This document shows, piece by piece, positions 1 through 64,000 of a DNA stretch of 64,000 nucleotides. The stretch lies in the NCBI RefSeq assembly GCF_902809835.1, contig NZ_CADDWM010000011.1:310001-374000 (forward strand), read 5' to 3'. Each line of letters begins with the position of its first letter. Within the stretch, counting starts at the first letter, position 1. The notes under the pieces are model-generated. The model saw only the letters and a program-made list of their open reading frames with translations. It ran no database searches and was not told the DNA's origin. This stretch comes from Agromyces sp. Marseille-P2726. Its GTDB lineage: Bacteria > Actinomycetota > Actinomycetes > Actinomycetales > Microbacteriaceae. The position numbers and the translations under genes were made by a program.

Positions 1-39
1 GATCTCCTTCGATCTTTCCGTGCCGCTACTTGCGGTCGG

Positions 40-1272
40 TCATGCGACGGCGCGCCGCTCTCGCATCGCGGCGATCTCGTCGCTGTCGTAGCCGAGGTTG
101 CGCAGGATCGCGTCGGTGTCGGCGCCGTGGTCGGGCGCGGGATTCCACTGCGACGTGAGCTGCTTCCCGAATGAGAACGGCGAGCCCGGCAGGGGGATGC
201 TCCCGAGTCGCGGGTGATCGTATTCGATGACGTATCCGTTCGCGCGAGCCTGTTCGTCGGCCAGGACCTGTTCGAAGTCCTGCACCGGTGCGAAGAGCAG
301 GCCCTTCGACCGCAGGTGCGCGACCCACTCTGCCGCCGTGCGCTCCAGCATGAGCGGATCGATGGCCGCGTACAACGCCTCCTGCGAGGCACGGTCGTCG
401 ACGTTCCACGGAGTCTCGCCGAGTTGCGGGGCACCGATCGCCTCCGCGAAGGTCGGCCAGAGCGCCCGGCCGGGGTTCGTGCCCACGATCCAGTGATCGT
501 CCTTGCAGCGATAGACGGACAGCAGCGGCGTCTTCTGGATCCGGTCGTACGTGACGATCGGCTTCGAATCGAGGGCGGCCTCCCAGAGCAACTGCGCCGA
601 CCACAGCAACGCTCCCGAGCCGTAGAGCGAGACGTGGACGTCCTGTCCATGCCCCCCGCTGCGCTCACGAGCGAGGAGCGCCGTCACCGCGGCCTGCGCT
701 GCGTTCTGCGCCGTGAGTTGGTCGACGACGACGACGGGCAGGGGCTGCGGCACCTCGTGGCCGGTGACGTAGAACATGCCGGCGAGCGCTTGACCCAGGG
801 TGTCGAAGGCCCCCTCCTCTGCGAGCGGGCCTTCGGATCCGAAGCCCGACACGTTGACATGCACGAGACGCGGGTTCACCGCAGCGAGCGAGTCGTAATT
901 GATGCCGAGCTTGCGCTTCGCTCCCGGGCGAAGATTCGTGATGAAGACATCCGCCGTCTCAACCAGCGTCTGGAGGACCTTCTTGCCCTGCACCGACGTC
1001 AGGTCGAGCGCGATCGACCGCTTGTTGCGGTTCGATAGCTCGAACATGAGGCTCCACCCGGGCGTGTCGATGGCCTGGGACTTGAGCGTCAGGGTGCCGC
1101 CCTCACCGCGCTCGGGGTCGCCGTCGATGTTCTCCACCTTGATGACATTGGCTCCCAGATCGCCCAGGATCGCCGCTGCACCGGGCCCCGCATGCCAGAC
1201 TCCGACCTCCACCACCGTGATCCCGTCCAGGGGCCGAGCAGGCAGCCCCGGGGGCGCAGCTTCTTCGGTCAT
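40..1272 (-). CDS. CaiB/BaiF family CoA-transferase
   Basis: Class III CoA-transferase of 410 residues, expected to move CoA between carboxylic acids in the cytoplasm. The N-terminal Rossmann-like half carries LDGITVVEVGVWHAGPGAA, a KRSIALDL strand (about 84-91) and NLRPGAKRKLG. The likely catalytic Asp is D157 in GAFDTLGQALAGM, matching the family position. I chose the ATG at 1272 because GGGAGG lies 5 nt before it; the frame is open 10 codons further upstream without a ribosome site. It is divergent from the LLM oxygenase at 1409 and probably activates an acid made in the same pathway. The substrate is unknown. Confidence 0.9.
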   Translation of the reverse strand: MTEEAAPPGLPARPLDGITVVEVGVWHAGPGAAAILGDLGANVIKVENIDGDPERGEGGTLTLKSQAIDTPGWSLMFELSNRNKRSIALDLTSVQGKKVLQTLVETADVFITNLRPGAKRKLGINYDSLAAVNPRLVHVNVSGFGSEGPLAEEGAFDTLGQALAGMFYVTGHEVPQPLPVVVVDQLTAQNAAQAAVTALLARERSGGHGQDVHVSLYGSGALLWSAQLLWEAALDSKPIVTYDRIQKTPLLSVYRCKDDHWIVGTNPGRALWPTFAEAIGAPQLGETPWNVDDRASQEALYAAIDPLMLERTAAEWVAHLRSKGLLFAPVQDFEQVLADEQARANGYVIEYDHPRLGSIPLPGSPFSFGKQLTSQWNPAPDHGADTDAILRNLGYDSDEIAAMRERRAVA

Positions 1273-1408
1273 CGTCGAACCTCCCGCAATGCGGACACTC
1301 ATCAGTGAGGGAGTCGGGGCAGGCCCGGCTCATAATTATGTAAAGTATAGTCAGGATGGTTCGCACTACCGCCACCATCGAAACCCTCCGCCACAGAAGG
1401 GCATCGCA
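1273..1408. promoter_or_regulatory. divergent control region with AT-rich island
   Basis: The 136 bp between the CoA-transferase and the first LLM oxygenase contain an AT-rich island at about 1332-1352, striking in this GC-rich DNA. TATAGT at 1346-1351 could be a -10 box for the plus gene, but no clear -35 is visible. TGTAAAGTATA at 1339-1349 resembles islands before three other genes of the cluster. Regulatory role inferred. Confidence 0.4.
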
Positions 1409-2758
1409 ATGGAGCGCCGTACTGAGCACATGGTCTTCGCCGCGTTCGCGTCGGCCTCGACGACCAAGACTTCGTTGGGTGCGTGGATGCATCCCAGCAC
1501 CGATCCGGCGTTCCTGAGCGCGGAGTACTACATCGGGCTCGCCCAGGAGCTCGAGCGCGGCGGTGTCGACGTGCTGTTCTTCGACGACCGGCTGGCCATG
1601 CCGGCGGCATACGGCGCCTCGACCGACCCGGCCGTCGAGCGCGGGTCGCGGGTGGTGAAGCTCGACCTCGTGTCGATCCTGGGCTTGCTCGCCGGACACA
1701 CCAGCCGCATCGGTCTGGGCGCGACCTATTCCACGACCTACGGCGCGCCGTACCACGTCGCTCGCCAGTTCGCGACGCTCGACCACCTGTCGAAGGGCCG
1801 CGTGATCTGGAACATCGTCACGTCCCTCAATCACGACGAGGCAGAGAACTTCGGCACGAACTTCCTGAACCCCGACCAGCGCTACGACCGAGCCGACGAG
1901 TTCCTCGAGATCGTCACCGGGCTCTGGGAGTCGTGGGAGGCCGACGCCGTCGAGCTCGACCGCACCACCGGCCGGTTCGCGGATCCCGCCAAGGTCAAGC
2001 GCGTCGATTACGAGGGCGAGTTCCTGTCTTCTCGCGGCCCGCTGACGGTTCCACGCCCGCCGCAGGGGTGGCCGACGCTGCTGCAGGCGGGCCAGTCCGG
2101 TCGTGGTCGCCAGTTCGCCGGCCGCTGGGCCGACCTCATCTTCACGACCGCGCACAGCCTCGAGGCGGCGCAGGGGCACTACGCCGACCAGCAGCGTGTC
2201 ACCCAGGAGCAAGGGCGACCGTCCGGCGCAGCGAAGATCCTCCCGGCCGTCATGATCATCGTCGGTGAGACCGAAGAGATCGCGAACCAGAAGAACGACT
2301 TCTTCAACGAACTGAGCGACCCGGTGGAGCAGCTCATCTTCCTCGCCGAGCAGGCGAATTTCGACTTCGAGCAGATTCCGATGGACGAGACGTTCGACGA
2401 CGCCTGGCTCGACCGGTTCACCGGCACGCGCGGAGCGGTCGAGGCCTTCGTCAAGTCCGGACGTGCGAAGTTCGGCGCTGATGCGACGCTCCGCGAGATC
2501 GTCAAGGCCCGTTCGATGACGGCCGGCAACCGGTTCGTCGGCACCCCCGCCCAGATCGCCGACACGCTCGAGGAGTGGTTCGACAACTACGGCGCCGACG
2601 GGTTCGCGCTGATGCCCTCCGACACGCCGGGATCCTTTGAGGACTTCACCCGGCTCGTCATGCCCGAGCTGCGTCGTCGCGGTCGCGTCGCCGAGAACCC
2701 AGAAGCCGACGGCACACTTCGCGAGCGGCTCGGACTGGCCGTACGCACGGCGCGATGA
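1409..2758 (+). CDS. LLM flavin-dependent monooxygenase, NtaA/SnaA/DszA type (copy 1)
   Basis: A 449-residue two-component flavin monooxygenase of the luciferase-like superfamily; the family uses FMNH2 from a separate reductase to oxygenate its substrate. Diagnostic segments are FFDDRLAMPAAYG, ATYSTTYGAPYHVARQFATL, GRVIWNIVTSLN and LLQAGQSGRGRQFAGRWAD. The ATG at 1409 follows AGAAGG with 8 nt spacing. The protein at 14238 is a close paralogue with nearly the same block order. It is followed 34 nt later by an enoyl-CoA hydratase and is probably the first gene of an operon reaching 5014. The FMN reductase at 20910-21464 is the best partner candidate in the window. Substrate unknown. Confidence 0.9.
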   Translation: MERRTEHMVFAAFASASTTKTSLGAWMHPSTDPAFLSAEYYIGLAQELERGGVDVLFFDDRLAMPAAYGASTDPAVERGSRVVKLDLVSILGLLAGHTSRIGLGATYSTTYGAPYHVARQFATLDHLSKGRVIWNIVTSLNHDEAENFGTNFLNPDQRYDRADEFLEIVTGLWESWEADAVELDRTTGRFADPAKVKRVDYEGEFLSSRGPLTVPRPPQGWPTLLQAGQSGRGRQFAGRWADLIFTTAHSLEAAQGHYADQQRVTQEQGRPSGAAKILPAVMIIVGETEEIANQKNDFFNELSDPVEQLIFLAEQANFDFEQIPMDETFDDAWLDRFTGTRGAVEAFVKSGRAKFGADATLREIVKARSMTAGNRFVGTPAQIADTLEEWFDNYGADGFALMPSDTPGSFEDFTRLVMPELRRRGRVAENPEADGTLRERLGLAVRTAR

Positions 2759-2792
2759 GGCCGCGGGGCGCAATCCTGCCCGGGAGCGACGG

Positions 2793-3638
2793 ATGAGCGA
2801 AGTCCAGCTCCACGTCGAGGACGCGATCGCGACGATCACGCTGAACCGCCCCGATCGTCTCAACGCCATGAACCCGGCGATGCGCGAGGGCCTCGTCTCG
2901 GTATTCGACGAGACAGACGCGGACGACCGGGTGCGGGTCGTCGTGGTCACCGGCGCCGGTCGCGGCTTCTGCGCAGGTGCCGACGTGAGCGAAGGCGGCG
3001 GCTCGTTCGCCTACGACGAGGGCGACGTCCGGCTGCGCGACGGTGGCGGACGGATCGTGCTGCGGGCGTTCGAGTCGCTCAAGCCGATCATCGGTGCGGT
3101 CAACGGCCCGGCAGTCGGCTTCGGCGCATCGTTCACGCTTCCGATGGACTTCCGGCTCGCTTCGACGACCGCGCGATTCGGCTTCGTCGCCGCATCGCGC
3201 GGCATCGTCCCCGACGCCATCTCCAGTTGGTTCCTGCCGAAGATCGTCGGAGTGCCGACAGCGTTGGACTGGAGCCTCACGGCGCGACTCTTCGATGCCG
3301 ACGAGGCATTGCGTCGTGGACTCGTGCGCAGCATCCATGAGCCCGACGCGCTGCTGGACGCCGCGTACGAGCTCGGTCAGCAGATCGCGGCATCCGCTGC
3401 ACCGGTGTCAGCCGCCGTGACCCGGCGACTGATCTGGCGAATGGCCGGCACCGACCATCCGATGCACACCCACCGCGTCGACTCCGCTGCGATCACCGCG
3501 CTGGGACGCACGTCGGATGCCGCCGAAGGCGTGATCAGCTGGCGTGAGAAGCGCATACCCGAGTGGGGCCTGTCGGCGATGACCGACCTCCCCGACCTGC
3601 CGTGGCCGGTCGAGCCGCGATTCGAGGATCCCGTCTAG
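2793..3638 (+). CDS. enoyl-CoA hydratase/isomerase (crotonase) family protein
   Basis: A 281-residue crotonase-fold enzyme acting on acyl-CoA thioesters. The core LNRPDRLNAMNPAM, the oxyanion-hole segment GRGFCAGADVS and NGPAVGFGASFTLPMDFRLA are clear. Hydratases use two Glu residues; here the first Glu position is not acidic and the second is an Asp in RGIVPDAISSWFLP, so an isomerase or hydrolase activity is as likely as hydration. ATG at 2793 is preceded by GGGAG with 6 nt spacing. It sits between the LLM oxygenase and a VOC protein, consistent with beta-oxidation of an oxygenated CoA ester. Confidence 0.9.
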   Translation: MSEVQLHVEDAIATITLNRPDRLNAMNPAMREGLVSVFDETDADDRVRVVVVTGAGRGFCAGADVSEGGGSFAYDEGDVRLRDGGGRIVLRAFESLKPIIGAVNGPAVGFGASFTLPMDFRLASTTARFGFVAASRGIVPDAISSWFLPKIVGVPTALDWSLTARLFDADEALRRGLVRSIHEPDALLDAAYELGQQIAASAAPVSAAVTRRLIWRMAGTDHPMHTHRVDSAAITALGRTSDAAEGVISWREKRIPEWGLSAMTDLPDLPWPVEPRFEDPV

Positions 3639-3649
3639 GAGGGAGTGCC

Positions 3650-4183
3650 GTGGTCGACTCGAGGATCGTCCAGCTGGGGTTCGTCGTGACGGACCTCCAC
3701 GCCGCCGCGATGGAGTGGACGCGTCGCTTCGGAATCGGCCCGTGGTTCTACTGGAGTCACCTCGGCAACCGTGATTACCGGTTCCGCGGCCAGGAGGTCG
3801 AGCCCGACATCTCGACGGCGATGGCGGACTGGAACGGCATTCAGATCCAACTCGTGCAGCAGCACGACGATTCGCCCTCGCCGCATACCGAGTGGCTCGC
3901 AGCGCATGGTGGCGCACCGGGGCTGAACCACATCGCCGTCGCCGTGCCCGATTTCGACGCCGAGCTCGCTCGTCGCGCGGATGCCGGCGAGAGGACCTTG
4001 TCGGAGGCCGGAACTCCGGTGAACAACGTCTTCTTCCACTGGGGCGACTGGAACCTCCCGGCGATCGAGGTGAGCCAGCGGCGGCCTCCATCCATCGTCG
4101 AGAAGCTCTACGCCGTCGTCGCCGACGCCGCCGACGGCTGGGACGGCACCGATCCATGGCGCCCGATGCCCGCGCTGAACTGA
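3650..4183 (+). CDS. VOC (glyoxalase/bleomycin-resistance fold) protein
   Basis: A 177-residue protein with the paired beta-alpha-beta-beta-beta pattern of the vicinal oxygen chelate superfamily: IVQLGFVVTDLHAAAMEWT at the N-terminus and GLNHIAVAVPDFDAELARRA in the second half. The His residues and the acidic C-terminal strand (NLPAIEVSQ) could form the usual metal site. I chose GTG at 3650 because AGGAGG begins inside the preceding stop codon, 6 nt upstream. Members include dioxygenases, epimerases and lyases, so only the fold is assigned. It lies within a tightly packed operon. Confidence 0.85.
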   Translation: MVDSRIVQLGFVVTDLHAAAMEWTRRFGIGPWFYWSHLGNRDYRFRGQEVEPDISTAMADWNGIQIQLVQQHDDSPSPHTEWLAAHGGAPGLNHIAVAVPDFDAELARRADAGERTLSEAGTPVNNVFFHWGDWNLPAIEVSQRRPPSIVEKLYAVVADAADGWDGTDPWRPMPALN

Positions 4184-4201
4184 CGAAGCACTGGAGGAAC
4201 C

Positions 4202-5014
4202 ATGAACGACGTGGACTACGCATCCCTGAACCGCCTGGACGGTCGTGCCTACGCGGTCTTCGGCACGGGGGCAGGAATCGGCGGTGAGACCGTGCGCGCG
4301 CTGTCCGCACTCGGCGCACGCGTCGCCTGCCTGGATTTCGATCCGAGTGCCGCAGAAGCCGCCGCAGCCAGCGCTGGAGCCGACTGCATCGCGCTCCGAG
4401 TAGATGTCTCCGAACCGGGTGCGATCGATCGAGGGCTCGACGAGGTGGTCGAGCGATACGGGCGGCTCGACGGGGCGATCGACATCATCGGCGCCGCCCT
4501 GTTCAAGCCGTTCACGGAGACGACGGATGACGAATGGGACCGGCAGGTCGGTCTCGTCATCCGTCATGCGTTCCAAGTGCTCCGTGCCGCGGCTCCGGTG
4601 ATCGAGCGTTCCGGCGGCGGATCACTCGGGTTCGTCTCGTCGATCGCCGGGCTGAACGCGGCGCCATCGAACGGAACGTACGGGATGTTCAAGGCGGCGA
4701 TGATGTCGATGGTGCGCTCCGCGGCGGTCGAACTCGGACCTGCCGGCATCCGGGTGAACTGCGTCGCGCCAGGTGCGACGCGAACGGCTCGCTTCCTGGC
4801 GACTCAGACCCCCGAGATGCAGGACGTCGCGCGACGCTCCACACCCCTTCGGAAGGCGGCAGAACCGTCGGATATCGCCGCTGCCCTTGCGTTCCTCGCC
4901 TCGCCGATGGCCGGGCACATCACTGGCCAGACCATCGTCATCGACGGCGGCGTGAGCTTGATGAATTGGAGGGAGCTCACGGCGGTGGGCAGCCCAGAAG
5001 GCGTCTCACCATGA
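4202..5014 (+). CDS. short-chain dehydrogenase/reductase (SDR)
   Basis: A 270-residue classical-type SDR that should oxidise an alcohol or reduce a ketone with NAD(P). The nucleotide-binding loop is GTGAGIG (21-27), catalytic Ser lies in GFVSSIAG (146-147), and the YxxxK pair is Y160/K164 in TYGMFKAA. The C-terminus HITGQTIVIDGGV is typical. ATG at 4202 follows GGAGG. It is the last gene of the 1409-5014 run. Substrate not predictable. Confidence 0.9.
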   Translation: MNDVDYASLNRLDGRAYAVFGTGAGIGGETVRALSALGARVACLDFDPSAAEAAAASAGADCIALRVDVSEPGAIDRGLDEVVERYGRLDGAIDIIGAALFKPFTETTDDEWDRQVGLVIRHAFQVLRAAAPVIERSGGGSLGFVSSIAGLNAAPSNGTYGMFKAAMMSMVRSAAVELGPAGIRVNCVAPGATRTARFLATQTPEMQDVARRSTPLRKAAEPSDIAAALAFLASPMAGHITGQTIVIDGGVSLMNWRELTAVGSPEGVSP

Positions 5015-5134
5015 CGACTGGCTCCGGCGGTTTCCTCCAATCGTAACTAATTTTTGAATGATGGCCTCACGTGTCAGACTGCACCGGACCCTGAGCACAT
5101 CCCCCTTCGGGAACCTCATCGATAAGGAAGTCTC
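5015..5134 (+). promoter_or_regulatory. promoter region of the first TRAP-type binding protein
   Basis: A 120-bp gap with an AT-rich stretch. ATCGTAACTAATTT at 5040-5053 recurs with one change at 29320-29333, before the Baeyer-Villiger-type monooxygenase, and more loosely at 12634-12647 in the hyuA/lysR gap. AAGGAAG before the GTG start at 5135 is the ribosome site. The shared motif is a candidate operator. Confidence 0.4.
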
Positions 5135-6340
5135 GTGAGACACAGCAAGAACACCCTCCCCGCGCTCGGCGCACTCGGCGCCGTCGCCCTCCTCGCCGGC
5201 TGTGCCAGCGGCGCGAGCGCGGGCAACGAACAGTCGGCGACCGGCATCGAGCCCGTCGAGCTCACCGTGAGCAGCATCTTCCCTGCCGGGAGCACCGCGA
5301 GCATCCTCCTCGACGACTGGATGGAGGCCGTGACCGAAGCGACCGACGGTGCGGTGACCTTCGATTTCTACGGTGACGGAACCCTGCACCCCGCGACCGA
5401 GGCGCTCAGCGCCCTCACCTCGGACCTCACCGACATCACGTTCGTCAACAACGGCACGTTCCCCGACCAGCTTCCCATCTCCAACTGGGACGACCTCACC
5501 GTTCAGACCGCACTCAACGATCTCGGGTACCCGAACATGAACATCGCGGGGCTCGGCCAGCAGGTCATTCACTACACGAGCGACAATGTCGCGCTGGCGG
5601 AGATGGAGGCGGCTGGATTCCGCCCGCTCCTTCCGATGCTCAGCGGACCCGCTGCCCTGACGTGCGCCGAGCCCTTCGAGACGCCTGAAGATCTCGCCGG
5701 GCGTCAGGTCCGCGTTCCGAACGCGATCTCGCAGGGCGAGAACGAGGCGCTCGGCATGGTGGGCGTCTTCACGTCGCCGAACGAGCAGTACGAGGCACTG
5801 CAGCGCGGCGTGATCGACTGCGCGGTCAACGCGCCGACGACCGTGCTGAGCGGTGGGCTGCTGGAGGTCTCGCCGTACGTCGCCTTCACCAACAACGCGC
5901 CGAGCGCCGGAGCGAACTGGGTCATCTCGACCGCCACGTGGAACTCGCTCTCGCCTGAGCTCCAGCAGATCCTCCTCGACGCGAGCGCCGAGCCCTTCAC
6001 CAACTTCGCGACGAACACGCTCGACCAGTACAGCGAGATCGTCACGGCGACCGAAGCGGCGGGCGGAGAGATCGTCGACCCGTCCAAGCTGAATCCGCTG
6101 ATTGCGAAGTACTGGGCCGACCGGCCGAGCCTCTCGAGCGCCGCCCCGGCTGGTGTGGACGCCGACGCCGCCATCGCTCAGACCGAACGTGTCGCCACCG
6201 CTTGGCGGAACCTCTCGATCGACGAGCTCGGGGTACCGGTCGAGCACGACGACATCCTCGAGGTGCTCAACCTGGGGAGCGAGGTCGTCGAGTGGGGTCC
6301 GTGGACGAAGGCCATCGAGGACCAGCTCGGCTCCGAGTGA
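5135..6340 (+). CDS. TRAP-type (DctP-like) solute-binding lipoprotein, copy 1
   Basis: A 401-residue exported lipoprotein: short basic start, hydrophobic stretch and lipobox LLAGC with acylated C23, then a DctP-like periplasmic-binding fold. Family features include LTVSSIFPAGS, the LAGRQVRVPNA strand typical of TRAP receptors, and NEQYEALQRGVIDCAVN. It should bind an organic acid outside the membrane and pass it to a permease. GTG at 5135 follows AAGGAAG. The next gene is a close paralogue, yet no DctQ or DctM membrane subunit is in the window. A tandem hairpin terminator follows. Confidence 0.87.
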   Translation: MRHSKNTLPALGALGAVALLAGCASGASAGNEQSATGIEPVELTVSSIFPAGSTASILLDDWMEAVTEATDGAVTFDFYGDGTLHPATEALSALTSDLTDITFVNNGTFPDQLPISNWDDLTVQTALNDLGYPNMNIAGLGQQVIHYTSDNVALAEMEAAGFRPLLPMLSGPAALTCAEPFETPEDLAGRQVRVPNAISQGENEALGMVGVFTSPNEQYEALQRGVIDCAVNAPTTVLSGGLLEVSPYVAFTNNAPSAGANWVISTATWNSLSPELQQILLDASAEPFTNFATNTLDQYSEIVTATEAAGGEIVDPSKLNPLIAKYWADRPSLSSAAPAGVDADAAIAQTERVATAWRNLSIDELGVPVEHDDILEVLNLGSEVVEWGPWTKAIEDQLGSE

Positions 6341-6348
6341 GGCGACTC

Positions 6349-6403
6349 ATACGCTGAGGCGTATCGCGCGGGTGGCGCGGAACCGGCCGGTTCCGCGCCA
6401 CCC
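6349..6403 (+). terminator. double-hairpin terminator after TRAP receptor 1
   Basis: Two hairpins lie 8-63 nt after the stop. The first is ATACGC-TGAG-GCGTAT (6349-6364). The second is a perfect 34-nt palindrome with 15-nt arms GGGTGGCGCGGAACC and GGTTCCGCGCCACCC at 6370-6384 and 6389-6403. There is no long T-tract, which is common for actinobacterial terminators. Confidence 0.75.
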
Positions 6404-6436
6404 GTTTCCGCATGATCCGCGAGTTTCCCGATAATC

Positions 6437-6451
6437 CTATAAAGGTTATAG
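6437..6451. promoter_or_regulatory. AT-rich palindrome before TRAP receptor 2
   Basis: CTATAA-AGG-TTATAG is a perfect inverted repeat about 80 bp before the second receptor gene, in an AT-rich patch at 6430-6465. It could be an operator or overlap a -10 element. It resembles the islands at 1339, 20911 and 21499. Confidence 0.4.
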
Positions 6452-6531
6452 ATCTTTAAAAGATTGGGTGGTACATTTCGGGAGTCGCGGATGAACCGTG
6501 GCCAACCCGACCCATGACAAAGGAGTTTGTG

Positions 6532-7767
6532 GTGATTCGCACCAAGAGAGCACTCACAGCCGCCACAGCGATCGGAGCGGTCGCGCTCCTCGCTGGTTGC
6601 GCCGGCAACAGCGCGGAAGCAGAGGCACCATCTTCAGACGGCGCGGGCGGCGTCGACTGGAGCTCGGTGGAGCCCGTCGAACTGACGGTCAGCAGCATCT
6701 TCGCGCCGGGCGCGACATCGACCAATCTCATCGAGGACTGGATGGATGCCGTCACCGGAGGCACCGAAGGCAAGGTGACGTTCGACTACTACCCGACCGG
6801 AACACTGCACCCGGCTCCTGAGGCACTCTCGGCGCTGTCGTCGGATCTGACCGATGTCACGTTCGTCAGCAATGGCTTCTTCCCTGACCAGCTGCCCGTC
6901 TCGAACTGGGACGACCTCGTCGTGCAGCACGCGCTGAACGACTTCGGCTACCCGAACACGAACATCGCCGGTATCGGTCAGCAGGTCATCCACTATGACG
7001 GCGAGAGCGCTGCACTCGACGAGATGAGGCAGGTCGGGTTCGTCCCCTTGATCCCGATGATCAGCGGACCGGCTGCCCTCACGTGCGGCGCGGAGTTCAA
7101 CAGCGCCGACGACCTCGAGGGCCGCCAAGTCCGCGTCGCCAACGCGGTCGCTCAGGGCGAGAACGAGGCGCTGGGGATGACCGGCGTCTTCACGCCCCCG
7201 AACGAGCAGTACGAGGCCCTCCAGCGCGGTGTCATCGATTGCGCCGTCAACGCCGTCACGACCGTCCTCAGCGGTGGCCTCCTCGAGGTGTCACCCTGGG
7301 TGACGTTCCTGAACACCGCCCCCTCGTCGGGCGCCAACTGGGTCATCTCTACCGGGGCCTGGGACAGCCTTGCTCCCGAGATTCAGGCCGTGATGCGCGA
7401 CGCGCGGTATGCGGCGATGGAGCGCTTCGCCAAGGACACCCTCGACCAGTACAACGAGATCGTCGCGGCATCCAAGGATGCCGGCGGCGGGATCATCGAT
7501 CCCAGCAAGCTCAACAAGGACGTGAACGAGTGGTGGGCCGACCAGCCCGACCCCGCGACCGTCGCGCCCGACTCGGTGAAGGACGCGGCCGCCGAGATCG
7601 AGCGGACGAACGCGATCGCCGACGCGTGGTGGGACTTCTCCGTCGACACCCTCGGCGTCGAGACCGAGCACGACGACATCATCGATGCCCTCGACCTCGG
7701 CTCGGGTGTCGTCGACGACTGGAGCGCCTGGTCCGATGCCCTCGCTGAGGGGCTCGGCACGCAGTAG
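6532..7767 (+). CDS. TRAP-type (DctP-like) solute-binding lipoprotein, copy 2
   Basis: A 411-residue paralogue of the preceding receptor, with lipobox LLAGC (C23) and the same blocks: LTVSSIFAPGA, GTLHPAPEALSALSSDLTDV, LEGRQVRVANA and RGVIDCAVNAVTTVLSGGLLEVSPW. Tandem duplication followed by divergence is the simplest origin. The frame opens at an ATG at 6514, but AAAGGAG at 6519-6525 places the start at the GTG at 6532. It has its own upstream AT-rich island, so it may be expressed separately from copy 1. Without a permease nearby it must use a distant TRAP membrane pair or serve another role. Confidence 0.87.
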   Translation: MIRTKRALTAATAIGAVALLAGCAGNSAEAEAPSSDGAGGVDWSSVEPVELTVSSIFAPGATSTNLIEDWMDAVTGGTEGKVTFDYYPTGTLHPAPEALSALSSDLTDVTFVSNGFFPDQLPVSNWDDLVVQHALNDFGYPNTNIAGIGQQVIHYDGESAALDEMRQVGFVPLIPMISGPAALTCGAEFNSADDLEGRQVRVANAVAQGENEALGMTGVFTPPNEQYEALQRGVIDCAVNAVTTVLSGGLLEVSPWVTFLNTAPSSGANWVISTGAWDSLAPEIQAVMRDARYAAMERFAKDTLDQYNEIVAASKDAGGGIIDPSKLNKDVNEWWADQPDPATVAPDSVKDAAAEIERTNAIADAWWDFSVDTLGVETEHDDIIDALDLGSGVVDDWSAWSDALAEGLGTQ

Positions 7768-7787
7768 CTCCACCGATTGCAGCAGCA

Positions 7788-7826
7788 ATTCGGCGGTGCC
7801 GGACTTCACGTCCCGCACCGCCGAAT
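7788..7826. terminator. bidirectional terminator between convergent genes
   Basis: Arms ATTCGGCGGTGC (7788-7799) and GCACCGCCGAAT (7815-7826) are perfect inverted repeats in the 95-bp gap between TRAP receptor 2 and the oppositely oriented hyuB-like gene, so the hairpin can end both transcripts. Confidence 0.75.
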
Positions 7827-7862
7827 CATTTCTGCGAAGCCCGCACAGCCCTCGCGCGGAAG

Positions 7863-10163
7863 TCAGAACCTGCCGATCAACACGTCCTCCAGCAGCTCGC
7901 CGCCGGCCAGAGCGATTTCCGCGTCGATCCGGTACCCAGTGACTGGGCACAGGTACTCACGCAACACGAAGCGGTCCGCGCTCTCGGTATCGAGGACGTC
8001 GAACTCCGGACCGGTCTCCCGCATCCTGGTCTCGCGGATAACGGCGTTCGGCCGGTAGCTCTCGTCAGCCGGTCCGAGGTCGGCGCCGTTGCTCCACCAG
8101 CGGCCCTCGACGACATGCAGCACGTCGCCGACCTGCACCGCGTGTTCGGGGGCGTCGACGGGCGGCTCGGGCTCTCGGCCCAGGCGCTCCCGTCGCACCC
8201 CGAGCCGCGTTCGCTCGGTCGCCGCGCGGTCGATCCTCCCATCCGAGATCACCACGCCGAACACACGCTCGGCGATCTCGTCGGTGGCCAGCCCGTCCTC
8301 GATGTCGGCCAGCACCAGCTCGGGATCGCGCAGCAGCGGGTCGCCGTATCCTGCAGCGGCGGGGGAAGTCCACTCGATCACGTCGCCGTCGGCCATCGAG
8401 AACATTCCCTTGTACGGCAGGATCTCCTCCTCACCGTGGACGTCGTCGATTCCGTTGATCGCCTGGCTCCGTCCCATCAGCTCGACCGTGTCGGTGCCGT
8501 GCTTCACCCGGGCTCGCGCCACCGAACCGGGGTTGCCCCCGAAGAGGCCCTGGCCGTTGCTGAAGCTCTCATTGACGTACCAGACGATCTGGCCGCCGAG
8601 CATCCCACGTACCAAGAGGGTCGCGCGGAAGCCGACGCCGGCTCGGTAACGCCCGCTGCCGTCGAGACCTGCCTTCCCCAGCCGTCGACCGAGGACGACG
8701 AAGGGCTTGCCCGACTCGATCTGCTCGATGTTCTCGATCTCGCTGTCGGGGATCCACCACTGTCCGCCGGCATCGACCCCGTCCCGCGTCGGGCGGCCGG
8801 CGAGCGAGCCGAAGAGGCCATCGGTGTTCTGGAGGATGAACTGCTGCCCATCAGCGGTCAGCCCGCCGCCGATCAGCGACGTCATGTTCGATCCGGGCGC
8901 ACCGAGCGACAGTTGCCGCGTGTCGTCGCCGCCACTGGCGAGCATCTTGCACACCGCGTTCGCCGCGACGTTCAACATGATCATCACGGTCTGGTTCCCG
9001 GATGGGCTCACGGCCGCCGGAAAGTCGGCGCAGCTGACCAGTCCCGGCACGGGCCGCACATCGATGTGCCGGTACGCCCCTCCGTACGCGCCGGCCAGAT
9101 CGGGGATCAGCTGTTGCGTGAGCACGGTCTCCGCGATTCCCGCGAACCCGGCATAGGTCATGTTGATCGACCCCGTCTGCGGATCGCTCCCCGCGTTGTC
9201 GATGATCAGCCGGTCACCCTTCTTGGTGATGTTGAACTGGTAGGCGTACAGGTTCTTGTCACCCGGCAGGGCGCCCTCGGTGTAGATGCGGTGCGACCAT
9301 CGGCCATCCGGGATCTTCGCGATCCGCTCGGCGAACACCTTCTGACCGGAATCGATCAGGCGGCGCATGACGCCCTTGACCACGTCGGCTCCGTAGCGGT
9401 CGACGAGTTTGCTGATCTTCTCGCGCGTGGCGCCGATCGCACCGATGGCAGCACGCAGGTCCATGCGCGTCAGGTGCGGGACGCGAGACTGACGTGCGAA
9501 CAGGTGCTCCACATCGTCGCGCATCCTGCCACCCTCGACCAGGCGTACTGGAGGCCAGGCCATGGGCTCGGCGAACGCGTCCGTCGCGGTCAGTACGCCG
9601 CTGCCCGGCATCGACCCTCCGACGTCCGCGAAGTGCTGCGAATTCGAGAGCCAACAGAACAGCTCATCGCCGACGAACAGTGGGGTGAGCAGGGTCACAT
9701 CCGACTGATGCGCAGAGCCGATGTACGGGTCGTTGCTGACCCAGATGTCACCATCGACGAGGCCGTCTTCGCTGCGGTGCTCTAGGATGTATCGAACGGT
9801 CAGTGCGTGCTGGTTGGAGAAGTACTGCACGCCGGATCCGAGGTAGACGAGGTCGCCGCTCTCGGTCATCAACGTCGACTGGAAGTCGCGAGCGACCATC
9901 ACCACGGGAGACATCGACAACCGGGAGATGATGTCGCCGTGTTCGAGGTTGGCGCTCATCAACGCATAGCGGATCACCTCGTAGGTGACCGCGTCGATAT
10001 CCACCGGCTCGGGATCGTGCATCCTCACCGCAGGCGAGTACTCGGGCGGGTCCGAGGGAACGTACCCACGGGCGGTGCCGTCCCACTTCACCGCTCGGAA
10101 CGCTGCTTCCGTGCTGTGGCGGTCTACCCGGTCGGGCGCCATTCGGGTGTCGATGAGAGTCAT
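7863..10163 (-). CDS. hydantoinase B / oxoprolinase family protein
   Basis: A 766-residue HyuB-type subunit. Characteristic segments are VRYILEHRSEDGLVDGDIWVSNDPYIGSAH (broken across about 115-150), LNVAANAVCKMLASGGDD, and a C-terminal WTSPAAAGYGDPLLRDPELVLADIEDGL. It pairs with the HyuA subunit encoded just upstream, sharing an ATGA stop/start overlap at 10160-10163 that implies translational coupling. HyuAB pairs hydrolyse cyclic amides such as hydantoins or 5-oxoproline with ATP, while related pairs carboxylate ketones such as acetone or acetophenone; the neighbouring oxygenases keep both possible. AGGAGA precedes the ATG at 10163. Confidence 0.88.
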   Translation of the reverse strand: MTLIDTRMAPDRVDRHSTEAAFRAVKWDGTARGYVPSDPPEYSPAVRMHDPEPVDIDAVTYEVIRYALMSANLEHGDIISRLSMSPVVMVARDFQSTLMTESGDLVYLGSGVQYFSNQHALTVRYILEHRSEDGLVDGDIWVSNDPYIGSAHQSDVTLLTPLFVGDELFCWLSNSQHFADVGGSMPGSGVLTATDAFAEPMAWPPVRLVEGGRMRDDVEHLFARQSRVPHLTRMDLRAAIGAIGATREKISKLVDRYGADVVKGVMRRLIDSGQKVFAERIAKIPDGRWSHRIYTEGALPGDKNLYAYQFNITKKGDRLIIDNAGSDPQTGSINMTYAGFAGIAETVLTQQLIPDLAGAYGGAYRHIDVRPVPGLVSCADFPAAVSPSGNQTVMIMLNVAANAVCKMLASGGDDTRQLSLGAPGSNMTSLIGGGLTADGQQFILQNTDGLFGSLAGRPTRDGVDAGGQWWIPDSEIENIEQIESGKPFVVLGRRLGKAGLDGSGRYRAGVGFRATLLVRGMLGGQIVWYVNESFSNGQGLFGGNPGSVARARVKHGTDTVELMGRSQAINGIDDVHGEEEILPYKGMFSMADGDVIEWTSPAAAGYGDPLLRDPELVLADIEDGLATDEIAERVFGVVISDGRIDRAATERTRLGVRRERLGREPEPPVDAPEHAVQVGDVLHVVEGRWWSNGADLGPADESYRPNAVIRETRMRETGPEFDVLDTESADRFVLREYLCPVTGYRIDAEIALAGGELLEDVLIGRF

Positions 10164-12259
10164 GCCTGGTTCTCCTGCTTCTGGGTGTGGAGGATGCAGT
10201 TCGCGAAGTCGTCGGTCTCCAGGGACTGGCCCGGGGCGACCGCGATCGTGGTGTGAGGCAGCTGCACCAGCGCAGGCCCCTCGATCAGCCCGCCGAGGGC
10301 GGGCGGACCGTCGTAGACGGCGGTGCTGATCCACTGCTCGTGCCCGGGCCAGAACACCTCACGCTCGCGAGCGGGCGCAGTCTGCCCGCCCACAGGTGTT
10401 GCCGTCGCCGCGGTCTGCAGCGGCACCGAAGCGGTCACCCGGATCGTGAAGATCTCGGAGGTGTGCAGCACCGACAGAGCCACGGCACTGTACAGGCGTG
10501 AGTACTCCTCCGCGAACACGGTCGAGAGCTTTTCGCTGAAGGACTCATCGATCGGGCCCGACGGAACCGGCAGGTGCAGCTCCTGCATGTACTGCTCGGC
10601 ATAGCGGGCCTGTGCCGAGCGCTCGAGCCGCACCCGTTCCTTGGGGAACCCGGCGGCGGCCATCTGCTCCAGCGCGCGCTCCTCGAGGCGACCGATCGTC
10701 TCGGCGAGCGCGTCGGTGTCGAACGGAGCACGGATCGTGCACTCCTCCTCGAACACCTCCATCGCATCACTGGCGGCGATGCCGTACGCCGACAGGGTGG
10801 ATGCGCCGTTGCCCATCGGGATGACGACCTGGTCGATGTCCAGTTCCTGCGCGAACGCGAACGCGTGCAGCGGCCCCGCCCCGCCGAAGGCATACAGCGC
10901 GAAATCTCGCGGGTCCAAACCCTGCTCGATGGTGCGCTGCCGGATCAGAATGGCCGCGCTATGACTGTTCACCCGCAGAATGCCCGACGCGGCCTGCTCC
11001 AGCGACAGCTCGGCCTCCTCCGCGATCTTCCGCACCGCCGCGACCGCACGCTCCTTGTCCAGCTGCATCTCGCTGCCCAGGAACCGGTCGGGGTCGATGA
11101 ACCCGAGCACGACATCCGCATCGGTCACCGTCGCCTCGGTGCCCCGCCCGTAACATGCCGGCCCGGGGTTCGACCCGGCCGACTCCGGACCAACCCGCAG
11201 ACCACCGCTGTGCGGGTCGACCCGTGCGATCGACCCACCACCACACGCGATCGACCGCAGGTCCAGCTGCGGGATCTTGAAGGTGTACTGGTCGATGATC
11301 TTCGCGCTCGTCAGGATCGGGCGCCCATCGATCAACAGTCCCACCTCGAACGACGTACCGCCCATATCGGTGGCGATCACGTTCTTGTGGCCGGTTCGCC
11401 TGGCGATGGACTCCGTGGCCGCGAGCCCTCCGGCCGGACCCGACCCGATCGTCTGCACGGGCCGGTGCCGTGCCGTCTCCACGGGGAGGACGCCGCCGTT
11501 GGATTGCATGATGAACACCGGCGTGGTGAGCCCGCGCTCCTGCAATGCCGTTTCCAGCGCACCCAGGTACCTGCTCGACGCCGGCCCGACGTAGGAATTG
11601 ATCACGGTCGCGACCGTCCGCTCGTACTCACCCAGCCGCGGGGAGGTCTCCGACGAGATGGACACGAACATGTCGGGACGAATCTCGTGCACCAGCTCCC
11701 GCAGCCGCTGCTCATGTACCGGGTTCCGGAACGACCAGATCAACGAGATCGCCACCGCGTCCACCTGCTCCAGCAGCGGACGCAACACTGCCCGCGCCTC
11801 GTCATCGTTCAGCGAGGCGAGCACACTGCCGTCGGCAAGCACACGCTCGGCAACCTCGACCACGTCCCGGTGCGGCACCAACGGAGCCGGCTTGTCCGTC
11901 TCCCGCACATTCAAGAGCAGCTCGGGCGCTACCCCCGCCGTCCGACCGCGACCACGCATGATCTGCAGCGCATCCCCGTGGCCCTTCGTGGCGACCAGGC
12001 CCACCCGAGCACCCTTGCGCTCCACCATCAGGTTCGTGCCGATCGTGGTGCCATGACTGAACTCCGTAGTCTGTCCGAGCAGGGACTCCAGCGTCTCCCC
12101 GGCCTCCTCGGCGAGCCGCGTCAGCCCCTCGATCACCCCTTCAACGGGATCGGTCGCGTGCGTCGACAACGCTTTCCCGTTGAACACCTGCCCCTGGTCG
12201 TTCACGGCGACACAGTCGCTGAACGTCCCCCCGATATCGACACCGATCGTGTAACTCAT
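10160..12259 (-). CDS. hydantoinase A / oxoprolinase family protein
   Basis: A 699-residue HyuA-type ATPase subunit with the ASKHA-fold signatures GVDIGGTFSDCVAV at the N-terminus and DMGGTSFEVGLL in the second half. HGTTIGTNLMVERKGARVGL and YALYAFGGAGPLHAFAFA-like core blocks are family-typical. It should phosphorylate or activate a carbonyl or amide group for the HyuB partner. I chose ATG at 12259 (MSYTIGVDIGG): a long in-frame extension to 12490 looks non-coding. The divergent LysR gene at 12750 is the likely regulator. Confidence 0.88.
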   Translation of the reverse strand: MSYTIGVDIGGTFSDCVAVNDQGQVFNGKALSTHATDPVEGVIEGLTRLAEEAGETLESLLGQTTEFSHGTTIGTNLMVERKGARVGLVATKGHGDALQIMRGRGRTAGVAPELLLNVRETDKPAPLVPHRDVVEVAERVLADGSVLASLNDDEARAVLRPLLEQVDAVAISLIWSFRNPVHEQRLRELVHEIRPDMFVSISSETSPRLGEYERTVATVINSYVGPASSRYLGALETALQERGLTTPVFIMQSNGGVLPVETARHRPVQTIGSGPAGGLAATESIARRTGHKNVIATDMGGTSFEVGLLIDGRPILTSAKIIDQYTFKIPQLDLRSIACGGGSIARVDPHSGGLRVGPESAGSNPGPACYGRGTEATVTDADVVLGFIDPDRFLGSEMQLDKERAVAAVRKIAEEAELSLEQAASGILRVNSHSAAILIRQRTIEQGLDPRDFALYAFGGAGPLHAFAFAQELDIDQVVIPMGNGASTLSAYGIAASDAMEVFEEECTIRAPFDTDALAETIGRLEERALEQMAAAGFPKERVRLERSAQARYAEQYMQELHLPVPSGPIDESFSEKLSTVFAEEYSRLYSAVALSVLHTSEIFTIRVTASVPLQTAATATPVGGQTAPAREREVFWPGHEQWISTAVYDGPPALGGLIEGPALVQLPHTTIAVAPGQSLETDDFANCILHTQKQENQA

Positions 12260-12749
12260 GAAGAACTCCGTCCCTTTCGTTTCCTGGTCATCGAAGAAGG
12301 CCTTCCGCTCGAGGTGATGGCGGCGGATGGCATCACGGAGCGAGCCGGGTTCCAGCCGTCGAGCGCTTCCCACCGGACGGCGCCGGAGTGGGACGACGGC
12401 GACGTCGCGGAGGGCGACAGGACGCGATCGGCTCCGCCGCGCTGGCGCCTCAACCGGCACCTCTCGACGACGAAAGCGCGACGTGGACAAGGGAGTTCGC
12501 GAATGGCCTCATGACCACGCGACATCGGTGTCACTCCAATCACCCGCCCTCCATCATCGGATGACGCGAAGTGACAGATCATTCGGCGGACGACCGCACG
12601 GGATCATTCGGGACTTCGACGTCGGCTTCTGAAATCGTAAGAATTAACATGACAGTGGTCCAATGCGTGATGAGGTCAGATGTGATGCGCCGGCCTCATG
12701 GAGGCCCGCGTCGACGACCTCCGCGTTCTCGTCCTGGAAGGAGCAACGC
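12260..12749. promoter_or_regulatory. 490-bp divergent region between hyuA and lysR
   Basis: No convincing gene is visible. An AT-rich patch around 12630-12652 includes ATCGTAAGAATTAA (12634-12647), a loose match to the motif at 5040 and 29320. ATGAGG (12670s) and CCTCAT (12690s) form a short inverted repeat just before the LysR start. This is the natural site for LysR binding and control of hyuAB, but I cannot fix an operator. Confidence 0.4.
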
Positions 12750-13628
12750 ATGCTCGACCTCGAGAAGCTACGGAACTTCGTGACCGTGGCGAAGACGGGA
12801 AGCTTCGTGCGCGCGGCGGAGGAATTGAACCTCAGCCAGCCGGGCCTCTCCCGGAGCATTCAAGCCCTGGAGCGCCAGTTCGGGGTGCGGCTCCTCGACC
12901 GGGACCGACGTGCGGTGCGGGTGACGGCGGCGGGCCGACAGCTCCTCGACCAAGCGATCGACCTGCTCTCGAGCGCGCGGGCGATCGAGAAGGGACTGTC
13001 TGCTGCCGCCGACGGCCTCTCCGGAACGGTGCGATTCGGAGTCGGTCCGTTCGCGGTGACGGCGCTGCTTCCTCAGGTGCTTGCGCGTTTCGCCGAGTCG
13101 GGGCCTCATCTCGACGTGGAGGTGGCGATTGCGTCGAAGCTCTCCCTGACGCAGCAGCTCCTCGACGATGAGATCGAGTTCTTCGTCGGAGTGCTGGATG
13201 ATTTCGTCGACGATCCAACGTATGCCTGTGTCGCACTCGCCGAGATCGGTACGAAGATCTACGTTCGACCGGGTCATCCGTTGGCGGGTCGAGCATGTCG
13301 CATCGCGGATCTCGAGACGTTTCCCATCGCGTCGGGACACGATCTGGGTGCTGGACTGCGACTCGCGCGGCAGGGAGCACCGAGCCATCGCACGACCTTC
13401 ATGGTCGACGATCTTCACGTGCTCGCTGAGGTGTGCCTGTCGTCCGATTCGGTCCTGATCGCGGGCTACGGAACGATTCCGCGGGAGCTCGTGGAGGTGA
13501 CGATCGACGAGCGCGAGAGCGTTCCCAAGTACATGCTCGGCATCATCTCCATTCGAAGCCGCACAGTTTCACCAGCCGCGGAACTCGTGCGTACCGAACT
13601 GCTGCGGACGGGACGCCGTGTCGCCTGA
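12750..13628 (+). CDS. LysR-type transcriptional regulator
   Basis: A 292-residue LTTR. The winged helix-turn-helix occupies about residues 1-60 (LRNFVTVAKTGSFVRAAEEL, LSQPGLSRSIQALERQFG, LLDRDRRAVRVTAAG), followed by a linker helix and a periplasmic-binding-like effector domain. ATG at 12750 follows GGAAGGAG. Divergence from hyuAB suggests that it senses a pathway intermediate and activates hyuAB, the usual LTTR arrangement. The effector is unknown. Confidence 0.9.
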   Translation: MLDLEKLRNFVTVAKTGSFVRAAEELNLSQPGLSRSIQALERQFGVRLLDRDRRAVRVTAAGRQLLDQAIDLLSSARAIEKGLSAAADGLSGTVRFGVGPFAVTALLPQVLARFAESGPHLDVEVAIASKLSLTQQLLDDEIEFFVGVLDDFVDDPTYACVALAEIGTKIYVRPGHPLAGRACRIADLETFPIASGHDLGAGLRLARQGAPSHRTTFMVDDLHVLAEVCLSSDSVLIAGYGTIPRELVEVTIDERESVPKYMLGIISIRSRTVSPAAELVRTELLRTGRRVA

Positions 13629-13655
13629 GCAACGAACCGATGCGGCGGGCATATA

Positions 13656-14117
13656 TCAGGATTCGATCGATTCGACACGTCGATCTCGAGATCTCCGGTC
13701 ATACCCCCCGCTCCAGGCGCCGCCGGTCCAGCGCACCTGCGCCACCCGCTCGGCGATGCGCCATCCCGCGCTCGTGCGTCGCCAGCTGTCGAGATAGTCG
13801 CCACTCCGCGGCAGGCCGGTGTGCTGATCGATCGTCAGCCACTTGCTCAACGAGCTCACGACATCGCCATCCCGGAAGACCCACGCATTCGACAGGATAT
13901 GGAACGGCGGGTGAACCGAATCGCCGAGCGCGAGAAAGGCCTCGAGTTCCGAGAGCCCTCGGTACTTCGGCCCTCCGACGCTGGTCACATCGAACGTGGC
14001 ATCGGGGGCGAACACGTCGGCCAATCCGGCGACGTCTCGACGATCCATCACGTGACCGTATCGAGCAAGCACCTGGGTGATCTCGAACCGATCCTCGAGG
14101 GTGACGTAATCATGCAT
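13656..14117 (-). CDS. SnoaL-like (NTF2-fold) protein
   Basis: A 153-residue cone-fold protein: LEDRFEITQVLARYGHVMDRRDVAGLADVFAPDATFDV is the typical N-terminal helix pair and strand of the SnoaL_4 group, ending in a helix-strand WRRTSAGWRIAERVAQVRW. Such proteins act as small isomerases, hydratases or dehydratases on cyclic substrates. The start is uncertain: ATG at 14117 is given, but a TTG at 14126 has better spacing from GAGAG. It is convergent with lysR and divergent from the second LLM oxygenase. Confidence 0.8.
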   Translation of the reverse strand: MHDYVTLEDRFEITQVLARYGHVMDRRDVAGLADVFAPDATFDVTSVGGPKYRGLSELEAFLALGDSVHPPFHILSNAWVFRDGDVVSSLSKWLTIDQHTGLPRSGDYLDSWRRTSAGWRIAERVAQVRWTGGAWSGGYDRRSRDRRVESIES

Positions 14118-14159
14118 GATTCGCAATCATCTCTCTATTAGTTGTAAGGAATGAAATCA

Positions 14160-14187
14160 TTGCCTCAGGTAGTGTTGCTGAGGCAAC
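14160..14187. promoter_or_regulatory. operator-like inverted repeat before LLM copy 2
   Basis: TTGCCTCA (14160-14167) and TGAGGCAA (14179-14186) are perfect inverted arms, and GTTGC-TGAG-GCAAC (14174-14187) is a second overlapping palindrome. The site lies midway between the divergent SnoaL and LLM genes, where a repressor could control both. Confidence 0.5.
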
Positions 14188-14237
14188 CGTAGCTTTGTCG
14201 GCTCGCATACCGCCACGGCGCATCCCAGGAGGTACTG

Positions 14238-15578
14238 GTGTCCCGCACGGACCACATGGTGTTCACCGCATTCGTTTCCGCATCGGTGACCAAGGGCAGC
14301 CTGACGTCATGGGCGCACAAGCGGGCTGATCGCGGCATCCTCGACGCGAAGTTCTACATCGACCTCGCCCGGACGCTCGAGCGCACGGGGTTCGACCTCA
14401 TGTTCTTCGACGACCGACTCGCCATGCCGGCGGCGTACCAGGGATCCATCGAAGAGACCATCGCGCGCGGATCGAGGGCCATCAAGCTCGACCTGATCAC
14501 CATCCTGGGCCTGCTCGCCGGGCACACCGAGCGCATCGGTCTCGGCGGTACCTATTCCACGACCTATTCGTCGCCGTTCCACGTCGCTCGCAAGTTCGCG
14601 ACGCTCGATCACCTCTCCGGCGGGCGCGCGGTGTGGAACATCGTCACCTCGCTGAACGCCGACGAAGCGGCGAACTTCGGCACCGAGTACCTGAACCCCG
14701 AACAGCGCTACGACCGCGCCGACGAATTCGTCGAGATCGTGACCCGACTGTGGGAGTCGTGGGACGCCGACGCCCTCGAGATGGATCGCGACACCGGCCG
14801 ATTCGCCAGGCCGGGTTCGGTGCACCGGATCGACTACGAGGGCGAATTCCTCTCGTCGCGCGGACCCCTGACCGTGCCGCGGCCGCCGCAGGGCTGGCCC
14901 ACGCTGCTGCAGGCTGGGCAATCCGGACGCGGGCAGCGGTTCGCCGCCAGCTGGGCGGACGTCGTGTTCACGAGCCAGCACAATCTCGAGACTGCCGCGA
15001 CATACTACGCGGGGATGCAGGAGCAGTTTGCCGCCGGCTCACGACCCGACGGAGCCGTGAAGATCCTGCCCGCGGTGCTTCCGATCGTCGGCGAGACCGA
15101 AGACATCGCCAAGGCCAAGGACGCGTACTTCGACTCCCTGTTCGAACCCGGCGAGCAGCTGGTGACGCTCTCGGAGCAGGCGAACTTCGACTTCGGGAAG
15201 CTGCCGATGGACGAGCCGCTCACCGACGAGCTCCTCGACTCGTTCACGGGCACGAAGGGCTCGCTGCAGGGCTACGTCAAGGGTGCTCGAATCAAGTTCG
15301 GCGAGAATGCGACGCTCAACGACGTCGTCGAGTCTCGGCGGAAGCAGGGCGGCGCCCGCTTCGTCGGTGATCCCGTTCAGGTCGCCGACGGGCTCGAGGA
15401 ATGGTTCCAGGGCCGCGGATGCGACGGCTTCGCCATCATGTCGACCGACATGCCCGGTTCGTTCGAGGACTTCGGTCGACTCGTCATGCCCGAGCTACGG
15501 AGACGCGGACTCATCGCCGATGATCCAACGCGGCAGGGCACGCTGCGTGAACGCCTCGGGCTGCAGCAGCGAGGCTGA
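14238..15578 (+). CDS. LLM flavin-dependent monooxygenase, NtaA/SnaA/DszA type (copy 2)
   Basis: A 446-residue paralogue of the protein at 1409, conserved almost throughout (FFDDRLAMPAAYQG, TYSTTYSSPFHVARKFATL, WNIVTSLNADEAANFGTEYL, PTLLQAGQSGRGQRFAASWAD). It should be an FMNH2-using oxygenase acting on a similar substrate. The GTG at 14238 follows AGGAGG. A CoA-pathway gene follows 44 nt later and a third LLM gene after that, so 14238-20146 reads as one transcription unit. Two near-identical oxygenases in one cluster suggest successive oxidations or two related substrates. Confidence 0.9.
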   Translation: MSRTDHMVFTAFVSASVTKGSLTSWAHKRADRGILDAKFYIDLARTLERTGFDLMFFDDRLAMPAAYQGSIEETIARGSRAIKLDLITILGLLAGHTERIGLGGTYSTTYSSPFHVARKFATLDHLSGGRAVWNIVTSLNADEAANFGTEYLNPEQRYDRADEFVEIVTRLWESWDADALEMDRDTGRFARPGSVHRIDYEGEFLSSRGPLTVPRPPQGWPTLLQAGQSGRGQRFAASWADVVFTSQHNLETAATYYAGMQEQFAAGSRPDGAVKILPAVLPIVGETEDIAKAKDAYFDSLFEPGEQLVTLSEQANFDFGKLPMDEPLTDELLDSFTGTKGSLQGYVKGARIKFGENATLNDVVESRRKQGGARFVGDPVQVADGLEEWFQGRGCDGFAIMSTDMPGSFEDFGRLVMPELRRRGLIADDPTRQGTLRERLGLQQRG

Positions 15579-15622
15579 AACACGCTCGACGAGCGTAGAA
15601 CAGGAAGGGCGGGCACGAGGTC

Positions 15623-16813
15623 GTGACACAGCAGAAGAACGGACCGTTGAGCGGTGTACGTGTGGTGGAGTTCGCCGGACTCGCACCGTCGCCGTACTCG
15701 GCGATGATCCTCAGCGACCTCGGGGCCGACGTGATCCGCATCGACCGGCCTCCGACCGGTGACGAGATCACGATGGACCCTCGAGTCAACCTCGTGAACC
15801 GCGGGAAGCGTTCCATCGCTCTCGACCTGCGTCAGGATGCATCGAAGTCGATCGTCACCGAACTGATGCGGAACAGCGACATCCTGATCGAGGGGTTCCG
15901 ACCCGGGGTCATGGAGCGGCTCGGTTTCGGACCCGATGAGGCGCTCGCCGTCAATCCGCGCCTCGTGTATGGCCGGATGACCGGGTGGGGACAGGATGGC
16001 CCCTACAAGATGGCAGCCGGGCACGATATCGCGTACGTCGCCGTGACGGGAACGCTGCACTCCATCGGAGCCGACGATCCGGTGATCCCACTGAACCTGG
16101 TCGGCGATTTCGGCGGGGGCGGCGCGTTCCTCACGATCGGCGTGCTGGCGGCGCTGCACGAGGCGCGCACGACAGGGCGCGGCCAAGTGGTCGATGCGGC
16201 GATGGTGGATGGCGCAGCGAGCCTCGCGACCATCATCTACTCACTGCTGAACGCCGGCCGCTGGGAGGACCGCCGTCAGGCGAACCTGCTCGATGGGGGA
16301 ACGCCCTTCTATTCGGTCTACCGAACGGCCGACGACAAGCACGTGGCGGTCGGTGCGATCGAACCGAAGTTCTTCGCCGAGTTCGTCGCCGGGCTCGGAG
16401 TGGAGATCTCGTTGTCGTCGCAATACGACCGGGCGGGATGGCCGGAGATGCGTTCGCGCATCGCCCAGAGGATCGCCGAGCGCACGCAAGCCGAATGGAT
16501 CGAGACCTACGAGGGAACCGACGCCTGCGTCTCCCCTGTGCTGTCGCTGCGGGAAGCGCCGACCGATCCGCACGTGCGCGAGCGGGGCACGCTGGTCGAG
16601 ATCGACGGAGCCATCCAGCCGGGCGTCGCGCCGCGCTTCCCCGCCCATGACCTCGCTCCGCCGCCGCCCGGGAGCTCGCCGCTGCCCGGAGCGCACACCC
16701 GCGAGATTCTCGCTGAACTCGGCATCGAGGGCATCGACGAGTTCATCGCCTCGGGCACCGGCGTCCAGTCCGAGGCTGATTCGACCGCAGAACCAACAGG
16801 AGTATCGAAGTGA
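15623..16813 (+). CDS. alpha-methylacyl-CoA racemase (CaiB/BaiF family)
   Basis: A 396-residue class III CoA-transferase relative with the racemase signature: RMTGWGQDGPY, then AGHDIAYVAVTGTLHSIG and LNLVGDFGGGG. By comparison with mycobacterial Mcr, H134 and D162 are the expected catalytic acid/base pair that epimerises the 2-methyl centre of branched acyl-CoAs. That distinguishes it from the transferase at 40-1272. GTG at 15623 is close to CGAGG. Its stop overlaps the next start (GTGA). A branched 2-methylacyl-CoA intermediate would later give propionyl-CoA, which the prp operon in this window can use. Confidence 0.85.
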   Translation: MTQQKNGPLSGVRVVEFAGLAPSPYSAMILSDLGADVIRIDRPPTGDEITMDPRVNLVNRGKRSIALDLRQDASKSIVTELMRNSDILIEGFRPGVMERLGFGPDEALAVNPRLVYGRMTGWGQDGPYKMAAGHDIAYVAVTGTLHSIGADDPVIPLNLVGDFGGGGAFLTIGVLAALHEARTTGRGQVVDAAMVDGAASLATIIYSLLNAGRWEDRRQANLLDGGTPFYSVYRTADDKHVAVGAIEPKFFAEFVAGLGVEISLSSQYDRAGWPEMRSRIAQRIAERTQAEWIETYEGTDACVSPVLSLREAPTDPHVRERGTLVEIDGAIQPGVAPRFPAHDLAPPPPGSSPLPGAHTREILAELGIEGIDEFIASGTGVQSEADSTAEPTGVSK

Positions 16814-18153
16814 CCAGGCAGTTGCACCTCAACACGTTCGTCAACGCCGTCGGACACCATGAAGCAGCGTGGCGCCTTCCCGACGCCGTGCCCAACTGGA
16901 ACCTCGACATCGAGCACTACAAGAACCTCGCACGCATCGCCGAGCGCGGCATGCTGGACTCGGTCTTCTTCGCCGACATCCAGGGACTGATCTCGAGCCC
17001 CAGCCGTCGCCCCGGCGAGATGCTCGACCCGGTGGTGAAGCTGACCGCGCTGGCGGGCGCCACAGAGCGGATCGGACTGATCGGCACCGCCTCGACGACC
17101 TTCGACGACCCGTTCAATCTCGCGCGCCGGTTCGCGTCAGCCGACATCGTGAGCGGCGGGCGCATCGGATGGAACGTCGTGACGAGCATCGCGAAGGAGA
17201 TCGGTCCCAACTTCGGGGTCACCGACTTCCCGACCCCCGAAGAGCGGTACGAGCGCGCCGACGAGTTCCTCGACGTCGTGTTGAAGCTCTGGGACAGCTG
17301 GGAGAACGACGCCCTCGTCGTCGACAAGGCGCGAGGTGTCTACGCAGATCCCGACAAGGTGCACCGGATCGATCATGTCGGCAAGTACTTCTCGGTGCAG
17401 GGTCCCGCGCTCCTGCCTCCGACGCCCCAGGGACGTCCGGTCATCGTGCAGGCCGGGTCGTCGGGCCCCGGCGTCGCCTTCGCCGCGAAGTACGCGGAGG
17501 CGGTGTTCACCGCCCAGGGCACGATCGAGGAAGGACGCGCGTTCTACGCGAACCTCAAGTCGCAGGCGGCGGCGCACGGCCGCAACACCGATCACATCGT
17601 CGTGCTGCCGGGGCTCGTCACCGTCATCGGATCCACGGAGGCGGAAGCTCAGGCCAAGGCCCGCGCGCTCGACGAGCTCATCGTGCTCGACCACGCCCAC
17701 GCTCAGCTCGCCGACCAGACGGGCGTCCCGGTCGAGAGACTCGCGCTCGACCGGCCGCTTCCCGACGACATCCGCCGCCCCGAAGACATCGTCGACGGAC
17801 GCAGCCGGTACGAGATCACCGTCGAGATGGCCCGCCGCGAGAACCTGACCGTCAGGGAGCTGCTCATCCGCCTCAATGCCAGCCGTGGACACCAGAAACT
17901 CGTCGGCACGCCCGAGCAGATCGCCGAGGTCATCGAGACCTGGTTCACGACCGGCGCATCCGACGGCTTCAACGTCATGCCCGCGACCTTCCCCGACGGC
18001 CTCGAGGAGTTCGTCGACCAGGTCGTGCCGATCCTGCGCAGCCGAGGGCTGTTCCGCAGCGAGTACGAGGCGACGACGCTCCGCGGGCACTACGGACTGC
18101 CCATGCCTGAATCCACCCACAGCTCCGCCGGCCTGGCTTCGAGCGCGATCTGA
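16810..18153 (+). CDS. LLM flavin-dependent monooxygenase, NtaA/SnaA/DszA type (copy 3)
   Basis: A 447-residue member of the same family but clearly more distant from the other two. It starts QLHLNTFVNAVGHHEAAWR and has IERGMLDSVFFADIQG-type, TASTTFDDPFNLARRFASAD, GRIGWNVVTS and PVIVQAGSSGPGVAFAAKYAE blocks. The GTG at 16810 overlaps the racemase stop codon by 4 nt and AGGAG lies upstream. It is expected to need reduced flavin from a separate reductase. Its divergence suggests a different step from copies 1 and 2. Confidence 0.9.
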   Translation: MTRQLHLNTFVNAVGHHEAAWRLPDAVPNWNLDIEHYKNLARIAERGMLDSVFFADIQGLISSPSRRPGEMLDPVVKLTALAGATERIGLIGTASTTFDDPFNLARRFASADIVSGGRIGWNVVTSIAKEIGPNFGVTDFPTPEERYERADEFLDVVLKLWDSWENDALVVDKARGVYADPDKVHRIDHVGKYFSVQGPALLPPTPQGRPVIVQAGSSGPGVAFAAKYAEAVFTAQGTIEEGRAFYANLKSQAAAHGRNTDHIVVLPGLVTVIGSTEAEAQAKARALDELIVLDHAHAQLADQTGVPVERLALDRPLPDDIRRPEDIVDGRSRYEITVEMARRENLTVRELLIRLNASRGHQKLVGTPEQIAEVIETWFTTGASDGFNVMPATFPDGLEEFVDQVVPILRSRGLFRSEYEATTLRGHYGLPMPESTHSSAGLASSAI

Positions 18154-18167
18154 GACGAGCTCGACAC

Positions 18168-18956
18168 ATGGATCGCATGCGCGGCAAGGTCGCCATCGTC
18201 ACGGGTGGAGCGCGGGGGCTGGGCGGGGCCTCGGCATCCGCTCTGGCTGCCGAGGGCGCATGCGTCGTCGTCGCGGATGTGCTCACCGACCAAGGCGAGA
18301 CGAAGGTCGCAGAGCTCACGGCCGACGGCGGCACGGCACGGTTCACGCACCTCGACGTGCGAGACGCGGATGCCTGGGCGAGAGTGGTCGAGGAGACCGT
18401 CAGTGCGTACGGCGGCCTCGACGTCCTCGTGAACAACGCGGGCATCACCCTTCCGCGAACGATCGAGCAGGCGACCCTCGACGAGTTCAAGCACGTCATG
18501 GACGTCAACCTGTACGGTCCGTTCCTCGGCATCCAAGCTGCTCTGCCGGCTCTCATCGCACGCGGATCGGGGTCCATCATCAACGTGTCATCGAATTCGA
18601 CCGAGATGATCGTGCCCACGACGACGTACTACGCCGCAAGCAAGGCCGCCCTCGCGAACCTCACGAAGACGACGGCGGTGCACGTGGCGACGCAGGGGTA
18701 CGAGATCCGTGCGAATTCCATCCATCCCGGACCGCATGCGACCGACATGCTCGCCGATCCGGAGGTCGCACGGATGCCGCACATCCAACGCATGCGAGAG
18801 ACCGTGCCGCTCGGGCGGTTCGGGCGGCCCGAGGAATTCGGACAACTCGTCGTGTTCCTCGCCTCCGATGAGAGCAGCTACATCACGGCAGCCGAGTTCT
18901 TCATCGATGGTGGTCTCACCCGGGTCTCCTATGCCAACGAGCGAGGAAGCCGATGA
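18168..18956 (+). CDS. short-chain dehydrogenase/reductase (SDR)
   Basis: A 262-residue classical SDR: GGARGLGG cofactor loop (13-20), NNAG (89-92), Ser141/142 in NVSSNS, and Y155/K159 in the YAASK motif. The DV at the end of the second strand hints at NAD(H). It should oxidise a secondary alcohol in the pathway. ATG at 18168 is preceded by only a weak ribosome site, and M4 at 18177 is an alternative. Its stop overlaps the next gene (ATGA), so translation is coupled. Confidence 0.9.
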   Translation: MDRMRGKVAIVTGGARGLGGASASALAAEGACVVVADVLTDQGETKVAELTADGGTARFTHLDVRDADAWARVVEETVSAYGGLDVLVNNAGITLPRTIEQATLDEFKHVMDVNLYGPFLGIQAALPALIARGSGSIINVSSNSTEMIVPTTTYYAASKAALANLTKTTAVHVATQGYEIRANSIHPGPHATDMLADPEVARMPHIQRMRETVPLGRFGRPEEFGQLVVFLASDESSYITAAEFFIDGGLTRVSYANERGSR

Positions 18957-20146
18957 CCGTGCTGCAGCCTGCGTTCGCTCCCGAGCGACGGATTCGTGTG
19001 GGTGTCATCGGCGCCTCGGGAACCGGCTGGGGTCGGCTCGCGCATCTTCCGGCGATCGCCACCATCCCGGGCCTCGAGGTCACGGCAGTGAGCACCACCC
19101 GGCAGGAGTCCGCCCAGGCGACCGCCGAGGAGTTCGGGATTCCCGAGGCCTACGACAACGCCGATGCCCTGATCACCTCGGATGCGGTCGATCTCGTGAT
19201 CGTCGCCGTCCGGGTCGAGCACCACTTCGAGGTACTGCGAAGCGTCGCGCGTGCCGGCAAACCCGTCTACAGCGAGTGGCCCTCGGGCTCCAACCTTCAG
19301 CAGACGAAGGAACTGCGCGACGCGTTCGCCGCGGCCGGCGTCCACGCGGTGACCGGACTGCAGGCGCGCTCGACGCCTGGCATGCGCTACATCCGTGATC
19401 TCGTGCGCGACGGCTACGTGGGACGCGTCCTCTCGACGACGCTCGTGGGGGCCGGCGGCCCCTGGGGCGACGTCGTCGACTCCCGCAACGCCTACCTGCA
19501 GGATGACGCACTCGGCGGCACGATGCTGACCATTCCGTTCGGGCACTCGATCGACGGGATCTGCCACGTGCTCGGTGAGTTCGAATCGATCACGGGAATG
19601 ACCGCCATCCAGCGTCCGGTCGTGCGTCTCGAGGGCACGGATGACGCGGTGACGAAGACGACCCCCGACCAGGTGCTCGTGTCGGGTCGACTCGCGAACG
19701 ACGTGATGATCTCCGCGCACTACCGAGGCGGTCGGACCGCCGGGACGTCGTTCCAGTGGGAGGTCAACGGCACCGACGGCGCCATCGTCGTGACCGCGCA
19801 GACCAGCCTGCAGCTGAGCCCCCTCACGATCCGTGGAGCATCCGCGGGCGAGCACAAGCTTCGTGAGCTCGACATCCCGCCGACGTACCGGAATGCCGAT
19901 CCGTCGTTGTCGTATGCCGCGGCGACCGTGGCCGAAGCGCTCCTCGTGCTCGAGCACGACCTGCGTCACGGGACCCGCTTCGCGCCCACGTTCGACGACG
20001 CGGTCACCCGCAAGAAGCAGCTCGAGGCGCTGCGGCGCGCTGCCGATACGGGCGTGACGCAACACCTGGGTGCCAGCAATCGCTTGGATCAGGATTCGAG
20101 CGCGGCTCTGAGCTCGAGATCATCGAACGGCGTCGCGGTGGGGTAG
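18953..20146 (+). CDS. Gfo/Idh/MocA-family oxidoreductase
   Basis: A 397-residue NAD(P)-dependent dehydrogenase-like protein: Rossmann N-terminus VGVIGASGTGWGRLAHLPAI, then a GFO_IDH_MocA C-terminal beta-sheet domain. The usual EKP motif with its catalytic Lys is replaced by YSEWPSG, as in Gal80-like members, so it may bind the nucleotide without acting as a normal sugar dehydrogenase. Its 3' end overlaps the convergent HtaA-domain gene by 58 nt (20089-20146). It is the last gene of the 14238-20146 unit. Confidence 0.87.
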   Translation: MTVLQPAFAPERRIRVGVIGASGTGWGRLAHLPAIATIPGLEVTAVSTTRQESAQATAEEFGIPEAYDNADALITSDAVDLVIVAVRVEHHFEVLRSVARAGKPVYSEWPSGSNLQQTKELRDAFAAAGVHAVTGLQARSTPGMRYIRDLVRDGYVGRVLSTTLVGAGGPWGDVVDSRNAYLQDDALGGTMLTIPFGHSIDGICHVLGEFESITGMTAIQRPVVRLEGTDDAVTKTTPDQVLVSGRLANDVMISAHYRGGRTAGTSFQWEVNGTDGAIVVTAQTSLQLSPLTIRGASAGEHKLRELDIPPTYRNADPSLSYAAATVAEALLVLEHDLRHGTRFAPTFDDAVTRKKQLEALRRAADTGVTQHLGASNRLDQDSSAALSSRSSNGVAVG

Positions 20147-20604
20147 ACCTCGTCGAACAGATCAGCAGCGCCCTCCGCGAGTCGGCTCGCGAGCAGGAGG
20201 GTCACGACACCGCCATCGTCGCTGATCGCGGCCACCTGGACGTCGACGAGGTCTCTGGCGCCGTCAGAGGAATTGGTCTGCAGCGTTCCTTCGCCAGCCA
20301 CGAGCCGGAGCCGGAACTCCCCGAGCCGGACGTCGATCATCCCGGCGTGTCCGACGAATCGAACACCTCCGGAGAAGGTGATCTCGGCGTCGAGGGCCTC
20401 GCGGTCGAGGAGCTGCACGCCGTCGATGGGAAAGTAGAAGCGACCGTCGGGCAGGGACCCCACTCCGCCGTCCGTGACCTCCGCGCCCATTGCGACGCGC
20501 TGCACGTAGCGTCTGAAACTCGAGCGGACCGCCCATGCGAGACCGGTGGTCTCGACCGTCCGCGTCGGCAGCGGCATCCGCTCATCTGCCTGCATCGGTA
20601 TCAC
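20089..20604 (-). CDS. cytoplasmic HtaA-domain protein
   Basis: A 171-residue protein that reads as one HtaA domain: GLAWAVRSSFRRYVQ, an extended strand region, then VRFVGHAGMIDVRLGEFRLRL and a C-terminal strand pair. In corynebacteria HtaA domains bind haem and are secreted or anchored; the Tyr in SFRRYV and the His in FVGHAG match positions implicated there. No signal peptide, lipobox or membrane helix is present here. Start is uncertain: GTG 20604, with ATG 20595 or 20577 as alternatives. It lies 10 nt after a ferredoxin gene, which suggests a redox role rather than haem import. Domain call fairly sure, function inferred. Confidence 0.72.
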   Translation of the reverse strand: MIPMQADERMPLPTRTVETTGLAWAVRSSFRRYVQRVAMGAEVTDGGVGSLPDGRFYFPIDGVQLLDREALDAEITFSGGVRFVGHAGMIDVRLGEFRLRLVAGEGTLQTNSSDGARDLVDVQVAAISDDGGVVTLLLASRLAEGAADLFDEVYPTATPFDDLELRAALES

Positions 20605-20614
20605 GGATGCCGCG

Positions 20615-20836
20615 TCAGTCCGCTTCGATCAGCCGAAGCGCGTTGACCGGGCAGCCACTCACCGCGCTGCGAACGCGCTCCATTTCGGAAGCGGGCACGG
20701 GCGCTGACTCATCGACCTCGAGCTCGCCGTCGTCATTCAGGACGAAGATCTCGGGCGCCAGCCCTTCGCAGATGCCGAGACTCACGCACTTGTCCCGGTC
20801 GACCACGATCTTCATCGACGCGACTTCAGTCTCCAT
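20615..20836 (-). CDS. [3Fe-4S]-type ferredoxin
   Basis: A 73-residue acidic ferredoxin: MKIVVDRDKCVSLGICEGLA, then SGCPVNALRLIE at the end. The three Cys in the pattern Cx5C...CP fit a [3Fe-4S] cluster like those that serve cytochrome P450s. ATG at 20836 follows GAGAGG by 7 nt. No P450 gene is in the window; the nearest partners are the HtaA-domain protein downstream and the FMN reductase upstream on the same strand. Confidence 0.88.
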   Translation of the reverse strand: METEVASMKIVVDRDKCVSLGICEGLAPEIFVLNDDGELEVDESAPVPASEMERVRSAVSGCPVNALRLIEAD

Positions 20837-20870
20837 TGATCTGACCTCTCACGAAATCCGATGCCACACT

Positions 20871-20896
20871 GCTTCGCCACACCCGTGTGGCGAAGC
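20871..20896. terminator. 26-bp perfect palindrome between FMN reductase and ferredoxin genes
   Basis: GCTTCGCCACAC-CC-GTGTGGCGAAGC has 12-bp perfect arms. It sits 14 nt past the FMN reductase stop and 35 nt before the ferredoxin start. It may terminate or attenuate the upstream transcript, or act as an operator for the ferredoxin gene; it contains CGCCA/TGGCG half-sites like the GntR site at 27424. Confidence 0.55.
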
Positions 20897-20909
20897 GCTG
20901 GCCACTATC

Positions 20910-21464
20910 TTATAAAGCATAACCAGAATAACCCGACTTGGTTCGACCGGGTGATTCATCATGTTCGAGCCCGCCGGCGGTCAGGCTCGCGACCACGGGA
21001 GCCCACCGTCGCGCGTAGCCGTCGATGCGGCCGTCGGTCTCGAACTCTGACTCGAGCAGGTACAGCCCGGGCAAGGCTGTCGTCGCACCGAGTTCGGCCA
21101 GCACGGGCTTGAGCGTCAGCTCCGCTGCGAGCGCGTGATTCCAGGCGCCTCCGACCATCAGGGGGACGGTGACCACGCCCTGCATCCCGGTTTCTCCGGC
21201 GAACTTGTCGAGGAACGTCTTCAGCAGTCCGGTGTAGGTCGCCTTGTACGTCGGGCTCGCGATGATGGCCAGATCGGACGCCGCGACCGTCTCGACGGCG
21301 GCGGTGATGCCCTCGTCGCCCCATCCGAGCAGTGCAGGTCCGAGGTCGACGACCTCGAGCACGTGCTCGGCGGGTCGACCAGTCAGCGCCTCGGCCAGAC
21401 GCTCGGCCGCGGCGCGCGTTCGCGAACCGCGCTTCGGATTCCCCACCACGACCGTTGTCACCAC
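20910..21464 (-). CDS. NADPH-dependent FMN reductase family protein
   Basis: A 184-residue flavodoxin-like reductase: VVVGNPKRGSRTRAAAERLAEAL (phosphate-binding loop for FMN), DLAIIASPTYKATYTGLLKTFLDKF, and VPLMVGGAWNHALAAE. This SsuE/MsuE-like family supplies FMNH2 to two-component monooxygenases, so it is the likely partner of the LLM oxygenases here. GTG at 21464 is preceded by GGAGGACAGG. Its last codons run into an AT-rich island that may hold the promoter of the ferredoxin gene. Confidence 0.88.
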   Translation of the reverse strand: MVTTVVVGNPKRGSRTRAAAERLAEALTGRPAEHVLEVVDLGPALLGWGDEGITAAVETVAASDLAIIASPTYKATYTGLLKTFLDKFAGETGMQGVVTVPLMVGGAWNHALAAELTLKPVLAELGATTALPGLYLLESEFETDGRIDGYARRWAPVVASLTAGGLEHDESPGRTKSGYSGYAL

Positions 21465-21555
21465 GACGTCACCTGTCCTCCGCCCGACGGACTCTACCTT
21501 TCAAGTATATTGAGGATGGCGTAGCGGTGACCGCGCGGGACGAGGAGGTCGTGTG
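21465..21555. promoter_or_regulatory. divergent control region, FMN reductase / 2-hydroxyacid dehydrogenase
   Basis: TTTCAAGTATA (21499-21509) lies in an AT-rich patch containing TCAA-GTATA-TTGA. It resembles TGTAAAGTATA at 1339 and TATAAAGCATA at 20911 and could be a shared operator or promoter core. GAGGAGG precedes the plus-strand start. Confidence 0.4.
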
Positions 21556-22584
21556 ATGGAGTCATCCCCGGTGGTACGAGCCGATGACGGTCGGCGCCCG
21601 TTCAAGGTCGCCGTCATCCACGACTACCTCGGGATCGCCGAGGCGTCTGCCGATTGGTCGCCCGTGAAGGCGCTGGCCGAGGTCGATTTCATCTCGCAGC
21701 CACTCACCGACGAGGATGCCATCGTCGAGGCGCTCGCCGAGTACGACGTGATCAGCTCGATGCGCGAGCGCCTGCCCCTGACCGCGTCGCTGATGGATCG
21801 ACTGCCGCGCCTGCGCTGCTTCGTGGCCACGTCGCAGTCGAATCGGGTGATCGATTTCGCGGCTGCGGAACAACGGGGCATCGAGATCGCCGCCACCGCG
21901 AACGGCTCGCTAGCCCGCGCTGCCACCGCGGAGCTCACGTGGGGCCTCATCATCGCCGCGACGCGCGGCATCGTGGCGGAGGATCGGGCGATCCGCGAGG
22001 GCAAGTGGCAGACCGGCGTGTTTCCAACGCTGTACGGCCGCACGATCGGGATCCTCGGGCTCGGCGGCACCGGTCGCTACATCGCGCGCTTCGCCCGAGA
22101 GTTCGGAATGCGCGTGCTCGCGCACAGCCCGCACCTCTCGGAGATGGACGCGGTCGAGGGCGGTGCAGAGCTCGTGGGGCTCGAGGAACTGCTCGAGCGA
22201 AGCGACGTCGTGACGATCCATCTGGTTCTGTCCGAGGCCACCCGGCACATCGTCGACTCGCGGGGAATCGCTCGCATGAAACCGTCCGCGGTGCTCGTGA
22301 ACACCTCGCGAGGTCCGCTGGTCGACGAATCGGCGCTGATCGAGGCACTCCGGGATCGACGGATCGCAGGTGCGGCCCTCGATGTGTTCGACGTGGAGCC
22401 GCTGCCGGCCGGCCATCCCCTGACCGAGCTGGACAACGTCATCCTCAGCCCGCACAGCGGTGGGTTCACCGAGGAGACCTATCGCGTGTGGTATCAGGGC
22501 AGCGCCGATGCCGTGCAGGCCTTCCTCGAAGGTCGGGACATCCCGATCCGGCACTACGCGAGGGCGTCGGAGGCATCACGATGA
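21556..22584 (+). CDS. D-2-hydroxyacid dehydrogenase family protein
   Basis: A 342-residue NAD-dependent D-isomer 2-hydroxyacid dehydrogenase. The cofactor loop is GLGGTGRYIARFAREFG; the catalytic Arg lies in NTSRGPLVDE, Glu in DVFDVEPLP and His in LSPHSGGFTEE. It should interconvert a 2-oxo and a 2-hydroxy acid in the cytoplasm. ATG at 21556 follows GAGGAGG by 7 nt; a GTG at 21553 is too close. It overlaps the next gene by ATGA and heads a three-gene unit. Confidence 0.9.
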   Translation: MESSPVVRADDGRRPFKVAVIHDYLGIAEASADWSPVKALAEVDFISQPLTDEDAIVEALAEYDVISSMRERLPLTASLMDRLPRLRCFVATSQSNRVIDFAAAEQRGIEIAATANGSLARAATAELTWGLIIAATRGIVAEDRAIREGKWQTGVFPTLYGRTIGILGLGGTGRYIARFAREFGMRVLAHSPHLSEMDAVEGGAELVGLEELLERSDVVTIHLVLSEATRHIVDSRGIARMKPSAVLVNTSRGPLVDESALIEALRDRRIAGAALDVFDVEPLPAGHPLTELDNVILSPHSGGFTEETYRVWYQGSADAVQAFLEGRDIPIRHYARASEASR

Positions 22585-23435
22585 CCGCCACCCTCAGCGT
22601 CGGCCTCGAAGGGTTCACCTTCCCCGACCTCGATCCGTTCGCCCTCGTCGACCTGGCTGCCGGCACGCGATACACGCATGTCGGCGTCCGCCTCGTCGAC
22701 CCCGCGACCAACACGCCGACACTCACGCTCGGCGGCGCGTACCGACTCCGTGAGCATGCAGAAGAGCGTGGGATCGCACTCCACGGTGCGGACATCGTGA
22801 ATCTCGAGGGTCCCGTCGACGCGTGGGACGAATGCCTCTCGATCCTCGCTGCATGCGGGGTGACTCGTGTGAGCGCGTTCCACCGCGATGCCGACCTGAC
22901 CGCCGCGAGCCGACGCTTCGGCGAGCTCGTCGCCCAAGCGCGTGAGTTCGGCGTCACGCCGCACCTGGAACCGGTCTCCTACTTCGGGGTGAATTCGGTC
23001 GCCGCCGTCGCTGAACTCGTCGAGCGCGTGGGAGGCGGCGGGCTCACGTTGGACACGCTGCACTTCAGACGCGCGAGCGACGACCTCGAGCGGCTCGCTG
23101 AGGTCGCACACACGATCCCCATCTGGCTCCAGGTCTGCGACGGGCCGCCCTTCGACGAACTGGTGAGCGCCGGCGCATCGCCAGAAGAGCGTACCGCCGC
23201 TCTGCGCCATGAGAGCATCGGCCGACGCCTGCCTCCCGGAGCGGGCGCCTGCGGCGTCGCCGACATCGTGCGCATCGTCCACGATGCGACGCCCGACGCA
23301 GAGCTCGTGCTCATGGTCGAAGCTCCCGATCACGAACGCGTGCGCAGGATCGGTTCCGCCGCCTACGCGGGCGTGTGCCTGAACGCCGCGGACGATGTCA
23401 TCACTCATGCGTCTTCACGGGCCGACGTGGCATGA
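22581..23435 (+). CDS. TIM-barrel sugar-phosphate isomerase/epimerase-like protein
   Basis: A 284-residue protein of the xylose isomerase-like / AP endonuclease 2 barrel fold: GLEGFTFPDLDPFALVDLAA at the start, then ADIVNLEG, HLEPVSYFGVNSV, LTLDTLHFRR and a late VMVEAPDHERVR strand. Glu, Asp and His at strand ends (EPV, DTLHF, CDG) could bind a divalent metal. Genes of this kind often isomerise sugar-like acids or lactones. It is translationally coupled to both neighbours by ATGA overlaps. The exact reaction is unknown. Confidence 0.8.
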   Translation: MTATLSVGLEGFTFPDLDPFALVDLAAGTRYTHVGVRLVDPATNTPTLTLGGAYRLREHAEERGIALHGADIVNLEGPVDAWDECLSILAACGVTRVSAFHRDADLTAASRRFGELVAQAREFGVTPHLEPVSYFGVNSVAAVAELVERVGGGGLTLDTLHFRRASDDLERLAEVAHTIPIWLQVCDGPPFDELVSAGASPEERTAALRHESIGRRLPPGAGACGVADIVRIVHDATPDAELVLMVEAPDHERVRRIGSAAYAGVCLNAADDVITHASSRADVA

Positions 23436-24271
23436 GCGATGCACCAGCGGCGCTCATGGGCCCGGTCGACGTCGGCGTCGGTCACGCGCTGATCACGCTC
23501 GTTGCACCGCGCCGCGGTCGCGAGCGAGCGTACAACCGCTGGTACGAGGACGACCACTTCTGGGCTGGTGGCCTGTACTGCCCCTGGGTGTTCGCCGGCC
23601 GACGGTGGACGGCGACGCGAGATCTCGCCGCCTTGCGGTATCCGGCCCGGACGCCCGTCACCGACGACGTCCAGGACGGCTCGTATCTCACGACGTATTG
23701 GATCGCACCCGGCAGGCTCGGCGAGGCGACGGATTGGCTCGCCGCCATGAACGCACGACTCGGCGAAGAGGGCCGCATCTTCACCGAGCGGGACCACGTG
23801 TACACCTCGTTCACGGATCACGCGGGCACGGTGTACCGCGATGCGCGCGTGGCTCGCGACATCTTCGCTCTCATGGATCCAGCACCAGGTCTCGTACTCG
23901 GGCTCGTTGACGCACCCAACGCGGACGAACGCCCCGCACTCGAGCGGTGGCTCCTGGACGAGTACCTCCCGCCTCGAGTGAATCGTGGTGGGCCTGCAAC
24001 GTCCGCCATGGTCTTCCGTACGAACCCACCCGACCCGCGACTTCGACCCGATGTGCTCGCAGGACTTGCGCGGGTCGCCGGCAACGGAGGCCGCCTGACC
24101 GTGCTGTGGTTTCTGGACGAGAACCCATCGGTGCACTGGGCGGAGCAGTTCGCGCGAGTCGGTGAAGAGGTCGCCGATGGTGGAGGGGAATTGACGCTGC
24201 TCGCCCCCTTCATTCCCAGTCTCATGGGGACGGACACCTACGTCGACGTCATCCGTCCACAGGGCGGCTGA
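23432..24271 (+). CDS. protein of unknown function, possible dimeric alpha/beta barrel (EthD-like) duplication
   Basis: I do not recognise the 279-residue product. The N-terminal half has ALITLVAPRRGRERAYNRWYEDDHF, which resembles the start of EthD/DABB folds (small ferredoxin-like barrels), and the second half repeats a similar pattern with ERWLLDEYLPPRV. Trp and Tyr are abundant and there is no signal peptide. ATG at 23432 overlaps the upstream stop (ATGA), so it belongs to the 21556-24271 unit. Its end overlaps the convergent hydrolase gene by 23 nt. A role in handling an aromatic or cyclic intermediate is a guess. Confidence 0.65.
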   Translation: MSDAPAALMGPVDVGVGHALITLVAPRRGRERAYNRWYEDDHFWAGGLYCPWVFAGRRWTATRDLAALRYPARTPVTDDVQDGSYLTTYWIAPGRLGEATDWLAAMNARLGEEGRIFTERDHVYTSFTDHAGTVYRDARVARDIFALMDPAPGLVLGLVDAPNADERPALERWLLDEYLPPRVNRGGPATSAMVFRTNPPDPRLRPDVLAGLARVAGNGGRLTVLWFLDENPSVHWAEQFARVGEEVADGGGELTLLAPFIPSLMGTDTYVDVIRPQGG

Positions 24272-24974
24272 CGTCGGTCCAAGACACGCTCTCGCCTGGT
24301 GCGACCGCCAGGATCCGTTCGGCGAACTCGGTCCCGAGGGTCGCCCGCAGCTCGTCGGGCGTTCCCGGAAGCACCGGCGAACCCCAGTGATACGGGAGCA
24401 CGGCCGGGCGCCCGAGGAGCTCGAAGGCGACGGCCGCCTGCCGGGGACCCATGGTCATCACTCCGCCGATCGGCAGCACCGCCAACGCGGGGCGGTAGAT
24501 CTCGGCAATGAGCCGCATGTCCGAGAACATGTCCGTGTCGCCGGCGATGTAGATGCTCTCGCCGCTCCCCCACTCCAGCACGAACCCGCACGCCGTCCCG
24601 ATCGCACGGCCCTCGGCTGACGACGTGTGGTCGGCCCTGACCATCGTCACGTCCAGTCCGCACACGTCGACGGTGCCACCCAGGTTCATCCCGAGCGGCA
24701 GGCCCGCGATGGCACCCTGAGAGGCGAGCCAGGCGCTCACCTCGGTCTGAGCGTGAACCGGCGCACCGTAGCGAGCCGAGAGCTCGGGTGCGCTGGCGGC
24801 GTGATCCACGTGCGCATGCGTGACGAGGATGGCGTCGACGCGCTCGGGTTCGCGCTGTGACGGGGGAAACGCCGGGCTATCGAGCCAGGGATCGACGTAG
24901 ATCCGTCGCTCGTCGTCGAGGTCGATCCGCAGCCCCGCAGAACCCAGCCAGGTGATCTCCCGAGGTGCCGTCAC
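24249..24974 (-). CDS. metallo-beta-lactamase-fold hydrolase (UlaG/UPF0173-like)
   Basis: A 241-residue metal-dependent hydrolase: THAHVDHAASAPEL is the HxHxDH zinc motif, followed by MVRADHTSS, YIAGDTDMF and VLPYHWGSP, which give the remaining metal ligands. This group includes lactonases such as UlaG, so opening of a lactone made by a Baeyer-Villiger-type oxygenase is attractive. GTG at 24974 overlaps the preceding LLM stop (GTGA). It is the third gene of the 26289-24249 minus operon. Confidence 0.87.
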   Translation of the reverse strand: MTAPREITWLGSAGLRIDLDDERRIYVDPWLDSPAFPPSQREPERVDAILVTHAHVDHAASAPELSARYGAPVHAQTEVSAWLASQGAIAGLPLGMNLGGTVDVCGLDVTMVRADHTSSAEGRAIGTACGFVLEWGSGESIYIAGDTDMFSDMRLIAEIYRPALAVLPIGGVMTMGPRQAAVAFELLGRPAVLPYHWGSPVLPGTPDELRATLGTEFAERILAVAPGESVSWTDVSRPVDG

Positions 24975-25861
24975 TCCAATGCCCCGGCCAGCTCCTCGAG
25001 CTGTGCGAGCCAGCCTGCGGCATCCTTGATCGACGTATCGAAGTTGGTGTCGATGACCACGCCTTCGACGCCACGGCGCCGCGCGTCCTCGACGTAGTCG
25101 ATCACGCCACCGACGCCGATCTTGAGTCCGGCCGCATTCTCGGTTGCGAGCCGGTACACCATTCGAACCGGCGGCTTGCCCTCGGGCCGCCAGGAGTTGA
25201 TGAGGGCCAGCTTCTCCTCCGCCTCGTCGAGCGACATGGCGGGGCCGCCGGGATTCCACAGATCGAAGTCCCGAGCGGTGCGGCGAAGCCCGGCCTCCGA
25301 CCACATCCCGGCCATGAGCTGGATCGGCTGCGGCGGTTTCGGGCGCATGACGCCCTGTGCGATGTCGAACATCGACGACCGGTAGGCGATCGGGTCGTCG
25401 TCCCAGCACGCACGAAGCGCGGGAATGAACTCATCGAGTCGCTTGCCACGCGTCGACGGATCAACCCCCGCCGCGGTGTGCTCCTCCCTCGACCACCCCA
25501 CTCCGAACCCCGCGATGAGGCGTCCGCCCGAGAGCTGTGCGAGTGTTGCCAGTCGATTCGCGAGGGGTGCCGGGTAGTGGTATCCGGCAACGAGGATGCT
25601 CGTGCCGATTCCCATGCCGGGTGCCCACGCAGTCACGGCCCCGAGCAGCTCGAGTGGCGAGTAGACCGTCTCGTAGACGGATCGCTGCGTGCCCCCCGAC
25701 TGTGTCGGATACGCGGACTTCGAGTCGGTTGCGAAGAGGAAGTGCTCCTGCACCCACATCGAGTCGAACCCGAGCTCCTGGGCACGAATCGTGTAGTCAC
25801 GGATGAGGCCGACGTCGACCACGTCGCCGAGCTGGGGCAGACAGAGCCCGACGAACGTCAC
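24971..25861 (-). CDS. LLM-class oxidoreductase (short, possibly F420-dependent; copy 4)
   Basis: A 296-residue single-barrel LLM protein: VGLCLPQLGDVVDVGLIRDY, AQELGFDSMWVQEHFLF, TSILVAGYHYPAPLANRLAT and GRLIAGFGVGWSREEH. This shorter group commonly uses F420 or FMN rather than the NtaA-type FMNH2 system; the cofactor cannot be fixed here. GTG at 25861 overlaps the upstream stop by 4 nt. Neighbours are an SRPBCC protein before and an MBL-fold hydrolase after. Confidence 0.85.
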   Translation of the reverse strand: MTFVGLCLPQLGDVVDVGLIRDYTIRAQELGFDSMWVQEHFLFATDSKSAYPTQSGGTQRSVYETVYSPLELLGAVTAWAPGMGIGTSILVAGYHYPAPLANRLATLAQLSGGRLIAGFGVGWSREEHTAAGVDPSTRGKRLDEFIPALRACWDDDPIAYRSSMFDIAQGVMRPKPPQPIQLMAGMWSEAGLRRTARDFDLWNPGGPAMSLDEAEEKLALINSWRPEGKPPVRMVYRLATENAAGLKIGVGGVIDYVEDARRRGVEGVVIDTNFDTSIKDAAGWLAQLEELAGALE

Positions 25862-26289
25862 GACGCACGCTCCTCGGTGCAGCGGCGGGTCAGGGCCTCG
25901 GCGAGTGCGTCGATTCGGGAGCGCAGCGTCGCGATGATCGAGTTCTGCTGCTCGTCGGTGAGCGCACCTTCGCGGATCGATTGCCACACGACGGCGGTGG
26001 TGTCGTCGCGGCCGGCTTCGAGACGGATGTCGGCGATGGAGCGAGCACCCGACTCCAGCTCCACGGTGTAGCGGATGTGCCGGGCGTCGTCGTCGTGGAC
26101 GTCGAGACGCTCGATGACGCGCGCCCCGCCGGCTGCCGTGACCGTGCGCGTCATCCCGATGCCGTCGCCATCGATCCTGGCGTTCTCGACGAACGGATTC
26201 CACGAGGCGACACCCCCGAAGTCTCCGAGAAGCGACCAGACTTCAGAGGCTGGCGCCGCGACCTCGCCCCGGACTTCGATTGTATTCAC
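25858..26289 (-). CDS. SRPBCC (polyketide cyclase / START-like) protein
   Basis: A 143-residue helix-grip protein: IEVRGEVAAPASEVWSLLGDFGGVASWNPFV is the typical first strand and helix pair, and a long C-terminal helix follows. These proteins bind hydrophobic ligands and some act as cyclases or hydratases. GTG at 26289 follows a GCGAGGA site. It is the first gene of a three-gene minus operon and is divergent from the LLM gene at 26379, sharing an AT-rich 89-bp control region. Confidence 0.83.
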   Translation of the reverse strand: MNTIEVRGEVAAPASEVWSLLGDFGGVASWNPFVENARIDGDGIGMTRTVTAAGGARVIERLDVHDDDARHIRYTVELESGARSIADIRLEAGRDDTTAVVWQSIREGALTDEQQNSIIATLRSRIDALAEALTRRCTEERAS

Positions 26290-26378
26290 TGCAATCCTCG
26301 CTATTCTTAGAAGGTCAGTTGTATTCTGCCCTCCACGTGCGCAGGACTCAATCCCGAAGACCGAATGGAGCGCAGACG

Positions 26379-27401
26379 ATGAAGTTCGCGAGTGAACTGC
26401 TGCAGATCCCTGGACCGCCCGATGTGACGCCTGCGGTCATGGCCCGCGCCACCCTGCTCGACGAGCTGGGCTTCGACATCGGCATGGTCGGGCACCACCG
26501 GTTCGTCAGCGGCAATCCCTCCGCGGTCTTCACACTGCTGGCCGCCGTCGCCGCGCGTACGGAGCGGATCATGCTCGGTCCGGGTGTGCTCGTGCTTCCT
26601 GCGTACCATCCCCTCGACATCGCAGAGCAGGTCGCAACCCTCGACCAGGTGTCCAACGGTCGCGCATTACTCGGCGTCGGCGCCGGATACCGGTCGCCTG
26701 AGATCGCCGCGTCGGGTCGCAATCCCGACGATCGCGGCTCCCTCATGACCGAGGCCCTCGAGGTGTTGAACGCCGTATGGCGCAACGAAACGGTGAGTTA
26801 CGAGGGCAAGCACTTCCGCTTCGAGGATGTGACCGTCGAACCGCGCCCGGTTCAGGATCAGCCGCTCATCATCGTCGGCACGAAGGCGAAGGTCGGCGCC
26901 CGGCGTGCCGGTCGCCTGGCCGACGGAATCCTCGGAGGACTGGTGCAGACGGTCGAGGAGTACCGGTCGACGATCGACGTCTACACCGAAACGGCACAGG
27001 CCAACGATCGAACCGCCCGGCTCTGGCTGCAGCGCAGCGTGTGCATCGCCGACAGCCGGTCGGAGCTCGAGGACCCCTGGCTCCCCGGGTTCCTCGAGAA
27101 TCGCCGCGGCAAGCTCGCGCTCGGACCTGGCCTGGCCTCGTCCGCCGTCGACTTCGCGATTCTCGAAGGGCGCACGCCGAGCCTCGAAGAGGCGGCAGAG
27201 GGATGTGCGCTCATCGGCACCGCCGACGAGGTGATCGAGCAGATCCGCCAACTCCAACAACAGGTCGAGATCGATGCCCTCGTGGTGAATCACCACTGGT
27301 CGACGGGCGACACTGAACGGATCGAGCGTCAGCTGCAGCGATTCGCTCACGAGGTGTTGCCCGCCTTCCAGCTGGTCGAGGCGCGGGGGAATCTTCAGTG
27401 A
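26379..27401 (+). CDS. LLM-class oxidoreductase (copy 5)
   Basis: A 340-residue luciferase-like protein: LLDELGFDIGMVGHHRFV, MLGPGVLVLPAYHPLDIAEQ, VATLDQVSNGRALLGVGAGY and RPVQDQPLIIVGTKAKVGARRAG. Blocks match the bacterial-luciferase/alkanal-type group more than the NtaA group. ATG at 26379 follows GGAG by 9 nt. It stands alone before the GntR gene (83-bp gap). Cofactor and substrate unknown. Confidence 0.87.
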   Translation: MKFASELLQIPGPPDVTPAVMARATLLDELGFDIGMVGHHRFVSGNPSAVFTLLAAVAARTERIMLGPGVLVLPAYHPLDIAEQVATLDQVSNGRALLGVGAGYRSPEIAASGRNPDDRGSLMTEALEVLNAVWRNETVSYEGKHFRFEDVTVEPRPVQDQPLIIVGTKAKVGARRAGRLADGILGGLVQTVEEYRSTIDVYTETAQANDRTARLWLQRSVCIADSRSELEDPWLPGFLENRRGKLALGPGLASSAVDFAILEGRTPSLEEAAEGCALIGTADEVIEQIRQLQQQVEIDALVVNHHWSTGDTERIERQLQRFAHEVLPAFQLVEARGNLQ

Positions 27402-27423
27402 AGCGTGTGCGAATCCGACGTTC

Positions 27424-27440
27424 TCGCCAAATTGTGGCGA
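27424..27440. promoter_or_regulatory. GntR autoregulatory operator candidate
   Basis: TCGCCA-AATTG-TGGCGA is a perfect 17-bp inverted repeat 44 bp before the GntR gene, the usual size and place for a FadR-type operator. Confidence 0.55.
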
Positions 27441-27483
27441 TAATGGCACGAATGGAAACGATGCGTCGCAGAGGAGCAACCCA

Positions 27484-28308
27484 ATGTCCAGCCTGAGCAG
27501 CCCGACTGCCTCCCGCGGAGCGGGCATTCAGCAGGTGCGGGTCGCCGAGACCGTCGCCGCCGAGTTGCGGCGGCGAATCCTGCGCGGCGACTTCCCCGAC
27601 GGCGCGCTTCCCAAGCAGGACCAGCTGCGCGAGGAGTACGGCATCAGCCATCCCTCGCTGCGTGAAGCCCTCCGGATCCTCGAGACTGAGGGCCTCGTCG
27701 TCGTTCGACGCGGGAACGTCGGCGGCGCCATCGTTCAACAACCCGGCGAGGCGCGCTTCGGCTACACCCTCGGACTCGCTCTGCAGTCGACGGGTATCCG
27801 GGTGCACGAGCTGGCGACGGCGGTCGCGACGCTCGAGCCGGTCTGCGCGCGGCTCTGCGCCGAGAACCCGAAGCGCGGCAAAGAGATCGTTCCCCGACTT
27901 CGCGCCATCCTCGACACCGCACGAGGTGAGGAAGACGCCAACGGCGTGCCCTTCACCCGAGCCGCCCGCAGCTTCCACACGGCCGTCGTCGACCTGTGCG
28001 GCAACGAGCCGACGAAGATGATCGTCGGCGGCCTGGTCGCCCTGTGGGACGCGCAGGAGGAGGCGTGGGCGCAGGACCTGACCGCCGAAGGCGCCTATCC
28101 CGACCACGACCGTCGAGTGGCGACGACCAACGCGCACAGCAAGCTCGTCGACCTGATCGAAGCCGGAGACGGCCTCGGCGCCGAGGATTTCTCGCGCCGG
28201 CACATCCGCTCGACGCAGAAGGTGATCCTCTCCAGGATCGAAGACCGAGTGATCCAGGCGAGCTCGGTGCGCTCGAACATCCTGGGTTCGCAGCAGAATG
28301 GCCGGTGA
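27484..28308 (+). CDS. GntR-family regulator, FCD (FadR-like) subfamily
   Basis: A 274-residue repressor-type regulator. The winged helix spans about residues 20-85 (VAETVAAELRRRILRGDF, LREEYGISHPSLREALRILE, GLVVVRRGNVGGAIV); the rest is an all-helical effector domain with His and Asp residues that could bind a metal and an organic acid. GAGGAG precedes the ATG. It overlaps the downstream amidohydrolase-like gene by 11 nt and is the likely pathway regulator on this side of the island. Confidence 0.9.
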   Translation: MSSLSSPTASRGAGIQQVRVAETVAAELRRRILRGDFPDGALPKQDQLREEYGISHPSLREALRILETEGLVVVRRGNVGGAIVQQPGEARFGYTLGLALQSTGIRVHELATAVATLEPVCARLCAENPKRGKEIVPRLRAILDTARGEEDANGVPFTRAARSFHTAVVDLCGNEPTKMIVGGLVALWDAQEEAWAQDLTAEGAYPDHDRRVATTNAHSKLVDLIEAGDGLGAEDFSRRHIRSTQKVILSRIEDRVIQASSVRSNILGSQQNGR

Positions 28309-29179
28309 CGGTCACGAGGTGAGCAGCGGAAGACCCATCCCCCGCCGACCGAAGGTCGTCGACGCGTGGATCCAGCCATGGACGAAGGAGATCGTCGAGG
28401 GGCTTCCGTGGCGCACCGCGAACGTCTTCAAGCGGTACGGCGAGTCGCGTGCCATGCACGGCATTCCGCTCGAGGTGATGATGGACGAGCTGGATGCCTC
28501 TCCCGTCGATCTCGCGCTCGTTTCGGGTGGCCCGGTCATGCCCAACTCCGTCGTGCTCGAGTGTCTCGACCGCTGGCCCGATCGACTGATCGGCGTGGTA
28601 TCGGTCGACCCCACTGATGGCATCATGAAGGCGGTCCGCGAGTTGGAGTCACTCGTGCGCGACTACCCGATCTGTGCGCTGAAACTCGAGCCGTTCTACC
28701 ATTGGGCCGATCCGACGCATCGATGGTTCTATCCGCTCTACGCCAAGTGCGAGGAGCTCGGTCTCGCGGTGCAGACACAGGTGGGCGGAACCGGCCCGTA
28801 CTATCCCTCCCGGTCGGGTCAGCCGCTCCATATCGATGAGGTCGCACTCGATTTTCCAGACCTCACCATCGTGTGCGGGCACGTCGGCACGCCTTGGGCC
28901 GAGGAGATGATCCATGTCGCGTGGAAGCACGAGAACGTGTTCATCGACACATCCGCCCGGCTTCCCAAGCACTTCGAGCCCGAGTTCGTGAAGTTCCTGT
29001 CGCGGTACGGCCAAGACCGTTGCATCTACGCGAGCGATTGGCCGCTGCTCGACTTCGAGCGACCGCTCCGCCAGGTCGACGACCTGAACCTGACCGACGA
29101 GGTGCGGCAGAAGTTCCTCGCCGAGAATGCGATACGTGCGTTCCGGCTCGAGCGCTTCTTCGCGGATTCCGCGGCCTGA
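28298..29179 (+). CDS. amidohydrolase-like (ACMSD/COG2159 group) protein lacking HxH
   Basis: A 293-residue TIM-barrel protein of the group that includes ACMSD decarboxylases and related hydrolases: VVSVDPTDGIMKAVRELE, ALKLEPFYHW, TIVCGHVGTPWAEEM and CIYASDWPLLDFERPL. The late His and Asp ligands are present, but the first-strand metal motif (normally DxHxH) reads DAWIQPW. It may use another ligand set or no metal. ATG at 28298 overlaps the GntR gene and lacks a good ribosome site; GTG at 28319 is an alternative. Confidence 0.8.
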   Translation: MAGDGHEVSSGRPIPRRPKVVDAWIQPWTKEIVEGLPWRTANVFKRYGESRAMHGIPLEVMMDELDASPVDLALVSGGPVMPNSVVLECLDRWPDRLIGVVSVDPTDGIMKAVRELESLVRDYPICALKLEPFYHWADPTHRWFYPLYAKCEELGLAVQTQVGGTGPYYPSRSGQPLHIDEVALDFPDLTIVCGHVGTPWAEEMIHVAWKHENVFIDTSARLPKHFEPEFVKFLSRYGQDRCIYASDWPLLDFERPLRQVDDLNLTDEVRQKFLAENAIRAFRLERFFADSAA

Positions 29180-29312
29180 GTCCCGCACCCCGGTTCGAAT
29201 GATGGCTGGGCTTCCTGCCTCTGTCTCCCACGGCAGCGACGGGCAGCGAGACCCGATGGATGCTGGCGCGGCGTCCGTCACCGTTTGACTGCACCCTCGC
29301 ATCAGGTTAGAG

Positions 29313-29341
29313 TTGACATATCGTAACCAATTTCGATATAT
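29313..29341 (+). promoter_or_regulatory. promoter of the Baeyer-Villiger-type monooxygenase with embedded palindrome
   Basis: TTGACA (29313-29318) and ATATAT (29336-29341) are spaced 17 bp, the clearest -35/-10 pair in the window. Between and over them lies ATATCG-N10-CGATAT (29318-29339), positioned so that a bound repressor would block polymerase. ATCGTAACCAATTT within it matches 5040-5053 with one change. Confidence 0.6.
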
Positions 29342-29357
29342 CAAATTCGGAGAGACA

Positions 29358-30953
29358 ATGAAGTTCTCGCGCAATCGTGCCACACTCCGTATCGCCATCA
29401 TCGGCGGCGGCTTCGGCGGCATCGGCATCGGGGTCCTCCTCAAGAAGGCCGGCATCCACTCCTTCGAGATCTTCGAGAAGTCGGCGAACATCGGTGGCGT
29501 CTGGTGGGACAACCGCTACCCCGGCGCCGAGGTCGACACCCCCTCGGTCATGTACTCGTACTCCTTCGAGCCCTACCGCTGGAGCCGCACCCACGTTCGC
29601 CAGGCCGAGCTGCTCGAGTACATGGAGTACGTCGCCGAGAAGCACGACTTGATGGGCCATGTTCGCCTCAACACGAAGGTGGAACGCGCCGACTGGAGCG
29701 ACAAGGCGCAGCAGTACACCGTCACGTTCGGCGACGGCTCGATGCGCGAGTTCGAGATCGTGATCAGCGCGGTCGGCCTGCTCTCGGATCCCCGGTACCC
29801 GACCTGGCCCGGCCTGGACTCGTTCGAAGGCGAGAAGTTCCACACGTCGCGGTGGGACTCCTCGGTCGACCTGACCGGAAAGCGGGTGGCCGTCGTCGGC
29901 ACCGGATCGACGGCCGTGCAGGTCGTTCCCAACATCGCACCCATCGCCGGCAAGGTGACGCTCTTCCAGCGCGAGCCCGGCTGGGTGCTCCCCAAGGGGG
30001 CGCAGACCTTCGGACCGGCTGAACGTGAGGCCCTGAACGACCCCATCGCGCAGAAGCTCGTCCGCTGGGGGATGCTCATACAGCGAGAGAAGTTCCAGTA
30101 CCGCAATGCGGCCTGGCGTCCGGGTACGCCCGAGAACGCGGCATCCGAACGCGCAGCTCGCGAGTACATCGCGCGGGTGTTCGCGGAACGACCCGACCTC
30201 GCCAACCTCGTCACTCCCTCGTACCCGTTCGGGGGCAAGCGGCCGATCCTCACCGACGACTTCTACCCGGCACTGCTCCGCGACAATGTCGAGCTCGTTC
30301 CGTACGCGGTCGACTCCGTCACACCCGACGGCCTCGTGGACATGAGCGGGACGCATCACGAAATCGACGTGCTCGTCATGTCCACGGGGTTCAAGTCATC
30401 GTTCGCCTCGACGTTCGATGTCACAGGCCACAATGGGATCGACCTGCATACCACCTGGGCCGGAGACGACAAGGCGTTCCTCGGAATCATGGTGCCGTCG
30501 TTCCCGAACTTCTACATGCTCTACGGGCCGAACACCAACGGTGGCGCGATCGTGACCCACCTCGAGGAGCAGATTCGATACGTCGTCGCCGCGATCAAGC
30601 ACCAGATGCGCAACGGGTACTCGGCGCTCTACGTCGACGAAGCCATCACCGAGGCGTACAACGTCATCCTGCAGAACCGGCTGAAGGGCACGTCGTTCGA
30701 CGGCGTGAACAACTACTACGCGAGCGCCAACGGCCGGATCATCACCCAGTGGTCGGACGGTGCGATCGTCTACGCGCTCGCCACCCGCCTGCTGCGCCGC
30801 ATCGCGTGGCGGGGCAAGCGCGTCGTGCGGTCGTCCGTCAAGCAGCCGATCGTGCTGCCCGTCGACCGCGAGTACCAGCAGCCCGACGTCGCGACCACGC
30901 CTCAGCACGCCGACGCCGACCTTCAGAAGATCATCCAAGCCAGCGAGGTATGA
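29358..30953 (+). CDS. flavin-containing Baeyer-Villiger-type monooxygenase
   Basis: A 531-residue class B flavoprotein monooxygenase. FAD loop GGGFGG (16-21), NADPH loop GTGSTA (181-186) and the type I BVMO fingerprint FxGxxxHxxxW at 156-166 (FEGEKFHTSRW) are all intact. Such enzymes insert oxygen next to a carbonyl of a cyclic or linear ketone to give a lactone or ester, using NADPH and O2. The start at 29358 follows GGAGAGA. The gene has its own promoter and is followed immediately by a tiny membrane protein. A ketone-to-lactone step fits the nearby MBL-fold hydrolase. Confidence 0.9.
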   Translation: MKFSRNRATLRIAIIGGGFGGIGIGVLLKKAGIHSFEIFEKSANIGGVWWDNRYPGAEVDTPSVMYSYSFEPYRWSRTHVRQAELLEYMEYVAEKHDLMGHVRLNTKVERADWSDKAQQYTVTFGDGSMREFEIVISAVGLLSDPRYPTWPGLDSFEGEKFHTSRWDSSVDLTGKRVAVVGTGSTAVQVVPNIAPIAGKVTLFQREPGWVLPKGAQTFGPAEREALNDPIAQKLVRWGMLIQREKFQYRNAAWRPGTPENAASERAAREYIARVFAERPDLANLVTPSYPFGGKRPILTDDFYPALLRDNVELVPYAVDSVTPDGLVDMSGTHHEIDVLVMSTGFKSSFASTFDVTGHNGIDLHTTWAGDDKAFLGIMVPSFPNFYMLYGPNTNGGAIVTHLEEQIRYVVAAIKHQMRNGYSALYVDEAITEAYNVILQNRLKGTSFDGVNNYYASANGRIITQWSDGAIVYALATRLLRRIAWRGKRVVRSSVKQPIVLPVDREYQQPDVATTPQHADADLQKIIQASEV

Positions 30954-30955
30954 AC

Positions 30956-31117
30956 ATGAGCACCGTCACCGGAATCACCAAGACGATGACCGTCACCGGC
31001 CTCGCGGTCGCCGCGGTCTACGGCGCCACACGGGTCGCGCTTCGCGCCCGTCGTGCCTGGCGGAACATGAAGATCATCCAGTCTGTCGACACCGGCTCGG
31101 TCTGGACGACCGAGTAG
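30956..31117 (+). CDS. small single-span membrane protein next to the monooxygenase
   Basis: A 53-residue protein: short N-terminus, one hydrophobic span (MTVTGLAVAAVYGATRVAL) and a basic stretch RARRAWRNMK, ending in a short polar tail. An ATG at 30950 overlaps the monooxygenase stop, but GAGG at 30945-30948 favours the ATG at 30956 (7 nt). Translational linkage suggests that it helps localise or stabilise the oxygenase at the membrane. No family recognised. Confidence 0.6.
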   Translation: MSTVTGITKTMTVTGLAVAAVYGATRVALRARRAWRNMKIIQSVDTGSVWTTE

Positions 31118-31144
31118 GGCACGAAGGCGCCACGCCGAAACGAG

Positions 31145-31191
31145 CGACGCCCGCATCTCCGCCGCAGCAGCGGCCGAAGATGCGGGCGTCG
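31145..31191. terminator. strong bidirectional terminator
   Basis: Perfect 14-bp arms CGACGCCCGCATCT (31145-31158) and AGATGCGGGCGTCG (31178-31191) with a 19-nt loop, followed by TCTTTG. It separates the catabolic island from the convergent thiolase gene. Confidence 0.8.
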
Positions 31192-31219
31192 TCTTTGTGC
31201 CGACGTGGCGTCGGTCGCG

Positions 31220-32428
31220 CTACCCGTCCCAGCGTCGCAGCAGCGCGGCGAGCGCCTGACCGCCGCCGATGCACATCGTCACCACGGCGTACTCGAGGTC
31301 ACGACGGTGCAGGTCGAGGGCGGCACGCACGGTGAGGATCGCGCCGGTCGCGCCGACCGGGTGGCCGAGCGCGATCGCGCCGCCGTAGGGATTGACCTTC
31401 GAAGCGTCGAGCCCCGCGTCGCGGATGACGGCGACCGCCTGCGCCGCGAACGCCTCGTTCAGCTCGATGACGTCGACGTCGGCGGCGGTGAGCCCGGTCT
31501 GCTTCCAGAGGCGCTCGAGCGCGTACACCGGGGCGTAGCCCATCAGCTCGGGCTCGTTGCCGGCGGTCGCCACGGCCTCGATCGTGACCAGTCCCTTCAG
31601 CCCGCGATCGCGCACATCCGACTCGCGCATCAGCACCGTCGCAGCGGCTCCATCGTTGATGCCCGAGGCGTTGCCCGCGGTCACCGACCCGCCCTCCTGG
31701 AACGCCGGACGCAGCCCCGCCAGCACCTCTGCAGTGGTCCCGGGCTTGGGGTGCTGGTCGACCGAGACCTCCTCGGGCTTGCGGCCGCCGGTGGTCACCG
31801 GCACGATCTCCTCGCCGAACGCGACCTTCGCGGCATCCGACGCCGCCCGTCGCTGGCTCTCGACGGCGAACTCGTCCTGCTCGACGCGCGAAACCCCGTA
31901 CTTCGCCGCGACGTTCTCGGCCGTGACGCCCATGTGCTTGTTCGAGAACGGGTCGGTCAGGATCCCGACGGTGCCGTCGACGAGGGTGCGGTCACCCAGG
32001 CGGTCGTTGAAGCGAGCGTTGAAGTCGTAGAACGGCATGCGCGTCATGTTCTCGTCGCCGCCGGCGAGCACGACGTCGACGCCGCCCCACAGCAGCTCCT
32101 GCGCGCCCGACCAGATCGCCTGCAGGCCCGAGCCGCAGAGCCGGTTCACCGTGAACGCGGGCGTGCGCACCGGCAGCCCGGCGGCCAGCGCCACTCGGCG
32201 CGCGTTGTACGCGTCGCCGGCGACTTGGCCGATGCAGCCCATCACGACCTCGCCGATCTCGTCGGCGGCGACCCCTGCCCGACGAAGCGCCTCGACAGCA
32301 GCAGTCGCGCCCAGCTCGTGCGCCGGCGTGTCGCGGAAGACCCCGCCGAAGCTCCCGATCGGCGTGCGCGCGCCGGCGACGATGACGACCTTCTCGCGAT
32401 CGGCGACCGCGCCGGATGTCCCAGCCAT
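31220..32428 (-). CDS. acetyl-CoA C-acetyltransferase (thiolase)
   Basis: A 402-residue thiolase. The acyl-accepting Cys lies in NRLCGSGLQA, the His in GGAIALGHPVGATG and the second Cys in CIGGGQALA. It cleaves or forms beta-ketoacyl-CoA. ATG at 32428 overlaps the prpC stop by one base (TGATG) with GGAGGAGG upstream, so it is the last gene of the prp operon. In that position it may feed acetyl- and propionyl-CoA from beta-oxidation to the methylcitrate cycle. Confidence 0.93.
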   Translation of the reverse strand: MAGTSGAVADREKVVIVAGARTPIGSFGGVFRDTPAHELGATAAVEALRRAGVAADEIGEVVMGCIGQVAGDAYNARRVALAAGLPVRTPAFTVNRLCGSGLQAIWSGAQELLWGGVDVVLAGGDENMTRMPFYDFNARFNDRLGDRTLVDGTVGILTDPFSNKHMGVTAENVAAKYGVSRVEQDEFAVESQRRAASDAAKVAFGEEIVPVTTGGRKPEEVSVDQHPKPGTTAEVLAGLRPAFQEGGSVTAGNASGINDGAAATVLMRESDVRDRGLKGLVTIEAVATAGNEPELMGYAPVYALERLWKQTGLTAADVDVIELNEAFAAQAVAVIRDAGLDASKVNPYGGAIALGHPVGATGAILTVRAALDLHRRDLEYAVVTMCIGGGQALAALLRRWDG

Positions 32429-33621
32429 CAGGCCACCTCCTCCTCAGGTCGGACCGCAGCCACCAGCTCCGCGGCATCCGGAACATACCCCTCGATGTGC
32501 CGCTCATCGGGCCCGTTGTAGGCCGACAGCGGGCGGATCAGCGCGTTCGATGCCGCCTGCTCCATGATGTGCGCGGTCCATCCGGTCACGCGCGACGCCA
32601 CGAACAGCGGGGTGAACGTCAGCGTGTCGAACCCGATCAGGTTGTACGCCGGTCCCGACGGGTAGTCGAGGTTCGGATAGATGCCCTTGCGCGACACGAA
32701 CTCCGCCTCGAGGCGGTCGTAGAGCGCGAGCACGTCGGGCCGGTCGTAGTGTGCGACCAGGGTGTCGAGCGCGGCCTTCATCGTCGGCACGCGCGAGTCG
32801 CCGCGCTTGTACACGCGGTGGCCGAATCCCATGATCTTGCGCTTGGAGGCGAGCGCGGCGTCGAGCCACGGCACGACCTCGTCGGCCGATCCGATCTCGT
32901 CGAAGATGTGCAGCACCGCCTCGTTCGCGCCACCGTGCAGCGGTCCCTTCAGCGCTCCGATCGCGCCGACCACCGCCGAGTACAGGTCGCTCAGGGTCGA
33001 GGTAATGACGCGCGCGGTGAACGTCGAGGCGTTGAACGAGTGCTCGGCGTACAGGATCATCGAGCGGTTGAACGCGTCGACGACGACCGGGTCGGCCTCC
33101 TCGCCGAACGTCATCCAGAGGAAGTTCGCCGAGTAGTCCAGGTCATCCCGCGGCTCGACCGGCTGGAGTCCGCGGCGACGGCGCTGGCCGTACGCCACGA
33201 TCGCGGGCAGGGCGGCGAAGAGTCGGATGCTGCGCGCGAGGTTCTCCTCGGCGCTGCCGCTCGCGTCGAGCACCGAGCCGTTGCCGGCCAGGTCGCTCGA
33301 GCCGATGTGGCTCACCGCGGTGCGGACCTCGTCCATCGGGTGCGCGTCCAGCGGTACGAGGTCGATCGCGGCGCGCACCTCGGGCGCGAGAGCGCGGTGC
33401 GACCGCTCGGTCTCGCGAAGCTCCGCGAGCTGCGAGGCATCGGGCAGCTCGCCGTGCCAGAGCAGGTACGCGACCGCCTCGAACGGCTGCGTCGCCGCGA
33501 GCTCCTGCACCGGATAGCCGCGGTAGAGCAGCGAGTTGGTCTCGGGGTTGACCTTCGACACCGCGGTGTGATCGACGGTGACGCCGGCCAGGCCCTTCCT
33601 GATCTCGATCGTGTCGGTCAT
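32428..33621 (-). CDS. prpC: 2-methylcitrate synthase / citrate synthase
   Basis: A 397-residue short-type citrate synthase family member: catalytic residues lie in GPLHGGANEA (His), MGFGHRVYK (His) and NLDYPSGPAY (Asp). It condenses propionyl-CoA (or acetyl-CoA) with oxaloacetate. Placement with prpB and prpD identifies the methylcitrate role. AAAGGAG precedes ATG 33621. The preceding gap of 246 bp to prpB is filled with hairpin repeats that could affect operon read-through. Confidence 0.92.
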   Translation of the reverse strand: MTDTIEIRKGLAGVTVDHTAVSKVNPETNSLLYRGYPVQELAATQPFEAVAYLLWHGELPDASQLAELRETERSHRALAPEVRAAIDLVPLDAHPMDEVRTAVSHIGSSDLAGNGSVLDASGSAEENLARSIRLFAALPAIVAYGQRRRRGLQPVEPRDDLDYSANFLWMTFGEEADPVVVDAFNRSMILYAEHSFNASTFTARVITSTLSDLYSAVVGAIGALKGPLHGGANEAVLHIFDEIGSADEVVPWLDAALASKRKIMGFGHRVYKRGDSRVPTMKAALDTLVAHYDRPDVLALYDRLEAEFVSRKGIYPNLDYPSGPAYNLIGFDTLTFTPLFVASRVTGWTAHIMEQAASNALIRPLSAYNGPDERHIEGYVPDAAELVAAVRPEEEVA

Positions 33622-33660
33622 GGTGTGCTCCTTTGCTTGGTTCGGGATGCCGCGGGGGCG

Positions 33661-33862
33661 GGGATCTCGATACGGCCGCTTCGCTGCCTACTCGATCACC
33701 GGGGCTGCTGCGCTGCCTACTCGATCACCGGGGGGATCTCGATACGCGTCGCCTGCGGCGGCGCTACTCGATCACCGCACCGGGGCTGCTGCGCTGCCTA
33801 CTCGATCACCGGGGGGATCTCGATACGCGTCGCCTGCGGCGGCGCTACTCGATCAGCGCACC
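33661..33862. repeat. REP-like hairpin cluster A (prpB-prpC gap)
   Basis: One degenerate unit (33661-33700) and two copies of an 81-bp direct repeat (33701-33781 and 33782-33862) differing at one base. Each 81-bp copy holds a half unit plus a full unit of the form GATC-TC-GA-TAC-stem-TAC-TC-GATC, with inner stem GCGTCGCC-TGC-GGCGGCGC. The last copy abuts the prpB stop. Confidence 0.85.
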
Positions 33863-33867
33863 GGGCG

Positions 33868-34767
33868 TCAGCGGGCGATCTCGAAGTTGAAGACGCTCGT
33901 GTCGAAGTGGTTGTAGTCCTCGTAGTCGATGAGGTCGTAGAGGTCGGCGCGGTGCTGCATCTCGGGAAGCAGACGCGTGAGCGTACCGGCATCCGTCAGC
34001 TCGTCGAGCGCCCGGCCCGCGGCGCCCATCGCGATGCGAAGCAGTGACACCGGCCAGATGACGATGTTCATGCCCACGTCGGCCAGCTGCTGCGCGGTGA
34101 ACAGCTCGCTCTTGCCGAACTCGGTCATGTTCGCGAGCAGCGGCACGTCGACCGCCGCCCGGATCGCCGCGAACTCCTCGAGCGACCGCATCGCCTCGGG
34201 GAAGATCGCGTCGGCACCAGCATCCACGAGTGCCTTGGCCCGGTCGACCGCGGCGCCCAACCCGTCGACCGCGGCGATGTCGGTGCGCGCCATGATCAGG
34301 AAGTTCCGGTCGCGTCGCGCGTCGACGGCCGCCCGGATGCGCTTGATCGCGGTGTCCTGATCGACCACGGCCTTGCCGTCGAGGTGGCCGCAGCGCTTGG
34401 GGTTGATCTGGTCCTCGATGTGGGTGCCGGCGAGCCCGGCATCCTCGAGCGTCTGAATCGTGCGGGCCACGTTCATCGGCTCGCCGAACCCGGTGTCGGC
34501 GTCGATGATCGCGGGCAGCTCGGTCATCCGCGCGATCTGCTGGCCGCGTCCGGCGACCTCGGTGAGCGTCGTCAGGCCGATGTCGGGCAGCCCGAGGTCG
34601 GCCGAAAGCACGGCACCCGAGATGTACACCCCCTCGAAGCCCTTGCGCTCGATGAGCCGCGCCGAGAGCGGATTGAACGCGCCCGGGAACCGCAGCAGCT
34701 CGCCCGTCGCGAGTCGCTCGCGGAACAGGCGCCGCTTCTCGGCGGCCGGGGTCTGCGAATACAGCAT
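33868..34767 (-). CDS. prpB: methylisocitrate lyase
   Basis: A 299-residue lyase of the isocitrate lyase superfamily: the catalytic loop KRCGH is present, with DADTGFGEPMNVARTI and GTHIEDQINP upstream. It splits 2-methylisocitrate into pyruvate and succinate. AGGAGA lies 6-7 nt before ATG 34767. It sits between repeat clusters A and B inside the prp operon. Confidence 0.94.
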   Translation of the reverse strand: MLYSQTPAAEKRRLFRERLATGELLRFPGAFNPLSARLIERKGFEGVYISGAVLSADLGLPDIGLTTLTEVAGRGQQIARMTELPAIIDADTGFGEPMNVARTIQTLEDAGLAGTHIEDQINPKRCGHLDGKAVVDQDTAIKRIRAAVDARRDRNFLIMARTDIAAVDGLGAAVDRAKALVDAGADAIFPEAMRSLEEFAAIRAAVDVPLLANMTEFGKSELFTAQQLADVGMNIVIWPVSLLRIAMGAAGRALDELTDAGTLTRLLPEMQHRADLYDLIDYEDYNHFDTSVFNFEIAR

Positions 34768-34797
34768 CTGCGAATCTCCTTCTCTCGTCGGTCACCC

Positions 34798-35010
34798 GGT
34801 CTCGATACGCCGCTTCGCGGCTACTCGACCACCGGTTGGCATCAGGTCACCCGGTCTCGATACGCCGCTTCGCGGCTACTCGACCACCGGTTGGCTCGTC
34901 GGTCACCCGGTCTCGATACGCCGCTTCGCGGCTACTCGACCAGCAGCCGTACGCCGCTTCGCGGCTACTCGACCAGCAGCCGTACGCCGCTTCGCGGCTA
35001 CTCGACCAGC
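34798..35010. repeat. REP-like hairpin cluster B (prpD-prpB gap)
   Basis: Three full units (34798-34833, 34853-34888, 34909-34943) of GGTC-TC-GA-TAC-GCCGC-TTC-GCGGC-TAC-TC-GACC and two shorter 33-bp tandem units from about 34944 to 35008. The cluster fills the 252-bp gap between prpD and prpB. Confidence 0.85.
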
Positions 35011-35019
35011 AGCTGCACA

Positions 35020-36546
35020 TCAGAACAGTCCCTTCGGCGCCGGGGCGTCGGTGAGCACGCCCCGCTGGGCCACGATCGAGAGCTCGCGAACCTCGTCGGC
35101 GGTGAGCTCGGGCAGGCGCTGGGCGAGGCCGAGGAACCGCTCGATCTCCTCGGGGCTCAGCACCGGCTCGGCGAGGATGCGGAACTTGCGCACGTAATCC
35201 TCGCGAGCGAAGGGCCGGGCCCCGAGCGGGTGCGCGTCGGCCACGGCGATCTCGTCGACGAGCTCGGTGCCGTCGGTGAAGGTGATGACCACGCGCCCGC
35301 CGAACGCCTTCTCGTTCGGGTCGTCCGAGTGGTAGCGGCGCGTCCACTCGTCGTCTTCGGCGGTCGTGACCTTCTGCCACAGCTCGACCGTGTCGGGGCG
35401 GTTGGCGCGCTCGGGCGCGTACGACTTCACGTGGTGCCATCCGCCGTCCTGCAGCGCGACCGCGAAGATGTACGGGATCGAGTGGTCGAGCGTCTCGCGG
35501 GATGCCGCGGGGTCGTACTTCTGCGGATCGTTCGCGCCCGACCCGATCACGTAGTGCGTGTGGTGACTCGTGTGCAGCACGATCGATTCGATGTTCGCCG
35601 GGTCCGCGGCATCCGGTCGCTCATTGTGCAGCTTGCGGGCCAGGTCGATCCACGCCTGGGCCTGGTACTCGGCCGAGTGCTCCTTGGTGTACGAGTCGAG
35701 GATGCCGCGCTTGGCCTCGCCCGGCGCCGGCAGCGGCACGGCGTACGAAGCATCCGGACCATCGAGCAGCCACGCGATGAAGCCGTCTTCACCCTCGTAG
35801 ATCGGCGACGGGCTCGTCTCGCCGCGCATGGCCCGGTCGACGGCCTCGACGGCCATCTTCCCGGCGAATGCGGGGGCGTGCGCCTTCCACGTCGAGATCT
35901 CGCCCTTGCGGCTCTGTCGCGTCGCGGTCGTCGTGTGCAGGGCCTGTCCGACCGCCTGGTAGATCGTCTCGACGTCGAGTCCGAGCAGCGTGCCGATGCC
36001 CGCGGCCGCGCTCGGCCCGAGGTGTGCGACGTGGTCGATCTTGTGCTTGTGCAGGCAGATCGCCTTCACGAGGTCGATCTGGATCTCGTAGCCCGTCGCG
36101 ATGCCGCGCACGAGCGCGCGGCCGTCGGCGCCGACGTGCTGCGCAACCGCCAGGATCGGCGGGATGTTGTCGCCCGGGTGCGAGTAGTCGGCCGCGAGGA
36201 ACGTGTCGTGGTAGTCGAGCTCGCGCACCGCCACGCCGTTCGCCCAGGCCGCCCACTCGGGGCTGCTGCGGCGCTCGAGTGCGGTGCCGAAGATCGTCGC
36301 GCCAGCGCCGCCGACCGAGACCGCGTGGTCGAGGGCCTGCTGACGCGCGGCGCTCACGGGGGCACGGGTGAGGGATGCCGCAGCCACCGCCGCGTTGTCG
36401 ATGACGCGGTTGATGATCATGTCGACGACCTCGGCCTCGACCTCGACCGGGTCGGCGGCGACCTCGGCGATGCGCCAGGCGAGCTGCCCTTCGCGCTGCA
36501 GGTCTTCTTCGCTGCGGTGGACTCGGAGGTCGTGCGTGATGGTCAT
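35020..36546 (-). CDS. prpD: 2-methylcitrate dehydratase
   Basis: A 508-residue MmgE/PrpD family enzyme: [18 protein letters not shown] near the start, [28 protein letters not shown] and [21 protein letters not shown] in the core, and a C-terminal domain with [17 protein letters not shown]. It dehydrates 2-methylcitrate to methylaconitate. The ATG at 36546 overlaps the stop of the GntR gene (ATGA), so regulator and enzyme are translated together. Confidence 0.94.
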
Positions 36547-37196
36547 GCTGCTCCCTGTTCGGTGTGTGAGCCCTCGAGCGAGGTGAGGATGCTCGTCAGT
36601 GCATTGTGGAGGTGGACGTGCGTGGCGTGGGCGGCGAGTTCGGCGTCGCGCGCGGCGATGGCCGACGCGATGACGCGGTGTTCGGCGACGGATGCCGCGA
36701 GCCGGTCGGGATTGTCGCGAGCGAGCCGGCGGACCCGCACCAGGTGGGTGCGGATCGTGCGCAGCGCCGCGATGAGGTAGTCGTTGTCGACGGAGGCGTC
36801 GAGCATCGCGTCGAACCGTGCGATGAGGGCGTAGTACGCGTCGAGTCCCTCTGCCCCAGAGAGGTTCGCCTTCGCGAACTCGTCGGCGATCGCCGCGAAG
36901 GTGGCGGCATCCGCACGGGCTGCCGCCAGCCGGGCCGCCGTCTCCTCGAGCGCGCGGCGAACCTCGAACAGCTCCCGGATGTCGCCGGCGTCGAGGTCGC
37001 TCACGACGGTGACGCGCGGCGACTGCTGCACGACGAGCCCGTCGGCGGCCAATCGGCCCAGCGCTTCGCGGAGCGGGGTTCGGCTCACGCCGAGACGGGT
37101 CGACTGCTCGACCTCCCCCAGCACCGTGCCCGGCGCGAGCGCGCCCGACTGGATCTCATCGAGGAGCGTCGCGTACGCGCGATCGCTTGCCCGCAT
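36543..37196 (-). CDS. GntR-family regulator of the prp operon
   Basis: A 217-residue FCD-type GntR regulator: winged helix in the first 75 residues ([41 protein letters not shown]) and a helical effector domain. I chose ATG 37196 because GGAGG lies 7 nt upstream; an upstream in-frame start at 37214 has none. Being first in the operon, it probably represses its own promoter and is released by a methylcitrate-cycle intermediate. GTATAC sites just upstream match typical FCD operators. Confidence 0.88.
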
Positions 37197-37223
37197 GCGT
37201 CTACCTCCGTTCATCTTCAGCTA

Positions 37224-37283
37224 GTGTATACACAAATCCGCGCTCGACCGCGAGATGGGAAATGAGAAGCCCTGTTCGTATAC
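37224..37283. promoter_or_regulatory. two GTATAC operator candidates for the prp regulator
   Basis: GTGTATACAC (37224-37233) is a perfect 10-bp palindrome, and GTATAC recurs at 37278-37283 within CGTATACAA. FCD-type GntR proteins often bind TGTATACA-like sites. Both lie within 90 bp of the regulator start. Confidence 0.6.
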
Positions 37284-37370
37284 AAACTCAGTTCCCGCGA
37301 GACCGCCCCAGCGCCGTGCTCAGGAGTTGCCGCGGGGGTCCGGTCGCTCGAAGTGGGTGTACCGGCCGAT

Positions 37371-37523
37371 GGACTCCTGAAAACAAGGACGCTTTCTGCT
37401 TCCTTGTATCGCTCTCCCGTGTCCCCGTTTCGCTCCCCGGCATCCTTGTTCGATCTCGCGTGTCCTCGTTTCACTCTCCCGTCCGCTTGTTTCGCTCTCC
37501 CGTGTCCTTGTTTTCAGGAGTCC
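37371..37523. repeat. 153-bp element with 20-bp inverted ends and 21-nt internal repeats
   Basis: GGACTCCTGAAAACAAGGAC (37371-37390) is perfectly inverted at 37504-37523. Between them run about five imperfect 21-nt repeats near TCCTTGTTTCGCTCTCCCGTG. The rest of the 485-bp gap (37215-37699) shows no gene and no other structure that I can support. Confidence 0.8.
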
Positions 37524-37699
37524 GGGGGGAGCACAGGTTCTCGGTCTCGCTCGAGTCGGCGGGAGTTCGCCGAGGTGGCGAACCCGGCAGATCGTGCATA
37601 CGTGCGGCATCGCGACCGCGCAGAATTCCGATCTCGAATGCGCGCGGATGCGACCGCGCGGGGGCGCCGCGGCCCGAACGGTACGAGCGGACGCCGCGA

Positions 37700-39181
37700 C
37701 TACGCGGTGAGTTCGAGCTGCTTCGCGGTGTCGGCGAGCGACGCCGACGCCGTCGCCGCGTCGAGCGAGAGCTTCGTGCCGTAGCTCGGGATCATCTGGC
37801 GGAGCTGCGGCTCCCACTCCGGGAGGCGGTCGGGGAAGCAGCGCGCGAGCACGTCGAGCATGATCGGCGCGGCCGTGGACGCGCCCGGCGAGGCACCCAG
37901 GAGCCCGGCGATCGTGCCGTCGGCACCCGTGATCACCTCGGTGCCGAACTGCAGCACGCCGCCCTTCTCGGGGTCGCGCTTCATGACCTGCACGCGCTGG
38001 CCGGCGGTGATGAGCTCCCAGTCGCGATCTTTGGCGGTGGGCATGAACTCGCGAAGCGCCTTCATCTTCTTGGCCCGCGACGCGAGCACCTCTGAGACCA
38101 GGTACTTCACCAGGTCGAAGTTGCGCAGGCCGACCTGGATCATCGTGCCGATGTTGTGGAAGCGGATCGAGCCCGGCAGGTCCAACCACGTGCTCATCTT
38201 CAGGAACTTCGGCGTGAACCCGGCGTACGGGCCGAACAGCAGCGCGGTCTCACCGTTGACCACACGCGTGTCGAGGTGGGGCACCGACATGGGCGGGGCG
38301 CCGACCGCGGCCTTGCCGTAGACCTTCGCCTGGTGCTGGGACACGATCTTCGGGTTCGTCGTGCGCAGGAACTGCCCCGAGATCGGGAAGCCGCCGATCC
38401 CCTTGATCTCGGGAATCCCCGAGTGCTGCAGCAGCGCGAGGGCGCCGCCTCCGGCGCCCACGAACACGAACTTCGCGTTGACGACCTTGGGCGTCTGGCC
38501 GACGGTGTGCCGCACACGGAGCCGCCACGTTCCGTCTTTCTTGCGCCGGCGAAGCCACGTCACCTGGTGGTTCGTCAGCACGGATGCCCCGCGACGCTCG
38601 AGGTCTTCGAAGAGGTACTTCGTGAGCGCCCCGAAGTCGACGTCGGTGCCCGACTCGACGCGGGTCGCGGCCACCTTCTGGTTGGGATTGCGCTTCTTCG
38701 CCAGCATCGGAGTCCACTCGGCGATGCGCTCGAGGTCTTCGGTGTACTCCATGTCGGGGAACAGCGGCTCGTCTTTCAGGGCCGCGACCCGCTTGCGCAG
38801 GTATTCGATGTTCGCCTCGCCCTGCACGAACGTCATGTGCGGGGTGGAGTTGATGAAGTTGTGCGGTTCGGGCAGGGCACCAGTGGCGACGAGGTAGGCC
38901 CAGTACTGCCGACTGATCTGGAACTGCTCGTTGATCTGCACGGCCTTCGTCGCGTCGACGGTGCCGTCAGCTGCCTCGGGCATGTAGTTCAGCTCGCAGA
39001 GGGCGGCGTGACCGGTGCCGGCATTGTTCCACGCGTTCGACGACTCCTGCGCGACCTCGCCGAGACGCTCGTAGACGCGAATGCTCCAGTCGGGCTGCAA
39101 CCGCGAGATCAAGGAGCCGAGCGTGGCGCTCATGATGCCCCCGCCGATGAGCACGACGTCGACGGATTCCTCTGAAGTCAC
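37700..39181 (-). CDS. mqo: malate:quinone oxidoreductase
   Basis: A 493-residue FAD enzyme that oxidises malate to oxaloacetate and passes electrons to menaquinone at the inner face of the membrane. DVVLIGGGIMSATLGSLI is the FAD loop; ESSNAWNNAGTGHAALCELNYMP and GTDVDFGALTKYLF are family blocks, and PGASTAAPIMLDVL lies near the end. GTG at 39181 has no strong ribosome site. It supplies the oxaloacetate that PrpC consumes. Confidence 0.95.
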   Translation of the reverse strand: MTSEESVDVVLIGGGIMSATLGSLISRLQPDWSIRVYERLGEVAQESSNAWNNAGTGHAALCELNYMPEAADGTVDATKAVQINEQFQISRQYWAYLVATGALPEPHNFINSTPHMTFVQGEANIEYLRKRVAALKDEPLFPDMEYTEDLERIAEWTPMLAKKRNPNQKVAATRVESGTDVDFGALTKYLFEDLERRGASVLTNHQVTWLRRRKKDGTWRLRVRHTVGQTPKVVNAKFVFVGAGGGALALLQHSGIPEIKGIGGFPISGQFLRTTNPKIVSQHQAKVYGKAAVGAPPMSVPHLDTRVVNGETALLFGPYAGFTPKFLKMSTWLDLPGSIRFHNIGTMIQVGLRNFDLVKYLVSEVLASRAKKMKALREFMPTAKDRDWELITAGQRVQVMKRDPEKGGVLQFGTEVITGADGTIAGLLGASPGASTAAPIMLDVLARCFPDRLPEWEPQLRQMIPSYGTKLSLDAATASASLADTAKQLELTA

Positions 39182-39293
39182 GATTTCAGTCTAGGTGAGT
39201 CGTCATGGTGGCCTCGCGCGGGTGCCATCGCGCGGGTAGCATCGCGCGGCCGTGCCGGCGAGTGCAACGGATGCCGCGACATCCGCCCGCTCG

Positions 39294-39764
39294 TTACCGC
39301 CGCTCTTCGACCTCGCCGCCGTCGAGCTGCGGCATGCCCCGCTCGTCGAGCGGCCAGAACGGGTTGTGGGCGAACTCCCACAGGTTGCCGTCGGGATCGG
39401 CGCCGTACCCGCTGTAGCCGCCCCATTCAGTCTCTTCGGCGGGCTTCGTGATGCGCCCGCCGGCCTCGCGCCAGTCGGCGAGCGCACGATCGACCTCGTC
39501 ACGGGAGTCGAAGTTGATGGCGAGCGCGACGCCGCGGAAGGGCGGAGCCGGCGGTGCGGCATCCGTCTGCTCGGCGACGCCGGCGTCGACGGCGAGCTCG
39601 GCACTCGACCAGAGGGCGATGACCGGGCCTGGTGTCGTGAAGAACGTCGTCCCCTCGACGGAGTGCGTCGATTGGCGCCAGCCGAGGCGGCGGTAGAACT
39701 GCGTGGCGGCCGCCACATCGGCGACGCCGAGCGTCACGAGGGTGAAGCGTTGTGCGATGGGCAT
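39294..39764 (-). CDS. VOC-family (glyoxalase-like) protein
   Basis: A 156-residue vicinal-oxygen-chelate protein: FTLVTLGVADVAAATQFYRRLGW, then a second half ending GYGADPDGNLWEFAHNPFWPL, where the DPDGNLWE motif carries the metal-binding Glu. The ATG at 39764 is chosen because the first motif starts just after it, although its ribosome site is weak. Likely a glyoxalase-type or antibiotic/metabolite-binding protein. Confidence 0.82.
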   Translation of the reverse strand: MPIAQRFTLVTLGVADVAAATQFYRRLGWRQSTHSVEGTTFFTTPGPVIALWSSAELAVDAGVAEQTDAAPPAPPFRGVALAINFDSRDEVDRALADWREAGGRITKPAEETEWGGYSGYGADPDGNLWEFAHNPFWPLDERGMPQLDGGEVEERR

Positions 39765-39796
39765 GCGGCGAGTGTAGAGCGCGCCGCCGACAGGCA

Positions 39797-40213
39797 TCAG
39801 AGGGCCGCCACTCCCCCGGCGATGAGGCCGACGCCGGCGGTGATGAGCGAGGCCGTCAGCACGATCGCTCCCGCCCACAGCAGCATGATGAGCCGATTGG
39901 GGCGCTGCGGATCCTTGCCGATCACCGAGAGGAAGAACCCCGCGGGCATGAGGATCGCCGCGATCGGCACGCCGACTCGCGCGAACCAGAGCCAGAATCC
40001 GTCGAGCGCGGAGTGGTCGATGACGCCGAGGATCGCGATCGACAGCACGAGCAGCACCGCCGCGTGCGCGTGACCCGCGCGGAAGAAGCTCGTCTGCAGG
40101 CGATTCGCCGGCACGTGCCCCCGCACCACGCGGGTGAGGAAGTAGCCGCCGCTCTCGACGGTGACCAGCGCGAGCAGCAGGATGCCGATGAGGATGAGGT
40201 CTTGCGCGGGCAT
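39797..40213 (-). CDS. four-span integral membrane protein
   Basis: A 138-residue protein with four hydrophobic segments (LILIGILLLALVTVESGGYF; AVLLVLSIAILGVI; FARVGVPIAAILMPAGFFLSVI; LIMLLWAGAIVLTASLITAG) and a conserved-looking RAGHAHAAVL loop. It is divergent from the MerR gene, and the large palindrome between them suggests that it is the regulator's target. Function unknown. Confidence 0.75.
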   Translation of the reverse strand: MPAQDLILIGILLLALVTVESGGYFLTRVVRGHVPANRLQTSFFRAGHAHAAVLLVLSIAILGVIDHSALDGFWLWFARVGVPIAAILMPAGFFLSVIGKDPQRPNRLIMLLWAGAIVLTASLITAGVGLIAGGVAAL

Positions 40214-40237
40214 TGGTCGTCCTTTCAGGGACTCATG

Positions 40238-40283
40238 ATTGGATAGTGATACTCTCTAATATTAGAGAGTCGCAGTATCCAAT
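40238..40283. promoter_or_regulatory. 46-bp near-perfect palindrome, MerR operator candidate
   Basis: The core ACTCTCTAATATTAGAGAGT (40251-40270) is perfect; the outer arms extend it to 46 bp with three mismatched pairs (ATTGGATA at one end, TATCCAAT at the other). It lies in the divergent gap, 18 bp before merR. Confidence 0.8.
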
Positions 40284-40301
40284 GCAAGGGAGTCAGAGCG
40301 T

Positions 40302-40928
40302 ATGCGCATCTCCGCACTCGCCGCCGAAGCCGGCCTGCCCATCGCGACCGTGAAGTTCTACCTGCGCGAGGGCCTGCTGCATCCCGGCGTCGCGACGTCG
40401 GCGACGCAGGCCACGTACGACGACTCCCACCTGCGGCGGCTGCGAGTGATCCGCGCGCTCACCGGACCCGTCGGCCTGAGCGTGCAGCAGACGCGCATGA
40501 TCCTCGGCCTCATCGACGACCCCGGTGACGACCTCTACGCCACCCTCGGTCGGGCGGTCGGCGCCCTGCCGCCGACGGTCGACACGCGCGCGGCATCCGA
40601 CGACGACCCCGACCCGTTCCCGCGTGCGCGCGCCGCCCTCGAGGCGCTCGGGCAGGTGTACGACCCGAGCTTCGCGGCGGTCGCCCAGCTCGAGGCCGCG
40701 CTCGAGGCGGTCGATGCTGCGGGCATGCCGATCAGCGACGACCGGTTGCTCGAGTACGGCCGGCACCTCCGCGAGATGGCGGTCTACGACCTCGAGCGGA
40801 TGCCGCCAGAGCCGAACGCGGCGGTGGAGTACACGGTGCTCGGCACCGCGCTCTACGAGCCCGTGCTGCTGGCGCTGCGGCGGCTCGCGCACCAGGACGT
40901 CGCGTCGCGCCGCGATCTGGGTGCCTAG
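40302..40928 (+). CDS. MerR-family transcriptional regulator
   Basis: A 208-residue regulator with the MerR winged helix at the N-terminus (ISALAAEAGLPIATVKFYLREGLL, then YDDSHLRRLRVIRALT). No Cys-rich metal site is seen, so it probably senses an organic ligand through its helical C-terminus. AAGGGAG precedes the ATG. It is divergent from the membrane-protein gene at 39797-40213. Confidence 0.9.
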   Translation: MRISALAAEAGLPIATVKFYLREGLLHPGVATSATQATYDDSHLRRLRVIRALTGPVGLSVQQTRMILGLIDDPGDDLYATLGRAVGALPPTVDTRAASDDDPDPFPRARAALEALGQVYDPSFAAVAQLEAALEAVDAAGMPISDDRLLEYGRHLREMAVYDLERMPPEPNAAVEYTVLGTALYEPVLLALRRLAHQDVASRRDLGA

Positions 40929-40940
40929 GCGCGGCGCAGG

Positions 40941-41633
40941 TCAGAGCCCGAGCCGCTCGAGCTCCGCGTCCATGCGGCGAGCGATCTCGGCGTAGCCGTC
41001 GTCGTTCGGGTGCACCGCGTCGGCCGACATCCATTCCGGATGCCCCTGAAGCCACCGAGAGGCACCCGAGATGTAATCGGCGTCGACGTCGGCTGCGGCA
41101 TCCTCGACCATGCCGATGAGGCGATCGAGCGACGCGAGCCGCTCGTGCTGGTGCCAGAACGGCTCGACGACGATGAGCCGGGCGTCGGGAAGCTCGGCTC
41201 GCAACCGCTCGAGGTCGGCCCTGATTGCGGGCTCGAGGTCGTCGGCCTCCTCCGGCGCGTGGAACGCGTCGTTCAGGCCCATCGTGACGATCACCACGTC
41301 GGGCGGGGGTTCGTGGTCGACGATCTGGTCGACGAGGTCGCCGCCGGGCGCGAATCCCCGGTTGATGACGTATCCGAGCCCGTCCACGCTCGGGTTGAAC
41401 TCGAACCAGCCGCGCTCGGCGGCGACGATGCTCGACCATCGGTGTTCGGGCGAGCTCGCGCCCGTGCCTCGCGTGTAGGAGTCGCCGTAGAACGCCGCGA
41501 CGACCTGTCCGGGCGTCGGCGAGGCCGCCTGCCCGGGCGCGGAGGTCACCGGCATCGTGCAGGCGACGAGCGCAAGGCATCCGATCGCCACGGCGGCGAT
41601 TGCTACCGGCCTCGGGATGCCGCGACGATGCAC
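40941..41633 (-). CDS. SGNH/GDSL-type hydrolase lipoprotein
   Basis: A 230-residue exported hydrolase: signal with lipobox LVAC (Cys at about 25), block I FYGDSYTRG with catalytic Ser, GLND block III, and DAVHP near the end with the Asp/His pair. It should be a surface-anchored esterase, possibly acting on acyl groups of polysaccharide or envelope. GGAGGAG lies 8 nt before ATG 41633. Hairpin cluster C separates it from asd. Confidence 0.87.
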   Translation of the reverse strand: MHRRGIPRPVAIAAVAIGCLALVACTMPVTSAPGQAASPTPGQVVAAFYGDSYTRGTGASSPEHRWSSIVAAERGWFEFNPSVDGLGYVINRGFAPGGDLVDQIVDHEPPPDVVIVTMGLNDAFHAPEEADDLEPAIRADLERLRAELPDARLIVVEPFWHQHERLASLDRLIGMVEDAAADVDADYISGASRWLQGHPEWMSADAVHPNDDGYAEIARRMDAELERLGL

Positions 41634-41647
41634 CAGTCTCCTCCCCC

Positions 41648-41836
41648 GGTCTCGATACGCGTCCGCTTCGCGGGCGCTACTCGACCACCAGAGGCTACTC
41701 GACCGCCGAGAGCGCCGGCAGGGTCTCGATACGCGTCCGCTTCGCGGGCGCTACTCGACCACCAGAGGCTACTCGACCGCCGAGAGCGCCGGCAGGTCTC
41801 GATACGCGTCCGCTTCGCGGGCGCTACTCGACCAGC
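41648..41836. repeat. REP-like hairpin cluster C (asd / SGNH gap)
   Basis: Two full direct repeats of 74 and 73 bp (41648-41721, 41722-41794) and a third truncated copy (41795-41833). Each starts with GGTC-TC-GA-TAC-GCGTCCGC-TTC-GCGGGCGC-TAC-TC-GACC and carries an extra half unit. The last copy ends about 6 bp before the asd stop. Confidence 0.85.
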
Positions 41837-41841
41837 GAGTC

Positions 41842-42954
<1,113 letters not shown>

Positions 42955-42968
42955 TCATCTTCCAGTTT

Positions 42969-43042
42969 GTAGGACGTTCCTGAGTTTGTAGGACGCTTCG
43001 ACGCATCTGCGTCCTACGAAGGCCGAAATGTCCTACATTTCG
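42969..43042. repeat. symmetrical GTAGGAC/GTCCTAC hairpin set in the lysC-asd gap
   Basis: GTAGGAC occurs at 42969 and 42988 (19 nt apart) and GTCCTAC at 43011 and 43030 (19 nt apart). The inner pair forms GTAGGACGC-N12-GCGTCCTAC (42988-43017), and CGAAATGT-CCT-ACATTTCG (43024-43042) is a second hairpin. It may end or attenuate transcription between lysC and asd. Confidence 0.65.
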
Positions 43043-43098
43043 ACCGGATGTCGCGGGCGCGCCGCGTCGGATGACGGATGCCGCGGCATCCGTTCGCG

Positions 43099-44373
43099 TC
43101 AGCGGCCCGTGCCCGCGTGCACGACCGCGTCCTCGTCGCCGTCGAGCTCGAACGCCGTGTGCACGGCGGCCGCGGCGGCGTGCACGCTGTCGGCGCGCGT
43201 CACGACCGAGATGCGGATCTCGCTCGTCGAGATCATCTCGATGTTGATGCCGGCGTTGTACAGGGCCTCGAACAGGGTCGCCGAGACGCCGGTCGCCGAG
43301 CGCATCGCGTTGCCGACGAGCGAGAGCTTGCCGATCTGGTCGTCGTACTGCAGCGACGTGAACCCGATCGCGTCCTGCTCGTGCGAGAGCGCCGTGAGGG
43401 CGCGCTGACCGTCGGACATCGGCACCGTGAACGAGATGTCGGTACGACCGGTCGACGCCGCCGACACGTTCTGCACGATCATGTCGACGTTCGCGTTGGT
43501 CTTGGCGACGATCCTGAAGATGGCCGCGGCGACGCCCGGCACGTCGGGGACGCCGACGACCGTGATCTTCGCCTCGGACAGGTCGACCGCGACGCCGGCG
43601 ATGACGGACTCTTCCACAGCAGCTCCTTCGGGAAGACTCGAGGGGTCGTAGACGATGGTCCCCTCGTTGTTGTTGAACGACGATCGCACGTGCAGGGTCA
43701 CGCCGTGACGCCGGGCGAACTCGACCGCCCTGATGTGCAGGACCTTGGCTCCGGATGCCGCGAGCTCGAGCATCTCCTCACTGGTGATGCGATCGAGCTT
43801 GCGTGCCCTCTTCACGATGCGTGGATCGGCGGTGAACACGCCGTCGACGTCGCTGTAGATCTCGCAGACGTCGGCGTCGAGCGCCGCGGCGAGGGCGACG
43901 GCCGTGGTGTCGCTGCCGCCGCGCCCGAGCGTGGTGATGTCGCGCGATTCGCGGCTGAATCCCTGGAACCCGGCGACGATCACGATCGCGCCGTCGTCGA
44001 GCGCCTCACGGAGTCGCACCGGGGTGACCTCGACGATGCGGGCGGCGCCGTGCGTGGCATCCGTGATCATGCCGGCCTGGCTGCCGGTGAACGAACGCGC
44101 CTCGTGGCCCATGCTCTTGATCGCCATCGCGAGCAGCGCCATCGAGATGCGCTCGCCCGATGTCAACAGCATGTCGAGCTCGCGGGGCGCCGGGATCGGA
44201 GTGACCTCGTGCGCGAGGTCGAGCAGTTCGTCGGTCGTGTCGCCCATCGCGGAGACCGCGACGACGACATCGTTGCCGGCCTGGCGTGTCTCGACGATGC
44301 GCTTGGCGACCCGCTTGATGCTCTCAGCGTCGGACACCGACGACCCGCCGAACTTCTGCACGATCAGGCTCAA
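43099..44373 (-). CDS. lysC: aspartate kinase
   Basis: A 424-residue aspartokinase: [13 protein letters not shown] substrate/ATP loop, [36 protein letters not shown], and two ACT domains in the last 160 residues for feedback control. I chose the TTG at 44373 because GGGAG lies 7 nt upstream and the product then starts exactly at the KFGGSS strand; the frame is open far upstream through the hairpin repeats, but that is not coding. TTG could lower expression. Confidence 0.94.
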
Positions 44374-44706
44374 CTGGGGACTCCCGGGGTGGTGGTTCAG
44401 CCGCCGGAACAGCCTGCGGCGCCAGAGGAGACAATCATACGGCGACGCGGATTCCGCTCCAGATATGTGACGGCCGCTCCGGTGATCGAGTAGCGCCGCC
44501 CGAAGGGCGACGCGCACCCCGGTGATCGAGTAGCGCCGCCCGAAGGGCGACGCGTATCGAGATCCCGACGATCGAGTAGCGCCGCCCGAGGAGCACCGGT
44601 GATCGAGTAGCGCCGCCCGAAGGGCGACGCGTATCGAGATCCCGATAATCGAGTAGCGCCGCCCGAAGGGCGACGCGTATCGAGATCCCGACGATAGAGT
44701 GCCCAC
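44374..44706. promoter_or_regulatory. 333-bp divergent gap largely filled by hairpin cluster D
   Basis: Only 44374-44480 is free of repeats and must hold the lysC promoter. No gene is seen. The rest is repeat cluster D, which ends 17 bp before the ATG of the membrane protein at 44707, so that gene's promoter and ribosome site would lie in or against a repeat. Confidence 0.6.
44481..44689. repeat. REP-like hairpin cluster D (lysC / membrane protein gap)
   Basis: Five tandem units, reversed relative to cluster A: D1 44481-44520 (truncated), D2 44521-44566, D3 44567-44597 (truncated), D4 44598-44643, D5 44644-44689. Each full unit is GATC-GA-GTA-GCGCCGCCC-GAA-GGGCGACGC-GTATC-GA-GATC. Confidence 0.85.
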
Positions 44707-45207
44707 ATGTCGGAGGCGCTCGAGGGCTGGAACGACTTCAACGTGGCGATGGTCGGCGCGACCGCCGCGCTGGCGGGCCTGCTCATCGTGGCGATGTCGG
44801 TGAACATCGCCGAGATCATGAAGTCGCCGACGCTGCCGGCGCGTGCGGCGGCGTCGATCGCGACCCTCGTGCTCGCGATCGTCGCCGGGGCGTTCGGCCT
44901 CATGCCCGGCCAGTCGGACGTGGTCTATGGCCTCGAGGTCATCGTCGCGACGGTGCTCGCCGCGACGTTCCAGTGGCACGCGGTTCAGGTGATCGCACGC
45001 ACGCCCCGTGCATCGCCGGTTCGCGGCGAGCGCATCCTGAAATCGATCGCCGGGATCGTGCCAATCGCCGCGTTCCTCGTCGGCGGAACGCTGGTTGCCT
45101 TGGGCGTGGCAAGCGTCGGACTCGTCTTCATCGGCGTCGGTTCGGTGTTCGCCATCATCGCGGCGATCCTTCTCGCGTGGGTGGTGCTCGTCGAGCTGCT
45201 TCGCTGA
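44707..45207 (+). CDS. multi-span membrane protein of unknown function
   Basis: A 166-residue protein with about five hydrophobic segments ([93 protein letters not shown]). An N-terminal [19 protein letters not shown] motif resembles small actinobacterial membrane proteins of unknown role. Its ATG lies directly after a hairpin repeat, with no clear ribosome site. Confidence 0.7.
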
Positions 45208-45340
45208 CTCTCTCTGAGAAGCGGCGGCACTCCGGCACTCCGGCACTCCGGCACCGATGTCGGAATAGGAAGTGTTCCTCCCTCGCGGACGTGGGCACCG
45301 CGCCGATAGCCTGGCAGAAGGTGGGCGGGTGAACCGCCCA

Positions 45341-45430
45341 CCAGTCGTCAGCGCAGGTCGACCTGGATCACCAGTCGTCAGCGCAGGTCGACCTGGATCA
45401 CCAGTCGTCAGCGCAGGTCGACCTGGATCA
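45341..45430. repeat. three perfect 30-bp tandem repeats
   Basis: Unit CCAGTCGTCAGCGCAGGTCG-ACCTGGATCA, repeated at 45341-45370, 45371-45400 and 45401-45430. The last unit contains the stop codon and final residues (IQVDLR) of the minus gene at 45408, so the array duplicates that gene's 3' end. Confidence 0.85.
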
Positions 45431-46535
45431 CCGCGCCGCCGCCCGCCGAGACCGAGCCGGTGGTGAGGAACGCGGAGTTGCCCCGGATCGCCACGCCGTA
45501 CGGCGCGTCGAGGTTGGCGACGACGGCCTCGTGCGTGGATCCGCCCGGCGTCACCTTTCGCAGGGAGCCGACGTGGCCGTCGAAGAAGTTGCCGTCGTCG
45601 AGCTGCACCGCGTACAGCGTGCCGCCCTTCCACGCGAGGCTCGTCACCATGGTGAGTCCGGTCGCGTACGCCGACACCTGCCCGTCGGTCGTGACCCGCC
45701 AGATCGTGGATCCGCCGGTCGGGAATGGGAAGCCGGTCAGCTGCGACACGTAGAACGCACCGTCGGGGCCGACGACGACGTCGGTGGGAACCGCCTGCGG
45801 GTTGATGAACGGCGGCGGGAACGGGAACGGGTTGGGCACCGCGGGGCCGTTGGGGAAGACCGCGACCGTGTTCTCTCCGCGGGCGCCCACCGTCGCGAGG
45901 TAGTTGCCACCGGCGTCGGTGACGGCCCAGTTCCTGGCGTTCAGCGTCGTGAAGCCGACCGCGTTGCTGTCGGCTGGCACGTTGCCGTCGGGGTTGTTCG
46001 CGACCTCGTACGCGTTGAGGTCGGCCGCGGGGGCGAGATCGGCCGCGGCCACGGGGCCGGACTTCAGCGAGCCGGTGCGCAGGGTACCGAAGCTGGCGTA
46101 CTGGGCCGGCAGACTGTCGCGCGCCGTGGCGGCACCGGCCAAGCCGCCGATGAGCACCGCGATTTCGTTGCCGCGCACGTCGACGTCGGACGCGCCGACG
46201 ACCTCACCGTTGAAGTTCAGCGCCGGGATGTCGGTCACGACGCGCCGCTGGTCGGTGCCGCGGATCTCGGTCACCGATCCGGTGAGTCCGCACACCTGGA
46301 ACTCGAGCCCGACACCGGGAAGGGGACTGCATTCGTCGGCGACGCCGGCCTCGGCGACGTAGATGCGCTGGCCGGGTCCGACCGTGAGCTGTCTCGGATT
46401 GTTGAGTCCCGTGGCGACGGTGACGGGGTCGGACGACGGCGGTGCCGCCTGCGCCGGCTGCACCGCGGCGGCGACGAGGGCCAAGCCGATGACCGCGGTC
46501 ATCACGGGCGGGATCGAACGAAGCGTGCGAGACAT
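45408..46535 (-). CDS. secreted ScyD/ScyE-like beta-propeller protein
   Basis: A 375-residue exported protein: signal peptide ending about [10 protein letters not shown], then a beta-propeller with [57 protein letters not shown] (split here by function, about 250-285) and a final [22 protein letters not shown] blade. Such ScyD/ScyE-family proteins are extracytoplasmic and of unknown catalytic role. ATG 46535 follows GGAG by 5 nt. The stop lies in a 30-bp tandem repeat. Confidence 0.8.
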
Positions 46536-46637
46536 GTTCACTCCACGAGCAGGAGGGTTCCATGCGACGGATGCCGCAGGCCTCACCCTTCCCGACGCCG
46601 CATGCCGCGGCAAGGCATTACGAGCATTCCTCACCCT

Positions 46638-46711
46638 TATTGGGGGTACCCACCCGAGCCCGTATTGGGCGTACCCACCCGAGCCCTATTTGGGAGTACC
46701 CACCCGAGCGC
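46638..46711. repeat. three 24-25-bp GTACCCACCCGAGC repeats
   Basis: Units at 46638-46662, 46663-46686 and 46687-46711 share TATTGGG-N-GTACCCACCCGAGC. They lie in the 196-bp gap before the ScyD/ScyE-like gene, and the first contains GGGTACCC. Confidence 0.75.
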
Positions 46712-46731
46712 ACCGCCGCCACGCGGCCCAC

Positions 46732-47100
46732 TCAGTGCTTCCGCGGCATATACCACTCGGTGTACTCGGTGGCGCGGCCGTCGGGGGCGAGGCGGATGAT
46801 CCAGAGGTTCAGGTAGTCCTTCTCGGCGGGATAGACCGTCTTGCCCTGCACGACGACGAACCCGGTGTCCTCGTCTTCGTGGATGACCTTCCAGTCGAAT
46901 GACCAGGTGCCCGGTTCGTCGCGGTCCTCCAGCCATCCGGCGACGATCGCCTCACGCCCGCGTCGGGGCTCGTGGTCGGGCGCAGTGAGGTAGACGGCGT
47001 CATCCGTGAAGAGGGCCCCGATCTGGCCGGGGTCGTTCGACTCCCACGCCGCGACGTACCGCTCGACCCACTGTTCTCCTGCGCTGGCCATGCGCCCCAT
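46732..47100 (-). CDS. SnoaL-like (NTF2-fold) protein
   Basis: A 122-residue cone-fold protein: WVERYVAAWESNDPGQIGALFTDDAVYLTAPDHEPRRGREAIVAGW is the typical start, with a C-terminal sheet DYLNLWIIRLAPDGRATEYTEWYM. Start either 47100 or 47091 (MASAGEQ); neither has a strong site. A small isomerase, hydratase or ligand-binding role is possible. Confidence 0.82.
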   Translation of the reverse strand: MGRMASAGEQWVERYVAAWESNDPGQIGALFTDDAVYLTAPDHEPRRGREAIVAGWLEDRDEPGTWSFDWKVIHEDEDTGFVVVQGKTVYPAEKDYLNLWIIRLAPDGRATEYTEWYMPRKH

Positions 47101-47156
47101 TCCAGTCGCGTCGGTACCCGAGCGTCAACCCCGGACATCAGGTCGCCGCGGGCGGG

Positions 47157-48716
47157 TCATGCCGCCACGGCGGAAAGCTCGAAGCGCGCGCGACCGCCGA
47201 GCCGGGGCTTCTGATGGGGATCGACGTGCGGGGGCGGGATGAACCACACCTCGCCCGGCGAGGCGGTGATCTGCCACCCGTCGCGGTGGATCATGTGATG
47301 GCAGAAACTGCAGAGCAACACTCCATTCGACAGGTCGGTGCGGCCGAGATGTCGTTCCCACCAGCGGATGTGATGAGCATCGACGTAGGCGATGTTCTGA
47401 CCGCAGCTGGCGCAGCCGCCATCGCGCTCGGCGAGGGCCAGACGTTGGGCTCGAGTGAAGAGGCGGGCCGACCGGCCGAGGTCGAGCGGCAGGCCGCCAC
47501 CGCCGAGCACGACCGGAATGAGTTCGGCATCGGCACACAGGCGTCGCGCCGTTGATGCGGCGATCGGCTGATCGATGCCGTCGACGGTCGCCACGCCGAG
47601 CCGGGAGCTCAGGGCGTCAAGATCCATCCTGACGATGACCGTGGTCTTGGCGGCTGGTGCGGGTGCAACGGTGCAACCGAGGCAGTGCCGGGCGAGTTCA
47701 GCGAGTGCGTCGGCCTGCATCTGCGGGATTGTGCGGGTGTCGGCGATCACCGAGGCGCCAGCGCCGGCGCCGGCGCCTGCCGAGTTCGCGGCCTCGCCCA
47801 CACCGTCGGTGCCTGCCGAGTTCGCGGCCTCGCCCACAGCGCCGGCGCCTGCCGAGTTCGCGGCCTCGCCGACTGCGCCGGTGCCTGCCGAGTTCGCGCC
47901 CTCGCCCGCTCCGCCGGCGTGAGAGCGGACGTCGACATCGCCATCGCGCCGACGATGGAGCGCGTCGGTCACCATTGCTTCGAGGGCTGCCTTCACAGGT
48001 GCCGCAGTCGCCGGGTCGAGGCGGGCATTCAGGAGGAGCATGCCGTTGGAGTCTTCGCGGATCGTCAGCGAGCGCTGCTGCCAGCGCTCTTCGTCGCGCG
48101 GCTCGAGGCCGTCTTGGTCGAGCCGCGCTTCGGCGAGCTTGACCGCCCGAGTCACGAGGCTGAGGCTGTTGCCGGTGGCGAACGCCACCAGCTCGGATTC
48201 GTAGCGCAGTGCCCGATCGTGATCGACGCGCGGCCGGACGCGTTCGAGCATGGCGGTGATCATGCCCGCGGCATCCGTGCTGATACTGCCCTTCTCGAGG
48301 GCGGCAGCGACGGCCGGATGCCTCGCCGGGAGCCGCTCGCCGGTGAACGAGGACCGCGACCTGGTCGACTCGCCGACCGCGATGAGCTTGGCGGCTTCAG
48401 CGGTCGTGCCGCCAGTGGATGCCGCAAGCAGGCGCACCGGGTTGTGGAAGCCCTGCTGCTTCGCGAGCCCGTCGGCACCGAACTCTGCGCTCGACCGACG
48501 CGCGACCTCGGACGCCAATCGAGCCAGCATCGCATCGGCGTCGCGTCGAAGCTGCGCAATCGCATCGGTGACCGCGACGACACCGGCGTTGCTCATCTGC
48601 TCGATCTCGCCCTGCGCATCGCCAGGCGGCGTTGAGCTGAACGCAGGCCGCGCCGCAGCCCACGCGGCACGGGCCTCATCGAGCGCCTGCTCGAGCGGCC
48701 GCAGCGGGTTCGTCAT
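47157..48716 (-). CDS. DUF222 / HNH endonuclease protein (13E12-like)
   Basis: A 519-residue actinobacterial protein: N-terminal DUF222 helical domain (EGANSAG-region excluded) and a C-terminal HNH nuclease with CASCGQNIAYVDAHHIRWWE and LLCSFCHHMIHRDGW, whose four Cys and the His residues bind zinc and metal. Between them a low-complexity linker has four 12-residue repeats GEAANSAGxGAV, encoded by 36-nt repeats at about 47780-47930. ATG 48716 follows AAGGA. The family is multicopy in many actinomycetes and may be a DNA endonuclease; its role is uncertain. Confidence 0.87.
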   Translation of the reverse strand: MTNPLRPLEQALDEARAAWAAARPAFSSTPPGDAQGEIEQMSNAGVVAVTDAIAQLRRDADAMLARLASEVARRSSAEFGADGLAKQQGFHNPVRLLAASTGGTTAEAAKLIAVGESTRSRSSFTGERLPARHPAVAAALEKGSISTDAAGMITAMLERVRPRVDHDRALRYESELVAFATGNSLSLVTRAVKLAEARLDQDGLEPRDEERWQQRSLTIREDSNGMLLLNARLDPATAAPVKAALEAMVTDALHRRRDGDVDVRSHAGGAGEGANSAGTGAVGEAANSAGAGAVGEAANSAGTDGVGEAANSAGAGAGAGASVIADTRTIPQMQADALAELARHCLGCTVAPAPAAKTTVIVRMDLDALSSRLGVATVDGIDQPIAASTARRLCADAELIPVVLGGGGLPLDLGRSARLFTRAQRLALAERDGGCASCGQNIAYVDAHHIRWWERHLGRTDLSNGVLLCSFCHHMIHRDGWQITASPGEVWFIPPPHVDPHQKPRLGGRARFELSAVAA

Positions 48717-48942
48717 GCTTCGATCCTTGCAGGGGCCACTGACATTGGTTGGTGGCGGTTCCCGCCCCTGACCGGCACTTTTCCTGTGGAGAAACCGCAC
48801 GCATGTTCACCTGTTGAGGAGGAGTCGGACCACGATCACGACCACGGGCGCGACGTTGCGGCCAGCTGAAGTTCCGGCTCGCGCCGAAATCCCTTGGACC
48901 CGCGGCCGCACGCGCCGATACCGTAGCTCAGAAGGAGGCACC

Positions 48943-49125
48943 ATGCCGATGAACGATCGAATTGTCGAACCAGGTTCCGAGACGGATCTCGCGATCGAGC
49001 GGGCGCTGGAGGCGGCGAATCTGCGCGCAGGAGATTCCGCGACATCCACCTCCGCCGTCGTGGAGGGGTGGGAACCGTCCGCCGCTGAGGCGGGCGACAT
49101 CGGTGGCGCGGTCGACGGCGACTAG
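48943..49125 (+). CDS. small acidic protein of unknown function
   Basis: A 60-residue acidic protein (IVEPGSETDLAIERALEAANLRAG, rich in Ala, Glu and Asp) with no known motif. GAAGGAGG 4 nt before ATG 48943 is among the best ribosome sites in the window and supports a real gene. It lies between the HNH gene and recR and is convergent with recR. Confidence 0.6.
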   Translation: MPMNDRIVEPGSETDLAIERALEAANLRAGDSATSTSAVVEGWEPSAAEAGDIGGAVDGD

Positions 49126-49142
49126 CTCACGTCGCCTCGCAG

Positions 49143-49739
49143 TCAGCTGACGACGCGGCGCCCTTCGAACGCACGACCGAGCGTGACCTCGTCGGCGTAC
49201 TCGAGGTCGCCGCCGACCGGAAGGCCCGACGCGAGACGTGTCACCTTGATCTCGAGCGTGGTGAGCAGGCGGCTGAGATAGGTCGCCGTCGCCTCGCCCT
49301 CGAGGTTCGGGTCGGTCGCGATGATCACCTCGTTCACGGTGCCGTCGGCGAGCCGCTGCATGAGCTGGCGGATGCGGAGCTCGTCGGGTCCGATGCCGTC
49401 GATCGGGCTGATGGCGCCACCGAGCACGTGGTACAACCCGCGGAACTCGCGGGTGCGCTCGATCGCGACCACGTCTTTCGCCTCCTCGACGACGCAGATG
49501 AAGCTCGGGTCGCGGCGGGGGTCGCGGCAGATCGAGCAGGTCTGCTGCTCCGAGACGTTGCCGCAGATCTCGCAGAACCGCACCTTGTCGCGCACCTCGA
49601 GCAGGATCTCGGCGAGACGCGTGACGTCGAAGTGCTCGGTCTGCACGATGTGGAACGCGATTCGCTGCGCCGACTTCGGCCCGATGCCGGGCAGACGCCC
49701 GAGTTCGTCGATCAGCTCTTGGACGATGCCTTCGTACAC
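49143..49739 (-). CDS. recR: recombination mediator protein RecR
   Basis: A 198-residue RecR: helix-hairpin-helix [19 protein letters not shown], zinc finger [16 protein letters not shown], and a Toprim domain with [14 protein letters not shown] and [15 protein letters not shown]. It loads RecA at gaps with RecFO. It lies 3 nt after dnaX, the conserved dnaX-recR order. Confidence 0.96.
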
Positions 49740-49742
49740 GTG

Positions 49743-52130
49743 CTATCCGCGCTCCCCGAAGCCCGGGCCGCCGGGCGCCTCGACCTCTTCGAGGAACGTC
49801 GCGCCCAGCACCTCGCGCACGACGGCCTCGCCGTACCGCTGAATGCCGCCGTCGACGGATGCCGCGGAGCGCGGACGCGCGGTCGCGGCCGGCGTCTGCG
49901 CGATGACCTCGGGTACCGGGCCGGGATCGAACGGGGGCTCGACGTCGTCGGCGGGCGGCGCGTCGACTTCGTCGGGTACTGCCTCGAGGTCGGATGCCGC
50001 GGCCGGCGCATCTGCCAGCGCCGTCGCCGTGCGCGCGCTCGAGGCCTGGCGCTGCGGGCTCCCGCCGGGTGAGCCGTTACCGCTCGAGGATGCCGGTGCC
50101 TCGGGGGTCGCCGGATCGTCCGTCGGGATCGCGACGGTCGTCCACGAGTCGACGACGCTCGCCGACGGTGGGGTGGCTGGCGTCGACGGCCGGGGCGTCG
50201 CGGGTTCCGAAGCGCTCGGGCGGGCGGGCGGTTCGGCCTCGCCGGCCTGGCTGCCGATGACCCGCGGCAGGAACTTGACCTGCACGCCGAGCACATCGGC
50301 GATGGCCGCCCGCAGCAGATCGGCGGGTTTCTGCGGGCCGGTGCCGCCTCGAAGGTCTTGCACGTCGTTCTGGCTCGGGAATCCGAGCACGAGCACGCTC
50401 TCGTCGCTGCGGTAGTCGATCACCTTGGCGGTCATGGCCGCGATCCACGCCGAGCGCTTGGTGCGCTCGAGCACTCCGAGGATCTCGGGCCACGCATCGC
50501 GGATCAGCTGTACGGTCACCGGCCCGACGGGTCGCTCCGCTGGTCGAGCGCCGCCCGCCGAAGCCGCCTCCGCGGGTCGAGTAGCGCCCGGCGCAGCCGC
50601 CTCCGTTGGTCGAGTAGCGCCCGGCGCAGCCGGACGCGTATCGAGACCAGGCTCCGCGTCTGCGACCGATGGGGTCTCGATACGCGTCGCGCTGTCGCGC
50701 GGCGCTACTCGACCACCAGACGTCGCCTCCGGCGGCGCTACTCGACCACCGCCCGGCGCAGCCGCCTCTGTTGGTCGAGTAGGGCGCGGCGAAGCCGCAC
50801 CCGTATCGAGACCAGGCTCCGCGTCTGCGGCAGATGTGGTCTCGATACGCGTCGCGCTGTCGCGCGGCGCTACTCGACCACCAGACGTCGCCTCCGGCGG
50901 CGCTACTCGACCACCGGACTCTGCACCGAGCGCTTCGCGCCCACCGGCATCCGCCGCGGCATCCGACACCCCGACGCGACGCTCGAGACGCTCGACCCGC
51001 GCGAGCGCTCCACGCTCGGTGTCGTCGGAGCTCGGCACGAGCACGCGCGCGAGCATGAGCTCGAGGTGCAACCGCGGCGACGTGGCGCCCGTCATCTCGG
51101 TGAGCGTCTGGTTCACGAGGTCGGCGACGCGCGAGAGCTCGGCCGAGCCGAACGCCGCCGCCTGCGTCGCCATTCGCGCGAGCTCGTCTTCGGGCACACC
51201 GCGCAGCACCGCTGCTGCCGCCTCGGGCGACGACGCGGCGACGACGATGAGGTCGCGCAACCGCTCGAGCAGGTCTTCGACGAAGCGTCGCGGATCTTGC
51301 CCGGTCTGCACCACCCGGTCGGCGGCGGCGAAGGCGCCCGCAGCATCTCGAGCCCCGATCGCGTCGACCACCTCGTCGAGCAGCGCGCCGTGCGTGTAGC
51401 CGAGCAGCGCGACCGCACGCTCGTAGTCGATGGTCGACCCCTCGGACCCGGCCATGAGCTGGTCGAGCAGTGACAGCGTGTCTCGCGGCGAGCCGCCGCC
51501 GGCACGCACCACCAGGGGCAGCACCCCAGGAGCGACCTCGACGCCCTCTTCGGCGCAGAGCTGCTGCACGTACTCGAGCATCGGGCCGGGCGGAACCAGG
51601 CGGAACGGGTAGTGATGCGTGCGCGAGCGGATCGTGCCGAGCACCTTGTCGGGCTCGGTCGTCGCGAAGATGAACTTGACGTGCTCGGGCGGCTCTTCGA
51701 CGAGCTTGAGCAGCGCGTTGAAGCCCTGCGGCGTGACCATGTGCGCCTCGTCGAGGATGAAGATCTTGTACCGGTCGCGCGCCGGAGCGAACACCGCGCG
51801 CTCACGCAGGTCGCGCGCATCGTCGACGCCGTTGTGCGAGGCCGCGTCGATCTCGACGACGTCGAGCGAACCGCCGCCACCCCGCGAGAGCTCGACGCAG
51901 CTGGGGCACGTGCCGCACGGGACATCCGTCGGGCCCTCGACGCAGTTCAGGCACCGCGCGAGGATGCGCGCCGACGTCGTCTTGCCGCACCCGCGCGGCC
52001 CACTGAAGAGGTACGCGTGATTGACGCGATCGGTGCGAAGCGCCGTCATGAGCGGCTCGGTCACCTGCGACTGGCCGATCATCTCGGCGAACGTCTCAGG
52101 CCGGTAGCGGCGATACAGGGCGGTGACCAC
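49743..52130 (-). CDS. dnaX: DNA polymerase III subunit tau/gamma with hairpin repeats in the linker
   Basis: A 795-residue clamp-loader ATPase. Walker A GPRGCGKT (44-51), zinc Cys 60/63 and 72/75/78, Walker B FILDEAH, and the domain III lid region precede a long Pro/Ala/Gly-rich linker (about 390-540), then a C-terminal tau domain. Residues about 404-536 are encoded by REP-like hairpins and contain a 55-residue direct duplication (165 bp: 50590-50754 and 50755-50919). The repeat reads GGRVAPRDSATRIET in one orientation and GLDTRPAAPGATRP in the other, both stop-free. GTG 52130 lacks a strong ribosome site. Confidence 0.95.
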   Translation of the reverse strand: MVTALYRRYRPETFAEMIGQSQVTEPLMTALRTDRVNHAYLFSGPRGCGKTTSARILARCLNCVEGPTDVPCGTCPSCVELSRGGGGSLDVVEIDAASHNGVDDARDLRERAVFAPARDRYKIFILDEAHMVTPQGFNALLKLVEEPPEHVKFIFATTEPDKVLGTIRSRTHHYPFRLVPPGPMLEYVQQLCAEEGVEVAPGVLPLVVRAGGGSPRDTLSLLDQLMAGSEGSTIDYERAVALLGYTHGALLDEVVDAIGARDAAGAFAAADRVVQTGQDPRRFVEDLLERLRDLIVVAASSPEAAAAVLRGVPEDELARMATQAAAFGSAELSRVADLVNQTLTEMTGATSPRLHLELMLARVLVPSSDDTERGALARVERLERRVGVSDAAADAGGREALGAESGGRVAPPEATSGGRVAPRDSATRIETTSAADAEPGLDTGAASPRPTRPTEAAAPGGGRVAPPEATSGGRVAPRDSATRIETPSVADAEPGLDTRPAAPGATRPTEAAAPGATRPAEAASAGGARPAERPVGPVTVQLIRDAWPEILGVLERTKRSAWIAAMTAKVIDYRSDESVLVLGFPSQNDVQDLRGGTGPQKPADLLRAAIADVLGVQVKFLPRVIGSQAGEAEPPARPSASEPATPRPSTPATPPSASVVDSWTTVAIPTDDPATPEAPASSSGNGSPGGSPQRQASSARTATALADAPAAASDLEAVPDEVDAPPADDVEPPFDPGPVPEVIAQTPAATARPRSAASVDGGIQRYGEAVVREVLGATFLEEVEAPGGPGFGERG
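50522..50919. repeat. REP-like hairpin cluster E inside dnaX
   Basis: At least six units in both orientations: a degenerate unit near 50541-50573, then about 50574-50605, 50606-50650, 50671-50710, 50771-50814 and 50837-50876, with half units between. A 165-bp direct duplication (50590-50754 and 50755-50919) is in frame. Stems include GCGTCCGGC-TGC-GCCGGGCGC and GGGTGCGGC-TTC-GCCGCGCCC. Confidence 0.85.
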
Positions 52131-52239
52131 GGATCAATCGTAGTTGCCGCCGGTGACACCGAGTCCGGATGCCGCGGCTCGCCGTTTCGTACCGGTCGTG
52201 CCGTTCACCTCGCAGGCCGGATGCCGCTGCCGACCCTCC
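52131..52239. other. gap with no visible gene upstream of dnaX
   Basis: A 109-bp space between the META lipoprotein stop and dnaX. It must hold the dnaX promoter, but no clear -35/-10 pair or operator is visible. Confidence 0.5.
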
Positions 52240-52662
52240 TCATTCGACACGACCGAGGCGCCCCAGTTCCTCCTTGGAGCCGTTGCGGACGACCAGCTGG
52301 GAGCCGTCGACCTCGACGAATGCGGTGTCGGTGAGCCATGCCTCGGGTGCGTCGCACTCGGCGGCGCTGGTGCCGAGCGAGTCGGTGAACACCCTGCCGT
52401 CGTCACCTTGCGTCCAGTTGCCATCGAGGTCGGCGCAGCCGTCGAAGCCGGTGACGGCCCCATCAGCCTCGAAGGTCACGTGCGCGGCGCCCTCGGCGAC
52501 GGACCCCCACGTGCCGACGTGGTGCGGCACCGGGGGGCCTTCGGGGTCGGGTGCGGAGGACGCAGCACACCCCGAAACGGTGCTGAGCAGGGCGGTGGTG
52601 AGGAGTGCCGCGGCGGTGATGCGGGTGGTGCCGGTGGTGCGTAGGGTCAAGACGGGTTCCAC
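52240..52662 (-). CDS. META-domain (HslJ-like) lipoprotein
   Basis: A 140-residue exported lipoprotein: signal with lipobox VSGC (Cys about 32) and a META-type beta domain (HVGTWGSVAEGAAHVTFEADGAVTGFDGCADLDGNW). HslJ-like domains are linked to stress or drug resistance, but the role here is unknown. It is separated from the peroxidase gene by a strong double-hairpin terminator. Confidence 0.75.
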   Translation of the reverse strand: MEPVLTLRTTGTTRITAAALLTTALLSTVSGCAASSAPDPEGPPVPHHVGTWGSVAEGAAHVTFEADGAVTGFDGCADLDGNWTQGDDGRVFTDSLGTSAAECDAPEAWLTDTAFVEVDGSQLVVRNGSKEELGRLGRVE

Positions 52663-52687
52663 TTCATGAGACTTCTGGGGTGAAGAT

Positions 52688-52774
52688 CCGGTGGAGCGGG
52701 GCTCGCAATCGCCACGAGCTCCGCTCCACCGGTTTTGGGGTTCCGGTGCGTGAGGACCTTCCTCATTCGCACCG
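52688..52774. terminator. double-hairpin terminator after the peroxidase gene
   Basis: First hairpin: CCGGTGGAGCGGGGCTCG (52688-52705) with CGAGCTCCGCTCCACCGG (52715-52732), one mismatch in 18, followed by TTTT on the plus strand. Second: CGGTGCG-TGAGG with CCTCA-TT-CGCACCG (52744-52774). Confidence 0.75.
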
Positions 52775-52784
52775 GGGGGATCAC

Positions 52785-55700
52785 TTATCCGGCCACGAGC
52801 ACCACGTACCCTGCCGACGTCGGGCTCTCGGCGGTGCCGTGCAGGTCGGTGTAGAAGACCTGGACGGTGATCGTCAGCCCGACATCCTCTGCGACCTGCG
52901 TGTAGGTGCTCGCCGTGGCTCCCTCGATGGCGACCCCGTCACGGAACCACTGGTAGGTGAATCCGGGGTCGTCCTCGTTGAAGCCGTCGCCGTCGGTCGG
53001 CGGCGTCACGGTGAGCAGCCCGCTCGGCGACGCCACGATGGTCGGCAGCGTCGGCACGTCGTTCTGGTTCTCCACCACGTTGGCGGTGACCGGTGAGGTC
53101 GCCGTGCGGAAGAAGCCGTCGGCGTCGCGGTACGCCACCGTGACCCGGAGGAACGATCCGACCGCGAGGTCGTCGGGGATGTAGGTGTTCGTGGTCGGGT
53201 CCTGCCCGGCGTTCACGTTCACCACCACCAGCGGCTCCCACTCGGTCACGTTCCCGGCGTCCTCGCCCTCGCCGGCCCACCACGTGTACTGCACGTTGGT
53301 GAACCCGGTGGCATCGATCGCGCCGCCACCGACCGCCTGGAGGGTCGCGGTGATCGGCTGGTCCTCGACCGGGCTGTCGGTGCTCAGGGCGAGCTCCGCG
53401 GTCGCTTCGCACGCCTCCCAGGCGTCGCCGGCGGCGTTCAGCGTCGCGCACCCGTCGGCGAACTGGAGCACCTCGAAGCCATGGATGACGTCGACGCCAT
53501 CGGACTCCTCGACCTCCTGCACCACGACGTGGTCGACCTGCCAGTAGCCGTTCGGCAGCTGGGTGATCTGGTACGACCCGATCGGGTTGTTGTAGAACGC
53601 GGTGTCGAGCGAGGCCGCGGCGTCCTCGTCATCGATCACGATCTCGCGAACGATGTCGAGGTCACCGGGGTTGATCTCACCCGAGAACACGCGCGCCTGC
53701 ACCTGAGCGGCACTGTCGAACCGCTCACCCGTGGGCGTGTGCACCAGCTGCACCCGCAGCATGGCGTCACCGTCGAGGAAGTCGTTGCCACCTCGGCCCT
53801 CGACCACGTCGCTGCCCACACCGCCGATCACGATCTCGTGCACACCGTCGGTGTCGGACTCGGGCGTGCCCCGCAGGAACGGTGCCGCGTAGTCGAACGG
53901 CGCACCCGCCGGCCGCAGCAGCTCCGTGAGCCCGTCCACCAGGGTGAGGCTCTCCTCGGTCGCCTTCGTCAGCGGGATCTCGTTCTCCAGCAGGTCATCG
54001 GGCGACACCATCGCGCCGCGCAGCGTGTCGTTGCCCTGACCGCCCGAGAGCGCCTCGAGGTGGTCGAACCGCGACGGCAGCGGGTTCTGCTGCTGGAAGA
54101 CTCGCGAGAACGCGAAGTCCGCCGTGACGTTCAGGGTCTCCCCGTAGTACGTCAGCCAGTCGAACCCGAGGTTGCCCAGGTGACGGTCGGTGCCGACGGC
54201 CCTGCCGATGAGGATGTCGTCACCGCCCTCGCCCTCGATGTCGTCGTTGCCGAGTCCACCGATGACCACGTCGTTCCCACCGAGCACGTCGGTCTGGAAC
54301 TGGTCGGCGTTGTCACCCTGCAGCAGGTCGGCGTGGCTCGAACCTTCGACCCAGTCGTCGTGTTCGCCACCGAAGACCGTCATGCGACCGGAGGTGCCGA
54401 GGACCACGTCATCGCCCATTCCGGCGAAGGTCGTCTTCGGGTCGCCGCCGCCCATGATGAAGTCGTCGCCGATTCCACCGATGGTCAGGTCGATGCCGGG
54501 TCCGGCGTTGATCGCGTCGTTGCCCTGCATGCCCTTGATGTTGTCGTCGCCGAATGAGTCGGTGATGATGTCATCGCCCGGGCCGCCGACCAGCGCGTCG
54601 TTGCCGGCGCCGCCTTCGATGACGTCGTCGCCTCCGTAACCCCAGAGTGCGTCGTCACCCTCGTCGCCGCGGATCCGGTCCGCGTCGGGCGTGCCGTGCA
54701 GCTCGATGTGCTCGTCGCCATCCCAGCGCCACGTCCCGTCGGGCATCTGGAGCAGGCCTTCCGGAAGCGGGTCCGGCAGGTTCTCCAGATCGAGGATCGG
54801 GTCGTGCAGCGCGAAGATGTCGGCCGGCAGGTTCGAGGCATCCGTGTTCCGCTGGATCAGGTCGGAGAACGTGTTGCCCTCCAGTGCTGCGAACAGCTGC
54901 TGACCCTGGTTGCGGAACAGGTAGTAGAACCGGTCACCGAACTGGAGCGCCTCCATCTGCATCTCGAAGACGAAGTTGAACGTCGAGCCCAGCATGCCGC
55001 CGAACGGGTTGAGCCGCTCAGCGAGACCGCCGACCCAGAAGTCCACGTCCTCGAGACCGGTGACGGTCTCTCCGTTGACATTCGCGTAGTCGCCGGTGCT
55101 GTTCATGAAGTCCAGCCGGTCGCCAGGTGCCTCCACCGGAGCCGGTGCGAGCGCTGCCAACGCCACCTCGGTGTCGAGGCTGACCGCGCTCGCCGAACCC
55201 AGGATGTGCACCTGCTGCGGAGCGAGCCTCGTGAGCTCGGCGGTCAGCTCGGGCGTGAGCCCGGTCGGCGGCACGAGCAGCAGCGGGGCGCCGTTCAGTC
55301 CTGCGGCCGGCGATGCTGCGAGCGCGTCGGGGAAGTTCGCACCCGTGGCGAGGTACACGCTGTCCCCGCCCGGCTCGAAGAACTCCTGGCTGATCGCGAT
55401 CGCCGTCAGGTAGCGGTCGGCACCGCCCAGACGCGTCACAGATCCCGCCGTGTAGCCCGCGAGCTGCGAGGCCACCCCCGCGGATACCGCCGCCTCGGAA
55501 CCGAGGATCACGATCTCCGAGGGTTCGAGCGCCTCGAGCGCCGCGGCCGTCTCGGCCGGAAGCGCCGTCGGGTTGACGAGGAGCACGGGGCTCTCGTCTC
55601 GCGCGGCCACCGCGCCCCCACCGAGTGCGTCGGGGAAGTTGAACCCGTTCGTGATGAACACCCTTCCACCCGGGTTGGGGAACTCATCCGCGATCAACGC

Positions 55701-58463
55701 GGCCGTCTCGAACCGGTTGACACCGGCGATCCGCTCGGCCGCTGGAGCGCCGGGCGTCACGGACTGGAGCAACGCGTTCAGGGTGGTCTCAGCGTTCGGA
55801 CCCACAGTGCCCGGGCCGCCCAGGATCACGATGCGCTCGGGCCTGAGGTTCCCGATCGCCTGCGCCGTCGGCGCCGGGATCGCGTCAGGCGCCGCGAGCA
55901 GGATCGGTCCGCCCAGGGCGGCCGCGAGCGGCCCGCCAGCCAGCGCGTCGGGGAAGTTCGCCCCGGCCGCGACGAAGACCACGGGAACCGGCCCAGTGAA
56001 GTGCCGTTCGGCAATCAACTGCGCCGTGTGGTACCGGTCGTTTCCGCCGTGACGGACGACGAACTCCTCGCCCTGCGGGGCACCGTTCACGAGCAGCGCG
56101 GCGGCCTCCCGCTTCTCCTCGAGAGTGGTGGCGTCGAGGATCGACTGGTGCTGGCCGTAGGCGGCGACGAAGTTCACCAGCGAGGCATTGCTGCCACCCC
56201 GGCCGAAGTTGTCGCCGTTCTTGATGTTCAGCCCGAAGTCGGTCCAGCTGGTGTACGGCCGGAGGCTGGGCTCGTTGGTCGCCGCGAAGAACGTGCGACG
56301 CGCGTCCTGCAGCGGCGGAATGCCGACATCACGAGCGCGGAGCAGGTTGATCGTCGCGAGGTCGAGCGGCAGGCCGAGCAGCTGGTTGCGCAGCGTGTCG
56401 ACGATGTGCTCGTCGATCTGGCTGCCGACCTGCGCGGTCGTGCCGTTGATGATCGAGCCGGCCGCCTCCTCGGGCGTCAGCGTCCCGTCGAGGTCGTACG
56501 CCGCCGGGTTGAGGAACCCGTCGAAGAGCGGAACCGCTTCGAACTCCTGCGTGCCTCCTTCGACCGCCTCACGGCCGATCGTGTCGGTCATCATCGAGTG
56601 GCCGAATCGGTACACGACGTGCGCGAACTCGGCGAAGATCGCCGGGTCGACACCGGGGTTGTAGCTGTTCTCGTTGAAGACGACCTCGTCGATCGTCGGG
56701 GCGACCTTGCGTCCGAACTCCTCGAACACGAGGTGCTGGTACTGCATCTCGGTCGCGAACTTCGCCGCCTGGAAGAGGCGCTGCTCGTAGGTCCAGTCGT
56801 CGTCCTCGGGCTGCGGCAGCGCCTCGCCGGCCTTGGCCGACGGGAAGCTGTGCGCCTCGCCACGGAACGCGTTCGCGAACTCCTCGAGGTTCCCGCTCTC
56901 GAGCTCGGGACGCTCTCCGTTCAGCAGATCCTCGATCTGCCCGACCATGCGGTTGTGCTCGGCGTGGAACACGTGGTGCACCGCCGTGAGGCCGATGTTC
57001 TCGTTCACGCGACCGTCGCCCGCGATGAAGTGGGCACCGAGGGTGACGTTGTCATAGCCCGCGAGCACCGGCTGACCGGCCTCGTCGAGGATCGGCTCGC
57101 CGTTCTCGTCGTAGCGGGGCAGCAGCTCACCCGTCGCCTCGTCGACCACCGGCGTCGCGCCGTGGGCGATGTCGTCGAGGAACGCGTGGCCGGTGCCCAG
57201 CGCGTCGGCCGTCGAGACCGGGTTCGACGTGTCGCCCTCGACGAACTCGACGTCGTCGACGTTCGGTCCGGTCGACACGACGAGCTGCGGCAGCCCTCGC
57301 TCCGAACCGGGGATGAAGTGACCGTACTGGTCGGTGAGCAGCAGGGGGACGTCGAGCACGTCGGCGTCGGTCAGGTCGATGCCGAGCACCTCGCGCGCCT
57401 GGGCCTTCACGTCGTTCCAGGTCGCCATGCCGCTCTCGTGGGCACTGCCCTCGAGCAGACGCCCGGTCGAGTTGCCGTCGGCGTCGTACTCACGCAGGAA
57501 CACCTGGTGCGACGGGTGCGACGAGTACGTCTGGTTCTGGTCGATGAACGGCGTCGTCAGGTTGACGTGCTCGGTCGTCGGGTTGCCCTGCGCGTCGTCG
57601 ATGCGCGTTGCGCGGGTGAGCGTGAGGAAGTTCGTGCGCGAACCCTCGACGTACAGCGGGTCGTCGGGCTGGAGCGGCACGATCAGGGTGCCGTTGCCGC
57701 CCTTGGCCACGAGGTCGAGGCCGTGGTCGAAGAACTGCCCGAAGAAGCCCATGAACGTGTTGAAGGGAGCCGAGAGTCCCTCGTCAGGCGCGGTGTTCGG
57801 GATGATCACCCGGTCGGTTCCGGCGGTGGTCTCATCCTGGAACGCGGTGCCGGCGTCGAGCTGGTTCACGATCGCCGGGTTGTTCGTGGTCTGGTCGACG
57901 ATGAGGTTCGAGATGGTACGCGGGTCGCTGTCGTACACGATGCCGTCGGTCTGCTCGTAGCAGGTGAGGCCCGGCTCGCACATCGCGACCACCTCGGCCG
58001 GGTTGCCGGGAGGACCGGTGGGCGGCGTCGTGCCCGGGAACGGCGGGTTCGGGTCGGCCTGGCGCCATTCCGGCGCAAGAAGGCGCGGGAACGCCTGGTC
58101 GGCCGAACCGTACTGCGCCTGGCCGACGAGCAGGTTGTTCTCGCTCCCGTCGACCGTCCGCACGCCGAGCGTGCGGGCGTCGCCGTTCACGCACTTGCCA
58201 CTGAGGTCGGTGTCGCTCCCGCAGCGCAGCGGGTTCCCGGCGGCATGCGACTCCGAGATCTGGATCTGCCGAAGGATGAACTCCAGGTCGTTCTGATTCA
58301 GCACGAACGCCGGCGTCTCGTCAGTGACCGCTCGCGCGGTCGTCGGTGGCTGCATGGCCACCAGCGTCACGACCAGCGTGACGCATGCCAGCACCGCGAG
58401 CCACAGGCGCATCAAGCGCCCGCTTCCGGCGCTGTGTCGGGCGGGTGGATGGACAGATGACAT
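52785..58463 (-). CDS. secreted haem peroxidase-like protein with CWB2 and RTX-type repeats
   Basis: A 1892-residue exported protein. A signal peptide (LWLAVLACVTLVVTLVAMQ) is followed by an animal-type haem peroxidase domain: FFDHGLDLV (about 243), YRFGHSMM (about 619) and NLLRARDVGIPPLQDARRTF. Three cell-wall-binding (CWB2) repeats (about 805-1112; GGNDRYHTA, GVNRFETA, GGADRYLTA) sit inside the peroxidase region, because typical C-terminal peroxidase blocks (LEDVDFWVGGLAERLNPFGG) follow them. RTX-type GGxGxD calcium repeats span about 1257-1430 and 1530-1567, and Ig-like strands end the protein. ATG 58463 follows GAGAGG. Probably an extracellular oxidase or defence enzyme. Confidence 0.87.
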   Translation of the reverse strand: MSSVHPPARHSAGSGRLMRLWLAVLACVTLVVTLVAMQPPTTARAVTDETPAFVLNQNDLEFILRQIQISESHAAGNPLRCGSDTDLSGKCVNGDARTLGVRTVDGSENNLLVGQAQYGSADQAFPRLLAPEWRQADPNPPFPGTTPPTGPPGNPAEVVAMCEPGLTCYEQTDGIVYDSDPRTISNLIVDQTTNNPAIVNQLDAGTAFQDETTAGTDRVIIPNTAPDEGLSAPFNTFMGFFGQFFDHGLDLVAKGGNGTLIVPLQPDDPLYVEGSRTNFLTLTRATRIDDAQGNPTTEHVNLTTPFIDQNQTYSSHPSHQVFLREYDADGNSTGRLLEGSAHESGMATWNDVKAQAREVLGIDLTDADVLDVPLLLTDQYGHFIPGSERGLPQLVVSTGPNVDDVEFVEGDTSNPVSTADALGTGHAFLDDIAHGATPVVDEATGELLPRYDENGEPILDEAGQPVLAGYDNVTLGAHFIAGDGRVNENIGLTAVHHVFHAEHNRMVGQIEDLLNGERPELESGNLEEFANAFRGEAHSFPSAKAGEALPQPEDDDWTYEQRLFQAAKFATEMQYQHLVFEEFGRKVAPTIDEVVFNENSYNPGVDPAIFAEFAHVVYRFGHSMMTDTIGREAVEGGTQEFEAVPLFDGFLNPAAYDLDGTLTPEEAAGSIINGTTAQVGSQIDEHIVDTLRNQLLGLPLDLATINLLRARDVGIPPLQDARRTFFAATNEPSLRPYTSWTDFGLNIKNGDNFGRGGSNASLVNFVAAYGQHQSILDATTLEEKREAAALLVNGAPQGEEFVVRHGGNDRYHTAQLIAERHFTGPVPVVFVAAGANFPDALAGGPLAAALGGPILLAAPDAIPAPTAQAIGNLRPERIVILGGPGTVGPNAETTLNALLQSVTPGAPAAERIAGVNRFETAALIADEFPNPGGRVFITNGFNFPDALGGGAVAARDESPVLLVNPTALPAETAAALEALEPSEIVILGSEAAVSAGVASQLAGYTAGSVTRLGGADRYLTAIAISQEFFEPGGDSVYLATGANFPDALAASPAAGLNGAPLLLVPPTGLTPELTAELTRLAPQQVHILGSASAVSLDTEVALAALAPAPVEAPGDRLDFMNSTGDYANVNGETVTGLEDVDFWVGGLAERLNPFGGMLGSTFNFVFEMQMEALQFGDRFYYLFRNQGQQLFAALEGNTFSDLIQRNTDASNLPADIFALHDPILDLENLPDPLPEGLLQMPDGTWRWDGDEHIELHGTPDADRIRGDEGDDALWGYGGDDVIEGGAGNDALVGGPGDDIITDSFGDDNIKGMQGNDAINAGPGIDLTIGGIGDDFIMGGGDPKTTFAGMGDDVVLGTSGRMTVFGGEHDDWVEGSSHADLLQGDNADQFQTDVLGGNDVVIGGLGNDDIEGEGGDDILIGRAVGTDRHLGNLGFDWLTYYGETLNVTADFAFSRVFQQQNPLPSRFDHLEALSGGQGNDTLRGAMVSPDDLLENEIPLTKATEESLTLVDGLTELLRPAGAPFDYAAPFLRGTPESDTDGVHEIVIGGVGSDVVEGRGGNDFLDGDAMLRVQLVHTPTGERFDSAAQVQARVFSGEINPGDLDIVREIVIDDEDAAASLDTAFYNNPIGSYQITQLPNGYWQVDHVVVQEVEESDGVDVIHGFEVLQFADGCATLNAAGDAWEACEATAELALSTDSPVEDQPITATLQAVGGGAIDATGFTNVQYTWWAGEGEDAGNVTEWEPLVVVNVNAGQDPTTNTYIPDDLAVGSFLRVTVAYRDADGFFRTATSPVTANVVENQNDVPTLPTIVASPSGLLTVTPPTDGDGFNEDDPGFTYQWFRDGVAIEGATASTYTQVAEDVGLTITVQVFYTDLHGTAESPTSAGYVVLVAG

Positions 58464-58597
58464 TTGCTGCGCCTCTCGGTGGCCTGCATCAGGCTCAATT
58501 CGGGTCGACGGCGGGTGCGGCGTCAGCGCACCAACCGATGAGAGGTGTCGACGGGTTCTCTCACTGAAGCAAATCTTCAGGTTCTCGTCAGGTTGCG
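58464..58597. other. 134-bp gap between peroxidase and polysaccharide genes
   Basis: Contains CTGAAG-CAAAT-CTTCAG (58564-58580), a small palindrome, and the peroxidase ribosome site. It should hold the peroxidase promoter, but I cannot assign it. Confidence 0.4.
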
Positions 58598-59908
58598 TCA
58601 ACGTCGAAGTGAGGAAAACCCCTCGTTTTGGGGGACAGCGTTGCCGAGACGGGGTACGAAGAAGCCCGCCGCCGGATCTGACGGCCCGATCAGGGCCTTC
58701 GGACCGACCGAGACCAGCGCCAGGTAGATCCACGGGAACAACATCCAGAACCCGTTCGTGAAGGTGAAGCTGATGCCGAGTGTGGCGAAAAGTGGGAGAG
58801 CGCCCAGCCGATCTGGACTCCTGAGCCACATGAGCACCAGCATCAACGCGAACAGGATCAGACCGATGATCCCGGAGTCGTAGATCGTCGAGACCCAGAC
58901 GTTGCCGACATACCCCTCCGTGACGTTGGTGATGTCGATCGGATGCCGCTGCGGATAGGAGTTCACACCCAGCCCCGTGAGCCAGCCGTTCGCGCTGTTG
59001 AGATCGTCGAACGCGATGTCCCACGTGCGGATGCGGTACAGTCCCGTGCCATCCTGCGCCGAGAAGATGTTGCTGGCCTTCCAGAGCAGCGACTCCTGCT
59101 CACTGTTCGACGGCAGGGCCGCGATCACTGCGATGACGATCGCGAGCACCAGCGGCAACAGGGCCACGGCGTGCTTGCGGTAGGTGAGTGCCAGCGCGAT
59201 ACCCAGCACCGCCAGGCAGATCCACGTGGCTCGCGTGTTGGTGAGCACGGCGGCGAGCGAGATGACGACGGCGGAGACGATGTGCACCCGCCCGAGCCGA
59301 CGACGCCAGTAGAACATCACGGCCAGCCACCCCGCACAGATCGAGCCCATCAGGTTGGCTTCGAGCGCGAGCCCTCGCACGCGCCACAGCACGCCTCCCT
59401 GGGGAGGTATGAGCAGAGGTGGGCCGGTCAGGCCCGTGACCAGAAGGAGGAGGCACACGCCGCAGAGCACGGCAAGGGCCGACGTACCCATCCGCACCAC
59501 CCACACGGGATCGGAGACTCGACCGCTGACGAGGAAGTACGCGCCGACACCGGCGATGAGCATGCCCAGCATGTAGTAGCTCCTGACAGGCTCCTCCGCC
59601 GCGGTGGCACTGGCGAACGCGGAGGCCACCAACCAGGCGGCGGCAGCGGCGGCGACCAGGATGCTGAACCAGCCGAGCTTCCGGATGCCGCGGGGGTCGA
59701 GCAGCGCGGCGACGCCGGCGAGCACGAGGGCGAAGATCTCGATGCGCAGGTTCGCCGGGCCGAGGGCGATGGTGACGGAGTTGGCCCAGCTCAGCACGAG
59801 GAGGACGACAAGGGCGCGATCGAGCCTGCTCGCGACGAGAGGGAGGAAGATCAGGGTCGCGATGGCGAGCACGACCAGGACGATGCCGGACACTCCTGGC
59901 TCAGTCAC
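58598..59908 (-). CDS. O-antigen ligase/polymerase (Wzy-like) membrane protein
   Basis: A 436-residue protein with about ten hydrophobic segments and an extracytoplasmic loop near residues 280-330 (YRIRTWDIAFDDLNSANGWLTGLG), the pattern of Wzy/O-antigen ligase enzymes that polymerise lipid-linked repeat units. ITNTRATW-like and a GLGVNSYPQRH loop match the family. GTG 59908 follows GGGGAGGGG and overlaps the flippase stop by 8 nt. The last gene of the polysaccharide operon. Confidence 0.82.
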   Translation of the reverse strand: MTEPGVSGIVLVVLAIATLIFLPLVASRLDRALVVLLVLSWANSVTIALGPANLRIEIFALVLAGVAALLDPRGIRKLGWFSILVAAAAAAWLVASAFASATAAEEPVRSYYMLGMLIAGVGAYFLVSGRVSDPVWVVRMGTSALAVLCGVCLLLLVTGLTGPPLLIPPQGGVLWRVRGLALEANLMGSICAGWLAVMFYWRRRLGRVHIVSAVVISLAAVLTNTRATWICLAVLGIALALTYRKHAVALLPLVLAIVIAVIAALPSNSEQESLLWKASNIFSAQDGTGLYRIRTWDIAFDDLNSANGWLTGLGVNSYPQRHPIDITNVTEGYVGNVWVSTIYDSGIIGLILFALMLVLMWLRSPDRLGALPLFATLGISFTFTNGFWMLFPWIYLALVSVGPKALIGPSDPAAGFFVPRLGNAVPQNEGFSSLRR

Positions 59909-61229
59909 TGCCCCTCCCCGATGTCTCACGCACATCGCGCCGAGCCATTCGCCGCAGCCTCGTGCCGGTCCGCAGCAGTTCGGCCGGGTCGGCCCGTCGG
60001 AAGAGCAACAGGTTGCGCACGGGAACACCGAACCTCGTCCGTAGCCAGAATACGTTCATCCCACCCGCCGCGATGCTTCCCGCCGTGGTGGCCCAGGCCG
60101 CCCCGATCGCTCCGTGATCGGGCACCCAGAGCACGAGGGCCAGCAGATTCACGGTCATGCCGATGACGAGGGACCAGCTCGCCAGTCCGGGGCGGCCTCG
60201 CGCGCGGAGACCGGCCCCCGACACGGAGCCGGGGTTCCCGAGCACCAGACCGATCAGGAGCACGAAGACCACGACGACCGCCTCCGAGAACTCGCCGCCG
60301 AAGAAGAACGGAATCGCCCAGATCGACAGCAACCCGACCCCGATCGCAGCCGCCAGCGTGATCAGCGTCGAGACCCGCGTGGCCGCCTCCAATCGCGACT
60401 GGTCCTGGCGAGCCGACTCGAGTGAGAAGGTCACGTCCCGCACGGCTGCGTTGAACACGAGGGCGATCTCGCTGACGGTGACGGCCACGGTGTAGATGCC
60501 CAGGGCGTAGGCGCCGGCGAACGGAACCATGAGCGTCTGGTCCACTCTCGAAAGCAGGATCCCGGCGAGGGAGCCGATCCAGACCCGGCCTCCGAACGCG
60601 ACGAGCGCGGAGAACGGTGCAGCTGCAGCCCGCTCTTCGACGACGTGTCTTCGGAACGGCAGCGCCAGATAGACCAGGATGCCTGCGACGGAGGTCCAGG
60701 CGATGGCGAGGGTCGCGCTGGTAGGCGTGAGGGTCGACGAGAGCGCCAAGGCGCAGATGATCACCAGCCGCGACGCGGAGCTCAGGATCCGGTCGGAGGT
60801 GACCAGCCACCAGGCGCGGTATGCGTAGGCGAGCCCTCGAAGGCCCGCTTGCACCAGGGACGGCGTGCAGGCGATCGAAGCCAGGAGGATCATCCGGCCG
60901 AGCGACTCGTCGTCGGCCGACAGGAACGGGGTCAGGACGGCGATGAGCAGGGTCCCCACGAAACCGAGGGCGCCGAGCGCGATGAGGGAGATGGACACGG
61001 TCCAGCCCTCGCGAGCCGGCCGCTTGGCCGCGAAGTAGGTCAACGCCTCGGGCAGGCCGAGGGTGAACACGCTCGTGGCGAGGAACAGCGGGGTCGTGGC
61101 CGCGGCCACTTCGCCTCGACCGACGACGCCCAGTGACTGGGCGAGCACGGGGGCGGTGATCAGGCCGGCCAACGGCGTGACGAGGTTGCCGAATGTGGAG
61201 ATCGCGACTCCGCTGCGAAGCCCGCTCAC
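59901..61229 (-). CDS. polysaccharide flippase (Wzx-like)
   Basis: A 442-residue MOP-superfamily exporter with about 12-14 spans; STFGNLVTPLAGLITAPVLAQSLGV and FAGAYALGIYTVAVTVSEIALVF are typical. It should move lipid-linked oligosaccharide units across the membrane. GTG 61229 overlaps the glycosyltransferase stop (GTGA). Confidence 0.88.
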   Translation of the reverse strand: MSGLRSGVAISTFGNLVTPLAGLITAPVLAQSLGVVGRGEVAAATTPLFLATSVFTLGLPEALTYFAAKRPAREGWTVSISLIALGALGFVGTLLIAVLTPFLSADDESLGRMILLASIACTPSLVQAGLRGLAYAYRAWWLVTSDRILSSASRLVIICALALSSTLTPTSATLAIAWTSVAGILVYLALPFRRHVVEERAAAAPFSALVAFGGRVWIGSLAGILLSRVDQTLMVPFAGAYALGIYTVAVTVSEIALVFNAAVRDVTFSLESARQDQSRLEAATRVSTLITLAAAIGVGLLSIWAIPFFFGGEFSEAVVVVFVLLIGLVLGNPGSVSGAGLRARGRPGLASWSLVIGMTVNLLALVLWVPDHGAIGAAWATTAGSIAAGGMNVFWLRTRFGVPVRNLLLFRRADPAELLRTGTRLRRMARRDVRETSGRGSD

Positions 61230-62158
61230 GTGCCCTCACCCCGCTCGCCACGAAGACGCCAGAGCAACGAACGGCAGACGATCGACAACGCCCTGGCCGT
61301 GACGGCCACGCCCGGCGCACCGTACCGAAACGCCGCACCCGTCACACGAAGCTGCTCCCTGGTCGCGTTCGGCCTTCGTGTCGCGACCTCGAGCGTCTGC
61401 GTCAGAATGAAGTCCGCCACGAGCCGCCGGCCATACCGCGACAGCCGGTCACGTGCCCAGCGGATCGACCCGTCGGGTGTGATGCGGCTGATCATCGAAT
61501 CGGGCGAGAGGTGGAGGTCCACGAGCGGGCGGTCCACTTGCAGCACCTCGATCTCGGGGAATCGGGAGTAGACATCCATCAACCAACCGATGTCCTGGTG
61601 AAACGGCAGCGAGGCATCGAATGGAACGTCGATCGCAAGCGACCTCGGGAACATCAAGGTCGAGCTCTGGATGAATCCCTGCGGCGCCCGCAGCGTCTTC
61701 TTGCGGAAGAGATAGCTCGGCAGGTCTTCACCCGCTTCGAACTTGATGCGCGGGACGATGCCGAGCTCGCCGCCCGTCGGCGTCACCGGACGCAGCATGC
61801 AGGTGGCGAACCAGTGGCGATCTCCTCGAGCCGTCGCGGCCAGGTCGAGCTGAGCGCGCAGTTTCTCGGCGTGCCACACGTCGTCATCATCGAGCAGCGC
61901 AACGATGCCGGAACGGGCCGCGACGATGCCGGCCTGCCGCGCCGCGTTTCCACCTACCCCGACCCCCGCGTGCACGACCCTCACGGAAGCGTGATCGTCG
62001 AACGGCCACAGGTCGACGGCAGGATCGCCGTCGACGCAGACGATCACCTCCGCCGGTGCTGCCGACTGGTTCAAGGCGGAGGCGATCGCTCGCACCAACG
62101 TCGACCGACCGACCGTGGGAATGACGACACTCACCCCTGACGCTGTCGCAGCTACCAC
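61226..62158 (-). CDS. family 2 glycosyltransferase
   Basis: A 310-residue GT-A enzyme: VSVVIPTVGRSTLVRAIASAL, VIVCVDGDP and the metal/nucleotide motif LLDDDDVWHAEKL, followed by an acceptor region. It adds a sugar to the lipid-linked repeat unit. GTG 62158 is preferred over a TTG at 62164, as a GGAACGG site lies upstream, leaving a 19-nt gap to the previous gene. Confidence 0.87.
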   Translation of the reverse strand: MVAATASGVSVVIPTVGRSTLVRAIASALNQSAAPAEVIVCVDGDPAVDLWPFDDHASVRVVHAGVGVGGNAARQAGIVAARSGIVALLDDDDVWHAEKLRAQLDLAATARGDRHWFATCMLRPVTPTGGELGIVPRIKFEAGEDLPSYLFRKKTLRAPQGFIQSSTLMFPRSLAIDVPFDASLPFHQDIGWLMDVYSRFPEIEVLQVDRPLVDLHLSPDSMISRITPDGSIRWARDRLSRYGRRLVADFILTQTLEVATRRPNATREQLRVTGAAFRYGAPGVAVTARALSIVCRSLLWRLRGERGEGT

Positions 62159-62177
62159 GGCCAAACCGTTCCGGGCG

Positions 62178-63164
62178 TCATGCTCGAAGCACCGCCATCG
62201 CGTAATGGCGGAATCGACGAGCTTCCAGGCCCCAGGACTGGTCGGGTCTGTGGTCGGGCCTGCGACTGCGGACCGCACGAACCGAGTACACGACCGCACG
62301 ACTCGCAAGGCCCAGCGCGACGACGGCTTTCCACAGGTGCTGCTCGACCGGGTTGCGCGCCAAGTCCGACGAATAGAAGTCGAACAGGTTCGTGATCCAC
62401 GCCGCATTCACCCTGCGCGCATGGCCCGCCGTGCTCGTTCCCATCGCATGTTCAACGCGAACCGTCGAATCGAGGATGACGCGATACCCGGCCTTGCGGG
62501 CCCGGTGACAGAGTTCGACGTCCTCCGCGTACATGAACCACCGGGAGCTGATCCCGCCGACGCGATCCCAGCACGATCTCGAGATCAGCAGGCAGGCCCC
62601 GGTCACCCACTCGACGTCACGTTGCCCGTGCAGCTGGTTGGGAAGCAGGTAGTGCCCCTCCAAGACGGGTGCGAATCTTCCGAGCCTCGAGAGACCCGAA
62701 TAGTGCGTGAACATCCGCCACAGGGTGGGTTGGTGACCCGCAGAGACGATCTTGAGTCGCCCGCCCGGATGACAGATCAACGGGGCGACGACACCGACAC
62801 GTGCCACGTCGGCGAGGTTCGACGATGCCGTCAACACCGCCGCCGCATCGGCGACCGCGTCGGGGTTCAAGAGACAGAACACGTCGCCACGTGCGTGCTC
62901 GACTCCGAGACGGACACCGTTGGCGAATCCCCCGTTGCTGCCCGACCGAACGGTGGTCACCCAGGGGAACTGCCCTGTGACCAATTCGGGTGTTCCGTCA
63001 CTGGATGCGTTGTCGACGACGATCACCTCTCCGGCGGCATCCGAATGGAGCCTCGAGAGCGCCGAAAGGCACGACCGAATGACGTCGAGACTGTTGTACG
63101 TCACGATGATCACCGATATGCGAGGCGTGGTCTCGCGCGCGCTCGGGTTCCGCAGCGCGCTCAC
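62178..63164 (-). CDS. family 2 glycosyltransferase (rhamnosyltransferase-like)
   Basis: A 328-residue GT-A enzyme: ISVIIVTYNSLDVIRSCLSAL, EVIVVDNASSDGTPELV, NGGFANGVRLGVEHA, LLNPDA and WVTGACLLISRSCWDRVGG, the order seen in rhamnosyltransferases. GTG 63164 overlaps the upstream gene stop (GTGA). Confidence 0.9.
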   Translation of the reverse strand: MSALRNPSARETTPRISVIIVTYNSLDVIRSCLSALSRLHSDAAGEVIVVDNASSDGTPELVTGQFPWVTTVRSGSNGGFANGVRLGVEHARGDVFCLLNPDAVADAAAVLTASSNLADVARVGVVAPLICHPGGRLKIVSAGHQPTLWRMFTHYSGLSRLGRFAPVLEGHYLLPNQLHGQRDVEWVTGACLLISRSCWDRVGGISSRWFMYAEDVELCHRARKAGYRVILDSTVRVEHAMGTSTAGHARRVNAAWITNLFDFYSSDLARNPVEQHLWKAVVALGLASRAVVYSVRAVRSRRPDHRPDQSWGLEARRFRHYAMAVLRA

Positions 63165-64000
63165 CTGGCCTCGCCCTTCAGCGCCTGGTGCACAGCTCGA
63201 CGGGTCCGCACGGCCACAGACTCCCAGCCGGTCGACGGTTCAGGATGCCTCGGTGAACTCGCACCGGTCGCCAGGGCCCGCTCGAGAGCAGCCCCGATGG
63301 ATTCGATGGAGTGCGGATCGAAGTACGACTCGGCGACGCCGATCTCGCGGAACACTCCGATGTCGCTGGCGATGGTGCGGGCCGAGAAGTAGGCCGCCTC
63401 CAAGAGCGGAAGCCCGAAGCCCTCACCCAAAGACGGAAACGCGAACAGCTCGCAATGACGATAGAGCCAGGCGAGCTCGCCATCCGTCACATGACCCAGG
63501 AAACGCACGCTCCCGGGCACCTCGACCCCGTCGAGTCCGGGGTCCTTGCCATCCGCTGCACCGACGATGACGAGGTCGTAGGAGGAGCTCAAGCGCGGCG
63601 AGGACGAGTATGCCGCGATCAGTGCTCGAAGGTTCTTCCGGTAGTTCAGTCGCCCCACCGCGAGGATGTATGGTCGCTCCGCCTCGGGTAAGGCCGTCGG
63701 GCGGCGGCTCACCGCCAGGGCCAGCGCGGTCGGCACGCCCAGTCCGACGGCTTCGACGCGCTCACGCAACCGGGGCCACGCGTGCTGAATCCTGCGCTGT
63801 TCGCTCCTCGACGACGTCAGCACGAGGTCGGCGTTGCGCGTGCCGACGCCGATTCCTGAGAAGTACGCGAGCTCAGGCAGCGTGAACCAGTTCGGGTGGT
63901 CGACGAACAGGGCGTCGTGCACGAACGTCACTCGCTTCGTCGAGGCGAACGTTCCGCGCCACGGGGTGAAGTTCTGGGTGATCACGACGTCGTAGGGTGC
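63161..64000 (-). CDS. family 4-type glycosyltransferase (5' end outside window)
   Basis: The visible 279 residues carry a GT-B enzyme: VTFVHDALFVDHPNWF, ADLVLTSSRSEQRRI, YILAVGRLNYRKNLRALI, SVRFLGHVTDGELAWLYRHC and FPSLGEGFGLPLLEAA, which is the EX7E-type donor region. The reading frame runs to position 64000 without a start (APYDVVITQNFTPW), so the N-terminus lies beyond the edge. It retains sugar onto a growing oligosaccharide. Confidence 0.9.
   Translation of the reverse strand, partial: APYDVVITQNFTPWRGTFASTKRVTFVHDALFVDHPNWFTLPELAYFSGIGVGTRNADLVLTSSRSEQRRIQHAWPRLRERVEAVGLGVPTALALAVSRRPTALPEAERPYILAVGRLNYRKNLRALIAAYSSSPRLSSSYDLVIVGAADGKDPGLDGVEVPGSVRFLGHVTDGELAWLYRHCELFAFPSLGEGFGLPLLEAAYFSARTIASDIGVFREIGVAESYFDPHSIESIGAALERALATGASSPRHPEPSTGWESVAVRTRRAVHQALKGEAR

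Follow-up and report, generated by a model that had tools for sequence, protein, structure and literature searches.

What kind of element are the hairpin repeats that recur at five places in the window, a 64,000-nucleotide stretch of the Agromyces sp. Marseille-P2726 genome, and what put them there? An earlier note on this DNA had described the clusters as REP-like units of one plan, with stems that stay paired as they change and a GTAG beside the stem, the feature recognized by RAYT (TnpA-REP) transposases in proteobacteria. The host is a soil actinobacterium (Agromyces) and no proteobacterium.

All five clusters share one plan and lie where they had been placed from the sequence (Table 1). 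The pattern TCGATAC-N8..36-TACTCGA matched 16 times in the window and not once in 100 dinucleotide shuffles. A covariance model trained on 40 units of the genome recovered 17 stretches of the window, 16 whole and 1 partial, with E-values from 2.6e-18 to 6.2e-6; among those 40 were two units of cluster D and the two minus-strand units of cluster E. No Rfam family matched the window at gathering score, and no tRNA genes were found in it. By ORF reading, the dnaX frame stays open across cluster E.

Table 1. Hairpin clusters and neighbouring genes in the window.
Feature	Position	Strand	Details
Citrate synthase gene	32428..33621	-	Adjoins cluster A
Cluster A	33661..33862	+	In the citrate synthase-prpB gap; three full units (33663-33697, 33735-33773, 33816-33854) and half units; pattern search and covariance model
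prpB-type (PEP mutase/ICL family) gene	33868..34767	-	Flanked by clusters A and B
Cluster B	34798..35010	+	In the prpB-prpD gap; three full units (34798-34830, 34853-34885, 34909-34941) and two more without the TCGATAC arm; pattern search and covariance model
MmgE/PrpD gene	35020..36546	-	Adjoins cluster B
Cluster C	41648..41836	+	Units 41648-41686, 41722-41760, 41795-41833; stems identical
Cluster D	44481..44689	-	Upstream of the ORF at 44707; units 44524-44564, 44601-44641, 44647-44687; partial unit 44490-44514
dnaX (DNA polymerase III gamma/tau) ORF	49743..52130	-	795 aa; Pfam DNA_pol3_delta2, DNA_pol3_gamma3, DNAX_ATPase_lid
Cluster E	50522..50919	.	Within the open dnaX frame; four units, 50608-50648 (-), 50673-50714 (+), 50773-50813 (-), 50838-50879 (+), forming two inverted doublets with 32-bp gaps; half units also present

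Pairing and covariation in the hairpin unit

Read on the top strand, a unit runs GGTC-TC-GA-TACG-stem-loop-stem-CTAC-TC-GACC-RSCGG. The register first proposed, GRTC-TC-GA-TAC-stem-loop-stem-TAC-TC-GAYC, is supported by an alignment of 40 units of one length, drawn from the 77 distinct units of G000, the genome that includes the window; a further alignment takes in 20 units of a different length, 18 of them G017 units and one each from G019 and G047. Stem covariation in the 40 units is strong, with paired changes exceeding the expectation from shuffles that take no account of kinship among copies: 95.8% of cells are paired against 81.8% after shuffling, and two-sided changes occupy 69 cells against 21.8 (sd 3.4), a value reached by none of 500 shuffles. 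Shifting the 3' partner by 1-3 columns lowers the covariation score from 0.326 to 0.028-0.053. When just pairs or pair types are counted, there is no excess over shuffles: 120 and 114 of the 500 score as high on these two measures. Paired changes could also arise without selection, by template-switch repair of quasi-palindromes. The outer arm likewise changes as a pair, as had been claimed: the 77 distinct G000 units carry GG/CC (37), CG/CG (21) or GA/TC (11), with both outer pairs Watson-Crick in 69.

The T-G said to be kept at one stem position is real, but is better called a kept interruption than a kept wobble. At column pair 15-29 (stem position 4), T-G occurs in 32 of the 40 aligned units, other non-pairs in the remaining 8 and Watson-Crick pairs in none; over 55 distinct inner sequences of all lengths, the same position is Watson-Crick in 6, in an analysis whose symmetric assignment of pairs makes the long G286 hairpins look less paired than they are. 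GTAG does stand beside the stem on the opposite strand: 39 of the 40 aligned units have it, and the other carries T at column 32. Its last G doubles as the first stem base; with that qualification, the units follow the rule for GTAG REPs that GTAG or GTGG lies 0-2 nt 5' of the hairpin (PMC6006769).

Of 68 three-base loops in G000, 65 are TNC triloops, which read GNA on the GTAG strand; the G286 hairpins had no three-base TNC loop in the parse used. Predicted single-strand stability in G000 favours no single strand (the GTAG strand is the stabler one in 27 units and the other strand in 50, out of 77). It does favour one strand in G017 (51/51 units) and G286 (24/24), and less clearly in G019 (6/9). 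Folding energy was set aside as an indicator of strand preference, being mixed across genomes, and a possible likeness to attC-like recombination sites, prompted by the unpaired central spacer, was dropped. What is conserved in the units is the flanks and the pairing; stem sequence is free, and stems are well paired yet different between species.

Copy number and placement

The Agromyces sp. Marseille-P2726 genome holds 188 copies (87 + 101) against 0 for a reversed-pattern control, the high copy number of a short imperfect palindrome that characterizes REPs structurally. Positions of units in the genomes searched come from listings of the first places in each. The further copies in related genomes on which the earlier reading depended are present: 43 of 60 Agromyces genomes carry the pattern, with up to 246 copies, and 17 have none. 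A distant genome outside the genus carries 260, and the element is seen in two families of Actinomycetota. Copy number varies sharply within the genus (105 in G045, 107 in G057, 0 in G054 and 1 in G014), and prp loci are 94-95% identical among species ranging from 0 to more than 100 copies. Queries of 39 nt against a plasmid collection and 46 nt against a phage collection gave no match at E<=0.01. A pattern scan of IMG/VR hit at least 120 stretches, with one match each among the 80 stretches listed, which we take as mostly chance.

Placement was examined in a 484-kb sample of G000, window included; because G000 windows were centred on listed units and G017 windows on listed forward-strand units, unit densities are biased. 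In G000, 75 of 82 unit clusters are intergenic. Divergent gaps hold 5 of these 75 against 187 of all 665 gaps (Fisher p 1.2e-5), and convergent gaps hold 25 against 122 of 665 (p 0.003), a depletion and an enrichment respectively. Median distance to gene 3' ends is 31-88 bp, depending on the genome. The units thus lie mostly between genes and avoid divergent promoter gaps, as REPs do, and the hairpin appears to have spread between genes like the REPs of E. coli. Units also occur within open frames, among them those of dnaX, a LigD-type ligase and uroporphyrinogen decarboxylase.

Inverted doublets and insertion polymorphism

Units form doublets, each of two head-to-head units and a short spacer, with the inverted ends CCGGTGGTCGAGTAG / CTACTCGACCACCGG and a preferred spacing. 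Stems always differ between inverted neighbours (73/73 in G017, 25/25 in G286) and are shared in 26 of 34 direct neighbours (G017). One doublet of about 95 bp in G019 recurs, spacer included, at four other places of that genome with 91-93% identity, the matches ending at the tails; the inverted doublet is thus dispersed as a unit, as in REPINs.

At a few syntenic sites, one species has a doublet or single units where others have none. The G019 doublet lies 8 nt behind a TGA and is absent from the same site in G047. Among the best 30 of 59 matching genomes, whose loci were read on both strands, the doublet occurs in G019 only, 27 genomes have nothing at the site, G050 has one unit of its own and G068 one lone tail motif; no full unit is present in 28 of the 29 other genomes. 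The flanks lie 58-77 bp apart in G047, G066, G059, G040, G069 and G041, against 160 bp with the doublet, and about 1.9 kb apart in G003. Seven clusters fell within 0.4 Mb of G019; four were aligned to G047, two of them too diverged for their ends to be placed. At the one clean doublet junction read (G019 versus G047), no target-site duplication was found by eye.

The prpB-prpD junction is occupied by cluster B in the window. Of 29 loci surveyed (the best of 59 matching genomes), 25 gave a value: the gap is -1 to 9 bp in 20, against 252 bp in the window; four others span 50-998 bp, and the remaining value, for L319, comes from a misplaced match. At this junction G053 carries a single unit of its own. 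A separate search covered 34 of the 80 prpB loci.

Candidate mobilizers

The earlier note had proposed looking for a Y1-type transposase flanked by the hairpin. Pfam Y1_Tnp (PF01797) had no match in the same genome, none in any of 60 Agromyces genomes at E<=0.001 and none in ten high-copy genus genomes even at E<=10, under a search that was positive in 5 of 14 control genomes. In the second family, where the search covered the single 260-copy genome, nothing passed the cut-off; there was just a 12-bit match inside a 1512-aa frame. The one Y1_Tnp match among 40 relatives was in a genome of another family. No RAYT (Y1 HUH transposase) gene flanked by the repeat, the defining partner of GTAG REPs and REPINs, was found. 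Of the earlier REP/RAYT reading, the REP likeness stands, in hairpin form, copy number, placement, inverted doublets and dispersal, and the link to RAYT does not; the units are REP-like in form and behaviour, and we do not class them as RAYT-associated REPs. Genes recurring near units in three genomes (145 of 1139 predicted genes lie within 300 bp of, or overlap, a unit; all-against-all BLAST, families judged by eye) offered no mobilizer candidate, the sole recurring mobile gene being an IS110 transposase.

Since no RAYT was found in the genome or its relatives, something else is likely at work. The clusters are probably copies of a non-autonomous, REPIN-like hairpin element of Actinomycetota, moved by a factor other than a recognizable RAYT/Y1 transposase. 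Such a trans-acting factor would recognize the hairpin in single-stranded form and copy or move the doublet at replication forks. The strand recognized is probably the one with GTAG, on which GNA triloops and G-A-rich mismatches would be found. Arrays may then expand locally through slippage or recombination, and insertions would survive at gene 3' ends, in gaps without promoters and in tolerant linkers. We suggest, more tentatively, that Actinomycetota have their own hairpin-mobilizing system, in which an enzyme unrelated to RAYTs takes its cue from GTAG-strand structure (the boxes in the flanks, the interrupted stem and the GNA loop) and not from stem sequence. Such an enzyme would spread REPIN-like doublets in two or more families of the class. 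REPs and REPINs have been understood through their RAYT partners. The Agromyces family separates a hairpin population, large and apparently active, from that enzyme, in a group reported to be without TnpA-REP genes; it would account for a repeat that is common between genes in Agromyces and in another family of the same class, and close relatives with 0 versus more than 100 copies are material for finding the real mobilizer.

It seems unlikely that the doublet is instead a miniature inverted-repeat transposon whose 15-bp inverted ends are read as duplex by an ordinary DDE transposase. The inverted CCGGTGGTCGAGTAG ends and the dispersal of whole doublets would suit such an element, but single units also stand alone at junctions, recognition of duplex ends needs no covarying stems, and the single clean site lacks a visible target-site duplication. 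A scan of about 2.4 Mb in five genomes for outward-facing isolated tails 0.5-5 kb apart established no longer transposon with unit ends; it hit three places only, one an IS110 insertion and the other two of no established transposon identity.

The hairpins resemble the GTAG-tagged REP superfamily as portrayed by Di Nocera et al. 2013 (PMC3733652): hairpins of 20-40 nt with one-sided GTAG, inverted dimers and arrays, sub-families with alternative complementary stem bases, a preference for unidirectional and convergent gaps, and units inside replication/repair genes. They differ in having the last G of GTAG in the stem, conserved boxes on both sides (TCGATAC; TACTCGA-CCRSCGG) and stems that vary widely in sequence and length. 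That account places GTAG repeats in Proteobacteria, Cyanobacteria, Chloroflexi and the PVC group, and the string 'actinobacteri' does not occur in its text. Doublets with spacer are also the dispersed unit of REPINs, which the corresponding passages of Bertels and Rainey 2011 (PMC3116915) pair with RAYTs; none was found for the Agromyces units. CGTC-tagged REPs, according to the section on them in PMC3733652, likewise include families without a dedicated transposase, but carry CGTC, not GTAG, and rarely form the clusters common in the Agromyces family.

A true GTAG REP family, whose RAYT has diverged beyond the reach of the profile or was recently lost, would account for the GTAG beside the stem, the inverted doublets and the homing of IS110 on tails, all as described for proteobacterial REPs in parts of PMC1525189 and PMC3116915. 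We nevertheless regard it as improbable given the PF01797 results above, even at the permissive threshold; moreover, the good pairing of stems that vary from species to species does not look like decay after RAYT loss.

Searches of the literature on REP/RAYT in Actinobacteria, palindromic repeats of Agromyces/Microbacterium and IS110 with REPs, and by sequence fragments, found no name for the repeat, with subscription journals largely outside their scope; the fragments led to papers that, judged by title, concern unrelated subjects. RepRanger 2025 (PMC12306157) counts palindromes in three other Actinomycetota, its text containing no Agromyces, Microbacteri- or Nocardioides, and the Agromyces aureus genome paper (PMC5217419) has palindromic repeats only in its abbreviation list, for CRISPR.

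Less probable still is a host regulatory hairpin (a transcription terminator, an mRNA 3' stabilizer or a gyrase/NAP binding site) selected at each place. Proximity to gene 3' ends, avoidance of divergent gaps and the possibility of folding on either strand fit this reading, but most relatives read lack the hairpin at the corresponding junctions, 17 of 60 Agromyces genomes lack it altogether, and it lies within open frames and has no Rfam match in the window. Individual copies of the non-autonomous element may have been co-opted for host regulation.

That the IS110 element of the same genome makes or moves the units is barely conceivable, even though 4 of 4 copies sit within unit tails: high-copy G022, G074 and G019 lack its Transposase_20 domain, and low-copy G056 and G068 have it, a distribution that rules it out as mobilizer and, being mismatched to copy number, makes IS110 a guest and not the driver. 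Insertion in a hairpin repeat recalls the REP-targeting IS110 elements IS621, ISPpu9 and ISPa11, as treated in parts of PMC1525189 and PMC11208160; here host and repeat are actinobacterial, and the target point is the conserved tail.

Distribution of the hairpin units

By form and behaviour, the hairpin family is a REP/REPIN system; judged by enzyme, it lies outside the RAYT-associated family. All five clusters of units (A to E) that the earlier note had located in the window were recovered at the same coordinates. The pattern TCGATAC-N8..36-TACTCGA gave 16 full units in the window and 0 in 100 shuffles, and a covariance model built from 40 units found 17 stretches, 16 whole and one partial. 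Across the 3.56-Mb genome of Agromyces sp. Marseille-P2726 (G000) the pattern matched 188 times (0 for a reversed-pattern control). A tighter pattern matched in 43 of 60 genomes of the genus, with up to 246 copies (G022); G074 had 224, G017 199 and G000 180. Searching 34 of 80 fetched prpB loci (709 kb) from other species with the covariance model yielded five matches, all within Agromyces records L037 and L051. Half units, that is, isolated heads or tails, are numerous: 758 kb of G000 contain 69 heads and 33 tails, and 400 kb of G017 contain 54 heads and 18 tails.

Seven of 396 genomes in a phylum sample matched, and only G286, with 260 copies, had more than one copy outside the genus. Its units carry the same flank boxes as those of the genus around much longer hairpins. 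In a class sample 31 of 394 genomes matched, 19 of them with at least nine copies: eight from three genera of the same family as Agromyces and 11 from one other family, to which G286 belongs and which includes the maximum of 297 copies (G785). Copy number also varies between close relatives, with 105 in G045, 107 in G057 and none in G054, whose prp loci are 94-95% identical. Together with G014 (one copy; prp locus 92-95% identical across the four), these genomes form a natural set in which the mobilising gene could be found.

Hairpin anatomy and covariation

The commonest length class has the consensus GGTC-TC-GA-TAC-GCGTCCGGC-TGC-GCCGGGCGC-TAC-TC-GACC, directly followed on the 3' side by RSCGG or similar. 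Covariation favours the originally proposed register, with the TC bulge in the 5' arm, and upholds the claim that the stems change in pairs: the 40-unit alignment holds 69 two-sided-change cells, compared with 21.8 (sd 3.4) after shuffling, and the signal is lost when the partner is slid by 1-3 columns. We place most weight on this sliding control because kinship of copies inflates covariation counts; the bare count of changing pairs or pair types in the same alignment was not above shuffles. A further alignment covers 20 units with short stems (18 from G017 and one apiece from G019 and G047) and has 19 such cells, compared with 9.6 shuffled. When 3' halves were exchanged among units of equal length, pairing fell from 0.83 to 0.68 (G000), from 0.86 to 0.67 (G017) and from 0.59 to 0.42 (G286). 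The outer arm likewise changes as a pair, as had been suggested, with GG/CC in 37, CG/CG in 21 and GA/TC in 11 of 77 distinct G000 units.

The T-G wobble described in the earlier note is a kept interruption of the stem: at position 4, 32 of 40 units have T-G and none has a Watson-Crick pair. Among 19 distinct short stems, position 3 is unpaired in nine and position 4 in eight, often as T-C and C-T. Three-base loops have the form T-N-C in 65 of 68 cases in G000, 26 of 33 in G017 and 7 of 7 in G019; no three-base loop was found in this parse of G286 hairpins. On the GTAG strand these loops and interruptions become GNA triloops, GTA/GTA internal loops and tandem G-A mismatches, which points to single-stranded DNA of that strand. 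Stable DNA minihairpins have been reported for GNA loops that contain a sheared G-A pair (PMC6479982). Folding energies favour the GTAG strand in 51 of 51 cases in G017, 24 of 24 in G286 and 6 of 9 in G019, but in only 27 of 77 in G000, so the GTAG strand is only the probable one.

Doublets, arrays and insertion sites

Several sites are polymorphic for the units. The prpB-prpD distance is -1 to 9 bp in 20 of the 25 relatives giving a value (from 29 loci, the best 29 of 59 matching genomes), compared with 252 bp in the window, where cluster B lies between the genes; G053 has a single short unit of its own at this junction. In the window, after the cluster B insertion, prpB has a stretch at 34768-34795, GAGAAGGAG, that looks like a separate ribosome site for this gene, whereas in most of the relatives the -1 to 9 bp are measured between the prpD end and the prpB start. 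At another site, G019 carries, 8 nt behind a stop codon, a full doublet that G047 lacks, the two genomes being 93% identical at the prp locus. Among 30 loci (the best 30 of 59 matching genomes) the doublet occurs in G019 only; G050 carries a single unit, somewhat degenerate, after that same stop, while G068 shows just an isolated tail motif and the remaining 27 nothing, and in six relatives the flanks are 58-77 bp apart, compared with 160. The same doublet and spacer (~95 bp) recur at four further places in G019 with 91-93% identity, the matches ending at the tails. This polymorphism and the recurrence with the spacer indicate that, like a REPIN, the doublet is dispersed as a whole; single units are also found alone. 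Four of seven G019 clusters were aligned to G047, two of the four sites being too divergent to place ends; no target-site duplication was seen at the one clean junction. The most likely mechanism is that a putative trans-acting factor copies the doublet, guided by the hairpin, and units would be amplified locally by recombination or replication slippage.

Inverted neighbours favour particular distances: head-to-head spacing is 15-17 bp in 10 of 19 pairs in G000 and 15-28 bp in 37 of 39 in G017. The long hairpins of G286 (L148, L153, L159) form a regular mosaic, head-to-head at 56 bp in 12 of 13 pairs and tail-to-tail at 20 bp in 11 of 12; their tips (e.g., GCTCCTTCGTCGC) are identical to G017 short stems. 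Stems differ between inverted neighbours (73 of 73 in G017, 25 of 25 in G286, 16 of 21 in G000) and are mostly shared by direct neighbours (26 of 34 in G017, 24 of 30 in G000, 1 of 3 in G286; Fisher p 3e-18 for G017 and 1e-4 for G000), an order that matches known REP heterodimers and mosaics (BIMEs). Bacteria tend to lose long perfect palindromes, and identical inverted neighbours, which would form such palindromes, may have been lost for that reason.

With gene calls from a purpose-built simple codon-usage gene finder in three genomes, 75 of 82 clusters are intergenic, at a median of 31-88 bp from a gene 3' end depending on the genome. Only 5 of these 75 lie in divergent gaps, compared with 187 of 665 of all gaps. 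The other seven lie within open frames, including those of dnaX, a LigD-type ligase and uroporphyrinogen decarboxylase; units of known REPs are also reported within replication and repair genes (PMC3733652).

Open frames containing units, and copies of the IS110-family element
Feature	Coordinates	Remarks
Cluster E, inside open dnaX frame	window 50522-50919	two inverted doublets, ~130 codons
Units in LigD-type ligase open frame	L126:9668-12154	
Units in uroporphyrinogen decarboxylase open frame	L117:9010-10164	Pfam domain matched in two stretches
Units in enoyl-CoA hydratase open frame	L113:6790-7776	Pfam domain matched in two stretches
Units in LysR regulator open frame	L119:8374-9546	Pfam domain matched in two stretches
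IS110-family element	L121:8785-10104	copies in L123, L331, L332; own genome C1, C13, C15

RAYT search and an IS110 guest element

The proposed link to RAYT (TnpA-REP) transposases found no support: Pfam Y1_Tnp (PF01797) had no match in G000 and matched in 0 of 60 genus genomes, and ten genomes of the genus with high copy numbers gave nothing even at E<=10. In G286, the sole second-family genome searched, a 12-bit match within a 1512-aa frame fell below the cut-off. The search itself performs as it should: E. coli and four other control genomes matched, as did one relative of another family. A survey of HUH transposases credits Actinobacteridae with those of subclass 1.1 only (PMC6006769), and a GTAG REP survey leaves Actinobacteria unmentioned (PMC3733652).

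An IS110-family element (Transposase_20; PF01548 and PF02371 in the one copy scanned) was rejected as the mover of the units because several copy-rich genomes are without it. It is instead a guest of the units: all four copies that Transposase_20 finds in G000 sit at one fixed point of unit tails, between GCTACTCGAC and CGACCGG. IS110 elements that target REPs have been described from other bacteria (PMC1525189), and there too the insertion is in a hairpin repeat. The leader of every copy contains GCTACTCGAC, identical to the target and starting 40 bp inside the left end, which by our own assignment resembles the left target guide of the IS110 bridge RNA (PMC11208160).
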